DNA of 64,000 nt from Chamaelirium japonicum. Lineage: Eukaryota > Streptophyta > Magnoliopsida > Liliales > Melanthiaceae. The stretch covers positions 65,845,094 through 65,909,093 of the forward strand of contig OX393551.1 in assembly GCA_947650365.1 (NCBI GenBank). The letters are read 5' to 3'. The notes under the pieces are model-generated. The model was given only the letters and a program-made list of their open reading frames with translations, searched no databases and had not been told where the DNA came from. Below are positions 1-64,000 of the stretch, piece after piece. The position numbers were made by a program, and so were the translations under genes. Position 1 is the stretch's first letter. Every line of letters starts with the position of its first letter.

Positions 1-900
1 ATAGGTCTAGTTTTGTAGAACTCCATGAGTAGATTACAAAAATATGAATTTTACAAAATTTCGATATGCATACAAGAAGTTATGGATTTTTTTAAGTGGA
101 AAACCCAACTCCTAAAAAATATTATTTAAAAAATTTGATGGATATGGGAGCTGATGCATGTTGCGTATAGAGCTTGCTGTTGAGGGCAATTAAGATATTT
201 GAAATTTGATATCTTTTTCACATGTGAGGGTTAATCCGTTGGATGGTTATCACATCATGTGCTTGCTGATGAGGCTTATATAATGGGGCTCCCTTATCAC
301 TACTCTTAAAATATTGATTCAAAGTGGACGACACAAGAGCAAGCATATATCCGCAAAAAGGGGGAAATTGTATATCCACCCATCCTGGCTTGGCACCCAC
401 CTCAATCTCGGCCTCCTTCCACGCCCCACCGCTCCCTTTCCGACGCCGCCCTAGCTCCCTCTAATGCCCTTCTACATCTTTCTTCCTCTTCTTCCTTTGT
501 CCTCCCTACTCCCTTCTCCTCTATCTTCCTTTTGAAATCCTAAGCTAATATGAAAAATGTCAGTAGCTGCCTGCCGATAATGTTGACGGAGTATGCACTG
601 ACATTTATATGTTGATGTCGGTGGTTACCCTGCCGATACTGTCTGCTGCCAGCGGCCGTGTTTTTGAGGTGGCCTAGGGTTTCAATAGTAAAGGAGGAGG
701 AAGAATAGAGAGGGAAGGGGAGGAAGAAGAGGGAGGTGGAATGAGGTGGTGGTTCGACGACTATCTTTAGGGACCAATGGGAACCGTGCCTATGAGCTCC
801 AAAAGCAGAAGGAGGAGCTAGGTGCAAAGCTGAAAATCCTTTGGACATGGCAGTATTTTATTTTTTATTTTTTAGGGGAGTTGGAGATAAGCCCTTTATA
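1..900. other. Intergenic sequence, nothing recognised
   Basis: No open frame here resembles a known protein. About 360-530 is pyrimidine-rich. About 560-660 contains a few near-repeated words around gttgac and ccgata, but no clear element ends were found. Confidence 0.4.
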
Positions 901-999
901 GAAGATGCTTTTAAGCATTGGTCCCAATAATAGTTTCGTTTGATCTCCAATCCCTCCGCACATACTCAATTTGAACTAAGATTCACACTATTATGCTAT

Positions 1000-1115
1000 C
1001 AAATGGAATGCTACAACTGTCAACAGCTGACCAAAAACCCTCTTTTGGGTCAAACGAAATGTTACAGCAAGTCAAAAATCCTTTTTTGGGTCAAACCGTA
1101 TGCTACAACTGGCCA
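1000..1115. repeat. Short tandem duplication, about 62-bp unit
   Basis: Two adjacent imperfect copies of a unit containing a tttgggtcaaac-type word, an aatgYtacaRc word and a gtcaaaaa/gaccaaaaa word lie side by side. No coding potential is evident. It is probably simple slippage or a transposon scrap. Confidence 0.5.
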
Positions 1116-1589
1116 AACAATCAAAATAATGGGAGCCCACGACTGACAAAAATAACCTTACAAAATTATTTAATTTATGGATCATGCCACTAAATTGAAA
1201 AAAAAAAATATTTCTTATTATGTTCAAAATATCATAACTTCTTCGATTCACGATGAAATCTGATGATTTCAGTTGCGTTGGAATCCTCATCAAATCCTTT
1301 ATGACTTCATCAGATCCGATTAGAATTAAAAATTAGGATAACCTTTCTTTTCTAATAAATAAAGATATTCAATGAAAATTTTGTCTAGAATTATTGTACA
1401 AACTTAAGTCCTAGCTATTCATTGCACTAAGGTTCGAATAGGGAATCATACTTGGCTCCAACTAAATGGTTTGGATATGAGTGTGAACAATGTATGTACA
1501 AAATCCAATCCCGGCTCGAACATGCTTTTCGTGTAGGATTTTGACCAAAATATCATATTTAAGTAATTTTTTTAATACATTCATGAATA

Positions 1590-2440
1590 TATTATATGAA
1601 GATAAAATTCAGAAGCAATCTGTACTTAAAAAATATATTTATGACTATTGTAACCTAATTGATACTCTAATTATATTTAATTGACACTCTAAACTACACG
1701 AACACAAGTATATTTGTTATTTTGAGTAAGTTTTACTTAGTTATGTCTAATTTATTATTTCTTATAATTTTATTTTTTGGTGACAATTCAAAAGCAATTT
1801 AAACAAAAAACGTAAATGTTAATATTGCAACTCAATTGATACTCTACTTGTGTTCAATTGATACTCTGAACAATACGAACACAAGGAATACTTCATATAG
1901 TTCCGTTTGATTTTTAAAATATATAGATAATGATAATAGGTAATATAAAATTTCATACAAATATAATTATACTATCAAAAAAATAATCCCCAATGAATTA
2001 TAATTAACACTCTATTTTTTTGAATTGATACTATATAATTTTGAGAAGCATACAATGCTATATAGTATAATTTATTTTTTTATATATTTTAGTAATTTTT
2101 TATTCATGCATGTAAATTTATGAAGACAAAATTTAGAAGCAATATACACTAAAATAACCAAATTATTACTATTGCAACCCAATTGATACTCCAACTATGC
2201 TCAATTGATACTCTATACTATATAAAGACAAGTAATACTTGTTATTTTGAATACTTTTCACTCGTTCATTTTTGGTTTGTTATTTCTCATAATTTTATTT
2301 TTTGTAACAATTTTGAGGTAATTTGCACAAAAAAGATCTAATTATTACTAGTGCAATCTAATTTATATTAAGACTGTATTCAATTGATACTCTAAACTAT
2401 ATGAAAACAAGTAATTATTTGTCATGTAATTTGCTTCTTA
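1590..2440. repeat. AT-rich degenerate repeat region with recurring aattgatactct words
   Basis: The phrase caattgatactct, followed by an aaactatacgaacacaag-like phrase and then a ttgttattttgagta-like phrase, recurs at least four times at irregular spacing of roughly 180 to 550 bp. This indicates a decayed tandem or segmental duplication. No open frame or terminal structure explains it, and its origin is unknown. Confidence 0.5.
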
Positions 2441-2519
2441 AAATGTATGGAGAATGATAATAGGCAATATAAAAATTTACACAAATACGTACACATATAT
2501 CATGAAAAAAAAAAGAATT

Positions 2520-3510
2520 GCACCAGGCGGCCGACCGTTCTTCATCGATGGGTGGTCGGCGAGCGGGTTCCTTGTAACTCTGCGACGGGTATGGAGTCTG
2601 TCAGCATGGTGAAGTTCCTGAACTTGCTCGGCAGGTGGAGGTCCAGGTGCGCCGCCACGAAGGCTGCACCTTGGCAACGACGTTGCCCGGTAACCCCGGC
2701 TTCTCGGGAGACACCATGCGGTGCTTGTGCTGGCCTGAGAGCCCAAGGTAATCATTGGCACAGGATGGGAGTGAAGCCTTGGAGGGCTAGTGGCGAAAGA
2801 TGCAGTTGGTGCCAACGTAAATGGGGCCGTAGAGTCCATTGAGGGCGCACGTATTGCCGTCGAAGAAGACGGTGTTGTGGTTGGTGTAGCGGTCGAAGGG
2901 GTCAATGCCCTCATAACGGGGAACTAGATGGAGCAGATACGATCACCGCCACGGTCCATCATGAAGCACATGCCATCTCGGATGGTCATCGAGTTGTAAA
3001 TATAGTGGTCTCAATCGAAGTTGAGGATGAAGGGACCGTTGGAGAGGACAGCGGATGTGCGAACCAGGGGATTCATGGCCCCCGCTATCTTGTTGTGGCC
3101 GCACCCCAGCCACTTCTCTCGGGACACACCCATCGGTGATGATGGTGGGCGCATCGAGCAGCGGTTGGGGTATAAGCAGCGTATCAGGCAACCGGCTGTT
3201 CTTTATCGATGAGTGGTTGGCCAGCGAGCACCCTTGGAACTCCGCGACAGGTATGAAGTCTGTTAACATGGTGGAGTTTCCAAACTTGGTCGACAGGTGG
3301 AGGTCCGAGTGCATCACCACGAGGGGTCGCACCTCGGAGACGTCGCCGCCCGGTGACTTCGAGCAGCACCGTGCGGTGCTTGAGCTGGCCTAAGAGCCCG
3401 AGGTACTCATTGGCGTGGGGTGAGGTGAAGCCGTAGAGGGTGTAGCAGTGGAAGAGGCAGCCGGTGCCGACGTACATGAGGCCATGGAGTCCATCAAGGA
3501 CGCGCATGTT
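2520..3510 (-). pseudogene. Cellulose synthase-like D (CSLD) pseudogene fragment, internally tandem duplicated
   Basis: Minus-strand translation in changing frames gives unmistakable CSLD catalytic-core pieces. At about 3125-2870 these include [53 protein letters not shown] and [12 protein letters not shown]. About 2640-2520 continues with a KFRNFTMLTDSIPVAE block. A second, partial copy upstream in transcript sense (about 3510-3130) gives [35 protein letters not shown] and LLDAPT. CSLDs are Golgi or plasma-membrane glycosyltransferases of about 1,100 residues that make cell-wall beta-glucans. Here only part of the glycosyltransferase-2 core remains, with frameshifts, stops (one replaces the second residue of the DCD motif) and a head-to-tail repeat. 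There is no N-terminal zinc region and there are no membrane segments. It is a relic, not a gene. Confidence 0.88.
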
Positions 3511-3702
3511 TTGAATAATTTGCAAGATATAGCATTTCGTTGGACTGAATAACAACGTGAATCCCATTTAAAACAACTTCCCACTAACATCCTGTTGACG
3601 GAGTTAGTTAAGAGGGTTTCAGCTCAAACAAAACTATTGTTTGGACTTTAGGTTTAATGTAGTTTTGAAGAGGGGTTCTAGGCACGTTACCCCTTATTTT
3701 TT

Positions 3703-3966
3703 GGGTTATTTTGACTTTGCCCCCCAAATTTTTCCTTGAATTAGACTTTACCCCCCACATTTCATTAATTAGACTTTACCCCCCAAAACTAACTGTTCCG
3801 TCAGCTCACCATCTAAGAGAAAGGGTGAGCTGACGGAAAAGAAATAACGTTTTGGGGGGCGAGCTGACGGAACAGTTAGTTTTGGGGGGTAAAGTCTAAT
3901 TAATGAAAATGTGGGGGGTAAAGTCTAATTCAAGTCAAAATTTGGGGGGCAAAGTCAAAATAACCC
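3703..3966. mobile_element. Fold-back MITE, Mutator-type 9-bp TSD
   Basis: The 264-bp element is almost one long inverted repeat. The left arm starts gggttattttgactttgcc and the right arm is its reverse complement. Both arms repeat an aaagtctaatt / ggggggtaaag pattern and meet around a gagctgacgga core. It is flanked by a perfect 9-bp direct repeat ttatttttt (3694-3702 and 3967-3975), which fits the Mutator superfamily. It encodes nothing. It lies about 165 bp upstream of the mTERF gene A start codon, inside the presumed promoter or 5' UTR. Confidence 0.85.
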
Positions 3967-4131
3967 TTATTTTTTTGGGTTTAATGGTGGTGCCAGTTTT
4001 ATTTTGGGTTCAAATAGATTTTTCCCCGAGTGGATGTTCTTACCAATTCCCTCTAAACCCTAAATTGTTTTTTTTCGGGAAAAAACCTTCTAAACCCTAG
4101 TTTTTGCGAACCCCCAACTCCACACTCTGAA

Positions 4132-5289
4132 ATGCTTCGTCTTCTCCGCAGAATTCCCCACCTCTGCAATTCAAAACCGCAGCTGAATCCAACCCATATC
4201 CGCTTCCTCTACAGCTCGACCCCCAAAGCGATCCCCAAATCACCAGACCTCCCGAACCCAACATCCCTCGCGGTCACCTACCTCATCAGCTCCTGCGGCC
4301 TCTCCATCGAGGCAGCCCTCTCAGCCGCCAAAAGCCTTCACCTCAAATCCCTGGAGAACCCCAATGCCGTCCTCGCCCTCCTCAAAGACCGCGGCTTCAA
4401 CAAAACCCAGATCGCAAATCTCATCACCAAGCACCCAAAAGTCCTCTCAGCCGATCCGGAGAGGACCATCAAGCCCAAATTGGAGTTCTTCCTCGGCATT
4501 GGCTTCTCCGCCCCAGGCCTCGCGAAGCTCGTCTCTGCGGACCACAACCTCCTTCTCATCAGCCTGGAGAAAAAGCTCATACCCAACTTCGAGCGCCTCA
4601 AGTCCCTGCTCGGCACCCGCAAAGCAGCCGTTGCTGCGCTTAGCTGCTCGTCCCGGTTGCTCCGGTACAACCTCGAAAAGATGCTACTCCCTAATATGAA
4701 GATCTTGCGAGACCACGGGGTCCCTGGACTGAAAATTGTGAAGCTAGCAACCTTGTATCCCAGAGTACTGATGCAGAGGTCCGATCGTTTTGGAAAGACG
4801 GTCGAGGTGCTTAAGGAACTGGGTTTCAATCCATCGACGACGATGTTTGTTCTCGGGATCAATGCAATGTCTGGGTTGTCCTTGTCGATGTGGGAGCGGA
4901 AACTGGAGGTCTATAGGAGCCTGGGGTGGTCGGAAAAAGAGACCCTTTTAGCATTCAGGAAGCATCCCTATTGCATGCTGGCCTCGGAGGGGAAGATCAG
5001 GCAAGGGATGGATTTTTTCGTTAACAAGCTGCACTGGGAGCCGTCCTTTCTGTCGGCATGGCCGAAGCTTCTGACACTTAGTTTCGAGAAGAGGATCATT
5101 CCGAGGTGTTCAGTTCTGAGAGTTTTGTCGTCGAGGCGATTGGTTAGGAGGAACTTGGGCGTGCACACGGTGTTGCTGATTTCTGAAAAGGACTTCTTGG
5201 ACAAGTATGTAATGAAATATAGGGAGGAAGCTCCTGAAGTCCTTGAGGCTTACCAAGATAAGATCAATTCACAAGGTTCTCAGCTTTAA
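4132..5289 (+). CDS. mTERF-family protein (gene A), predicted organelle-targeted
   Basis: An intact single exon encodes 385 residues. The family binds organellar nucleic acids through an alpha-superhelix of ~30-residue mTERF motifs and acts in mitochondrial or plastid transcription, splicing or translation. The N-terminal ~35 residues are Arg/Ser-rich with no acidic residue before position 39 and contain RFLYSS, as expected of a transit peptide. From about residue 50 the helical repeats run to about 370, with family-typical words such as VLALLKDRGF, LITKHPKVL, LYPRVL, AFRKHPYCM and LTLSFEKRIIPRC. The start is chosen because MLRLLRR is shared with genes B, D and E. GC content falls from the 5' to the 3' half. 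It is the only plus-strand member and the most divergent of the five here, and a fold-back MITE sits just upstream. Target organelle and RNA are unknown. Confidence 0.9.
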   Translation: MLRLLRRIPHLCNSKPQLNPTHIRFLYSSTPKAIPKSPDLPNPTSLAVTYLISSCGLSIEAALSAAKSLHLKSLENPNAVLALLKDRGFNKTQIANLITKHPKVLSADPERTIKPKLEFFLGIGFSAPGLAKLVSADHNLLLISLEKKLIPNFERLKSLLGTRKAAVAALSCSSRLLRYNLEKMLLPNMKILRDHGVPGLKIVKLATLYPRVLMQRSDRFGKTVEVLKELGFNPSTTMFVLGINAMSGLSLSMWERKLEVYRSLGWSEKETLLAFRKHPYCMLASEGKIRQGMDFFVNKLHWEPSFLSAWPKLLTLSFEKRIIPRCSVLRVLSSRRLVRRNLGVHTVLLISEKDFLDKYVMKYREEAPEVLEAYQDKINSQGSQL

Positions 5290-6668
5290 AGTTTTTACAA
5301 TATTCTATTCGGTTTTCAATATTCTGTGTTGTTACAATTTACCAAGATAAAATCATACAAGGCTTACCAAGTATGATTTCTGAAAAGGACTTCTCTGCGG
5401 TTTTCAATATTCTGTGTTGTTTCAACTTTCAATCTAGGGTGAGATTCTAACTTGAAAACCTACAAACTAGTCAAATTGCACATTTTTCTCCTGAATTCCT
5501 GAAAACCTTATAGTTGCATATGGATCCTCCAAAACATTTTAAGGTTCACATATTCACCCCTCCATTACTACTCATCAATAGAAAGTGAATTAACACGGTG
5601 AGATTCTAACCTGAGGTGCAAATGACCATTTTTCCCGTGGTCAAAGGGTGACTTACCACCTGCATCGGCTAATTTCAGTTGTTTTCAATGAAAGTACCAT
5701 ATCCTTGACTCTAGTTGATCCGGTCTCCCCTGATACTCGTTCAACCCACCATGCTCGTCTGGTAGGTCCGACAACCATCCTCACTTACACCTAACAGTCA
5801 AGAGGGGAATATTCCAAGTAAATTCACCCTTTTAAGATGGTAGCTAACCAGGGGGAAATATGCACAACTTTATATGTTTCAAAGGGTCGATATCCAAACT
5901 TTAGCCACTCCAGTTTCTGTTGTTTGTTTTTTAACGGATATGCGGTTGGTTTAGTCCATTCTTATCTGGATCTCTTGTTCTAAGCTTCAGCCTAAACCCA
6001 TTTACCCTACCATGAAACTTGTTTGTTCTTTCTCTCGGTATTCATCAATTACTTGGGAGGACAGATTGTTTAGCCATTTCATGTCATGCGGAGTCAGCAT
6101 TTCTGTTGGTTGCATTTGGTTGCCAAGAAGTTGGTTATGTTGATTTGCTGTTTGTGAGCGATTGTTTCCTGCAGAATTATATGTTCTTGCGAGTTTATGT
6201 AATTGAAGAAGATTTGAACAGTAGCATCTATTCTATCTATTTATTAATTCTGTGTTAGTTGAGCTATTTTTGAAACCAAAGGTTAAGCAAGTTAAAGAAG
6301 AATGTGATGTTCAATTTGGTTCTGTTCTTCTAGGGCAAGTATTCATACAGTTCCTAACCAGCTAATGCTTTATACTTGATATTATGGTTAGAGGTTATGG
6401 TGTTGTGTCTGTTCTATGATTTGTTATGACCAGTCCCATCTTAGGAACCCATGATGGAAAAAAATGTTCAATATGATGATATCCGTCATGTTGAGATCAT
6501 GACCTGATTAATTACCAACTTCCTCGATGAAATGTAGCTAGAAAACTGATAGAATTAGATGGTCTCTCTGTAACAGATGCTCAGGAAGTTGTGGGAGTTC
6601 TGCCTGTGCTTTGCAATCTCGAACTTGTTGCATGCATAGATACCAAATTCGTGAATTATTTGGCCGGT
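5290..6668. other. Intergenic sequence downstream of mTERF gene A
   Basis: About 5300-5425 contains a short duplicated phrase (ttttcaatattctgtgttg twice) and a scrap matching the 3' end of the gene A coding region (gatttctgaaaaggacttct at 5372 and in the gene at 5179), so the 3' UTR arose partly by local duplication. The rest shows no recognised gene or element. A short open stretch near 6540-6660 is not assignable. Confidence 0.4.
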
Positions 6669-6690
6669 GGGGGGGGGGGGGGGGGGGGGG
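6669..6690 (+). repeat. Homopolymer G(22)
   Basis: This is an uninterrupted run of 22 G. It could form a G-quadruplex or be a length-uncertain assembly tract. No element boundary was found beside it. Confidence 0.95.
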
Positions 6691-6839
6691 TTCCCATATG
6701 AAACGCGACTTAAAATAGTAAAATACTGCTGGAGTATTAAATGGTAGTCACGATTTATTCTCGAATCATGATGACTGACTTTGTGTTTTTAATAATTTCT
6801 TGAAGGTTAGATGATAGATTGAGTAATTTAATAGATTAA

Positions 6840-7440
6840 TCATGAAACCCCTTTGCGTTGGGGATTTGAAGGCCCCTACAGCGGAAGCGGATCTCCAATC
6901 ATAGGGTTAGCGCAGAGGATCTACCACGTTATATAGAACAATTCTCTAAAACAGAAAATAAACAAGCACATAGATAAATCACACACAAATATACCATGGT
7001 TCACCCAAATTAGGGTTAATCCACAAACAGGGGAGTGAGAGATCTCTTCTATTAATCACATAATAGACAGGTTTACATGGATTACACATTAGATCCAGAC
7101 ATTGCAGGGGATTCATTGGCTTCCATAAACACCCAGGACAACGAGGCAATCAACAAGAACACCGAGCACGGGAAACGAGGAAGAGTGCCATGCTCTTCCT
7201 CCACTGGATCTGTTGTTTTTCAATCTCTCTAATCCTTCTTCGATCAAGTAATCTTCAATCCCACGTCTTCTTCCGGGTTTACCACGAAACCCTAATCCCA
7301 ACCTTTGTAGACCAAGAATGGCAGCACCTAGTTTTCCTCCACCGAAACTCTCACAAGACGCTATCATCGACTTCAGATTTCACCCTCTATCTTAGAAGAA
7401 CCGACGTATTGCTCTTTTGAGCATCCAAGAGCCCCAGGGG
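6840..7440. other. Repetitive intergenic sequence, possible minus-strand LTR scrap
   Basis: The reverse complement of about 6880-7090 contains a ggattaaccctaatttggg / gtgaaccatggtatatttg-type stretch like the transcribed part of plant Copia LTRs. No paired LTR, primer site or domain was found, so family and limits are unresolved. Nothing is recognised in 7100-7440. Confidence 0.3.
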
Positions 7441-7469
7441 GAGCACCGTGCCGATGCCCCTTGGATCCT

Positions 7470-7477
7470 TCACTTGT

Positions 7478-7544
<67 letters not shown>

Positions 7545-7722
7545 CTATTGATTTTTCTAATTAACATTAAATGACCATTAAATGCATTTGAATGAGTATT
7601 TATCATTTTTATAGTGTAGGGTTTTAATAGGATTTATGTGAGAGCCGCGTTCACACAAATGAAAGAAGGAGCCCTCTCTCTCGTGTTGTGACACATGGAC
7701 CTCTTTTGAAGATCCATTATGC
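7470..7722. mobile_element. Two partial non-autonomous Helitron copies, head to head
   Basis: The reverse complement of about 7470-7660 matches the middle of the Helitrons at 31453-33203 (aacaagtgaa, microsatellite, cattaatggtcatt, then the gtgtgaacgcggctctc-type word). About 7670-7722 matches their 5' part in direct orientation (ctctctctcgtgttgtgac). Neither has both ends, so they are fragments. The (GA)n tract inside corresponds to the (CT)n tract inside the copy at 32168-32509. Confidence 0.6.
7479..7541 (+). repeat. (AG)n microsatellite, about 31 repeats
   Basis: This is a pure dinucleotide run. It occupies the same place within a Helitron-derived sequence as the (CT)n tract at 32340. 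Confidence 0.95.
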
Positions 7723-8690
7723 TCAAACAGGGAATGCAAAGAAATTGAAATCCCTAAGATAAATTATAAAGAGATAAAGCATGAGAGAGAAAGAACAAGA
7801 CAAAAGAAGGAAATGAATACACTTGATTTAAACCCTAGATTTTGGAAAAGAAAGACAATAATTAACTTACAATCTTACTTCATGTTCCTTCAGCGATGTC
7901 TCCTTCAGAGGTCAGCAATTATCCATCTAAGGTTTATGGAGCATCGATTGTCTTTCGATCGAAACCCTAAATGGATTAGCGGTGAACTTAAGTCGGTCGA
8001 ACCCTAGAACTAAAGTTTTAGGGAATATGGGGGAGACTCCGGAGTTCTTAGGAGAAATGGCAAAGGAGACTTGTGAGGTTTCAAAATAAGTCTGTACAAT
8101 GTGATGTTTAGGGAGGACTCAGTCCTGATCATCCATCGGCTTAATTATTTATGGACGATTGCAATCTATTGGTGTCACGAATCGTGATAACAGACATAAC
8201 AGACCCAAAACTAATTGTTAGATCTTGCACTTCAGTTCCATTACAATCTTTTCGCAAACGTAATAATCATCAGAGGAGCTATGGTGAATATTTGAAGCTA
8301 TATGGTGCCTGTGCTCAAATCCAAACTGATTTAACTCGATCAACCAAGATAAGTTTACAAGACAATCTAAAACCAGCAGGTACCATTCTCGAGTGTTTCG
8401 GGGAACTTGGCCCCCCAACTTAATTTCCCTTGCAAGCAGTTGGGCGTGTCAACAAGGCACGATCCTGCCTCAAACATCGGAACCTCTTCCTGGACCATCA
8501 CCGAGACAATCGTCAAAGGCGCCACTAGGGATGGCAATGAAACCTCGACCGAAATACTTGCTGGAGCGGCACCGGTAACAGTCTCCGTCAAGCCAGTAGC
8601 AGCAACTGGAGGATTCGGCTTTCTAAGATGGGCCATTATAGGGCGGCTGAAATGGGCGATTCCTTGCTCCGTTGATCCTGATTTGTCCGC
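7723..8690. other. Unassigned sequence with an anonymous open frame
   Basis: A 139-codon minus-strand frame (8367-8786) and a 105-codon plus-strand frame (8407-8724) overlap. Neither shows a domain I recognise. They lie directly upstream of the LINE remnant and may be part of its decayed body. Nothing else was recognised. Confidence 0.3.
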
Positions 8691-8799
8691 GAAGGCGATC
8701 ACCTCAGCCATACAAATGAGGTAAATCCAAATAGAATAGGATTTACCAACATCAATGGCCTCATCAATTTCGGACTGCATCAGCATCTCGCAATCGAAG

Positions 8800-9280
8800 G
8801 CATTGATAATATTTGCTCACTTTGCAGGAATCAAGGGGAATCGTATGAACACATTCTTTTCAAATGCCCATATGCGTCGTCTGTTTGGTTTAGTTCCCCA
8901 GCCAATATCGACTCCCGAGCTTTATCTTCTCCAATCTTCGAATGGATTGCCGAAGCCGTCGGGATGAAGACATCACTTACTACAGCCTCTAGCTTTATGG
9001 GAACTCACCTCATCTTCGATGGAGACGCCAAATCCATCACGGACCTCGATCCTCCGTGGTGTATAGCTTCGTTCATCTCAGACTGCAGATTCCTCCAGAA
9101 GCAGATACCGTCTGCAACTATCTGCCATTGCTCTAGTGTAGTCAACTTAGTTGCGCACAATCAAACGAGGTTCGCAATTTGTAATGATTCGTTCCAACTT
9201 TGGGACCTCACCTCTGGACCCCCGTGTGTCAGGGATTCCTTATCTTCTGATACCATGATAAGAAATATGGAAGTAACACA
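8800..9280 (+). mobile_element. LINE (non-LTR retrotransposon) 3' fragment: zf-RVT and RNase H-like region
   Basis: Plus-strand translation at about 8812-8965 reads ICSLCRNQGESYEHILFKCP followed by YASSVWF. The CxxC...HxxxxC pattern is that of the zinc-binding region after plant LINE reverse transcriptases. About 9000-9215 then reads DAKSITDL, PPWCIASFISDCRFL and VVNLVAHNQTRF, matching the plant LINE RNase H-like tail (usual form DAxxxxxx..PWxIxxIIxDxRxL..N..AxxxA). The reverse transcriptase and endonuclease are absent, and the frame is open only in pieces. It is a 5'-truncated, dead copy. The (GA)n tract at 9290 follows it. Confidence 0.72.
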
Positions 9281-9287
9281 GCCCAAC

Positions 9288-9289
<2 letters not shown>

Positions 9290-9328
<39 letters not shown>
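9290..9328 (+). repeat. (AG)n microsatellite
   Basis: This is a pure dinucleotide run immediately 3' of the LINE remnant. Confidence 0.95.
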
Positions 9329-9329
<1 letters not shown>

Positions 9330-9332
<3 letters not shown>

Positions 9333-10083
9333 TAACACTACTGAAAGGTAAGGAAACTAAACATAACTAGAAGATGCCCAAAATAATCTCTACTACGCTC
9401 TCATGCTATTTCTACTAGCTACCTGTGCCCAGGAGGAGGGCTCCAGTAACAAGTGGTAATAACGTGGGAAGATAAGTAAATTTACTTTTGGAAAAGTAAA
9501 AAAATGTTGGCATCCCATAATTATTCTAATTGTTAACAGTAAAGAGAGTTGAATAAAATAGTGAGAATAGGGTTGGCGCAGGAGATCAGGCGGGGCCAAC
9601 GGTCACACCCGGATAGGGAACAAGAGAGGGAGGTCGTACCGTGCTCCTGTCGTCGTCGTTGAAGATCACAAACAAGCACACACACAAACTAGTAACAGAG
9701 ATCTAGTCGAAGTCTGAGGTCTCTCCCCTAAAAAATGATGGTATTCGTCTTTCACTCGCAAGCTTTTCTTTATTCATTCGAGTAGTCGATAAAAACAAAC
9801 AACGGCTACAATAGAGTTTATAAGGAGCCTAAAGTAAACCCTAATGGTCAAGGCTAAAAAGTGTAAAAATACCCTTATAACTCGGGTTTACATAAAACCA
9901 TAAATTAAGGTAATAATGAGCTTGAAGATGCTTAATAAAGTCTAAATAAAAAAATGCATAACCAAATGGTTGTCACCAAGCCAGAAGACCATCACGGTGG
10001 TCGTCCTCCTACTGCGAGTAAATACGTGTAACATCGGGGAGAACCATGTCAACTCGAAGTGGGTCGGTAGTGTCCCCACCAAC
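9330..10083. other. Intergenic sequence, nothing recognised
   Basis: No domain, terminal repeat or RNA gene was seen. The composition (scattered cacacacaa and aaaccctaa words) resembles decayed transposon sequence. Confidence 0.3.
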
Positions 10084-10763
10084 TGCTACTCTATATCGCT
10101 CCTTAGCTAAAAGTGAAGAGTACTGTGATAGTGCTTTTCTGCGAGCCATTAGAAGACCCCAGATCGTACGACACATTCCCCACTGCAACAAGGCCCTCTA
10201 CCTCATATTGCACACTTGCACCCTATCATTCCTTTTTGTGTGTGTTCGATCGCGCTTTAGTTCAAACCTTTCCACCCGTATGGGGGGGAGGGATGGGTTG
10301 GAAGGCTTAGGACACAAGATTGATGAAGAACTGTACACGTGATTGACTTCGGGGGGGAGGGAGGAGGGGGTTGTGTTACAAAGATCCCTTAGCACTGGCG
10401 CTCGAGTAAGAGGGTGAGCACTGAGAGGGGGTTGGCAGTCGTGTGAGAGGTTGAAATCTAAGAGGGTTAGGGCCATGATGTAGTTTATCACTAAGGCTAC
10501 TACTCTATATCTCTCCCTGGATGAAAGTGAAGAGCATGATAATGCTTTTTCCATAAACCTTTAGATGGCCCCAGATCGTACAACACATTTCCTACTGCAA
10601 CTTGGTCCTCTACCGCATATCGCACCCTATCATTCCTTTGTGTGTGTGTGTGTGTATTTGATCAGGCAGGCTTTAGTTCGAACCTTTCCACCCATAAGGG
10701 AAGGGCGGCGGGTTGAAAGGCTTAGGACACAAGATTGATGAAGAGTACACGTGATTGACTTCG
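10084..10763. repeat. Direct duplication: two ~267-bp copies 145 bp apart
   Basis: 10084-10351 and about 10496-10763 align along their whole length. Both start with tactctatatc and share an agaccccagatcgta / ggccccagatcgta block and a ccctatcattcctttKtgtg block. Both end with cttaggacacaagattgat followed by gtacacgtgattgacttcg. They have diverged by point changes and small indels, including a (TG)n expansion in the second copy. The spacer, 10352-10495, is G-rich. No coding function was recognised. Confidence 0.85.
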
Positions 10764-11793
10764 TTTGCGGGCACACATACACTCACGCTTTCTGCTCAAG
10801 AAAGGTATCGACTAAGATCACATGGGGATGAATCCTCGCTGAATAATGATAAGAAACCACCCTAGCTTCAACCCTCGTTCATCGTAGAGCGCTTAGAGAG
10901 TAGGCCCTGATTAGCTATAATAAGAATACAGAAGAATACAGAACACTACAATGGAATTGGAACATTTGTTGGTATTATTTTACTACAGTGATATGTATTA
11001 GGGTACTCTATAACCAGCTTTTCGCTTGTTTTACCATAGAAAAGTGCGAGCAAAGGAACCACAAAGGAAAATTCAAATTTGTTAGAGAAAAAGGTGGGAG
11101 AGTGGACGGGGGTGGTTAGGGGACGTTTCGAATGAACGTGGAGCTGTGATTTTTTTCGAATGCTTTTTTGTAACTTTTGGAAGCTTTGATTTAGTTTTCT
11201 TCTCGCCCCTCAGCTTAATATTTAGATAGATTCCAATGAAACCAAAGGGGTGTGCTTCGTCATTGTATGTTGATGGATTTCATGTGCATTCTTTTTTTCA
11301 TTTTATATCAGCATTGTTAATGATGAACGCTTAAATTTGCTCATCAATTTTGGAAGCAGAAGTTGACTAAAATAATTTTGAAATACTCCTCTAATTTTGA
11401 CATAATATTACATGCACATCTTGATTAATCCAACACCATGTATCTCCTTGAGTTGAGTCATGTCGAGCTTACGTCAGTTGGACTATCTCTCTGTAGATTA
11501 AGTTAAAGAATGTATATTTACTAACCAGTTTGAGAGGCTCTTATCAGAAACTTAAACTATTAAAGGAAATTGTAGTTTCAAATCCAGCTATTGAGAAGAG
11601 ATGTTGCTCCCTTGAGTCTTACTTCTCTTGAGTGTAGCATCTTATAGCATTTTCTTGCAAGCTTAAACTGAGTTTTACACTAAAGCATCCAAAACATTGA
11701 AATCTATGGTTCCTCAGTTCATAATTGGAACTCATTTAGCATAAGCAACAGATTTTTTTTTGCAACTTGTAACTTGTTTTGCATACGTGTAGT
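10764..11793. other. Intergenic sequence, nothing recognised
   Basis: No long open frame or terminal structure was found. It precedes the hAT-type element at 11794. Confidence 0.35.
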
Positions 11794-12469
11794 CTAAGAA
11801 GCACTGACACTGGTACAGGGACACGGTTGCGACACGACACGGCAAATCCTAAAAAAAGAGAACACAGGTACGGCGGGGACACAGCAAAATAAATTAATAT
11901 TTTTTATTTATATTTTATGTGTGTGCATAATTCATATATATTTCAATAACGAAAAAATCTCATAGAAAACAACTGAAAAGAAAATTTAATGCATACTGAA
12001 TCGCAACCATTAGTTACACCCAGCCCGATTGGTGAATCACATACAGCCCTAAATGGCATGAAAAATAACGGCTGTATTTCAATTTTGGATTCAATCTATC
12101 TAAAAACTTAGAGGATCAGATAGGTTAAAGCCAAAACTGAATCGTAACTGTCGGTTACAACCATCCTGACAAGTGAATTATACTCAGGCCCAAATGACAT
12201 GCAAAAAAACAGCTGCGATTTAGTTTTGGCTTCAACCGATCTAATCCTCTGAGGCAGCTTGTGACCCGATCCTATATCGAACAGCCCGTCAACCCGCCGT
12301 GTCCGGTGCGTGTCCGACTAGTGTCCGGCGAGTGTCCGGCAAGTGTCCGACCGTGTCCGGCTCCCGGAAGCACATGGGACACGGCACATGAGTGTCCGGT
12401 ACGTGTTCGGCGAGTGTCGGTGTCCGACACAGGTACGGGGGGCCTAGGGAAGTGTCCGTGCTTCCTAGA
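11794..12469. mobile_element. Non-autonomous hAT-type DNA transposon, 676 bp
   Basis: The terminal inverted repeats are ctaagaagcactgacac at the left and the reverse complement of gtgtccgtgcttcctaga at the right. The flanking direct repeat gtgtagt (11787-11793 and 12470-12476) extends to 8 bp with one mismatch, as in hAT elements. The right subterminal region, about 12300-12440, is packed with gtgtccgg repeats on both strands, typical of transposase binding clusters. An internal direct duplication of about 125 bp (12000-12115 and 12135-12255) is also present. There is no transposase frame. Confidence 0.75.
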
Positions 12470-12476
12470 GTGTAGT

Positions 12477-14120
12477 TGATACCATAAAGCAAGTAAAGGT
12501 AATGCTTTCATCCCAAATACTCGCTAACTTCTCTCATCAAACACAAATACAGGAGACATGATTCATTCTACAAGGACACATTGAAATCAAAGTCATTCAT
12601 GATGAAACAAGCATTCTAAGTTGTTTATTTGATCTCTCATACACGCCAATGAAGCTACAAATTCAGGAGACATAATAATTGGATCTCTTATACATGCCAA
12701 TGAAACTAAAAATTCACCTAAAAATACTATATCATAGCTAATCCATCGGAAATGGGCAAATGTACATCATAACATAAAGTTAGCCGATGTTATCCATTTC
12801 AATAATAAATATTCTATCTTGATGACTAGAAGTGAAACAATCTTATTCTTTTATTTTCTTATATAAAAAATTGATGCTTTGATATTGTCAACAGCATCTT
12901 ATAGATTGATTCAAGGTTTACGTATCTTTGTTATCTTCCAATTAGCCATCAACTCTCGTCAAATATCTTCTTCTTCTTAATCGTTCCTAGACCCTTTCCC
13001 AGTCTAGGAGCCTAGGAGAATTTGGGGGGTCTCTCTGCAATTGCATGAGTTAAATTTGTTCCCGAAAAGTAGGCTTCCATTCTTACAAACCTATCTTGTA
13101 TCCTAACTTATCTTATTAAGAATTGTGTACCATTTCATAGAGAACTAGTATTAGGTTGAAAGCAGTCTGCAGATCATGAAAGGTTCTCAAAGTATGATGG
13201 AGGTTACAGTTTAGGTAAGCAAAAGTGAGTATCCACGAGTACTACAGTTCGATTTTTCCATTGGTGGATTATGTGTTTTGTGATTAGTCTGCCCTTGACC
13301 TATCTAGATGGAAATATGAACTCATGATCTGTGTTCAATCCGGTTCAATTGGTGGTCATAGGCAGTCCGGCCAGCTGCTGGAATAAGCTGTAAATAGGAG
13401 TCAATAAATGAATGGAAATGCATTTCTCAATCATTTTTTATTCATTAATTCTTCTAAAAAATGGGGAATATGGTAAAAGTCTAGCTTGAGCAGTGTAGAA
13501 AGAACAGAGATGATGAGTGCTTGTTCTTATTCGTCATGCATCTGTCTCAAGTTTGAGCTTATGCGGGGACAGCTTCTAAATCATGATCCTGCTCCGAGCT
13601 TGGACACTACTCTTTCGTCTCTAATCGCTGAGCAGCCAATGTCCTAAGGTAGCTAAAATGTTCAAAATTTGGAAACCAAATCACCCTAATATTACTTGAC
13701 AGTTGACAGTCTAGGAACAATAGCTTAATCATTAGAAGATGAGTATTAATGCTTTCACTGTATAAATTCATCTATCTACTACACATGCAAAACAAAAGCA
13801 ATCGGAAGGCATCATTAGAGCAAAATAAAACCAATTATAAGGAGTCATTAGCGACTAGTTCATTTTTGTCTTTTAATTGGGAAGAAAGAACAGAAGGATC
13901 CCACAGCCGTGATTTGTGTCAAAGCTCGACTGACCTCATAGAATGAAAATGAATCCATTCCTGGTTCTGAGGTAGTTCCCCATCGTACATAGATCCCCTC
14001 TAGAGTTACAGTGAACTGGATTAGCAAATCAAAACAGCCCAACGAGACCAAACTTCCATTACAAAGTGAGCAAGAACAGAATGGAACAAGAGGCAATCTC
14101 CACAAGATCAATGATTTGGA
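12477..14120. other. Intergenic sequence
   Basis: A 46-bp phrase (gatctctcatacacgccaat and relatives) is repeated at about 12631 and 12677. Otherwise no gene, RNA or element ends were recognised. Confidence 0.35.
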
Positions 14121-14121
14121 G

Positions 14122-14306
14122 CTCAGATGCCGATAACAATCAATTAAGCAGGAGGCTTCCGATAAATTAAATTGTATCCGGATGCTTTTTACCAACTTCT
14201 GTGCCCATCTCTCCAAAGGACAAATGATATAGAAGTTAGATGCTGAAAGCAATCAAATAAGCAGAAGACTCTGTACAAACTAAACTGCATCCAATTGCTG
14301 TTTCTG
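14122..14306 (-). repeat. Duplicated 3' end and 3' UTR of mTERF gene B
   Basis: 14122-14192 and 14236-14306 are direct copies (gatgcYgaWaRcaatcaa, then aagcagRaggc/aagcagaagac, then aaactgcatcc/aaattgtatcc). The copy nearer the gene spans its stop codon. The same segment occurs once beside genes C (about 30017-30070) and D (about 34336-34395). Gene B therefore doubled this block, and it also has a longer acidic C-terminal tail. Confidence 0.7.
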
Positions 14307-15470
14307 ATCTATTTCCTCTTCGCTCATCTCGAAGGCTTCCAAACCCATCTTTCCAGTGATAGCATCCACCACTTCAGGAGCCTCGCCCTGGTGCTTGATC
14401 ACATAGTTCTTCAGGAATTCCTTCTCTCCCAGCACCAAGTGATGGGCGCACACATCGCCCTTCGCCAAGCCCTTGGATGCCAGGATTCTCATCACCAGAC
14501 ACCTTGGAACAATCCTCTTTTCGAAGCTTAGGGACAGAACCGACGGATTCATCGATACATAGGCCGGGCTCCATTGGAGTTTTTCCGCAAAAAACTCCAT
14601 GTTGTTCCTCACCTTCTCAACCGACGCAGACATACAATAGGGGTGCTTTGTGAATGCCCGGAGGACTTCCTCCTGCGACCATCCCAAGCTTCTATAGTTC
14701 TCCAATTTCTTCTTCCACGTTGGTTTAGGCAATCTGGAGAGCACCCCGAGTGCATGGACAAACATGGAAGATGATGGGCTGATACCCATCTCCTGGATCA
14801 CAGCAAAGGACACCTCAAAGCCATCAGATTTCTCTATCAAAGACCTGGGATGGGTTCCGACCAACTTTGCGATTATGGAATCGGGCATGCCATGGTTCCG
14901 CAATATTTCGATCTTGGGCAGCAATACTTTCGGGAGATCAGAGAGAAGCAACAAGGGGCAGTTCTTGACGGCGGCGACGACATTCTCGTTGGTGTGGAGT
15001 ATGGCTCTGAGCAGGTCAAGGTTGGGGATCATTCGGTTCTCCAAGCTCCAGAGGAGGAAGACGGAGTTGGAGGAGACGAGCCGGGCGAGGTCGGGGTCGG
15101 AGAGCCCGAGGCCGCGGTAGAAGTCCAGTTTGGGCTTGAGGGTCTTGTGGGGATCGGCAAGGAGGAGATGGGGTCGGGCGGCGACGAGGCGGGCGAGCTG
15201 GGGTTTGGTGAAGCCGTAGTCTCTGAGGAGGGCGAGGACGGAGTGGGGTTTCTTGGTGGTCTTCAGATGGATCTTGCCGGCGACGGCGGCGGCGACCTCG
15301 GAGGAGAGGCCGCATGAGTTCTTGAGGAAATAGAGGGTGAGGGACGGATCGGTGGCGGTGGGCGAGGTGTGGAGGAGGGTCCTGAATGATGGGCGGTGGA
15401 GGAAACGGGGAGCAGTGGGTGCGGCTGTTGAGGCTGTGATCGTGAGATTACGGCCGAGAAGGCGAAGCAT
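14280..15470 (-). CDS. mTERF-family protein (gene B), predicted organelle-targeted
   Basis: An intact single exon encodes 396 residues from the preferred start. An upstream in-frame ATG at 15500 would add 10 residues, but MLRLLGRNLTIT aligns with the starts of A, D and E. The N-terminus (about 1-40) is rich in Arg, Thr and Ala and ends near RPSFRTLLHTS, a likely transit peptide. The mTERF superhelix covers about residues 55-370, with SVLALLRDYGFTKPQLARLV, LLADPHKTLKPKLDFYRGLG, LLLLSDLPKVLLPKIEILRNHG, AFTKHPYCM and LSLSFEKRIVPRC. The acidic tail ending EEIDQKQQLDAV is longer than in C and D. It probably acts on organellar RNA or DNA. It is closest to gene D over the N-terminal half. A Gypsy relic begins about 230 bp upstream of its start. 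Confidence 0.9.
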   Translation of the reverse strand: MLRLLGRNLTITASTAAPTAPRFLHRPSFRTLLHTSPTATDPSLTLYFLKNSCGLSSEVAAAVAGKIHLKTTKKPHSVLALLRDYGFTKPQLARLVAARPHLLLADPHKTLKPKLDFYRGLGLSDPDLARLVSSNSVFLLWSLENRMIPNLDLLRAILHTNENVVAAVKNCPLLLLSDLPKVLLPKIEILRNHGMPDSIIAKLVGTHPRSLIEKSDGFEVSFAVIQEMGISPSSSMFVHALGVLSRLPKPTWKKKLENYRSLGWSQEEVLRAFTKHPYCMSASVEKVRNNMEFFAEKLQWSPAYVSMNPSVLSLSFEKRIVPRCLVMRILASKGLAKGDVCAHHLVLGEKEFLKNYVIKHQGEAPEVVDAITGKMGLEAFEMSEEEIDQKQQLDAV

Positions 15471-17220
15471 CGTGTGAACGGAAGGCAACCGAGTGATCAA
15501 CGGTTATGGTGGAGGTCTTGAGGGGAGGGAAATTTTAACCATACTCTGCCAGACTGAAGGTTGGTTTGGTTGTAATGCAAATGATGGGCATTTTATGATT
15601 TTCTTGCATCTGTCATCAGAGATGGTGATTGAGCACTCGTGACGGTTATGTAGAGATACGACTAGTTTTGTTTTTTTGAAAAAAATAAAGAAAAAATTGA
15701 TGTTGAGAAACTCTCACCAAGATGACGATTGTTGAGCATTGTGGTATTAGCTCGGAATCCTATTTAGAGGAGAGCCGGTTGGCTTGGAATCCTATCCAGA
15801 GGAGAGTCACATGTTCGCGACCTCTAGCGGGAGCAAATCCGACAGGATTGTCTATGGATGCAAAATCTCGCTAACACCCGACAGTGGGACCCGTAGCCCT
15901 TTCTGGAGCCCACGTAGACGGCAGTGGGACCCGCATCCCTACCGAGGGTCCACGGAAACGACTGTGGGACCCGTAACCTTGCCTGAGGCCCACGAGTACT
16001 ATTTACGGTCTGGTAAATCCTCCCGGATATTTGCCAAAACTCCAGATATTCCCAAACCTCTATAAATAGCAGACCCGACAAATATTTCAGATCCCATTTT
16101 CTGTTTTCCAGAGCTCCCAGGGCTTTCTGATATTCAAACCCTAGTCAAACCTGTTCCACCCTCTATCTACTTGTATAAGCACTCCTCAGATTGTCGAGAA
16201 TAACTCTACTTCTTCAGCGATATTGGATTCAAAGGTTGTGTCTTACCGCACGGAGACATAGACTTTGGCCAAACTTTATCACCACATCCCGTGTCAACCC
16301 TCCCTCTCTCCTCTCTCCCTTTATCTTTCTCTCTACTCTAAAGTGCTAGCGTGACAGCTTAGCACGCGACAGCTCAGCGCTCCACAACGCACCACACCTC
16401 AAAACTCTACCATTTAATCGACTGTTAGAGGGGGACCGTACGACGGCCGTAATCTCCCCCCCACAGTTTGGCGTCGTCTGTGGGATCCTTCCCTATCGAC
16501 TAGCAACCTCCAGGCTTCCCAACTCCTTTGGTCAAGCAGCAACCACCGATTGCCCAAACAATCCATCTGTCTCTATCGCTGAATCAGAATGGCGAAGACA
16601 TGACCCGTGCACCAGCCTGAGGGAAGCAACATCCATCCAGACATCCAGCATCCTACGACTCGCTCAATGAGTCGTAGGTTCATGACAAGCCAACACCCGG
16701 AACAGCAGGCTGCTGTAAATTCGAGGAGTCATCGGTCGGCTGATCACGCCGCTCAAACTCAACCTCGGCTATATCCTCAGCTTGCTGATGCGACTACTCA
16801 GCGCCCGGGGAAAGCACATGTCTTGCCCGCTATCGATTCTCAGTCGACATACCAGAACACGACGGAGGATTTCCAACTCCTCACCCCTAATAAAGCATAA
16901 TGTTGCTCTCATGGTTAAGAGGGACTCTCTCCGAAGAGTCACCGCCGAAGCAAGAGCCAATCCCCCAAAATCAGCAGCCGGCATCAATGACGGAGCAAAC
17001 GTTCACTAGTCAATCGACTCATCTCCTGATCCTTCCCGATGATCTGTCACCGACACTCCGTGACGGTCCCTCGGACTCCTTTTGAGAGGATCCTCGCCAT
17101 TCCCCCAAGTCCGACAAATCTGGGAGCGTCTCGACGAGATTGCTTGTCTCCCCGAGCTACGATTCCGAGTCACCCTCCGATCCCTACATCGTGAGGGATA
17201 CTCAGAACGGCGGTTGCCAC

Positions 17221-18082
17221 TGTTGGTCAGTGGAGCTGATTAGAGTCAGCAGCGGTACAAAGACCGAGGAGCAACCTGCAGAGGTCTCCCTCATGGTCTG
17301 GAGGAGGGGATTTTGTTGGGTGGTCCAGTCCATGATGGAGCCCAACCATCCCCAACCATTTATGATGGAGCCCAACCAAAAACCTAGCCGGAGTACGGAT
17401 GATGATCGAGCCATATTCGGCACTGTTTTCAGATACCATGGAGTCATTGTTTGGCCCAGTCTTCTACATGGAATCTGTAGAGAGATAGACGACGATTCCA
17501 ACGCTTTTGGAATCGTCGAATTCCACCAAAAATTGGAGATTCTACGAAGAGCCAAAGTAGCCTCCGGTTCCCATTTTGTTGGGACGGTTGCAATGTGAAC
17601 AGGGCTTGGAGTTCAAGTAGGTACGGTTGGATATTGTTATAGTGGGCCATTGGATCTAGGGTCTTGATCCAATGGCCAATATTTCTCCTGTAAGCTTTAT
17701 TGCATTGGTGGGTTTTTGGGGAGGCGGCGGTAGCGCGTGAAAGAAAAAAACTGAGAGAGGTTGAGAAAGAAGAAGAGATCTATGATCTCTATTGTATGTT
17801 GAATTTCTCCATTGATAATCAGAATCCTGTGGCGGCCGTGGACGTAGCCCATTCTTGGGTGAACCACGTAAACTCTCATGTCCCTTATTCTTTGTGATTT
17901 CTTCTGTGATTGCTGATTGTGTTTGTGGTAGATAGATCGATTATTATTATTATTATTCTTGCCTTCGTTCTGTCGGTTATTGTTCGTAAGATCCTTTCCG
18001 CTAGGAGGAGGGTAACATAAGGCATCAGAGAGACAGTTCGAGGCGTCTCTTTGATCCTCAAGTTGGGCCCTCAATCTTAACA
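17221..18082 (+). repeat. 5' LTR of the Copia element at 17221-22461
   Basis: This 862-bp LTR is followed two bases later by the tRNA-Met-type primer-binding site. It is near-identical to 21600-22461. Confidence 0.93.
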
Positions 18083-21000
18083 ACTGGTATCAGAGCCTTC
18101 ATCCGTTGAAGGATAATTTCACGATCTGTTCGTGAACTGTACGAATCGAATCTTAGAACAGAGTTTTTGATTCAAGTGGGAGCGATGGCCGCAGAAGAAG
18201 CAAGATTCAAGATTGAGAAGTTTGACGGACAGAACTTTGCATTCTGGAAGTTGCAGATAACTGATTATCTGTATTCGAAAGATCTATACATACCGCTGGG
18301 CGGCATGAAGAAAAAGGGGGACATGAGCGATGATGATTGGGAAATTCTAGACCGGAAGGCACTAAGTGCGATCCGGCTCTCTCTGACGTCGTCAGTATTG
18401 TTCAATGTTGCTGATGAGACGACGACCGAGGGACTCCTAGGGGCTCTGTCAAAGCTCTATGGGAAGCCCTCTGCATCGAATAAAGTATTTCTGATGAAGA
18501 AACTCTTTAACCTAAAGCTGAAGAATGGATCCTCTATTGCGTCCTACACAAATGACTTCAAAAATCTCATCACACAGCTGAAGTTGGTGGATGTTACCTT
18601 TGGAGATGAACTGCAGGCACTATTGATTTTGTCAGGCCTGCCAGATAGTTGGGACAGCCTTGTGATTGCAGTCAGTAACTCCACTAGTTCAGAGAAACTG
18701 AAATATGGAGATGTGGTGAGCACGATGCTTAGCGAAGAGTCCAGACGTAAGACCTCTGGGCAACATGAGTCATCAGGAAGTGCCCTGAATGTTGAGGGTC
18801 GGGGAAGAAGTCAGGAGAAAAGGGGGCGCCATAATCATCAGTATCGATCCAAGTCAAGGAAGAGTGGATCGAGGCCGCCACCAAATAGAGGCAGTTTCAA
18901 ATGCTACAATTGTGGGAAGCCCGGACACATTGCAAGGAACTGCAGGGCTCCTAAACGAGCTCAAAGCGATAGTGGAAATCAAGAGGCAAACCCTAGGGCA
19001 AATGTTGTTCAAGCAGACCCTGATGCTAATGCTCTAATTTGTGCCCTTGATGGAAGACTGGAGGCGTGGATTGTTGGCTCCGGTGCGTCGTTCCATGCGA
19101 CGTGGAATACCGATGTGCTAAGTAACTACCGGAAAGGGGACTATGGCAAAGTGTATTTGGGCGATGATGAACCTTGCAAAATCATCGGCATTGGAGATGT
19201 GAAGCTCATCCTACCCAATGGGACAGAGCTAAAGTTGGAGAAGGTTAGGCATGTGCCAAGCCTACGACGCAGCTTGATCTCAGTTGGCCAATTATCTGAG
19301 TTTGGTCTGAAGACCACCTTTACCAAAGATGCTTGGAAGGTGAGAAGCAATGCATTGGTCATAGCGCATGGGAAGAAAGAAGGGACGTTGTATGTGGCAT
19401 CTGGCTCCATGCATAGCACAATAGCAGTAGCAACAACAACAGTGAGTCCCGGCACTTGGCACTACAGGTTAGGACATATGAGTATGAAGGGAATGCAGAT
19501 CATGCACTCAAAGGGGAAGTTGCCAGGATTGAAGACGACAGAGATTGAGTTCTGTGAAGATTGTGTTCTAGGAAAGCAGCACAAGGTCGCCTTCAGGACA
19601 GATGGAAGACAGAAGAAGTCTCATAAGCTGGACCTGGTTCACACAGACGTTTGAGGGCCAGCACCTGTTCCATCGATAGGTAACTCTCGTTACTTTGTTA
19701 CTTTCATCGATGATGCATCTAGAAAACTCTGGTTATACTTTATGAAAAATAAATCGGATGTGTTTCAAGTCTTCAAGAATTGGAAAGCTACTGTAGAACT
19801 TGAAACAGGTACTAAGCTGAAGTGCCTGAGATCTGACAACGGTGGAGAGTACTGCAGTGCAGAGTTTGAGAACTACTGCACCGAGAATGGTATCAGACGT
19901 CAGAAGACCGTTCCCGGCACACCTCAGCAGAACGGTGTGGCTGAGAGAGCCAACCGAACATTCCTAGAGAGAGCTAGGAGTATGAGACTACACTCAGGTT
20001 TACCAACACAGTTTTGGGCAGAGGCAGTCAACACTGCGGCTTATCTGATAAACCGCGGACCTTCAGTTGCATTGGACTTCGATATCCCTGAAGAAGCTTG
20101 GACAAGAAAAGAAGTTAATCTGTCACACTTGAAGATTTTTGGGTGTGTGGCATATGTGATGACAGATCCATCAGAAAGGTCCAAGCTCGATGCCAAGTCC
20201 AGGAAGTGCACTTTCATTGGCTACGGAGGTGATGAGTTTGGGTATCGCTTCTACGATCATGAGAAACTGAAGATCGTGAGAAGCCGTGATGTGGTGTTCA
20301 ATGAGAATGTGATGTACAAGGACCGAAACAAGGCAGTCTAAGAAAATCAGCCAGGACAAGAGCACTTAATGTGTAAATTGAGAAAGAGTCTATACGGACT
20401 GAAGCAAGCCCCCAGACAATGGTATAAAAAGTTCGATGCTTTCATGGAGGAGAATAACTTTGGGAAGTGTCACTCTGATCACTGTTGTTACTTTCAGAAG
20501 TTTAATAATTCTTATATTATTTTACTTCTATATGTTGATGATATGTTAATCGCAGGATCGGACATGAGAAGAATTATTGATTTGAAGAAGAAGCTCTCGA
20601 GTAGGTTCGAGATGAAGGATCTGGGCGCTGCAAACCAAATATTGGGAATGAAAATTAACCGTGACAGATCGACAGGGACTTTGAGGCTATCATAGAAAGA
20701 GTACGTCGAGAAGATAGTAAAAAGGTTTAACATGGAGAATGCGAAGCCAGTGACTACCCCGTCATCCAGTCATTTCAAGTTATCAAAGATGAAGGCAGCG
20801 AGGACCATGAAGGAGAAGGAAGAAATGTCCAAAGTGCCATATGCATCAGCTGTGGGAAGCTTGATGTATGCGATGGTCTGCACTCGACCAGACATCACAC
20901 ATGCAGTTGGCATGGTAAGCCGGTACATGAGCAACCCTGGCAAGAAGCATTGGAATGCAGTGAAATGGATATTCAGATATTTGAGAGGCACCTCAGGGCA

Positions 21001-21599
21001 TGCTCTAGTTTATGGTAGAGCAGATGTGAAGCTATGTGGATATGTGGATTCAGATCTAGCAGGAGATCTGGACAGCAGGAAGAGTACCACAGGATATGCT
21101 TTCACACTAGGCACTGGAGCAGTCAGCTGGATTTCAAGACTACAGAAGGTCGTTGCGTTGTCGACAACAGAAGCAGAGTATGTGGCCATGACAGAAGCAT
21201 GCAAGGAAATGATGTGGCTGAAAACACTCCTCGAAGAAATTGGAAAGGATCAGAAAGGTTGTACGTTATACAGTGACAGCCAGAGTGCGATTCACTTGGC
21301 TAAGAATTCTGCGTTTCACTCACGAACAAAGCACATTCAGATTCAATATCACTTCGTCCGTGAAATGCTGGAACAAGAGGAGCTGACCTTGGAGAAAATT
21401 CACACCAGCATGAATTCCGCAGACATGTTCACGAAGATCGTGCCAGCCGACAAGGTGAGGTTGTGTTCAACCTCAATCGGCCTTTGCAAATGATCAAGGA
21501 AGGCTGCCGCCGCAGTGAAGACCGCAAGGATTGAAAACTGAGATCAACGAAAGGAAGAATAAACCTCTCTGAGTGGAATCATCTCCAAGTGGTAGATTT

Positions 21600-22461
21600 T
21601 GTTGGTCAGTGGAGCTGATTAGAGTCAGCAGCGGTACAAAGACCGAGGAGCAACCTGCAGAGGTCTCCCTCATGGTCTGGAGGAGGGGATTTTGTTGGGT
21701 GGTCCAGTCCATGATGGAGCCCAACCATCCCCAATCATTTATGATGGAGCCCAACCAAGAACCTAGCCGGAGTACGGATGATGATCGAGCCATATTCGGC
21801 ACTGTTTTCAGATACCATGGAATCATTGTTTGGCCCAGTCTTCTACATGGAATCTGTAGAGAGATAGACGACGATTCCAACGCTTTTGGAATCGTCGAAT
21901 TCCACCAAAAATTGGAGATTCTACGAAGAGCCGAAGTAGCCTCCGGTTCCCATTTTGTTGGGACGGTTGCAATGTGAACAGGGCTTGGAGTTCAAGTAGG
22001 TACGGTTGGATATTGTTATAGTGGGCCATTGGATCTAGGGTCTTGATCCAATGGCCAATATTTCTTCTGTAAGCTTTATTGCATTGGTGGGTTTTTGGGG
22101 AGGCGGCGGTAGCGCGTGAAAGAAAAAAACTGAGAGAGGTTGAGAAAGAAGAAGAGATCTATGATCTCTATTGTATGTTGAATTTCTCCATTGATAATCA
22201 GAATCCTGCGGCGGCCGTGGACGTAGCCCATTCTTCGGTGAACCACGTAAACTCTCGTGTCCCTTATTCTCTGTGATTTCTTCTGTGATTGATGATTGTG
22301 TTTGTGGTAGATAGATCGATTATTATTATTATTATTCTTGCCTTCGTTCTGTCGGTTATTGTTCGTAAGATCCTTTCCGCTAGGAGGAGGGTAACATAAG
22401 GCATCAGAGAGATAGTTCGAGGCGTCTCTTTGATCCTCAAGTTGGGCCCTCAATCTCAACA
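21600..22461 (+). repeat. 3' LTR of the Copia element at 17221-22461
   Basis: This 862-bp LTR ends in aaca directly before the TSD gccac. Confidence 0.93.
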
Positions 22462-24263
22462 GCCACCCCAGAGTCCGACAGCATAGCTACAACGATCAAG
22501 CTCTAGCAGAGCAATGGATGGCAATAGCGACTCTGATGCCCTCGCTGCCTTCTCTCCTTTCGAAACATCTCTCAAACCAATGAGGTGATCACCGGAACAC
22601 ACATGCCACCGAGGGACCTCTTCATCGGCAAATTCTTCAAGCTCCTTTCCCTCGGAGCTAGAGGACTCCATCTCTTCCCAAGTTAAACTGTCTAACGAGA
22701 GATCTGACGCTGCACATTCTCGCTTTCAAATAAAGCGTTGACACTGCGCGACCACAACAACCAAGTCCTGTGTTGCACCTTCGTGCGGCTGCCTCGATGA
22801 CCTATCCCTCGACTGGTATCACCACCTCTCGACATACTTCGTGATTTGGTTTGAAGATCTGGCAAATATCTTTATTCAGCACTATCGATTGAACCTCAAA
22901 CTAGAAAAGAAGCTGGACTCCCTCTATAGGCTCTCCGGGGGTCACCTCGACGACGAAGCGATCATGCTGGCTTTTCAGAACACCCTACGCTATAACCTCC
23001 ACATCTATAATGACTCCATCAGAAATCCTCCAGCCTCCCTTGGAGCGTTGTTTGATCGCATTTAGTGGGAGATCGAAGTGGAGGACAAACAGGATGATCA
23101 CAAAGGGGTATGAAACCAGAAGACGTCCACTCAAGGAGGGATCACTAAAGCAAACCTTCAAAGCTCACAACGCTCAATCAAAGAAAGGCATGTCATCCAA
23201 ACAACCTCAAAGATAGGGGTAGCACACCTCCCTCGCCCAAGAGAGCTAAGTTCACAGACTGGAATCTACCTATAGATCAGATACTCGAGCATATCCAGTA
23301 CGAAGAATTCCTCAAGTTGCCTAACCCTTTCCAACCTGATTCAAAGTATATAGCAAACAAATCGGTCTACTACGACTTCCACCAATGCCACGAACACCCA
23401 ACTATGAAATGCAAGTCTCCCTCGTATCACTTAGAAGATCTCTGAAAGGAAGGACATCTTCAAGAGTTCAAAGAAAGACATGGATCTTGCCAGAACCCCC
23501 TTTTGCAACAGAGGGGAAGTATCCAGTCCATCGATCATACTAGAAGGCCGCAGATCGTCAACAACACAGAATGTCGCTCATCTAAAATCCATAATGTAAC
23601 ATCCTCCGAGTTATCAATAAAATAGCAATTGAACACCTTCTATAGAGAGATCATTCTCAAACTCTTGATCAATTAGTGCTTCGCCATTATCGAGCTTCAA
23701 AGGTACAAGCTCGGTGTCCCCTTCATTGATTCAAATGCACAGGGTCTCCCCATGATCTACCAATATTCAAAGGCTGTCATTCCTATCTCGAATTCTATTC
23801 AAAGCTATAGTTAATTCGGTTCGCTTTGCGACACAACTGACTAACCTGCAATAGTACAAAGCTACGTATCCCAAACGTAGGTTCGACTGAAATGACACTT
23901 CACCTAAGACCGATACAAAGACACTATGCTAAGTACTCCGAATCATTGGCATTGCACATGCTCCTATTGTCATATAAGGACACATGCTCCTATGCCTCAC
24001 CACAATTAGTTCGATTTGGATTGTGACACGGCCGACTAACCTGCAACAGTATAAAGCTACATGCCCCATATGTAGATTCGATCGAAATGACACTTTGTGT
24101 GATGACCAAGATCCAATAGCCAAGAGCCAAGACTCCTGAGACTAGGATGCGAAGATGGATGATGTGACGTGAGGTGAGATATACAAGGCCACGAGTTAGC
24201 CCCACATTGCTTGGAGAGAAGGAGATTCTGAGCTACTTATATAATTTCCCCTCCCAAACATAG

Positions 24264-24379
24264 AAGACGCGTTTTAAAACCGTGCACCGCTACGGATTTC
24301 GTAAGAACTCCATAGTTAACCATGCTCGGGTGAGTAGTACCAGGATGGGTGACCCCCTAGGAAGTTCTCATGCGAGCAC
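24264..24379 (+). other. 5S rRNA-like domain in Cassandra 5' LTR
   Basis: The stretch from about gcaccgctacgga through aagaactcc, agttaaccatgctcgggtga, gtaccaggatgggtgacc and ggaagttctc follows plant 5S rRNA, including the pol III internal boxes (agttaa..gctcggg and ggatgggtgacc). It lies inside an LTR and is not a 5S gene in an array. Confidence 0.88.
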
Positions 24380-24671
24380 AAGTAAAGCGGACAATATCTT
24401 GTGTGTTTAGGGCGAATGTTACAAAATGGTATCAGAGCCGGTTCTCCTCGCAATAGGGGGTCTAACTCTAGACGAGGACGTATAGCCCTTAGGAGGGTGG
24501 ATTGTGACGACCAAGATCCAATAGCCAATAGTCAAGACTCATGCGGCTGGGATGTCAAGATAGATGAGAGGTGAGGTGAGGTGAGGTGAGGTGTATAAGG
24601 CCACGAGTTAGCCCCACATCGCTTGGAGAGAAGGAGATTCTAAGCTACTTATATAATTTCCCCTCCCAAAC

Positions 24672-27600
24672 TGTCACGCCCCAGAAAATCTGTAGACCGA
24701 TTCCTGGGGTGTGAGGTGAGAAAGGAAGAGGGTTATGGGTATGGTTACTTAACTATGCCAATTTAGGATTCTTACTGGGCTCTTTCTACGCTCACACACA
24801 AGCAAATGAAAGAAGGGGGAGAAACAAAGATCAGGCTCGACCTTTAAAAGGGGATATCCTTTCAGTACATGCGACTCAACGGTGTCACAACATACTGACA
24901 GAATATACTCTAAAGGAGCACGCGGCTCAAGCCTCCGACGGCGAGCCGAGTATCTCACCCGCTCCCGAACACTCGATGCATCTGTCTGGAGATCCTATCT
25001 ACTGGGCTTGTCAAATTAGGTCAATTATTCATCTTATATTTTTGTGGTGATCTAACCTAGGCTTGGGGCCTTGAGGAGAGGCCTACCCAAAGAAATTCAG
25101 CTGGCACATTACCACTTATCACACTAGTTACCTAATAATAGAAGTCTTATTCCAATCCACTAGATTACATCGCAAGAAAGAGACTACTGATAAAACGACA
25201 TACTAGAATTAAAAAGGAAAAGGCTGCAACCCTAAACTCGTTCTCGGACTCCTACTGCTGCTCCGATGCCTCAGCTCCTGCAGAAGAGTCTACTCGTGGG
25301 AATGAGTAGCCCCCAAAAATACATTTGGGAGATTAGCCAAATAAATGGCTAGTGACAAGCTAACAATTTTAATAACTAACAACGCTAAATTTTTAAGACA
25401 AATTATTGATTAACCTAATTGTCAAGCTATGTTCTCAAACACGTCCTATGTGTCCATGCAATTTCTACATTCACATGCAAATCCTACTGTCACTAGGTCA
25501 TCGTGTGAACAGTCATACAATTCAAAATTTAATAATCAAACAATTACACACTCATACATGAACCCCGGATATTTTGTTCAACCTGCCCCCGGTCGGGCAT
25601 TACTATCGGGCCTTTTATTTCGATGTAGAGGGCCAACTCTCTCGCCGTGCATCCTCCAACACCATGCACAATTCACCCAGATGATCATAAGGGGTTTCCC
25701 GTCTTTCACGGTGGAGCTCTACCGCCCAACTTGCTTTACTATGGGGACTTCAACTCCCCGGGACAGGATTGCTAGGCCAATCCCTACTCGAGGGCACCTC
25801 CTATTGGCTTTACCACAACCCTTGCCCGTGACCCCTAACCTACTTAACTTCGGCTGTACGCGCAAGGTGGTCCACGACCCTTGCGCGTACGGGGTCTCTA
25901 CCCTCTAACCAGGTAGATTAACAATAATTAACATACACATGGCAATGAAAGTACTAAACAGTGTTTAAACATTTTCAATGGATTACCCCGGGATTCGCAC
26001 CCACTCACAACCCAGCATCATAATCAAATAAAATAAATCACTCTCACCCAAAATCCATTTACTAGGGTTACCACGCTCACCTCAGGAGGGTGGGTCCCGA
26101 AAATTCTTTAATTATTTATTTATTCAAATTAAGGGAAAATCCTAGTTATGGTGTCCATGCAAACAATAATATTTTATTATTAAATTAATAACTTTTTATG
26201 CATGCGTCGCCGGACTCGCGACTCCGCATGCAAGGCGGGGTCCACTCGACCACATGCGACGACGTCCGGCGGGACCCGCATGCAGCGTTATGGACACCTA
26301 CCCTTAATTTTTATATTCACATTATTAATTATTAAAGAAAGCGTGCTGTGTCACCTGGTCGACGTGCACGGACTCCTGTCTCTGGCCTCCGCTCCGTCCA
26401 CGGCTGGATCGTCCCGGTCACGAACTGGTAATCGAACCATATGAGCAAGTATTAAAATCTAAAATCGGCGAGTCTCTATAAGGAGGAAAATGCCAAGCCG
26501 CGGGGTTCGATTTGTCCTTCACCCGAAACGACCTCGGGCTAGGTTTGGGGTACGGAAAAATAATATACAGATGAACTCATGGCCTTACCGAGTCTAAACT
26601 CAGATCGGAGGTCTCGTTGGGTCGAATCTGGGAACGAGGGTTATTTGGGTGCGACCTTGTTTGGCTTGGCGAATCCGCCATCGGGCCGACTGCCAACAAC
26701 AAAACCACGAAAAAGAAAATAGAAATTTACCCAAGGTTTTCGGCGTCGGGTGCTCGGCCAAAACCGACAGGTCAAGGGTCATGCAAAGCCAAAGGTCGAC
26801 TGGGTTCGTTCGGCTATCGGCACAAGGCATTCAATTGCCAAAACAAGGAAAAGGATGGTGTCGATGACTGTTGGTCAGGTCGATGGCTACTCAGGATGGT
26901 CGAAAGCCATCGCCCAATTGCCGGCCACATGTATGGCGGCCATGGTTGCAGCAGGAGAAGAGGAAAACCAAGGGTAGGGATCTCGGCGGGTCGGCAGACT
27001 CAACAGTACAAAACAGAAAGAAAAAAAAAAAAAACAGGGGAATCAGCCGGCTGACCTGAATCAATGGGGAGTTGTTGACTCCGGCAACAGCTCCTCCGGC
27101 CGGTCACTCTCCGGCGCCGCACGAGTAGAGCCCCACCGCTAGAGAGAGAAAAAGAGAGAGATCGGAGAGGGATGAGGGGGGGATCGGCTGGGCTTGGGGC
27201 TTTATTTATAGGGGAGAGGGGCTCGGGGTTGTGCGTTTGGGATAGAGAGGGAGAGATAGAGAGAGATAGAGAGAGGAGAGAGAACGGTTTTGAGAGGGAG
27301 AGTGATGGCTCGGGTTTGGGGATTGAGAGATAGAGAGAGAGATGCTCTGTAATTGGGTTGGGTTGGGTTGACTGAATAGTTGAAAGAGGGTGTGGTTGAA
27401 TGGGTTGGTTAAAAGGGTTGGGTTGGGATGGGTTAGTGAGAGAAAGAGAGAGAGAGTGTGGGAAAGGTTGGGTTCGGGTTTCTTTTAGTTTCAGGTTTTT
27501 TTTTTTATTATTTTTTTATTTTATTTTATTTTCTTCTAAGCAATCACGCATTGCTCACAGTCGAGCTCGCATCGCACCGAGACGGCCGGTGTGCAAACCT

Positions 27601-27892
27601 CACGAGTCTGACAGACTCGCCTGTAAAACCCGCTATATAATTTGTTTATATTATTCTCCATAACGATCAAGTCTGCCTTGTTACACGTGCTCGCATGCTC
27701 ATGTAGCGATCACCATGCCTCCGGCGTCGCCTAGCGACCCGGACCCGGGGCCCACTGCCCGGTCCACTTCATGTTCAGCACACATCATCAACAAACCTTA
27801 ATATGAAAACAATCAATCAATCATAGCAATAAAAAAAAAAAAATTTACCGAGTCGCTCTGTGCGAAAAGACTATAGAGCACCGGGTATTACA
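24672..27892. mobile_element. Gypsy-type solo LTR (3,221 bp), probably Del/Tekay-like
   Basis: The sequence starts tgtcacgccc and ends gggtattaca (TG...CA in both readings). It is flanked by a perfect 5-bp TSD caaac (24667-24671 and 27893-27897), and across it the Cassandra LTR reads on continuously. No primer site, polypurine tract, gag or pol is present, so I read it as one long LTR left by recombination. Size and ends suit chromovirus-type LTRs. A diverged copy lies inverted at 56099-60992. A TATA-like tttatttataggg at about 27203 suggests plus orientation, but this is not certain. Confidence 0.78.
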
Positions 27893-27900
27893 CAAACATC

Positions 27901-28018
27901 GAAGACGCGTTTTAAAACCATGCGCCGCTATGGATTTCGTAAGAACTCCGTAGTTAAGCGTGCTCGGGCGAGAGTCGTACCAGGATGGGTGATCCCCTGG
28001 GAAGTTCTCGTGCAAGCA
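27901..28018 (+). other. 5S rRNA-like domain in Cassandra 3' LTR
   Basis: It contains aagaactccgtagttaagcg, tgctcgggcgag, gtaccaggatgggtga and ctgggaagttctcg, close to plant 5S rRNA and better preserved than the 5' LTR copy. Confidence 0.88.
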
Positions 28019-28719
28019 TAGGCAAAGCGGACAATATCTTGTGTGTTTGGGGCGGATGTTACACTTCGCCTAAGTTCAACCGATACAAAGGCAATACACT
28101 AAGTACTCCAAATCTTTGGCATTGCACATGCTCTCATTGTCCCGTAAGAACACATGCTCCCGTGGCTCACCATAGTTAGTTCGGTTCGAGTTGTGACACG
28201 ACCAACTAACCTGCAACAATATAAAACTACGTGCCCCAAATGTAGGTTCAATCGAAACGGCTCTTCGCATAGATCCAACCGATACAAAGGTACTATACTA
28301 AGTACTCCGAATCTTTAGTGTTACACATGTTCCCATTATCACGTAAGGATACATGCTCCTATGCCTCGCCAAAGTTAGCTCGGTTCGGGTTACGTTACGA
28401 CTGACTAACCTGTAACAGTACAAAGCTACGTGTCCCAAACGTAGGTTCGACCGAAACGATGCTTCGCCTAAGTCCAACCGATACAAAGGCACTACGCTGA
28501 GTACTCCGAATATTTGGCATTGCACGTGCTCCTGTTCTCACGTGCCTCGTCACAGTTAGCTCGGTTCGGATTGCTACACGACCGACTAACCTGGAATAGT
28601 ACAAAGTTATGCGTCCCGATATAGATCCAACTGAAACGGCACCTCACCTAAAATTCAACTGATACAAAGACGCTATGCTGAGTACTTCGATTTCTAACTT
28701 CATCATTCAATAAGTCCAA

Positions 28720-29866
28720 GGAAACAACCTTGGCGTTCGAAGACAAAGTCTGAGACAGCCTTCGCCGCCTCGGTACTCGACAAAACCCGAGACGTCGACA
28801 TCGTTTCAGCCCAATGAGACAACTTTAGCATTCGAAGACAAAGTCTATGGTAGCTTCACCGCCTCGGCACCTGACAAAGCTCGAGACGTCAGCATCGTCT
28901 CGGCCCAAGGAGACAGTTATGACATTTGAAGACAAAGTCCGAGGCAGACTTCGCCGCTTCGGCACATGACAAAGCCCGAGAAGTCAGCATCATCTCGGCC
29001 CAAAGAGACAGCCTTAGCAGTCAAAAGACAAAGTTCAATTCTTGCTTCACCGCTTCGGCACATGACAAACCTCGAGACGTCGGCATTATCTCGGCCCAAG
29101 GAGATGGCCTTGGCATTCGAAGACAAAGTCCGAGGCAGACTTCGTCGCCTTGGGACTTGCCAAAGCCCGAGACATCGGCATAGTCTCGGCCCAAGGACAC
29201 AGCCTTGACAGTCAAAGACAAAGTCTGAGGCAGGCTTCGTCGCCTCGGCACCTGACAAAGCCCGAGACGTTGGCATCGTCTTGACCCAAGGAGACAGCCT
29301 TGGCAGTCAAAGACTAACTCCGAGTCAGGTTTCACCGCCTCGGCACCTGACAAAGCCCGAGACGTCGATATTATCTCAGCTCAAAGAGACAACCTTGGCA
29401 TTCGAAAATAAAGCCCGAGGCAGGCTTCGCCGCCACGGCACCTAACAAAGCCCGAGACGTCATCATTGTCTCGACCCAAGGAGACAACTTTGACATTCGA
29501 AGACACAGTCTGAGAAAGACTTCGCCGCCTCGGCACCTGACAAAGCTCGAGACATTGGCATCGTCTCAGCCAAAGGAGACAGCCTTGACAGTCAAAGACA
29601 AAGTCCGAGGTAGGCTTCGCCGCCTCAGCACCTTCCAAAGCCCAAGACATCGGCATCGTCTCGGGCCAAGGAGACAGCCTTGACACTCGAATACAAAGTC
29701 TGAGACACCCTCGTTGCCTCGGCATGCAATAAAGTTCAAGAAAACAGCATTGGTATTCGAATACAAAGTCTGAGGCACCCTTGTTATCTTGGCATGCAGT
29801 AAAATCCAAGAAGACAGTCTCGATACTCAAATACAAAATCCGAGACGCCCTTGCCGCCTCGGACTA
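28720..29866. repeat. Minisatellite, ~95-bp unit, about 12 copies
   Basis: Units begin with a gacaaagtccgagg word and run through cttcgccgcctcggca, cctgacaaagcccgagacg, tcggcatcgtctcggccc and aaggagacagcc. Starts at about 28742, 28837, 28931, 29026, 29123, 29217, 29404, 29500 and 29598 give a 94-97-bp period, and the last units are shorter. It is GC-rich against AT-richer neighbours. Long minus-strand frames through it merely reflect the repeat. A single unit-like remnant also lies beside gene D at 34150-34190. Confidence 0.9.
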
Positions 29867-30082
29867 CTTATGGAAAATTATAAAGCAAAACCCAAATTTA
29901 GTTTTGTTTTAAGAAATCGATTGTAGTTACAATAGGGTGCTTTGTGTTTATACCAGAACGAATTCGCACTAGAAACTTCAGACCAATCCAAAAGAGCCAG
30001 TGATTTAGAAGTTAGACGCCGATAGCAATCAGTAAGTTAAACGTCGGATCTAAATGTTGTTTCTGATCAATATTTTCTTCTT
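29866..30082 (-). repeat. 3' flank of mTERF gene C, duplicated beside gene D
   Basis: From tacttatg through aaacccaaatttagttttg, aatagggtgctttgtgttta and acttcagaccaatccaaaag to the stop codon this is nearly the same as 34192-34392. It marks the shared duplication or conversion unit. Confidence 0.88.
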
Positions 30083-31198
30083 TCAGATCGTCTCCAAGAC
30101 TTCCAACCCCATATTGCCATTGATAGCATCCACCACTTGAGGAATCTCACCCTGGTACTTGATCACAAATATCTTCAGGAAGTTCTTTTCCGCCCGAACC
30201 AAATGATGGGCGGCGACATCTCCCGTCACCATGCCCTTGGACGCCAGGATTCTCAACACCAGGCACCTCGGAACAATCCTCTTTCCGAAGCTGAGGGACA
30301 GCACCACCGGATTCATGGATATGTAGCCCGGTGCCCATCCGAGCTTGCTGGCAAAGAACTCCATGTTCCTCCTCGCCTTCTCGATCGAAACCGTCATGCA
30401 GTCGGGGTGCTTCGCGAATGCCCGAAGGACTTCCTCCTGTGACCATCCTAAGCTCCTATAGTTCTCCAATTTCTTCTCCCACATTGGTTTAGACAATCTG
30501 GAGAACACCCCGAGTGCACGGGCAAACAAGGACGACGATGGCCGTATACCCATCTCCTTGACAGCAGCGAAGGTCTCCTCGAACCTATTGGATCTCTCCA
30601 TCAAAGACCTGGGATAGTGTCTGACCAATTTCTCCATCACGGAATCGGGCATGCCATGGTTCAGAAGGATTTCGATCTTGGGCAGCAATACTTTCGGGAG
30701 ATCAGAGAGAAGCAACAAGGGTGATCCCTTGACGGCGGCGACGACATTCTCGTTGGTGTGGAGGATGGTTCTTAGCAGGTCGAGGTTGGGGATCATTCGG
30801 TTCTCCAAGCTCAAGAGGAGGAAGACGGAGCTGGATGAGACGAGTTGGGCGAGGTCGGGGTCGGAGAGCCCGAGGCCGCGGTAGAAGTCCAGTTTGGGCT
30901 GGAGGGTCCTGTGGGGATCGGAGAGGAGGAGACGGGGTCGGGCGGCGACGAGGCGAGCGAGTTGGGGTTTGGTAAAGCCGTAGTCCCTGAGAAGGGCGAG
31001 GACGGAGTGGGGCTTCTTGGTGGTCTTCAGATGGATCTTGGCGGCGGCGGCGGCGGCGGAGGAGGAGGAGAGCCCGCATGAGCTCTGGAGGAAATCGAGG
31101 GTGAGGGATGGATCCTTATCGGCGATCGTGAGATTCCGGCAGAAATGGGGGGAAGTGGTGGTTGGAATCGTGAGATTCCGCCAGAAACGTCTAAGCAT
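30083..31198 (-). CDS. mTERF-family protein (gene C), predicted organelle-targeted
   Basis: An intact single exon encodes 371 residues from MLRRFWRNLTI. An in-frame ATG at 31321 would add 41 residues, but the internal Met aligns with the other members. The presequence is Arg/Thr-rich and repeats the RNLTI word twice (about residues 7-11 and 21-25), suggesting a local duplication in the leader. mTERF motifs span about 35-350, with SVLALLRDYGFTKPQLARLV, LLSDPHRTLQPKLDFYRGLG, AFAKHPDCMTVS and LSLSFGKRIVPRC. The C-terminal half and the 3' flank are nearly identical to gene D. The family acts in organellar gene expression, and the specific target cannot be inferred. Downstream it abuts the minisatellite end of the transposon nest. 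Confidence 0.9.
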   Translation of the reverse strand: MLRRFWRNLTIPTTTSPHFCRNLTIADKDPSLTLDFLQSSCGLSSSSAAAAAAKIHLKTTKKPHSVLALLRDYGFTKPQLARLVAARPRLLLSDPHRTLQPKLDFYRGLGLSDPDLAQLVSSSSVFLLLSLENRMIPNLDLLRTILHTNENVVAAVKGSPLLLLSDLPKVLLPKIEILLNHGMPDSVMEKLVRHYPRSLMERSNRFEETFAAVKEMGIRPSSSLFARALGVFSRLSKPMWEKKLENYRSLGWSQEEVLRAFAKHPDCMTVSIEKARRNMEFFASKLGWAPGYISMNPVVLSLSFGKRIVPRCLVLRILASKGMVTGDVAAHHLVRAEKNFLKIFVIKYQGEIPQVVDAINGNMGLEVLETI

Positions 31199-31452
31199 TT
31201 CAGAATTCAGAGTAGAACAAAGGCGGAGTATGAGGGATAGGGATTTCAGTGCTGAGGGGAGAGAAATTAGGGTGAGAAAATGTAGAGCTTTGTTGTGGTT
31301 TGTCTTTTTAGGCATTTTCACTTAAACCCCTTGCTATTTGAGTTATCCCCCACTTTTCAAAAAATTTGACTTCCCCACCCTTCATGACTTACCATGAGCT
31401 GCCGCTAGTTAACCCACCCGAAATCTAATATCTATCTAATAGTATCCATATA
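31199..31452. promoter_or_regulatory. 5' flank of mTERF gene C
   Basis: This is the presumed promoter and 5' leader between the gene C start and the first Helitron. It has a purine-rich leader on the plus strand (pyrimidine-rich in the sense of the gene). No clear TATA box was identified. Confidence 0.35.
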
Positions 31453-32167
31453 TCTATACTAGAATGGAAGTCTCTCTCTCGTGTTGTGACACATGGATGT
31501 CTTTTAAAGAGCTACAATTCTTTTTTTTTTTGTGTGTGAACGCGGCTCTTTTTTAAGAAAAACTTTATTCTTACCCCAAAAATCTGTAATTAGCCCCCGC
31601 TTCCTTTCGTTTCTCAATGACTTACTCAACAAACCTTTTAATACCAACAATGTCATTTTCTTTTGTACCCCAAACCCCAAAGTCCTAACTCTAACGTCTT
31701 TTGTACCAGCCAACTGCATGGGGTTTATTTAAGAGTAGGGTGTATTCAAGAGTGCATATAATTGGGGTATATTCAAGGGGGTATGTGTTTGATTGGGTAT
31801 AATCAAGTTGGGGCGGGCCACTTAACCGGGGTGTATTGAAGGTGGGGTGTAAGGGGGAAGGGTATTTTTGGGATAGGAATGGGGTATGAAAAAAAAAAGG
31901 GGGTGTGTTCAAGTTTGTTGGAAATGGGGGCTAATTACAGATTTATGGGGTATGAATAAAATTTCCCTTTTTTAAATCTACCATAAAAATAATAAATTTG
32001 CATTCAATGGTGCCATTTAATGGTCATTTGATGTTAATCTCCCTCCGTCTCTCTCTAACACAATCACACTCACTTCAGATTTCACACTTCTTCAAATAGT
32101 TGTCATGTCTTCTTTACCAAATGGCGTGCATCAAGTACATTCGGCATTGTCCAGATTTCTTACTAGT
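31453..32167 (+). mobile_element. Non-autonomous Helitron copy 1, carrying a MULE-type MITE
   Basis: It starts tctatactagaatggaag and ends ttactagt, a CTRR-like Helitron 3' end after a degraded hairpin (tcggcattgtccaga). The internal words (cgtgttgtgacac, gtgaacgcggctct, cattcaatgg) are shared with the next three copies. A 410-bp TIR element is inserted at 31557-31966. Confidence 0.7.
31557..31966. mobile_element. Mutator-type MITE inserted in a Helitron
   Basis: The terminal inverted repeats extend about 40 bp: left gaaaaactttattcttaccc..., right the reverse complement of ggggtatgaataaaatttcc. They continue inward through a gggggctaattacagattt word. The 9-bp direct repeat cttttttaa is perfect (31548-31556 and 31967-31975). 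It has no coding capacity. Its ends resemble those of the EXO70-carrying element at 50051-50843. Confidence 0.85.
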
Positions 32168-32337
32168 CTAATAGTAAAATCGAGCCCTCTCTCTAGCGTT
32201 GTGACACGTGAACATCTTCTGAAGAGCCAGAATCCTTCTCCCATGTGTGAACACGACTCTCTCATAAATCCTATTCAAAACCTACACCCATTCAATGACA
32301 ATTAATGGTCATTTCATGTTAATTAAGAAAATCATTA

Positions 32338-32393
<56 letters not shown>

Positions 32394-32509
32394 ACAAGTG
32401 AATCACACACTCTAGATTGCACATGCACTTCTTTGGACGATTGTGATGTCGTATGTGCCAAGTGGTGTGCATCAAGTTCATACGGACATAGACCAGGTTT
32501 CTAACTAGT
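32168..32509 (+). mobile_element. Non-autonomous Helitron copy 2
   Basis: This 342-bp copy starts tctaatagtaaaatcgagcc and ends ctaactagt. It contains the long (CT)n tract at 32340-32392. It is joined directly to copy 1 without a spacer. Confidence 0.75.
32340..32392 (+). repeat. (CT)n microsatellite inside Helitron copy 2
   Basis: This is a pure dinucleotide run. Sister copies have only short ctctct tracts at the same place. Confidence 0.95.
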
Positions 32510-32510
32510 A

Positions 32511-32853
32511 TCTATACTAAAATGGAGCTCTCTCTCTCGTGTTGTACCACGTGGACATCTTTTGAAGAGCCATAATCTTTCTCTCGAGTGTGAACAAGGC
32601 TCTCTCTCACAATCCTATTAGAAACCTATTATAAAGATGATAAATACATATTCAATGGCATTTAATGTTCATTTGATGTTAATTAAAAAAATCATTAGCT
32701 CTCTCTATTTTTCCCCCTCTCTCTCAAGTGAATCATGCCCGACGAGTGAATCACACCCATTCCATATTGCACACTTCTTAGGACGATTGTGATATCTGTG
32801 CCAAGTGGTGTGCATCAAGGTCATCCGGGCATTGCCCGGGTTTCTTTCTAATC
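32511..32853 (+). mobile_element. Non-autonomous Helitron copy 3
   Basis: It starts tctatactaaaatggagct. Its 3' end keeps a perfect hairpin, ccgggcattgcccggg, a few bases before a slightly altered terminus (tttctttctaat). It is one base from copy 2. Confidence 0.78.
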
Positions 32854-33203
32854 TAATAATATAATACTAAAATGGAGCCCTCTCTCCCATACTGTAACAC
32901 GGGGATCACTTTTGAAGGCTAGTATCCTTTTCTCATGTGTAAACACGACTCTCTCATTAATTTGATTAAAACCTATTATAAAGATGATAAACATAAATTC
33001 AATAGCATTTAATGGTCATTTGATGTTAATTAAAAAAATCATTAGTTGTCTCTCTTCCTCTCTCTAACAAGTGAATCACATCCAGACAAATGAATCATAA
33101 TCATTCCAAATTGCACGCTTTTGTTTTTAGATGGCTGTGATGTCATCTGTGGTAAGTGGCATACGTCAAGTTCATCTGGGCATTGCCTGGGTGTCTTACT
33201 AGT
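32854..33203 (+). mobile_element. Non-autonomous Helitron copy 4
   Basis: It starts tctaataatataatactaaa and ends cttactagt after the hairpin-like tctgggcattgcctggg. It is directly adjacent to copy 3. Confidence 0.75.
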
Positions 33204-33239
33204 ATAATTAGATAATTTTACCTTGACTCTTTGACAATG

Positions 33240-34070
33240 GTACACGTGTCAACATCAGGAATGGGGATTCACTGCCCCCTCCTCGTTGCTACCGGTACAC
33301 GTGTTAACATTGTATTTTGATTTACCCCCCACTTCAATGTTGGTATTTGAGCTACCCTCCCTCGTTGCTAGTGGCGCCTGCTAGAGAAGAAAGTGCAAAG
33401 AAGGGGAAGCTCACAGCCCACTCCTCATTGCTGGTGGTGCCCGCCAAAGAATGAGGTACAGAGGAGGGATCGAACCCCTCCTCCCCGATCAGCTCATCCA
33501 TGCCGTCATCAAAAAATTAAAATCACCGACTCATAATAAAAGAGACGGGAGGAGCTACGGTTTGGCTCCTCCACCAAATTTGAAGAAGGGTGGTCTATTT
33601 CTCCTTCCACCAAGATCGGCCAATAATGATGGAGAGGAGGAGGCCATCGATCCGACTTCTCTACCCTTTGAGCCTCTCTTCTATGACGTGAGGGACAACC
33701 ATTGAAAAAGAGGAAGGGGCATGGCTCCGGCCCACCTCCCCCATCTTCTTCTTCTTCCCCAAATCGCTGGGGTATGGCAGAGAGGAAGGGATGGCATTAG
33801 GCCCCTTCTACTTCTTCCTCCCCCACGGGTGGATCGGTACGACAGATCAGGATGGGGGGGGGGGGGTTGATCCCTCCCCCGTTACCTCCTTCTTTGACAG
33901 GCACCACCAGCAAGAGGAGAGGGTTGTAAGTCCCCCCTCCTCTGCACTTTCTTCTTTGGTAGGCTCCACCAGCAATGAGGGGATAAATCAAAATATAATG
34001 TTAACACGTGTACCGCCATCAATAAGGTGGGGCTCTGAACCCCCCCTCCCTAATGTTGACACTTGTGTAG
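33240..34070. mobile_element. Long-inverted-repeat (fold-back) element
   Basis: Arms of roughly 230-260 bp are inverted relative to each other. The left has gtacacgtgtcaacatYagg, ggtacacgtgttaacatt, ttttgatttaccccc and a gctggtggtgcc-type word. The right has their reverse complements, ending acacttgtgtag. The middle (about 33490-33790) is unique. No convincing TSD was seen and no transposase is encoded. A TIR DNA transposon derivative is likely. Confidence 0.65.
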
Positions 34071-34137
34071 ATGCGTGGAAATTATGCTCCACATGGTGAA
34101 ATCCTACGAACCCTGATGCGGACTAAAGACTATTTAC

Positions 34138-34392
34138 TGGAACCTATTAAAGTCCGAGGCACCCTCACCGCCACGTACTACTTACGAAAATCGACTACTT
34201 ATGAAAAATAATAAAGCGAAACCCAAATTTAGTTTTGTTTTAAGAAATCGATTAGTAGTTACAATAGGGTGCTTTGTGTTTATGCCAGAACGAATTCACA
34301 CTAGGAACTTCAGACCAATCCAAAAGAGCCCAGTGACCTAGAAGTTAGATGCCGAAAGCAATAAGTAAGTTAAACGTCGGATCCAAATGTTG
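34138..34392 (-). repeat. 3' flank of mTERF gene D, duplicate of the gene C flank
   Basis: 34192-34392 copies 29866-30082 with few changes. Just outside it, 34150-34190 retains an aaagtccgaggcaccctc / accgccacg remnant of the minisatellite that borders gene C. Confidence 0.85.
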
Positions 34393-35526
34393 TTACTGAT
34401 CCAAACCCACCTTGCCATTGATAGCATCCACCACTTCAGGAGCCTCACCCTGGTACTTGATCACATATCTCTTCAGGAAGTTCTTTTCCGCCCGAACCAA
34501 ATGATGGGCGGCGACATCTCCCGTCACCAAGCCCTTGGACGCCAGGATTCTCAACACCAGGCACCTCGGAACAATCCTCTTTCCGAAGCTGAGGGACAGC
34601 ACCACCGGATTCATGGATACGTATCCCGGCGCCCATCGGAGCTTGCTGGCAAAGAACTCCATGTTCTTCCTCGCCTTCTCGATCGAAACCGTCATGCAGT
34701 CGGGGTGCTTCGCGAATGCCCGGAGGACTTCCTCCTGTGACCATCCTAAGCTCCTATAGTTCTCCAATTTCTTCTCCCACATTGGTTTAGACAATTTGGA
34801 GAACACCCCGAGTGCACGGGCAAACAAGGACGACGATGGCCGTATACCCATCTCCTTGATCTCAGCTATGTTCTCCTCGAACCTATTGGATCTCTCCATC
34901 AAAGACCTGGGATAGGCCCTGACCAATTTCAGGGTCACGGAATCGGGCATGCCATGGTTCCGAAGGATTTCGATCTTGGGCAGCAATACCTTCGGGAGAT
35001 CAGAGAGAAGCAACAAGGGCGATCGCTTGACGGCGCTGATGACATTCTCGTCGGTGTGGAGTATGGCTCTGAGCAGGTCGAGGTTGGGGACCATTCTCTT
35101 CTCCAAGCTCCGGTGGAGGAAGACGGAGTTGGAGGAGACGAGGCCGGCGAGGTCGGGGTCGGAGAGCCCGAGGCCGCGGTAGAAGTCCAGTTTGGGCTTG
35201 AGGGTCTTGAGGGGATCGGCGAGGAGGATCTGAGGTCGGGCGGCGACGAGGCGGGCGAGGTGGGGTTTGGTGAATCCGTAGTCTCGGAGGAGGGCGAGGA
35301 CGGAGTGGGGGTTCTTGGTGGTCTTCAGATGGATCTTGTGGGCGGCGGAGGCGGCGGCCTCGGAGGAGAGGCCGCATGAGTTCTTGAGGAAATAGAGGGT
35401 GAGGGATGGATCGTTGGGGGTGGTCAAGGTGTGGAGGAGAGCTTTGGATGATGGGGGCTGGAGGAAGCGGGGAGCAGTGGGTGGTGAGACTGTGATCGTG
35501 AGGTTCCGACGGAGGAGGCGAAGCAT
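34393..35526 (-). CDS. mTERF-family protein (gene D), predicted organelle-targeted, B/C mosaic
   Basis: An intact single exon encodes 377 residues from MLRLLRRNLTITVS; an in-frame ATG six codons upstream is less likely. The Arg/Ser/Thr-rich leader to about residue 40 looks like a transit peptide, followed by mTERF motifs to about 360. Up to about residue 205 it sides with gene B (LYFLKNSCGLSSE, LLADP, KTLKPKLDF, SNSVFL, LLRAILHT, EILRNHG). After that it sides with gene C (RSLMERSNRFEE, EMGIRPSSSLFARALGVFS, KPMWEKKLENY, LSFGKRIVPRC), as does the 3' flank. That pattern indicates gene conversion or unequal crossing-over. It is shorter at the C-terminus (ending GLDQ) than B or C. The organellar role is inferred from the family. 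Confidence 0.9.
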   Translation of the reverse strand: MLRLLRRNLTITVSPPTAPRFLQPPSSKALLHTLTTPNDPSLTLYFLKNSCGLSSEAAASAAHKIHLKTTKNPHSVLALLRDYGFTKPHLARLVAARPQILLADPLKTLKPKLDFYRGLGLSDPDLAGLVSSNSVFLHRSLEKRMVPNLDLLRAILHTDENVISAVKRSPLLLLSDLPKVLLPKIEILRNHGMPDSVTLKLVRAYPRSLMERSNRFEENIAEIKEMGIRPSSSLFARALGVFSKLSKPMWEKKLENYRSLGWSQEEVLRAFAKHPDCMTVSIEKARKNMEFFASKLRWAPGYVSMNPVVLSLSFGKRIVPRCLVLRILASKGLVTGDVAAHHLVRAEKNFLKRYVIKYQGEAPEVVDAINGKVGLDQ

Positions 35527-35655
35527 TGTGGCGATCGAAAGCAACTCAACAATGATCGCGGAGGGTTTGGGGGAGAGGGATGGGAGAGGCCGTGGAGGCG
35601 GAAGGAAATCTTACAAACCAATCATCCCTGCGAGAGTGAAGGAAGGAACTAGGAA

Positions 35656-36221
35656 GAGCATCTCCAGCAGACTCCTAGTACTGCTCCCTATTTAGGGAGC
35701 CAGATGGACTATAGTGAGTGGACTTTTGTGGAGCACTCCAACCGACTCCTATTGTACTCTTTAATAATTTTTTCCCATTATTATTATTTTATTATATTTT
35801 TTAATAATTTTTTGAGAATTTTCTGTGTTACGAGAGGAAGGGAGAAGGAGGGATGGTTGCACTCGGGATGACAGCTACGCTCTCACGAATAAGTCAGAGC
35901 CTCTTGTTTATTCATCACATATATATAAAGAGTTAGGGATTAGGGATAGACGTGTCGGTTAGATGTGTCCTACCAAAGTGGGCAGCCACATATATCTGTA
36001 ACATCTATAAATTTTCTGTGTATTTTTAATGTAGCACTGGCCTTTGAGATCATCCGACATCGCTTATGTGTTGTGCAGCAAAGTGGACCTACGGGCCATG
36101 CTATGAGCATGCCGAGGCGAATGGTGCTAAGCTAGTGTAGCCAGAGGTTTAGAACCCTATTGGAGTGCTTGATTTCACTACAGTCGCGAAAGACACGTTT
36201 AAGAGCCCGCTGCAGATGCTC
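35656..36221. mobile_element. TIR DNA transposon derivative (about 570 bp)
   Basis: The left end gagcatctccagcagactcc is matched by the reverse complement of the right end (gagcatctgcagcgggctct), a common plant TIR-element terminus. The TSD is unclear, so the superfamily (Harbinger or hAT) is undecided. About 35829-36005 inside it looks like a small separate insertion. Confidence 0.6.
35829..36005 (-). mobile_element. Possible short solo LTR nested in the TIR element
   Basis: Read on the minus strand, it begins tgttacag, has a TATA-like ctctttatatatatg and ends cgtaaca, as a short LTR would. The phrase aattttctgtgt occurs on both sides. No partner LTR or internal region was seen. This is a fossil of uncertain family. 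Confidence 0.4.
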
Positions 36222-36229
36222 TAAGGAGG

Positions 36230-36903
36230 GATTCAATCCTTCTTCTTCTTCTTTTTTAATGTTTTTTTTTATCTTTCCCCTCAGTTGATTGGGGGGTAAT
36301 TAAAGAGGATGCAACTATATACAACACAGTTTTCATAAAAGCGTATTGTAACTTACGAACAACCCTATAAGTCATTGTAATTTGCTAGGGATAGTTCGGC
36401 ACTAAAGACAACCCCCGACTTTGTAGGCACCCTACACCTTCTTCCTCTTCCCTTCCTCCCTAGCTTGTCGTTGCCCGTGCATGTCGTTGATCTCGTCCAT
36501 GCTGCCTCACATCTGATGCCATTGATCCCATCCAACTCCTCCTGTCAACCCAATCAGACCAAAACCTCAAATCATGTTAGGTGTCTCAGGTTATAGGTCG
36601 GATTTACGGACAAAGTCTTGCATACATGATGTTGCGCTTGGATTAACCCATAGTATGCCTCAAGGCGCGCCTCAAATGAGGTGTAGGTAAAATGGCCCAA
36701 AGGCTAGTAAGTTAAGGCGTACAAACACATAAGGCATATGCTTAAGGCGCAGCTGAGGCGTACGCTTCATAGCCTGAGGCACAGCTGAGACGTACAACTC
36801 GGGGCATGGCGTACACTTCAAGTTTGAAGTGTACGCCACAGATATGTTTAATTTTTTTTTTAATTGTGATATATTTTTTATTATAGAAGTGGAGGGAGAC
36901 TAG
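36230..36903. other. Intergenic sequence with GGCGC-rich transposon scrap
   Basis: About 36650-36840 has repeated aaggcgYaYgc / gaggcgtac words like the subterminal repeats of the hAT element at 59376. It also contains a near-perfect 30-nt palindrome (36808-36837). No gene was recognised. Confidence 0.45.
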
Positions 36904-37300
36904 GCGATCCACTAAAAACGCACCTCTTGTTAACATGGTGTAATACATATGTTATCATATTTACTACATATATGTTATACTTATTTCATTCAAATGTTAC
37001 AGTTAAATTTTTTAGATTTCTGTATTGTTAAAACATGTACAGAAATATATAAATTTAAATTGAACATTTGAATATAATATAATAACATTTGTAATGCATA
37101 TGATAACATATATATTACATTATGTTAATATTTATACAAAAATAATTGGTTAAAACCTGTTCAGAAATATGTAAAAAAACAAATTTAAACATTTGAATGA
37201 AATGAGGTGTAACATTTATAATAAATATGATAACGTATGTATTAAACTATGTTAACATTAAATTTGTGCATTTTTAGGGTGTGTTTTTAGTGGATCGCAT
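36904..37300. mobile_element. Fold-back MITE, about 395 bp, AT-rich
   Basis: The ends gcgatccactaaaaacgcac and its reverse complement (gtgtgtttttagtggatcgc) are inverted. The arms continue through taacatggtgtaatacatat-like sequence, giving a hairpin over most of its length. The word actag flanks both sides (36899-36903 and 37301-37305). No coding capacity. Confidence 0.7.
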
Positions 37301-37572
37301 ACTAGCTTTTCCATATAAAAGTGTTGTTTTTTGGATCCTAGGGATTAAGTAGCTACTCATATTATGAAAATATTATTTTTAATTATAAAATATAATTTTG
37401 TGGATCCATTTATATGACGATCAAAATCCAATAGCCAAGACTTATGAGGCTGTGATGCCAAGATGAATGAGGTATGTTGAGGTGAGTTGTCCAAGGCCAC
37501 CAAGTTAGTCCCACATAGCCTGAAGAGTAGGAGATCCTTAGCTACTTATATAATTTTTCCTCCCAAACATAG

Positions 37573-37690
37573 AAGATGCGTCTTAAAATCGTCCACCGCT
37601 ACATATTTCGTAAGAACTCCGTAGTTAAACATGCTCGGGCGAGAATAGTACTAGGATGGGTGACCCTCTGGGAAGTCCTCGTGCGGGCAC
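37573..37690 (+). other. 5S rRNA-like domain in Cassandra 5' LTR (second element)
   Basis: It contains aagaactccgtagttaaaca, tgctcgggcgag, agtactaggatgggtgacc and gggaagtcctcgtg, with the pol III box A and box C positions recognisable. It is LTR-embedded, not a 5S gene. Confidence 0.88.
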
Positions 37691-37972
37691 AGGCAAAGCG
37701 AACAATATCTTGTGAGTGTTTGGGGCGGATATTACAAAATAGTATCAGAGTCGATTCTTCTCGCAATAGGGGGGTCTAACTCTACACGTGGACGTGTAGA
37801 CCTTAAGGGGGATGGATTGTGACGACCAAGATCAATAGCTAAGAGCCCTGAGGCTGTGATGCCAAAGTGGATGAGGTGTCCAAGGCCACTGAGTTAGTCT
37901 CTCATGGCTTAGAGAGGAGATCATGAGCTACTTATAATTTTTCCTCCCAAATATAGAAGATTTTAAAACATG

Positions 37973-38092
37973 AGGCGTTTTAAAACAGTTTGTCGCTACG
38001 GATTTCGTAAAAACCTCGTAGTTAAGCGTGCTCGGGCGAAAGTAGTACAAGGATGGGTGACCCCTCTGGAAGTTCTCATGCGGGCGCGGGCA
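37973..38092 (+). other. 5S rRNA-like domain in Cassandra 3' LTR (second element)
   Basis: It contains cgtagttaagcgtgctcggg, agtacaaggatgggtgaccc and ggaagttctc. The 5' stem side is altered compared with the other copies. Confidence 0.85.
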
Positions 38093-38136
38093 AAGCGGAC
38101 AATCTTTTGTATGGTTGGGGCGGATGTTACAATTTA

Positions 38137-38640
38137 CCTTGGAATTAAACTTTTACAGATATTGTCTCAAGTACTATATCATTTAGGTGCAATGGTACAC
38201 TTTACACACTTTATGGATATATTTTGACAAACTATTATGATGAGTTGTGAATGTGGAATTATGAAGAAATTATTAATTTTTATATCTTTATCTATTTTCT
38301 TTATTATTTTATTTTTTATATTTTTTATATATTTAATAAATAAAAAATACACTTGTTGGAGGTTTACTGTTGAGCGACCAATTTATGCAAATTATCTGAT
38401 TATTCTCAAGCATATATCGTCAGTTTGTTACGTAAAACTTTCATAATACACGTAAACTGCATGATTTTCTTTGCATCACTACATAATAGGCTTTAATACG
38501 AACATAACAGCATATTGGTTCGCTCTCATACATTGCATGCATGAAAGATACAGAGCCCGATAGCCCAAATTATCCTTTTACCGATAATCGTATTGGAACC
38601 TTATACGCGTTGTTTCATGTTTATTTTTCAGAAACCGGAT
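38137..38640. other. AT-rich intergenic sequence
   Basis: Low-complexity AT-rich DNA; no element ends or genes were recognised. Confidence 0.4.
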
Positions 38641-40850
38641 CTCGACACGCACGACTACAGTGATGCAAGGCTACGGGTTGATATCATCTCAATTGGCTTT
38701 GGAATAGAGGGAGGTCGTGTTCGGATGACAAGAGAATCGACGAACAATAGATGAGCAAACCACGAAACGGAGAAGTGACTTCATCGGGCGGACGAATTGC
38801 ATGATACGAGCCAGAGGATGACTACAGGCATATAAATAAGCGATGATGAGTTCGGAGGATGGTGATTAAGTTTCCCACATAACCCCAATGTGCTTGAACC
38901 CATTTAACCAACCCGAGTCCCTCTTGCTCAGTCTTTATTCTCTTTCTTAATTCACCATCATACCCATCGCGACCGTCTATATACATAGCCACCCTTACCC
39001 GTCCGATACAATAACCCAAACCCATGCAAGCCCTGCACCCGACCCGGCTGACCCATCTCTCTCTTCTCTCCCGTTTCTATTTCTCTCTCTCCCGGATTCC
39101 TTGCAATCAAAACCGATCACAGTCTTCTGTTCCATTTAAACCCAGCCGGACCTCATCAGATCGCAGCCATCCGGATCCGAATCACAGCCGTCCGATCCCA
39201 CCTATCCCATGCAAACCCATCGGCCCAGCTCTCTCTACTCGATCGGCCTGCACCCGAGAATCTCTCCCTACCTCCTCTCAACCGAACGTCTATCTCTCTC
39301 TTCCTACTTTCTCTCTCTAGTCTGCACATCTCTCTCTCGGATTCTCTTTCCGACTTTCTCTCTCTCCCTATTTTCTCTCCACCGAGAACCCAGCTGTAGC
39401 CCGGGATCCACCTCTCTCTCTCTCTTGAAATCCAATCACAGCCGTCCCTTGCCCCTTGATTCTCTCTTTGCTCCTTTCTTTCTCTTTCTCTCTCTGCGAT
39501 TTTCTCTCCCTCTCTTTCCTTAACCGATCAGGTCCCCACTCTCTCTCTCTCTATCCATCCGGAGCCCAGCCAATCCCACCGAACTTCTCTCTCTCTCTCT
39601 CTCTCCCTAATTTCTCTCACTAAAACCGACCCGATCGCACTCCATGCAAATCTCTCTCTCTAATCAGCCATCCGATCTCGAGGTGGGCTCTACCTTGTTC
39701 GACCAGATGAGAGCCATGCGAGAGTCGAACCAAAGTTTGCTCTCTCTTTCCTTACCTCTCTCTACCCGAACCCAATCACAACCGTGGGTGTATCCAACCC
39801 ATGCAGGTAGCCCCTCCTAACTTCCTCTCTATCCTATATAAGGGGGAGGGACGGATGAACCAAGGGTGGCCAGATACCATCTCCGAATCCGCTACCATCG
39901 TTGCCATCTTCACCACCGAACCCATTATCACCCATCTACCACCGGCCACCCTCTACCATTCTGGACCGAAACCAAAACCCTAGCCTCCACCTCCGATAAT
40001 CCTCCGCCAGTCGTTCATCCGAGCCGTCATCCATCATCCATACCATCAAAGCCGTGCTGCACGTCGCCATCGTCAAAGCCACACCATCTCATCGATCCGG
40101 ATTACGAGAAGCAAAGAAGCAAAGACAGGGGAGAAGCCAAGAAGATTGTCATATCTGGTTCCTCTGTTCTTTTTGTTATTTGTTTATTATAAACAAACAA
40201 TGATATCATATGAGATGATGTGTAGCTAAATTCCATAGCTTGGGCTAAAGGGGAATACTAGTGTTCTATGATGTTTTTGGGTTGATTATTAACTGTGTTT
40301 CAATGTTTAAAAGTAGAATAGTCCGCTAAAGCATGTTGATATATTCTCTAGATTTATCATGCATTAGATATAGTGAATGCTTATCTTAGATTCATTATGA
40401 TCATATGATGGTTAATGCTAAGAATCAATGTTACATGCAATAGTTGCCTAATGCTTATCTTTTATAAATATTCTATATATGTTTGCATCATGCCTGCTTT
40501 CATTGCTAAATCGTCTGATTAGAATATGTCCTTACGACGATCTAATTGAGTACAATATAGTGATCAACCTTAAACTATCATAGGATGCTAGGATGAACCC
40601 TGAAGCCTAAGTTTTCCCCTAATCTAAGTACCTTTCCATAATTGAATTGTTTGTCTTTATCATATAATTAGTTTTTTTGTTAATTTAATTGCTTAGTTAA
40701 TCTAATCAGACTCTCAACCATTGTTCGCTAGATTAGGTTTCAATCAACTTAGATTTATTAAGTTTCCTAGCAAAGTCCATGTGGGATCGACCTCGCTCCG
40801 CTGCACTATAATACATGATTCGTGCACTTGCGAGTACAATTAAAATATCA
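38640..40850 (+). mobile_element. Large Gypsy-type solo LTR, about 2.2 kb (left end uncertain)
   Basis: A CT-rich stretch (39040-39620) is followed by a TATA box ctatataaggg at about 39835 and a leader-like region. About 40530-40845 ends with the stereotyped phrases cctagcaaagtccatgtggg, atcgacctcgctccg and gattcgtgcacttgcgagta, typical of the 3' end of plant Tat/Athila-type LTRs. No primer site, gag or second LTR follows, so a solo or truncated LTR is the best reading. The left border was not identified. Confidence 0.6.
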
Positions 40851-41376
40851 CAACATTTACCTCATGCCTCGAGGCTTTGGCCAATCAAACACCTCGTGTC
40901 ACGCCTTCACGTCTGAAAACACTATCTCAAATCGCCCGAGTTGTGCCTCTAATCACAACATGCTGCTAAAGTTCTTGGCACCCGTAAGATTGCTTCCTTT
41001 TTTACCAGTCGTTCAGTCCGTTTATTTTTTTTTCTTCGACCAATGATTTAAAATCTCTAGTAGACACTTATTAATATTTATCAAAATAATATGATTAGGT
41101 CAGTGAAATATCAGTCCTGAATTCAAAGATCTTGATAACAAGAAATCACACTAGCTACTCTCGAAGCCTTCGTATCGAGAGCAAACGAAGTAACTTTTTA
41201 CCATCTTCAATGGCTTTTATCCGTCCCCAGATCAGCATATCATCCATTACCAATGTCTTCGCATCATCACCAGCCGCGATTGACCTTGAATGGTCCTACA
41301 CACCGAAGAACATCAAAGAGATAGTGAGTGAGCCTATGTTGAAACATTTGCGATAATTGAAGTTGCTAATGATTTT
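40851..41376. other. Unassigned sequence upstream of the second Copia element
   Basis: A 74-codon plus-strand frame (41132-41356) includes AIDLEWSYTPKNIKEIV, which I do not recognise. The flanking sequence resumes at 47238 after the Copia insertion. Confidence 0.3.
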
Positions 41377-41381
41377 GATGC

Positions 41382-41528
41382 TGTTAGTTATAGTGTATAG
41401 CGTTGAGATACACATACCCGTAGATTACCTGTATAGGATACCCCTTGTCTTTTCTTGTATCATGGATATATATTTGGCCATTGGCCTAATGAGAGCTCTT
41501 GATTCATTTTCCCAAAATCCTTGTATCA
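41382..41528 (+). repeat. 5' LTR of the second Copia element
   Basis: This 147-bp LTR, tgttagttat...ttgtatca, is followed immediately by the primer-binding site. Confidence 0.92.
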
Positions 41529-44500
41529 TGGTATCAGAGCTAACCTCGAGCTCTCCTCCGAGCAACCTCAAGTCCCCCCTTCCGCAAGATCTGAGATCTC
41601 AGCATCTCTCTCCGGCGAGCTCGTCTCTGATTCAGGCCAGACTGATCAGATCTGGTCTCGCGGTTGCTTCTCACCGACCGACTCTGGATCTACACCTTCG
41701 GATCTCTGTATCTGCTCTTCTTCCCGACGAGATCCAAATCTGTATCTGTTTTTCCTTCCAATCGAAGACAGGTTTCAGATCTGATCTCAGCTCCAACTCC
41801 TCCGGCCAAATCTCAGCTCTTCTCCTCCGAAACCGGCTCCAGCTCCAGCTCCTCTCCTTTGGTTTCAGACCTCGAGCTCTCCTCCAGTTTCAGATCCTCC
41901 GGTTTCAGATCCTTCGGTTTCAGATCTGATCTCAGCTCTAGCTCCTCCGACCAGATCATTCAGATCCTCCGATTTCAGATCTGATCTCAGCTCCAACTCC
42001 TCCGGCCAGACACTCCGGTTTTAGATCTGATCCCAGCTCCTCCGGCCAGATACTCCGGTTTTAGATATGATCCCAGCTCCTCCGACCAGATCCTCCGGCC
42101 AGATCTCAGCTCCTCTCCTCCAACGACCTCTGATTGGAGCTCTTCTCTCTCACCGACGAGCAGCCTCCTCTTCGCTCTCTTCTTCAGATCCACCGAGTAA
42201 GCCGCCATGGCTGACTCCTCCTCCGTAGATGCTCCTCCACCCGTGCCACTGCACTCTGAGAGCCTCCCATTCGAGTATGCTCGTGACTTTCTGCTGAGCT
42301 CGACAGACTTCCCTCTCACCTCCTTCGCCGACTGGGAAGCATGGGTAGCCACCGTCCAGACCATGCTTCTCAGACGTGGCCTCCTTGGATTACTCGACGG
42401 CACCACAGCGGCATCGAGTCAGGCTTTCCCCGTCGCCCTTCAAGCGTGGCGCCTTCGTGATGCACGGGTCGCCGCCTACCTTGTCGCTTCGGTTGATCGG
42501 ACGATGCGCGCTGACCTCGCCGCTCTTGGAGCATCTGCAGTCATATGGCGCTCCCTAGTTGAGCGTTTCATAGGGTCTAGCGGCGCCCGTGAGTATGCTC
42601 TTCTCTCTCAGATCCAGTCCGAACAGCAGGGTGATCGTACGATCCAGCAATTCCATGCGCATATGCGTGGTTACTGGCGGAAGCTTTAGTCACTGGTACC
42701 TCTCGTATCTCCCGAGTGGCGTGCCGCCCATCAGGCCTTCTGGGAGCGCCATCAGCTTTACCAGTTCTTGATGGCCCTTCGACCAGAGTTTGGCCCACTC
42801 CCTGGCGCCTTGATCCACCGAGACCCACTTCCACGCTTGGATGCTACCATTGCCGAGTTCGTCGCCAAAGAGACCAGGCTGCATACCATCCCTGGCGCCT
42901 TGATCCACCGAGACCCACTTCCACGCTTGGATGCTACCATTGCCGAGTTCGTCGCCAAAGAGACCAGGCTGCATACCATCATCACCAGGGCTCCTCCGTC
43001 CCCCTCCAGCCACACGGGCGTCCTTGCTGCAGCCCCAGTTGCCTCTTTTACTTCTGCTTCTGGTCGTGATCGGTTTGTATGCACCCACTGCCACAAACCA
43101 GGTCATGTCGTCGCCACATGTTGGAAGCTGCATCCTGAAAAGAGGCAGGGACCCCGAGGACGTGGTCGACCCATTGGCTCTACTGCTGCTGCTGCTACTG
43201 CCCCGTCCTCTCCTCGCACAGTTCCATCATCACCTCGGGGTTCCTTGGACGCTCCTGACACCACTCAGCTCCTTCAGCAGCAACTTGCACAGCTTCAGTT
43301 CCGCTTAGACCAGCAGGCGAGCTTCAGCTCCGCCGAGGCTTCCAGCGCCTCCAGTTCCTCTGCTCACTTACCCACTCTCGATACCTTCGCCACTTGGATT
43401 CTGTACTCTGGAGCCTCCCATCACATGACTTCCAATGCTTCCCTGCTTACCGATTACCGACCGGCACCGCACATCCCGTCGATACATACTGCCGATGGCT
43501 CTTCTTTAGCCATCTCGCAGTGTGGATCGATTACCGCCACTACAGAGCTGAGCGGTTGTCTCTCCTTACCCACAGTGTTGCATGTCCCCCAGCTTCGCAT
43601 GCAGCTCATCTCTATTAGCAGCCTCTGTGACTCTGGCTATGTTGTGACATTTTTCCCTTCTTCTTGTGTTATGCAGGATCCACGTACCGGACGGGTGATT
43701 GGCGCTGGTCGTAGGTCAGGCGGACGCTCCTGACACCACTCAGCTCCTTCAGCAGCAACTTGCACAGCTTCAGTTCCGCTTAGACCAGCAGGCGAGCTTC
43801 AGCTCCGCCGAGGCTTCCAGCGCCTCCAGTTCCTCTGCTCACTTACCCACTCCCGGTACCTTCGCCACTTGGATTCTGTACTCTGGAGCCTCCTATCACA
43901 TGACTTACAATGCTTCCCTGCTTACCGATTGCCGACCGGCACCGCACATCCCGTCGATACATACTGCCGATGGCTCTTCTTTAGCCATCTCGCAGTGTGG
44001 ATCGATTACCGCCACTACAGAGCTGAGCGGTCGTCTCTCCTTACCCACAGTGTTGCATGTCCCCCAGCTTCGCATGCAGCTCATCTCTATTAGCAGCCTC
44101 TGTGACTCTGGCTATGTTGTGATATTTTTCCCTTCTTCTTGTGTTATGCAGGATCCACGTACCGGACGGGTGATTGGCGCTGGTCGTAGGTCAGGCGGGC
44201 TGTACCACCTCGATCATCTCCATCTTCCCCTCATTCCCCCTTCTGGCGTCTGTAGTTTAGCGTCTCCCGATGCCGACTTGTGGCACCGAAGACTCGGCCA
44301 TATTTCTGCGTCTCGACTTAAGATCTTACTCCAAACTGGAGCTCTAGGTCGTTGCTCCTTTTCTTCTTTATGTATATGTACCGGTTGCAAGCTTGCCAAA
44401 GCTACAACCTTACCTTTTCATTTTAATATCTCTCAGAGTTCTGCTTCTTTTGACCTAGTGCACTCCGATATCTGGGGTCCCGCACCTCTTCCTTCGATGT

Positions 44501-47085
44501 GTGGCTATCGCTACTATATTTCTTTCATCGATGACTTCAGCCGATACACTTGGGTCTACCTTCTTCAGAACTGCTCTGAGGTTCCTCAGGTCTACCAGCT
44601 CTTCACCTCGATGGTCCACACACAGTTCGGTTGTCGCATCAAGACCTTTCGATCTGATTGCGCCCTCGAGTACCTCTCCACTGCTATGCGAACACTTCTT
44701 CAGTCCCATGGGACCATATTCCAGCACTCCTGTCCTCACACACACGAGCAAAACGGAGTAGCCGAGAGGAAGCACCGTCATATCCTTGAGACATCGCGTG
44801 CTCTTCTTCTCTCTACTTTCGTTCCACACACTTTCTGGGCTGAGGTTGTCTTGACCTCAGTCAACCTCATCAACATCACCCCTTCGTTTGTTCTCCCGGG
44901 TGGTGTTTCTCCCCACGAGCGTCTTTTCTTTTCCCCTCCTGACTATAGTCTGCTTCGTACCTTCGGGTACACCTGTTTTGTTCTCCTCCCGCCCCATGAG
45001 CGCACAAAGCTGTCCGAACGTTCAGTTAAATGCATCCTCCTAGGAATCAGCGCCGAGCACAAGGGTTATCGTTGCTATGATCCCTTGACTCGTCGCCTTC
45101 GCATCTCTCGACACGTCTCCTTCGTCGAGGATGCCCCTTACTACCCTCTGCAGCTCAGGACCTCACCTTCTTGGAGACTCCCCCCACTCTGTCTCCGACT
45201 CTCGAGCCTCTTCTATCACCCCTTTCGCTTAGCTCTACTTCTCCCCCTGTTTCTAGTGATTCTTACACGGAGTCTTCCTCTGTCCCCTCCTCTCCTCCGT
45301 CACCGATTGCTTCCGTAGGTCTTCCTCATACTCCCGATGTCTATGGTACCCCGCCTGCTACGCCCAGTCCGACGTCGCCGGTCGTGGATCCTCGCCCGCC
45401 GCCTCGCTACCCTCAGTGCGAGCACCACCCACTTAATTGCTTCAGCTTTAGCTCTGGCCCACCTGACCATTTTGGTTTTCCCACGGTCACCTCCTACTCG
45501 CCTCAGTTTACAGCTTTTCTTGCAGCCCTTCACACAGACCAGGAGCCTCGGACGTTCCGGGAGGCCGTCCAGTCCCCTCAGTGTCGACATGCTATGAGAG
45601 AGGAATTTCAGGCATTTGAGCAGACTCAGACTTGGGATATCGTCCCCCTTCCTGTTGGTATTGAGCCTGTTAGTTGCCGGTGGGTCTACAAGGTCAAGCG
45701 GCGACCTGATGGTTCCATCGATCGGCACAAGGCTCGGTTGGTAGCCCGTGGCTTCACTCAGGCATACGGAATAGACTACGAGGAGACTTTCGCATCTGTA
45801 GCTCAGATGACCTCCGTTCGTACACTCATGGCAGTTGCAGCAGTCCGTCGATGGCCTCTTCTCCAGATGGACGTGAAGAATGTCTTTCTCCATGGTGATC
45901 TTTCAGAGGTCGTCTATATACAGCCACCCCCTGGTTTGCATACTCCTCCCCAGCATGTTTGTCGCCTCCGTCGAGCTATCTACGGGCTCAGGCAAGTCTC
46001 TCGAGCTTGGTTTGAGTGTTTCCGACGAGCCATCACTGAGATCGGCTATATTGAGAGCTCACAGGACCACTCACTTTTTGTGCAGTCATCTCCTCAGGGC
46101 AGGGCGATTCTCCTATTATATGTCGACGACATGATCATCACAGGTGATGACTCCGCTGCCATCACTTTCCTTCAGTAGCATCTTCAGCGCCGGTTCCAGA
46201 TGAAAGATTTAGGTCCTCTTCGCTACTTCCTTAGGCTAGAGATCGCCCACAGTGAGCAAGGGATTCTGCTATACCAGTAGAAGTACACAGCTGACATTCT
46301 CAACCGAGTTGCACTCTCCGATGATCGCTCTGCTATCACCCCTCTCGAGCTTCACGTGAAGCTTCGTCCCACCGATGGTGAGCCTCTCTCAGATCCTACT
46401 CGGTACCGACAGATCGTTGGTCAATTGGTTTACCTCTGCATCACCAAGCCCGACATTGCTCATGTCGTTAGCATCGTCAACCAGTTTGTCGAAGCCCCTC
46501 GCTCTGCTCATTACGCTGCCCTATTTCGGCTTCTCCGTTATCTCCGAGGCACTATCACTCGGTCGCTCTTCCTATCATCGACTTCTCCTCTGGTCCTACG
46601 TGCCTACTCGGATGTTGACTGGGCTGGTGATCCAACCACTCGTCGATCGACTACCGGCTATTGCTTATTTCTTGGAGATTCTCTCATCTCATGGCGCAGT
46701 AAGAAGCAGAGCGTTGTCTCTCTCTCTCTCTCCAGTACTGAAGCAGAGTTTCGAGCTATGGCCTCTACTACCAAAGAGATCATTCACTTGCGACGTCTTC
46801 TTGATGATCTAGGGGTTGAGATCTCTGGACCTACAGCCCTTCACTGTGACAACTGGAGTGCAATACAGATTGTCACCAATCCGGTATTCCACGAGAGGAC
46901 GAAGCACATTGAATTCGATTGCTACTACTCTCGCCAGGAGTATGAGGCCGGGACCATCTCTCTCCCCTTTGTTTCCTCTGGAGATCAGATTGCTGACTTC
47001 TTCACGAAGTCACACCCTGCTCCACGGTTTCAGTTTCTACTTAGCAAACTCATGGTGCATGATCCACCTTGAGTTTGAGGGGGGC

Positions 47086-47232
47086 TGTTAGTTATAGTGT
47101 ATAGCGTTGAGATACACATACCCATAGATTACCTGTATAGGATACCCCTTGTCTTTTCTTGTATCATGGATATATATTTGGCCATTGGCCTAATGAGAGC
47201 TCTTGATTCATTTTCCCAAAATCCATGTATCA
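47086..47232 (+). repeat. 3' LTR of the second Copia element
   Basis: This 147-bp LTR is preceded by a G-rich polypurine tract and followed by the TSD gatgc. Confidence 0.92.
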
Positions 47233-47237
47233 GATGC

Positions 47238-47739
47238 TAGTAGTGAAATAGGCCTTAACAACTACCTTGAGTCTTGACATACACAAGATTCATGATATAG
47301 ATGTGCTCGAATCATCAGGAAACTTTGCAAGGATTTTGAAGCAATTCGACGAGCTGCCCCTAGCCGATTATGCTGCGGATTGTAGATAAGGCGCCCGAAG
47401 GTTTCCAGCATGGTGCCCGCGGGCTAGTAACTGGGTGCACACTAGCTAACTGGATTTGTTCTTGTTGTAGATGGGGGAAAATCTATCATGTAACTCATTG
47501 GGTGTGGGTATATTAACTTAAAAGAGAGCACTGTAAGTGAAGTTTTTCACATTGAAGGCAAAGATCAAGCTAGCAAAACAAAAAACAAATCAAATTTTCA
47601 TTACACCGCGAACTGGGGTCAGTAGGATTATCACTGGAATGGAGCACAACAAATGGAAAAATCTTCAAAAGATTTAATGATTTCAAAATCATATGCTGGA
47701 ATCGATCAAATGTGCAAAGGGCTGCCAAAAGCCTGCAAA
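47238..47739. other. Intergenic sequence between Copia 3' TSD and mTERF gene E
   Basis: This is the continuation of the sequence interrupted by the Copia element, followed by the 3' flank of gene E. No other gene was seen. Confidence 0.4.
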
Positions 47740-48885
47740 TTAAATGGTATCCAAAACACTAACCCTATCAAATTCTTCGTTCATCTTGCCCGTGATGGCG
47801 TCGAGCACTTCAGGAACCTTGGCCTGATGCTTGATCACATACTTTTCTGAGAATTCCTCCCCCCCCATGAACAAGTGCTGAGCCCCGACATTGCCCTTGA
47901 ACAAGCCCTCCGATGCCAGGGCTCTCAAGACCAAGCACCTCGGAAGAATCCTCTTCCGAAAGCTGAGCGAGAGGAGCGATGGATTTGCCGATACATAGGC
48001 CGGTCCCCATTTGAGCTCTTTGGCGAAGAACTCCATGTTCTTCCTGACCTTCTCGTCGGAGGCTGACATGCAGTAGGGATGCCTCGCGAACCCTCGAAGG
48101 GCTTCGTCTCTCGACCACCCCAGTCTCCTATAGTTCTCCAATTTCCTCTCCCAGATTGGCTCAGGCATTTTGGAGAGCACCCCGAGGGCGTGGGCGAACA
48201 TCATCGACGAAGGGCAGATGCCCGTCTCCTTGACCATCGTGAAGGCTTTCTCGAAGTGATTGGATCGCTCGATCAAGCACCTGGGATGGTTGGTGATGAC
48301 TTTCAGGATCACGGATTCCCCGTGGTTCCGTAACGTTTCGATCTTGGGCAGCAAGTGCTTCCGGGGATCGCCGAGGAGCAAGGTAGGCGAGCTTTTGAGG
48401 GCGGCGATGACGTTCTTGGTGGTGCGTAGCACGGCTCTGAGCAGATCGAAGTTGGGGATCAGGCGGTTCTTCACGCTCCACGTCAAGAAGTCGGGGGTGT
48501 TGGAGAGGAGCCGGGTGACGTCGGGGCCGGGGAGGCCCAAGCTGCGGTAGAACTCCAGTTTGGGCTTGAGGGTCTTGTGGGGATCGGCGAGGAGGAGCCG
48601 CGGGCGGCGGGTGGCCATGCGGGCGATCTGGGCGGCGGTGAAGCCGTAGTCCCTGAGGAGGGCGAGGACGGAGTGGGGTTTCTTGGTGGTTTTGAACCGG
48701 ATCTTCTGGGATGCGGTTGCGGCGGCTTCGGAGGAGAGGCCGCATGAGTTCTTGAGGAAGTAGAAGGCTAGGGATGGATCGTCCGCGGCGGCCGAGGTGT
48801 GGAGGAGGGACGGGCGTCGAAGGAAACGGAGATCGGGGATCGCTAGGATTCTTGTTGTTATGCTCCTGCGGAGAAGGCGAAGCAT
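47740..48885 (-). CDS. mTERF-family protein (gene E), predicted organelle-targeted
   Basis: An intact single exon encodes 381 residues from MLRLLRRSITTRIL. An in-frame ATG at 48990 would add 35 residues, but the chosen Met aligns with the paralogues. The Arg-rich leader (RRSITTRIL...RFLRRPSLLHTSA) over about residues 1-33 fits a mitochondrial presequence. mTERF motifs run from about 45 to 355, with SVLALLRDYGFTAAQIARMA, LLADPHKTLKPKLEFYRSLG, NHPRCLIERS, FARHPYCMSAS and LSLSFRKRILPRC. It is more diverged from B, C and D than they are from each other (for example TRRPRLLL and KSSPTLLLGDPRKHLLPKI), so it left the cluster's common ancestor earlier. The likely function is organellar RNA or DNA binding; the target is unknown. 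Confidence 0.9.
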   Translation of the reverse strand: MLRLLRRSITTRILAIPDLRFLRRPSLLHTSAAADDPSLAFYFLKNSCGLSSEAAATASQKIRFKTTKKPHSVLALLRDYGFTAAQIARMATRRPRLLLADPHKTLKPKLEFYRSLGLPGPDVTRLLSNTPDFLTWSVKNRLIPNFDLLRAVLRTTKNVIAALKSSPTLLLGDPRKHLLPKIETLRNHGESVILKVITNHPRCLIERSNHFEKAFTMVKETGICPSSMMFAHALGVLSKMPEPIWERKLENYRRLGWSRDEALRGFARHPYCMSASDEKVRKNMEFFAKELKWGPAYVSANPSLLSLSFRKRILPRCLVLRALASEGLFKGNVGAQHLFMGGEEFSEKYVIKHQAKVPEVLDAITGKMNEEFDRVSVLDTI

Positions 48886-49060
48886 TGTGAGAATGGAGAA
48901 ACAACAGAGGGTTTTCAGAGTCGTCACCGGCCTGAGGTGGCCGACGGAGAGGAATTGCAGAGGCTGCAGAGGCAAACCGTAGGGTGGCATCGGGTTCGGG
49001 TTAGACTATACCCGACTCAAATCCATTTGGGAGGTCCACGTCCGAATCATGCCCATTTGG

Positions 49061-49990
49061 TAGGTGTGTAATCGGATATTCAAAAATCCGAATCTGATCC
49101 ATATCCGAATCCGAATCCGAATTTTGTGTATTCAAATAGCAATTTTAACATCCGACAAAAACGGATATACGATTTTTAATATCTGATAAAAACGGATACA
49201 TATATTCAGGTATTGGACACAAATAATCAGTATCCGAGACGAACTATCATATAAACGAATATCTATATATCCATATCTGTAATATACAATATTAAAAAAA
49301 AAATAGCACCCCATGACGTCTCATTTGTGGGAGGGCTAAGGCAGCCCCCTACCAGTTATTAATTTGATGCGGGCACGAATCGATCATAGGTCTCGGGTAC
49401 CCACTCCTTGAGACTTTACCAACTTATCTAGCTGGCATTTACCAATATGATATTTGTGCGTGTATTATGATCCAATAATAGATTTCAATGTCTTGTTGTG
49501 TTGCATAGTTGCACTAAATAGTAAATACCAAAGTGGATACATTAGTAATAATTTTGATGGTGGAGCCCATCACTCGATACGACCCATAACATCGGGCACG
49601 ACTCATTCTGACACATGATTTAAACCACCACATTAAGCTTCAAATTAGAATATAATATCCCTAGGATTCTTGAAATTGCTATTGTACCCCCCAGATCCCT
49701 ATTTGAGGCTGGTGAAAAAATCCCGATGCTATAAACCCTGATATTGGTCAGTTGTAGTAAAATATATTCATATATTATATAACGAATATAGGCACAATAT
49801 TCATATATTATATAATAAATACTAACATGGATATTATCCGAATCCGGATACTCCAGGAGGATATGGATTCGAATAGTTGCACTAACTATCCGGCCGAATA
49901 TGGATAAGAATTTGGATAGTACATTTCTAAATAGATACGGATAATAGATAGTATGTTATTCACTCTGTATCTAATCCATTTACACCCCTA
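49061..49990. mobile_element. Non-autonomous hAT-type element, 930 bp
   Basis: The left end taggtgtgtaa and the reverse complement of the right end (taggggtgtaaa) are inverted. Subterminal regions are full of tatccgaatccgaa / ggatattatccg repeats. The 8-bp flanks ccatttgg (49053-49060) and ccttttgg (49991-49998) match at 7 of 8 positions. The central part (about 49290-49740) looks unrelated and may be a later insertion. No transposase. Confidence 0.7.
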
Positions 49991-50050
49991 CCTTTTGGTT
50001 AGGAGAGGGGTACACTCCAAAACTAAGCCTCGTGGAGCATGATTGTCAAA

Positions 50051-50843
50051 GGAAAATTTTATTTTTATGCCCCAAAATTACTTCGCATGTCCGTTCCCTC
50101 CCAAAATTCAATTCCCACCTCATACCCCTCAGGTGTGGTTAGAAAGGAGGTGTCGAAACTCGAACTCGAGCTTGTTGATGGCGGCAACGAGGAGGCCATC
50201 ATCAATGGGGGAGGGGTACGACTTGAGGTTGGGGACGGAGGATTTGAGGGCGGAGAGGAAGTGAGGGTCGACGATGGAGTGGTCCTCAAGGTAGTCGACG
50301 ATGTCGTCGAGCTAGAGGAAGGCGAGGCTCAGTTGTCGGAGAGGAAGCGGAGGGTCTCCTCGAGGCGCTGGAGGACGGCGAGGCAGCCGCGAGGAGGTCG
50401 GCACGGGCGTCATCCAGGTGGGAGCGCTCAAAGCCGCGAATGATGTCGAAGATGCGGAGGACAGCAATGGTGGGGCCAACGCACAGTCGATGTGGCTGCC
50501 GACAGCAATGAGGCTGTCACAATGGTCGAGCATCCTCGGGCTCCATCTCTGGCAGCTCTAGGGTGCGTTAGGATTTTCAGTGACAGTGGGGAAGATGGGG
50601 AGGAAGGAGGTGGCGTCGACGGTGGGCTCAACAAGCGCAAGCGGCGAATCCGGTGATGATGGGGAAAGAGGAGGGAAAGTGGTGGGAGCTCCGACAGTGA
50701 CATCTTCGGCGGTTTTAAAGGGAGAATGGAAGCAGGTGGGTGGGTATGAGGTGGAAATTGGGATGGCTATTCCTAACGTGGTAATCGATTTTTGGAAGGG
50801 AACCGGATATGTGACGTAGTTTTTGGGTATGAATAAAATTTCC
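50051..50843. mobile_element. Pack-MULE-like element carrying an EXO70 gene fragment
   Basis: The terminal inverted repeats of about 40 bp are left ggaaaattttatttttatgc and right the reverse complement of gggtatgaataaaatttcc, both continuing into a tacKtcRcatRtccg word. The 9-bp flanks attgtcaaa (50042-50050) and tatgtcaaa (50844-50852) match at 7 of 9. The interior is GC-rich and derives from a host EXO70 gene on the minus strand. This is how Mutator-like elements capture genes. Confidence 0.82.
50137..50535 (-). pseudogene. EXO70 (exocyst subunit) N-terminal fragment captured in a MULE
   Basis: Minus-strand translation gives, in order but in changing frames, MLDHCDSLIAVGSHID, IAVLRIFDIIRGFERSHLDD with ARADLLA, LAVLQRLEETLRFLSDN, LDDIVDYLEDHSIVDPHF and GLLVAAINKLEFEFRHLLSN. 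This follows the N-terminal helical region of plant EXO70, the exocyst subunit that binds membrane phosphoinositides during secretion. Frameshifts and at least two stops prevent translation as one protein. There is no C-terminal two thirds and no intron. Identification rests on the ordered motif string. The EXO70 clade is not resolved. Confidence 0.8.
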
Positions 50844-50852
50844 TATGTCAAA

Positions 50853-51345
50853 GTCGAAATCGGATTCTCTACTGTTTTAGCAATCTACAGTTGGGGCTGG
50901 TATTCATCTGATGGGCATAGTGGCGCATCCAGCGTCTAACCGCCGCCAACCGCCAATGTCAAAACCGTAGAGGGCTCAGCGGGTTGTCGTCATCGACGGG
51001 GAGTGGCGCATCCGCGGGAGTTTCGGAGGCCGACGGAGCTGGGGACTTCTCGGCCGTGGACCTATCGAGAGTTGGGGAGGGCGGTGCAGTGGATTCGACC
51101 GACGAGGGAGTCGAGGCGGGCGAAGAGGACCTTGGAAGGGACAAGCGACCTCACCACCCTGGTCAGTTCACCTGCTCTTCCTCCTCGGCCTGTTCTCTCC
51201 AAACCCTAGCTTCCCAAATTTGAGCGCCACCGGAAAATCGTAATCAATCTGCTCGCAGATCCGGCCTTAAAGATTAGCGCAAGAGGAAGGCGGCAAGCGT
51301 CTGCTCTCGGCGATCTCATCCGGGCTTGCTCTCAACAGGTGATAA
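50853..51345 (+). promoter_or_regulatory. GC-rich island with putative non-coding first exon (donor at about 51342)
   Basis: About 50930-51340 is GC-rich and CpG-rich against AT-rich surroundings. It ends gctctcaacag followed by gtgataaat, a good splice donor. Short frames on both strands (for example minus 50959-51144, Ser/Pro-rich) show no known domain. It could be the promoter and 5'-UTR exon of the downstream plus-strand TMEM230-like gene, whose coding exon is preceded by an acceptor at about 61807. That would need a ~10.5-kb intron filled with transposons. Confidence 0.3.
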
Positions 51346-51967
51346 ATTCTAAGTCCATCCTTCTCGATTTGTAATTTTCTTACTCATGACGTCCTCAATC
51401 TAGTGAAGAAATTGTCAAAGAATTAGCCAATTGGAGGAAATGGGTGCTCTGGCCATGTCGCGGGGTTCCGAGTTTTCATCGGTTAGGGTTAGGGCTGGGG
51501 CTAGGGCGAAGCATTGAGGTGGCCTACGGTCATCTTCACATGTAGAACACTCTTTTTTTTTAAACATTTTATCGAAATTTTGTAGATGTTTACAGACCTC
51601 GAGTTGCAGTTGGTCACCGCCACCGCCCGGTGCCGGCAAGCAGCGTAGACAAGTGGGTACGGCTAGGGTTCGATTTAGATCCCAGATCTAGGGTTCATCT
51701 CATGGCCCATAGATCTTGGGTTTAGGGTTAAGTTTAGGTTCGGTTCGGCTCGGCGGCGGCAAGCATCTCCGGTGCCGGCGAGCAGTTCGGTGGTTCGGTT
51801 TGGAGGATCAGTGGTACACTGGTTCGGTGGCATTGCAAAGAAAATTTGAAATACAGTGAAGGGTATTTTCATCCACGGTATTTCTCAGTCCTTCAGCTTA
51901 ACCGATCTCTTTGTCAGGGACGGCTCACTAAGTCCCCCTTAAAAAAAAGGTAAAACAAAGGGAGATA
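51346..51967. other. Intergenic or intronic sequence, nothing recognised
   Basis: It contains gttagggttagggctggggc and ctagggttcga words and a short poly-T tract. No gene or element ends were identified. Confidence 0.35.
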
Positions 51968-51969
51968 AG

Positions 51970-54420
51970 TATTGTTGTGGTCTATTCCTGTGTGGAGACC
52001 CCAACCGTGTGCGTGCGGTTGATAGTGTCATGGACTTCTCCCCCATGGCATTGGGATCCCCTTTGGGTTCTCTCATGAACAGTACCTCTGCCGCTCTGTG
52101 GGGGTGTTATTTTCATGTGGGTTTGTCCTTATTTAATTTTTTTTTATCTTTCTTCTTTGCTACATTAGTATGGAACCAACATGTTCAATATAGCTTTAAG
52201 GAATTTCTTTTTTTTAGAAAAAAACTAGTTTTTTCTCTTCTTTTTTGTCTTTGGTTGCTGAAGTATAAGAAATTTGTAGGATTAGTATTTATTGGAGTAT
52301 ACAACTAGAATCGGGCATTGCTTTTGCTTTTTATATAAGAAGGGACCATCCTCCCATTGTAAGCATCAAAGAAATTACATAAGTATTTTAAACTTCTGCT
52401 TATTTATTATAGAGGAACTAGTAGGCCATGCCTTTTCTCTTTTTTCTCCGTTGTGTATGGCTTCCTGTAGTACCCATATTAGTTTGCTCTTTCTTCTTAC
52501 ATCAATTGGTATCAAGGCGAGTTCTTTTTTGTTCTATAAGAAGAGGGTCCTGATTCCATGGCAGGAGGGAAAATGTTGATTCCAAAATTCAATGTTCAAT
52601 TTCAGATAGATTATCTCGACGAGATGTCTGAAATCTGAGGCGTGTAAGGGCTTGAGGATGAACAATCGCATCCGTAGTCCACCACAAATCAAGATCCTCG
52701 AATTCATCGTAAGAAATTTTTGGGGAAGTTGAAGGATCCTTCTTTGTGAACCAAATCCATAGGAAATGTCCAACTAATAATTTGAGTTCTATGCCCCTCT
52801 TCGATGAAAAATCGGAGATGCCTTTGGACCGTTGAGGAAGTCAAATCTTCATAGTTAATCCAGAAGCAAAATTCAAAGAGAATCCATTGCGGAGCATATG
52901 GAAAAGTATACTGAAGATAGGTATGATGACTATGACAAAGGGAAGGTGGATTTGTTGACAGATGATCAATGATGATCATATTACCAGAGGCTTCCATGAG
53001 GTTAATGAAGACAAACAACTAACTACGATGGATCTGATCAAGAATTTTTTTTTGAGAACATTAGAACATGAACAGATACTCCTTCCTAAATACTCAACGG
53101 GGCTTATTCAAATTTTGTTAACTTCAAAAAGGAAGCGATCAGAGATATAAAAGCAATATTGGAGATGCTTATAGGAAGCATCATGGATGATAATTCCCCC
53201 CCCCCCCCCAAAAAAAAAAAAAAAAACTTCATGTTATGAAACTATTACCGAAGATGATTCAACGTTGAAGGAGTGGCATGTGAATTTCTTATCTTTTCTG
53301 AAGCTCCATACTTGCTTCATCCGACTGGTAGAATTCTTTAGTGATAAAGAAGATGAAAATCATGAAACTATATCAATTATGGGATGCATTCGTTATTGGA
53401 TTGTTGAGCCCCATAAAAATTTAATTAGGCATCTCAATGGAAAGATCCATCAGTGTAGTGCAGTGCAAAAGAGGAGTTCGAGCGGCCCTGCTGATTTATG
53501 TCATTAGCAGATTCAATCTTTCATTTTTTCTAGACCATCTTGAAGGAAGTCGAGAAATTGCCTACACGGGGAATTTCATGTAAGAGCATCCATGGGTCAC
53601 TCAAATTAGTTAGCTTTAGGGCACTTGAAGTGCAAACTTTGAGTTTTTTTAGCTAATTGAAGTATGTTAGGTGTTATTAGTAAGTCAATTAATGATTGAG
53701 CTAGCTTAATTTTAAGTTAGAAAGGTCTTTTTTATTTTTAAATTTTTTTTTTTTCTCCAGATTTTTACAACAATCTAGTTTAGTGTCTGTCAAAAGTTGG
53801 GTACAAATTAGTTTCAGTGAGAAGATTACCTATGGAGTCTTATAAGGAAAAAGGATATGATGGAGAATCTAATCAGCAGTTAAAAAGATGATTGGGATTA
53901 AACAAAATAAAAGAAAGAAAGAGGCAAAATCATGGGGGAAGTATATCTCTTTTACATGGATACAACCCATGGTGAGAAGGCCATGGACTTCTCTGCCACA
54001 GAATTGGGATCCCTGCTGGATTCTCCCGTGTAAAGTACCTCGCCGGGGATGTTGTTTCACGTGGGTTTGGGATTTTTAATTATCATCCTAGGCGACTCTG
54101 GAAACAGTTGGTGCAATATAGCCTTAATAGAGACTGTTTTTATTAGTTGACCTCTTGTTTTGTTGTCTCTGTTGAAATCAACAGTAAGAAACTTGTGGCT
54201 TTAATATTTCTTGGAGTATATGATTTGTTTTTGGTATTGCTTTTTTACTTTCTACTTGAGAAGGGTTCATCCTCCCATTTTAAGTGCCATAGAAATTATT
54301 AAAGTATTTTCAGCTTTTGTTGATTATTTTTCTCTTTTCCCCTCTCTTCTCCGGTGTGGATCATTTGATTCGTTTCATGAAGTACCCACATCGGTCAGGT
54401 CTGTTTCATACATCAATTGA
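51970..54420 (+). mobile_element. Short non-autonomous LTR retroelement, old
   Basis: This fossil is about 2.45 kb. Two diverged direct repeats, about 51970-52506 and 53940-54420, share catggacttctc, attgggatcc, gaagggaccatcctcccatt / gaagggttcatcctcccatt and a terminal tacatcaatt. A primer-site-like tggtatcaaggcgag directly follows the first copy at 52508, and a purine-rich tract (aaagaaagaaagaggcaaaa...) precedes the second. The ~1.4-kb interior shows no recognisable reverse transcriptase or integrase. LTR divergence is obvious by eye, so it is far older than the Copia elements. Exact ends and TSD were not fixed. It is possibly Copia-derived. Confidence 0.65.
53196..53226 (+). repeat. Homopolymer pair C(14)A(17)
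   Basis: A run of 14 C is followed directly by 17 A. Length is probably unreliable in the assembly. Confidence 0.9.
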
Positions 54421-56093
54421 AGCACTTTCAAGGATAAATAGAAGGAAGGGATGGTTTCCCTATTATAATAGTCAAGCTATTGATATTTGACATGCAAAAG
54501 AATATAAACACGTGCTTTTATCCATCTCTAAGTTGCAAAGAACCACATGAGGGTCCCTTTGGACACCGGAGTACAATTCTGTACATGTTCTAGATTTTTG
54601 TACCCATTTAGTCATCCAACTATACTGTTGAATGTTATATATCATGTTTTAAAGTTGCATGTGCCATGCAGAGCACACTATGAATTCCGATGACCCATGG
54701 TCTGTGGCGCTTTAGCTTGTGATGTGCACTTTGTGGTGTGTTTCATTAGTTTCCAAGCTCTTGCAAGAGAGGGATATATGTCTACTCTAATAATTAGAGT
54801 TAATTCAACTCAATTGTGAGTTAATTCTACTCAATTTTGAAAAATCCCCAAATGTTTATATTGTACTGGTAAAATTCAACTCAATTTTGGAAAAACTCTA
54901 AATTGGATTAAGTGAAAAACTGTCCAGCCATTTAGGCGGACCTAGGCAGTCGTCTAGGGAAAACCACCCTCCTAGGGGGTCATCTAGGCGCCTAGGTCCA
55001 AAACGTCTTGGCGCCGCTTTGACTACTATGGAACTACAATGTTTTAAAAAGTGTTAGGCGGACCTGAAGCGGTAGTTAGTTCCAAGATGGAAGGCAGACA
55101 CCTAGGCAGGCATCCAAAGATTGAGGCGCCCACAATTTTATAAACCATTTTACTTAGAATTTGCATACCTATTTTGTTTACAATGTCATCCTTCCAGGAG
55201 TTCTAAATGGGCCAAAGGTATATTATCATCATTCTTTCAGGTGGTGACAATGGGTCAAGGGAGTCACTACACACTAGTGTGCTAGTTAAAAAAGAAAAAA
55301 TAGAAGATCAAAATGTAGAAAATGAAGGAGATGAATGGGAGAAAGAAAACTTATGAATGATTACTTTCGACGGTAACATCGACGGTAAGAGCTTAAATGT
55401 AGATAAAAGATGCAAATGGATGATATATCTGCAGTGTAACCCAATGTACAACATTTATATCAATCCAAGAGAAAATCAACAAATTGACTATGGTGGTTTT
55501 TTTTTTTGGAAGGCAAACGGTGGTAGTTTTGACAAACAAATGTTAGCCAATTTAAAGAGCACCACAAAGGTGGTAACAATGTCTGTGTCAGCCCAATAGT
55601 TTTTTATGCTATGGGAAATGTGGTTCAAGCAAAAAAAGGAGGAAGACTTATCACTTATTTCTTCCACTTGGGAAAAGCTTGGATTAGTTGCTTCAATGAG
55701 GAGCTTTTGGCCTGGTTAAAAGTGTTTTTCAGCGGTTACCAAATTGTCTGAATGCACTTAAGGATCCTGAAAAGTTAAGCACTTTTGGCCGTTTAACAAC
55801 ATAACCAAATTAGCCTTTGGTTTGTTCAGGGATCATTTGTCTCGGTACAACACTGGCCTGTTTTATAGATCTTTTTTAATCAATCATCATATTATTCATC
55901 AGGCAATTAGAAATCATTTGCCTTTACCCTGCAGTGCAAAAGTGATGCACGTCTCCCATGGTATACATGACACCGGCTAGAAGCTTGGAACATGGTATGA
56001 TGGTGTCATACTGCATTTCTTGAGATTTTTCATCTAGCATAGGTCTCGCATTGGCTAACCTCTTGCAGGAGCAGGTTGAGAGTTTGTATTAGT
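54421..56093. other. Intergenic or intronic sequence with hAT-like scrap
   Basis: About 54900-55140 contains cctaggcg / ttaggcggacct repeats and an atgttttaaaaagtgttagg word, resembling decayed hAT subterminal DNA. A short frame at 55357-55599 was not recognised. Nothing else can be assigned. Confidence 0.4.
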
Positions 56094-59000
56094 GTATATG
56101 TAATGATCAGACTCCGTAGCTAGCTTTCGCTAAGTACACCATGTCGTTTATTATTATAATATTGTTAGTAGTTAAAAAATTGTTCCTTGTTATGGTTGTG
56201 CATGTGTTGTGTTGGACCTGGCTTGAGTTGGACCTGACCATGGATCCAGGTCGCGAGGCGACATGGTGTTGACTGTATGATTGTGCAGACGTGTGTGTGC
56301 GCGGACTCATGCGCACAGGTGTTGAGCATGAGTATCCTATTTAGTCTTTAATTAATTAATTGTATATGTGATGCGACCTAGGTGTCCACCTGTAGCGACT
56401 CGTCGCCATGTGGCGCAAGATGCGAGACCCAACCAATGCTTCGATATAGGGCTGATGGGTTCCTCGACTTACCGATTCGACTAGATCGGGTCATCTTGGT
56501 TTTCGAAATTATAGGCCGACTCCTCGGGTTCAAACTCCTTTTTTTCCTCGGCCATCGGATTTCGATCTGACGCACCAAAATCATCTCAACTCAAACCCCA
56601 CCACACACCACTAAAAAAAACTCCAACTACACCCTTTCAACCAACCCTGTAGCTATCCCATATTCCCATACACACCCTTTCAATCCCATTCAACCCACTC
56701 CCATCCAGCCACACACCCTTTCAACCTCCCCTTTAACCCACCCCATTCACCAACCTTTTAAACCAATTCAGCAACCCTTGCCAAATCCCCTTCAACCAAA
56801 CCCAGCTTCATCAAAAATCATCCCTCCAAACACCTCTCAACCGAACCCCTGTACACCCCAAAAGGAAATCCAGTCAACCCTCTCCCTCTCTCTAATCCCT
56901 CTCCCGTACAACCCTGCATCAGCCAACCCATCTTCCCATCTCCTTCACACCACTCAACCCCCTCTTTCTCCATTTCTCACTCCACCTCCCCCTTCTCCCT
57001 CATGCCATTGACCCCTCCCTCACACTCTCTTATGTCCTCTCTCTGCCTCCCCCTCATCCCTAAAACCAGGCTCTAGCCCTAGTCCTAGTGTTCAGCCCCC
57101 ATCTCACCCATATCACCTGCACGCCACTGCACCCTTCTCCCTTTAAATCCGACCCCCTTTCACCCAATCTCTCTCTCATTCTCATCGTCACATCTCCAGC
57201 CCTCTTATCCACTCTCGATCTCCCTCCCTCCCTCTTCTTCTTCGCTGTGTTGTGTGCTTTCACCAGGTGGCCGGTATGGAGGAGTCCCAATCAGCTGCAA
57301 GGTGGCTTCCCCTCCCTTTTCTCTTCCATCCTTCATTTTTCTCCTAAATCACATCCCTCATCTTTAATTCTGATGTCCCTCTCTGATCTGGACTCTTACC
57401 TCTCATTCCTTCGATTCCAGCCGACTCAAAGGAGCTGCAGCCGACCCTTTTCTCCTGTTCGGGCGGTAGCCCGGATTGGAGGAGCTAGTCGTGAGGAAGA
57501 GCAATAATGGTGCAGAGGAGCCTCTGCGATAGCAGGTCAGCCCCTCCTTTGCCTCCTCGCTCTCCCCTTTAATTGAGCCAGCCCAATCACCCCTTCGTCT
57601 TTGTTTTGCTGCTATGACGACCATCGGCCATGTGGCCGACGACTTAGCCGCTCAATAACAACGACCATCGACCAGCCCCGCCTCGCCTACCATTAACCAC
57701 TTATCAATGTGATTTCATTTGGGGCCGAAGCCCTTCTACTGTGATGGATCGTAGCGGTCCACTTTTCCCCCATTTCCATGGCTAAATGTTGTAACCCGAT
57801 CAGCACTAGTCATAATGATGCAAACGGTGAACCATAGCCAGCCATTGACGCGGCTCAGGCCATCGAGGGATTCTCATCCCTCTATCTGGTTCGATCTAGA
57901 GGAATAATGTGGACAACACAATGATTGATTATTTCAGGATTTGGAGGTATTTTCTGAATTATTTTTGTTGTGCCAGTCGTGCCTTATGTATGGCGGCACG
58001 CCACGATCATCCCCTTGCACCAACGTTGCCAACCTTGGAATTCGACCGAGCGAGGCATGAAATCCGAGTATAGGCTTGGTGAGGCTCATTTGTTTGTTAT
58101 TAAGCAAACCCGACCATATCAGCACCCAAGCCTGAGGGCATCTTGGGTAATTGATGAATCGAACCCCGACCTGACTTAAACCCTTCTTGCATGACTCTTT
58201 AAAATAGTAGACTAGTAACACGGGTCGGTGCACTTGTCAGCCTTTATTCATGTCAATTTGGTGGACTCGAGTAGAGGATAGCAGTAGACTGTGTGCGTCG
58301 ATCAAGTGACACTCGCATCATAATCTAACTACTAGTTTGGATAGTCTAGTTAAACTAATGGTAGGTGTTCATGACACTACATAGTCAGCATGCGGGTTGC
58401 GCCGGACTCGTCGCATGTGGTCAAGCGAACCCCGTCTTGCATGCGGAGTTGTGAGTTCGGCGACACATGCATTAAAAAATAATTAATTAATATTTTTTCA
58501 CGGACACCTTGCATGCCATCCCCTTAAATTTAAGTCATTAATAAAATAATAACTAATGGCAGGTGTGGCTACCACCCTCCCGGCAAGATTGTGAGGATCA
58601 TACCTAAATTGGGTTACAAGGGAGAGTTTATTTTACTATATATATATATCATGCAATGTGGATTGTGAGTGAGGTGTAAGTCCCGGGTTAAATTGTTGAA
58701 AATGAGATAGGGACCTCGTGCATGGAAGGGTCGTGAACCACCCTGCGTGCATAGTCGAAGATCAGTAGATTAGGGGTCACTGGCACGGGTTTTGATAAAG
58801 CCAATAGGAGTAGCCCTCAAGTAGGGATTGCCCTAGCAATCCCGTCATAGGGTAGTTAAAGTCCCCATAGTGAAGCAAGTTGGGCGGTAGAACTCCACCG
58901 TGAAAGAAGGAAAAAACCTTATGATCATCTGGGGGTATTTTGTGCATGGTTGTGGTGGATGCACGTCGAGAAAGTTGGACCTCTACATCGAAATAAAAAG

Positions 59001-59375
59001 CCCTATAGTAATGCTCGAACGGGGGCAGGATGAACAAAATATCCGGGGTTCACAATAGGATATATTACTCTTCTAATGGATTAATTGATGTTAGACTATG
59101 GACTGCATAGAATGATAACCTAGTGACATTAGGCTTTGCATAAGAACATAGATGTTGCATGGACACTTAGGTTATGCTTGAGAACATAGCATGCCAATTA
59201 AGCTATTCAGTAAACCGTTTTAAAATATGGTCTTTACTAGTTCTTAGATTGTCAGCTTGTTACTAGCCATTAAATTGGCTGACATCCCCAAGGATTAATG
59301 GGGGGCTACTCATTTCAAAGAGTAAACTCTCTTGCATGTTAGTATCAGAGCTGGAGTACTGGTAGCGGTTATGGA

Positions 59376-60461
59376 CAGTGTTGTCAAGGCGACGAGGCGC
59401 GCCTGAGGCGCAAGGGGCCGCTAGAGCCTGAGGCGCAAGGCGCACGCCTTAGTGTGTAAGGCGCAAAAATATATAATTTGCTTTAAAAATTAATAATAAT
59501 TGTCAAAAATTTCTAAAATTCATAAAAAAGATATATTTTATGAAAAAAAAGAAATATGACCATTTTTCAACTAAATCAATGCAAGCCACAAGGTATACAC
59601 TAACTCATAAATCATAACTAGTGTGGTCATCAAATGAATAATTTATTTTAGGCAACATGCCAACATCATATTCATAAAATGAAATGATACATTACTCATA
59701 AGCAATGCTTTGAAAACCGGACCGGACCGGGCGGTTCAACCGGTTTGGACCGGAACCGGAACATGTTTTGGTTCGGTCTTTGAATAAACCGGTTTGTATG
59801 TTAACCTAGGAATCAAACCTTCCCATTGAAGAATTTAGTAGATATCTATATAAAAAAACATATTTTCATACGGTTCAAAACGGTTGAACCACCGGTTTGA
59901 ACCGATTTGGACCAAACTGGATGCATTTTCGGTTCGTCTTCCGGTTCGGTTTTGAAAACACTGCTCATAAGTGATAATTGATAAGTGAGAACTCATAACC
60001 AATGAGTAACAAAATCATCCATGAACCATGATAAGTTAACATTGTCTTAATTCTTAAACAGTTAAACCATTTAAATATATCAAGAAGTACTAGTACTAAA
60101 AAACAGAGGACACGTTCGCAAAAATAAACAAAGGACATAAATCATAAAACCACCCAATCACTCATCATCAAATAAACCTCCACATCATCTTGATTGGTAT
60201 GGCCATCCGCATCTCCAAAATGCGCTTCTTCTTCAACAAACCGATAAAAAAAAAAACTAAAAAAAAAAACGGAAAAAAATCAAACACAATAAGGCGCGTG
60301 CCTTGTCCGCCCTGCGCCTGGTTCATGAGGCGCTAAAAGGTGCGCCTGAGCCACGCCTTGCTGTGCTCGCAGCTCGCCTCACCAGGAAACGCCTGAGGCG
60401 CATATGGCTGAATCGCCTTGAGGTGCGCCTGCGCGCGCCTCACTGCGCCTTGACAACTATG
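59376..60461. mobile_element. Non-autonomous hAT element, 1,086 bp, containing a second hAT MITE
   Basis: The TIRs are cagtgttgtcaaggcg at the left and the reverse complement of cgccttgacaactatg at the right. The 8-bp TSD gttatgga is perfect (59368-59375 and 60462-60469). Subterminal regions are dense in gaggcgc/gcgcctc. No transposase. Confidence 0.9.
59703..59963. mobile_element. hAT MITE, 261 bp, nested in a hAT element
   Basis: The TIRs are caatgctttgaaaaccggac and the reverse complement of ccggttcggttttgaaaac plus actg. The 8-bp TSD ctcataag is perfect (59695-59702 and 59964-59971). The interior is made of ccggttYgaaccgg-type inverted repeats. Confidence 0.92.
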
Positions 60462-60997
60462 GTTATGGAGTCGGTTGTCATGGTTTTCCTTTTGTAGTAG
60501 CAGTTGTAGACTTTTTGCCCTATAACTCTATTATTAGAATAAGATATCTTTGTGTGGTTTAGTTTATATTCTATTGCAATGATCCGCTGTGAAACTCCTT
60601 TGGGTATGCCTCTCCTCAAGGCCCTAAGCTTAGGATAGATCACATGAAAATATAATAATATATAAATGGCCAAATTGATCAACCATGTAGATAGGACCAC
60701 CAGACTGATGCACCCGAGTGTCAGGGAGTGGGTAGGTTGGCTCGCCGTCGAAGGCTTAGCGTCGTGCTCCCTTAAAAGGACTTCTGTTAACATGTAGCGG
60801 CACCGACGTGTCACACATACTGAGAGGATAGTTTAAAGGTTGAGTTTGTTTTCTCCCCCTTTCAATTTTCACATGTGTGTAAGAGCGCAATAGCCTTGTG
60901 AGATCTCCAACTTGGTGGACCAAAACCGAAACCCTTCTCCTCTTTTTCACCTCACACAGCAGAGATTGGTGCCAGATTTATGAGGCGTGACAATATA

Positions 60998-61070
60998 TAT
61001 TCCAATAATGAACTAGTGTGTGTGTATTCCAATAATGAACTAGTGTGTGTGTGTATTCCAATAATGGACT
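60998..61070 (+). repeat. Short tandem repeat, ~28-bp unit, three copies
   Basis: The unit is tattccaataatgaactagt plus (gt)n. It starts at the edge of the LTR copy and includes part of its flanking duplication. Confidence 0.8.
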
Positions 61071-61806
61071 ACAACGCTTTACATAGTGTGGTGAAAAAGG
61101 TATATTGGAGGGAAATTAAACTAGGAGAGCAAAGACCCAAACTTTGGTTGAAATTCTCTCCTTTGAAGAGGTTTTTGAGGTTCCTATTCCGGAATACCCC
61201 AATAATGTTTTTTCTTTGGGGCTCAAGATCGTTATCAGTTTTGGTTTTTTGACTCGTAATTTGTGCCTCAAAGACGAATGGACTTCCGTTATGTTAATCC
61301 TTCCTTGCCTTCTTCCCTTCCATTTGTCTAGACTCTTTCGAGTCTAGGGAATCTTGAAGGTTGTTCCTTGGTTAAATGAGCTACAATTGCATGACCATTA
61401 ACTCATTAAGCTAAGTTTCCTTGCCTATCGACTGGCCTTCAGAATTCCTAGCAGATGCCTCTCATACAATGTTTCCTTGGCCATGAATTCCAAACCAATT
61501 TGTGGATGTTCTTTGTTGAATGGGAATCTGTTGTAAAATTGTGCAGACCTTTACGGATCAGACTTTGATTCATAAACCTGATTCCATATATACAAGATAA
61601 GGCTTGCTGGTTAAGGGACCCCAACAGGTTTTTCTTTGGCAATTCTTTAGTCCTCAAGTGTGGCTTGTTTTCTTGGGGTTTGTAATGTTATTGATTTTCT
61701 GATGCATTTTTTTTTGTTCGCAAATTTGCATTTGAAAATATCTTTTGTGCCCAATGCCGTAGGCTTTGCTTTATGAAATAATCTTTCCGGTTGACTGTTT
61801 TTGACA
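61071..61806. other. Presumed intron or upstream sequence of the TMEM230-like gene
   Basis: No separate gene was recognised. The end (ttgactgtttttgacag at about 61790-61807) is a good pyrimidine-rich splice acceptor. Confidence 0.45.
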
Positions 61807-61880
61807 GGAATATCTACTCTCTTGGACCTTTTTCTTCTGTGCATAGAGACATATTTAAGCACCTGGGTGGGCTGATAACT

Positions 61881-62154
61881 ATGGCATCACGACGCAACGT
61901 TCGTTATTCTCCTCTCACTGGAGAAGAGAGGGATGACGATAGTGAAATGAGGAAAGACGAAGACCTTCGGTTTGCTTACAATCCAAAGGCCTTTGACAGA
62001 GTTCCATGGAAGTCAATCGCCCTTGCACTTTTTCTTCTCGCCTTGGGATCACTTCTTCTCTTTCTCTCCTACTTCATCTTCACTGGTCACATGGGGGGTG
62101 ATCGATCCCAAGCATATGGCCTGTTTGTGCTTGGCATACTTGCATTCCTTCCTG
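61881..62154 (+). CDS. TMEM230-like small membrane protein, first coding exon (gene continues past the window)
   Basis: The exon encodes 91 residues plus one base: MASRRNVRYSPLTGEERDD, an acidic stretch, then FAYNPKAFDRVPWKSIALAL and a transmembrane helix (about residues 41-63, LFLLALGSLLLFLSYFIF). A TGHMGGDRSQAYGLFVLGIL hairpin and second helix follow, up to FLPG. The order fits the TMEM230/DUF872 family, two-pass proteins of about 115-120 residues in Golgi and endosomal vesicles. The exon ends in cctg|gtacac, a donor in the Gly codon where the family continues with an FYETR-type motif, and that exon was not found before 64000. The ATG lies 73 bp after a splice acceptor at 61807, so the first exon is probably non-coding. 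A read-through frame to 62198 is intron. Confidence 0.85.
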
Positions 62155-63176
62155 GTACACATCATACACTTTGTTTTGCTTTACTTCTCTATCTATAACT
62201 TTTGTCATATTTATAGTCTTCTCAAGCAAGCAGTCAATGTAAATGTGTAAACTTTTGGTGGTTATTTTTTTCCGATAATTGCATCATCTGGAAACATGTG
62301 TTACTTTGTGAAACTTGTCATGCATTTGATGATTATCTTCGAGCACAAAAAGTTTACTGTGGCAATAGTTAGGTTTTTTTTCAACCTCTGGAACTAGAAT
62401 CTGTGTAGAATCGTAGATACTCTGTACTTTGTAAATGATTGTTTCATTGCTAGCTGCTTAATTATAAAAGATTTTGTAGCCCTGTGTGTTATATGTGGCC
62501 AGTTACCATAGCCTCTCTAAAAAGTTGAACTAACAGAGAGTGGAGAATTTGCATGATGGAAAATATTCATCCTTTGAATGCTCGATTTTTTCTTGTGTGT
62601 GCAAGTCCATCTTCAGTAGGCAATGAGCTTTGACTAAGTATACAAAGAGTCAGGAATTAATGGTTAGAAAAGTAACTGTGCCCAAGTCATGTTTGAGAGG
62701 AAAACGATTTTCCATTCATGTGCTTGTAGCAGAATCGAGATTCTGAAACGAGTTAAAGATAATGATTTCAATTTTTACATGTGACAAAGTTAAGGATCAA
62801 AGTACGGCAGTTACCTATTTTGCAAATTTGTGCTGCTAGTGAATAAGGCCTAAAAGAAGCATCTTTAGTAAAGGTTGATTGTGTTTAACTTGTATATCCA
62901 TACATAGTGTAAAACAATTTCCTCTTTATACTGTTTGAAACACATCTTTCTTGTTAAATTATTTTATCTATAAAGCTATTGATATCATGGAATGTAAAAG
63001 GAAGAAGAAATGTTGCACTCCAGGCCTACATATACAATTACATATAGGAAAACAAATAGAATGAATTTGGATGTATCTGCCATTTAGTCATTGCATTGAT
63101 ATTGAATTTGGAGTTTGGCATAATTAGTACATCATCCTCTTGGACCTAGTCACCTAGTGGAACCCAAAATGCCGTA
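62155..63176 (+). other. Intron of the TMEM230-like gene, first part
   Basis: AT-rich sequence without other gene signals. Confidence 0.55.
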
Positions 63177-63526
63177 GGGTCCGTTCTTCTGGCGAGACAT
63201 AAATGGGATGGGAAATTCATTTACTTGAGACATTCATGTGCAAGGACAATGATGTCTCGGGAAATTAAATGCCTCATGTTCTTTTCAGCTGGGCAAATCC
63301 ATCTAAATTTTTGATGGATCAAATAGATCTCGGCAAATAATGTATTGCCCACGGTGGGCAATCAATGTCCGACCAATTTTGGTGGGACTTGTGCCATCAA
63401 ACTAGGAAAAAAAGAAATCTTGAAAAACCATTTACCTGTGACATTGGACAAATGAATGTGGCACAAAGTGAGATTACCTGAGTAAATCAATGTCCAACCT
63501 AATTTACTCACCAAAAGAACGGACCC
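63177..63526. mobile_element. TIR MITE in the intron, probably Harbinger/Tourist-like
   Basis: The left end gggtccgttcttctggcgag is inverted at the right end (ctcaccaaaagaacggaccc). The interior repeats ttacctgag/acttgagacattc-type words in inverted order. The flanks gta and tta resemble a 3-bp target duplication. No coding capacity. Confidence 0.72.
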
Positions 63527-64000
63527 TTAAAGATGTTCCAAACATCTTTGATCTCATGAGAAGCATGTATTTGAGTTTGAAAATAGTACAACCCTGAACT
63601 AAAGGAGTCCAATTTTTTTTTTTGCTAATGTGGTCTAAGGAAATTACAATGAGGTAACGTACAATGAAAACTCAAAATAAAAAATAAAAATAGAAATATA
63701 TGAAAGAACTGTGATAAAACAGTTAAATAGATAGAACAGTAAGGAAGGCTACATAGAGAATAATTTGATGTTGAGAATATAGACGCAAAAGGATTGGACA
63801 TGATAATAAGAAATGTCCATGAGACTGAAGACGAAAACACGTATGGACATATTATGTTCTCATATTAGGCTATTAGATGAGGACAATAAAATTGAGGATG
63901 TATTGAGTTACTTTATTGTGTTGGATAACATAGCTGGACTCTATAGAGGGCATCATTAAAGATGAGCTTATGGCCATAATCTTGGCTAGATGTGTGAATT
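63527..64000. other. Intron or intergenic tail of the window
   Basis: AT-rich. No family-like second exon for the TMEM230-like gene was seen here. Confidence 0.4.

Follow-up and report, generated by a model that had tools for sequence, protein, structure and literature searches.

The question raised by this locus in Chamaelirium japonicum is what a tight group of intact mTERF genes does and why it persists among transposons. We analyzed a stretch of 64,000 nucleotides (the window) for which the original prediction was five full-length, single-exon mTERF genes, A on the plus strand and B-E on the minus strand. This prediction was confirmed (Table 1). All five genes have ATG-to-stop frames and match the Pfam mTERF family (PF02536), with E values of 7.7e-31 to 5.4e-35 and scores of 107.6-121.3 bits against a curated cut-off of 23.1; no other Pfam family matched them at E <= 0.001. 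The whole mTERF domain lies inside one open frame in each of the five, and intron-free coding was judged from sequence. For C and E, alignment indicates that internal ATGs at 31198 and 48885 are the likely start codons, the second of which agrees with the cluster end predicted originally.

Table 1. Genes and transposable elements of the cluster (positions in the window unless a contig is named)
Feature	Position	Strand	Remarks
Intact mTERF copy A'	C3:65838097-65839242		outside window, 10 kb before A; 90% identical to A
Gene A, single-exon mTERF	4132..5289	+	385 codons; partner A' beyond window
Gene B, single-exon mTERF	14280..15470	-	396 codons; copy C6a (95% aa identity) on contig C6
Copia-type element between B and C	17221..22461	+	terminal repeats 17221-18082 / 21600-22461, 850/862 identical
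Gene C, single-exon mTERF	30083..31198	-	371 codons from internal ATG; diverged leader; open frame 30083-31315, 410 codons ATG-to-stop
Gene D, single-exon mTERF	34393..35526	-	377 codons; 3' half near C
Copia-type element between D and E	41380..47232	+	149-bp terminal direct repeats, 147/149 identical
Gene E, single-exon mTERF	47740..48885	-	381 codons from internal ATG; open frame 47740-48990, 416 codons ATG-to-stop

An AlphaFold2 model of D, the only protein modelled, was all-helical, with a mean pLDDT of 77.3 (five models, 77.3 to 48.3). Its best matches in the PDB were human MTERF3 and MTERF1 (E 3e-6 to 1e-4), at 16-18% identity, and the repeat prolines of MTERF1 align with the plant ones. 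Judging from this one protein, the family is predicted to form an all-helical solenoid related to MTERF1/3. As judged by amino-acid composition alone, the leaders are putatively organelle-type: in A, B and D the first 38-40 positions are free of acidic residues and the first 35 include five or six Arg/Lys, and the first acidic residue occurs at position 27 in C and 18 in E.

Including A', six genes lie within 55,882 bp, compared with at least 95 PF02536 matches in the whole 1.519-Gb genome, and the clustering is therefore not due to chance. TTTAGGG repeats are present as well, and two published oil-palm microsatellite primers, a forward and a reverse one from different pairs, had no exact match, in line with a source other than oil palm. 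Both A' and C6a lie outside the stretch on which the original prediction was based. Further groups of paralogues were found on contigs C3, C12, C10 and C1, and 30 intact frames of this lineage-wide expansion were taken for analysis; groups at C2:105.97 and C4:31/39 were set aside. The genes had also been described as intact amid decayed neighbors. This holds for transposons, two Copia-type elements being present, but not for mTERF relics: tblastn searches with seven proteins (E <= 1e-3) of the window and approximately 49 kb of flanking DNA (including 5 kb of N) detected intact genes only.

The mTERF lineage represented by the seven-gene set is under purifying selection (omega 0.33; omega = 1 rejected, 2dlnL 159). 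The old branches and E, which is both the most diverged and the most constrained gene among B-E, had omega values of 0.11-0.32, whereas the tips leading to A, A', B, C and D had values of 0.63-0.95, none distinguishable from 1. In this pattern the old branches are constrained and the young ones relaxed or diversifying. The predicted selection thus stands for the lineage; for the young copies these tip values are compatible with a dN/dS near 1, which had been named in advance as part of the evidence against it. In A and A', coding DNA was better kept than the adjacent 3' flank (65 mismatches and no indels in 1146 nt, compared with 139 mismatches and 9 indels in 748 nt; p 2e-4 for indels), but the coding DNA of C and D was not (85/1023 compared with 12/198). 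Under neutral substitution, frame survival had a probability of 0.007 for E, 0.09 for C and 0.23-0.77 for the others, so that intact frames alone are improbable under neutrality only for E. Positive selection inside the window cluster was rejected as an explanation, as every comparison of models M1a and M2a was non-significant (p 0.73 for seven genes, 1 without D and 0.105 for B-E with C6a). Among other groups, M2a gave p 0.43 for C3:27 with C12, p 1 for C1:90.9 and a significant result for the four sequences of C1:90.7 with C9 (p 2e-4; 1e-4 and 9e-4 with gap-free columns).

The cluster had also been considered rapidly duplicating. Low dS values for A/A' (0.095), C/D (0.134) and B/C6a (0.042) agree with this view, but those of A or A' against B-E (0.91-1.44) represent an old split. 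A maximum chi-square test pointed to D as a chimera of B and C. However, the 5' half is a star that allows all three topologies, and we replaced a simple chimera with a mosaic history of B, C and D. Together, the sequences indicate that the copies arose locally at different times and that B, C and D exchanged sequence. Retroposition of B-E was considered, given that homology begins 24-60 nt 5' of the ATG, and rejected, since flanks may be unalignable at such distances. Upstream homology of A and A' extends further than in the B-E copies.

Copy C6a is bracketed by 426-bp inverted arms (89%), and its flanks recur elsewhere without the gene. A related copy of this element contained a SWIM domain over the cut-off and a FAR1 match below it; target-site duplications are unreadable in the microsatellite ends around C6a. 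These features suggest that a MULE-like element carried a copy of a B-type gene to another chromosome.

Across the wider family, the position that seems to change fastest in each repeat is the residue following the conserved proline (P+1). It was the most variable repeat offset in the clade, with a joint omega of 2.3; it was found by a scan of 35 offsets, for which the p value of 0.0012 allows. Pooled counts included 24 of 29 aligned proteins and the joint omega 21 of 29, with identical or near-identical and lone diverged rows omitted. P+1 omega was above 1 in three groups; the value for the C10 trio, 2.72, was not different from 1 (p 0.32). In the B-E group of the window, P+1 reached 1.0 compared with 0.26 for the rest, and P-2 was slightly higher at 1.18. 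In the alignment with MTERF1, F243 corresponds to P+1, R162 to P-2 and F322 to P+4, and among these three offsets only P+1 was significantly above 1 (P-2, 1.23, p 0.37; P+4, 0.72, p 0.19). Broken copies, inspected by eye, were inconsistent in their P+1 excess (0/5, 0/6 and 2/3).

Intron-free, clustered plant mTERFs are already known, and the present cluster matches them in kind. Maize group IX is described as intron-free, predicted mitochondrial, monocot-specific and partly tandem (PMC3981765); as far as described features go, it shares intron-free coding and clustered paralogues with our genes. The cereal RFL-mTERF clade (wheat, PMC7759465; name from PMC10226603) is reported to be expanded and clustered, and its evolution has been likened to that of RFL-PPR genes. 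Here, too, the likeness is one of described features, expansion and clustering, and the present cluster differs in having no mapped restorer locus. How RFL-mTERFs contribute to fertility restoration is said not to have been elucidated (PMC10226603). Linked mTERF genes are reported at the restorer loci Rfm3 of barley (two genes; PMC7154926) and Rfp of rye (four; PMC8035072). A resemblance to such cereal loci had been predicted and is real in kind, but the barley locus was misnamed: the protein associated with Rfm1 is a PPR protein of the PLS-DYW type, and the mTERF-linked locus is Rfm3 (PMC7154926, PMC8571214). Similar tandem clustering is found on Arabidopsis chromosome 1, with nine MTERF genes reported in 70 kb (PMC3471360). 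Maize and Arabidopsis clades are described as separate (PMC3981765), which makes independent expansion likely.

We consider it probable that A-E, together with A', make up six linked copies of a plant mTERF lineage that lacks introns, is predicted to be mitochondrial and is of the maize group IX/cereal RFL-mTERF kind. Each protein would be a solenoid which, once inside mitochondria, binds a specific stretch of mitochondrial DNA or RNA and may serve there as a block or else in processing or stabilization. Changes in mitochondrial targets would decide which new copies persist and which disappear, and adaptation would proceed by altering a few residues of the nucleic-acid face, chiefly P+1; fertility restoration could be one outcome of such turnover. 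This reading is supported by the family match, the D model, the clade tree, the lineage-wide omega and the preservation of A/A' coding DNA, as well as by the B/C/D mosaic, the repeated flanks and inverted arms around C6a, and the variability of P+1 and its alignment with F243. Against it are the young tips, indistinguishable from neutral, the C/D flank comparison, the absence of gain from M2a in the window cluster and two of three other groups, the early acidic residues of C and E, the window P+1 value, which is not above 1 and is slightly exceeded by P-2, and the inconsistent broken copies.

A more specific proposal, which we put forward tentatively and hold to be somewhat doubtful, is that clustered single-exon plant mTERFs form a modular recognition surface in which positive selection acts on P+1 as a specificity position, similar to the coding positions of PPR proteins. 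Duplication, sequence exchange and single substitutions at P+1 might then give clusters of this sort new binding specificities, in a conflict with mitochondrial transcripts that themselves change. In the mTERF papers examined we met no rule for target recognition by the repeats. Should the differences between recent paralogues fall mainly on a single position per repeat, one that aligns with a residue mutated in MTERF1-DNA structures, P+1 swaps between near-identical natural paralogues would make target choice testable, and the window offers such a set in its constrained E and young members.

Alternatively, these could be ordinary housekeeping mTERFs of organelle transcription, intron splicing or RNA stability, with drifting copy number and without a conflict over mitochondrial transcripts. 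Roles in splicing and RNA stability have been reported for plant mTERFs (PMC4005652, PMC10226603), and the strong constraint on E and the old branches would fit; the lineage-wide expansion and the P+1 values above 1 in three groups speak against this account, which we regard as unlikely. Somewhat less likely still is a decay of redundant duplicates, in which function lies with one or two old members and A', C, D and C6a have had too little time to break. Tip omegas, the C/D comparison and neutral frame survival, plausible except for E and perhaps C, are in line with such decay, as is an upstream out-of-frame ATG seen by eye in C6a and absent in B, but it is at odds with the indel-free A/A' coding DNA, the lack of relics found within the cluster and the focusing of change in the wider clade on one repeat position. 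An assembly artefact, in which haplotigs or collapsed repeats would account for some copies, is very improbable: the genes at C1:90.9 do seem to have a second haplotype in contig C250, with 8, 2 and 0 replacement differences, but protein identities of at most 83% among A-E and 90% for A/A' are far beyond such allelic divergence, the flanking DNA is dissimilar, and no N occurs in the window, a 5,000-base N gap lying between A' and A.

PPR frames were also recorded; of 3,481 candidates, the 150 that were scored gave 155 matches. Within this scored set, the closest listed frame on C3 lies 1.7 Mb from the cluster, and six similar 773-codon PPR frames occur on C6, 0.43 Mb from C6a.

As the original prediction held, the window (C3:65845094-65909093) carries five full-length, intron-free mTERF frames, all matching PF02536, with gene A on the plus strand and genes B to E on the minus strand. 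A further intact copy, A', is located outside the window, 10 kb ahead of A, and brings the cluster to six genes in 55,882 bp. A tblastn search of the window plus roughly 49 kb of flanking sequence, including 5 kb of N, detected no mTERF fragments beyond the intact genes when queried with the seven proteins of A, A', B-E and C4a (another clade member); the N run sits between A' and A, and another mTERF copy could be hidden there. Across the genome (1.519 Gb, 3,253 contigs), at least 95 PF02536 matches were found, and searches with D and A singled out one single-exon mTERF clade, sampled as 30 intact frames, seven of window type (A, A', B-E and C6a, a copy of B on contig C6). Contig C250 apparently represents the other haplotype of a C1 segment (C1:90.91-90.97; L029-L031 versus L023-L025). 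One gene pair in this comparison differed by 8 replacement and 1 synonymous changes, one being at a P+1 site (offsets are counted from the conserved proline of each mTERF repeat).

Locations of genes, clade groups and other features, with omega of P+1 sites by group
Feature	Location	Intact frames	P+1 omega	p
A', sixth cluster copy	C3:65838097-65839242
C6a, gene-B copy within a repeated, MULE-like element	L010:3086-4282 (C6, about 71.18 Mb)
C4a, single-exon mTERF clade		1
Clade group	C3:27.3-27.9	6
Clade group	C12:50.7	3
Clade group	C10:38.06-38.10	3
Clade group	C1:90.67-90.97	6
Clade member	C9	1
Clade members	C250	3
P+1 sites	C3:27/C12		3.2	0.007
P+1 sites	C1:90.9		4.5	0.03
P+1 sites	C1:90.7+C9		3.8	3e-4
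P+1 sites	C10 trio		2.7	0.32
P+1 sites	window B-E + C6a		1.0
P+1 sites	A, A', B		0.85
Tandem array of six similar PPR frames, 773 codons each	C6:70611891-70749290
5S rRNA-like sequence	window 27905-28022
Related repeats	window 24098-24671 and 37415-38134
Tandem repeat with a 95-bp unit, about ten copies	window 28716-29704
TMEM230/134-like frame (PF05915)	window 61782-62195 (+)

In a tree of the 30 frames and one outgroup, A paired with A' (84/100), and the pairs B/C6a and C/D each had 100/99 support; B-E and C6a formed a clade (99/100), to which A/A' joined with 72/91. Nei-Gojobori dS was 0.042 for B/C6a, 0.095 for A/A', 0.134 for C/D, 0.253 for B versus D, 0.321 for B versus C, 0.57-0.68 for E versus B, C, D and C6a, and 0.91-1.44 for A or A' versus B-E and C6a. 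Over the 3' half, dS was low between C and D (0.06) and high to B (0.40), and topology tests permitted a C/D grouping only (AU p 7e-4 for alternatives); in the 5' half, all three were near one another (dS 0.09-0.18) and all three groupings were permitted. The leader of C was diverged (dN 0.54-0.59 to B and D). We read the B/C/D pattern, from the sequences, as probable conversion or unequal crossing-over. GC3 in all seven genes was 0.79-0.88 in the 5' part and 0.64-0.76 in the 3' part, and most older pairs had lower dS in the 5' half; GC-biased conversion would give such a combination.

A single omega for the seven genes was 0.33, with omega = 1 rejected (2dlnL 159), and inner branches had values of 0.11-0.32. 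Tip omegas of A (0.63), A' (0.95), B (0.65), C (0.74) and D (0.65) were not different from 1; those of C6a and E were 0.34 and 0.27. The C branch was quicker than background (p 0.005). Coding sequence was far better kept than the 3' flank between A and A' (65/1146 mismatches and 0 indels versus 139/748 and 9 indels), mildly better between B and C6a (29/1191 versus 36/761), and not better between C and D (85/1023 versus 12/198). The earlier argument from intact frames to selection holds for the lineage but is weak for each young copy, because frame survival under neutral substitution alone was improbable for E only (p 0.007; C, 0.09; rest, 0.23-0.77). Among site-class models, M2a gave no significant gain over M1a for window-type genes. 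Significant M2a sites, several at P+1, were observed at C1:90.67-90.73 and C9:9.79 (L032, L028, L033 and L027; four sequences only).

The cluster is real, selected and recombining, and of an already known kind. Arabidopsis has nine tandem MTERF genes within 70 kb (PMC3471360), maize group IX is intron-free, partly tandem and predicted mitochondrial (PMC3981765), and wheat has a clade of clustered mTERFs with RFL-PPR-like evolution (PMC7759465), named RFL-mTERF in PMC10226603, where its role in restoration is said still to be elucidated. Four mTERF genes adjoin rye Rfp (PMC8035072). Barley Rfm1, invoked previously as an mTERF-associated region, is associated with a PPR gene, and Rfm3 is the locus that has two mTERF genes (PMC7154926). 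A restorer role of the window cluster is possible but unsupported.

When residue changes among recent paralogues were counted (five groups, 24/29 proteins), P+1 ranked first among 35 scanned offsets (4.17 per site; p for maximum 0.0012) and stayed there after dropping any single repeat. With synonymous rates taken from the whole gene, the joint omega of six P+1 sites was 2.3 (21/29 proteins; p 8.5e-5 versus 1), a statistic rarely matched by random six-column sets (p 0.0002); the remaining protein had 0.22-0.85 across groups. In the group of window genes B-E plus the C6a copy, P+1 sites had an omega significantly above that elsewhere in the protein (0.26; p 3e-4), which is a loss of constraint and not an excess over 1, and P-2 ranked first in the window (1.18). 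Outside the scan, the C10:38.09/38.10 pair differed at 6/6 P+1 sites (p 0.0074), and three broken copies, by eye, at 0/5, 0/6 and 2/3. A conserved control pair showed 3/9 P+1 differences (by eye) against a body rate of 0.165, and part of the excess may therefore be common to mTERFs in general. Seen in one genome and at a post hoc position, P+1 diversification is promising, not proven; this residue-level signal across the cluster's clade is worth a second look. No report of a variable P+1 position was found among the papers listed by the literature searches, and no priority is claimed.

The AlphaFold2 model of D, built from five sequences, was all helical, with a mean pLDDT of 77.3 and residues 1-39 under 50 (other models' means, 48-65). 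In the PDB it most closely matched human MTERF3 and complexes of MTERF1 with DNA (E values of 3e-6 to 5e-5; TM-scores of 0.47-0.63, normalised to query length), and an A-E profile matched MTERF1 at 2.8e-7. MTERF1 residues F243, R162 and F322 would correspond to P+1, P-2 and P+4, with offsets deduced from chain-sequence differences between mutant PDB entries, whose titles indicate substitution of these residues in DNA-bound structures and nothing further.

C6a aligned with B over 2,066 nt (93.9%), from 51 nt 5' of the ATG to 814 nt 3' of the stop. Both its flanks were high-copy, and the 5' flank had the same end point, within a few bases, in four other copies, all without the gene. Inverted 426-bp arms, 89% alike, bracket C6a, and a C1 copy with matching arms and flank codes for a SWIM domain plus a FAR1 domain that scores below the Pfam cut-off, a combination found in FAR1-type MULE transposases. 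No target-site duplication was readable at the element ends, where a microsatellite lies. By eye, C6a has an out-of-frame upstream ATG absent from B. The PPR array 0.43 Mb from C6a is RFL-like; its nearness to this moved mTERF copy is perhaps by chance.

Several other features were observed in the window. The 5S rRNA-like sequence (41 bits; gathering 38) lies inside short repeats present three times in the cluster, which could be a Cassandra-type TRIM element. The 95-bp tandem repeat lies 0.4 kb downstream of gene C, and the TMEM230/134-like frame was the sole match in the genome search.
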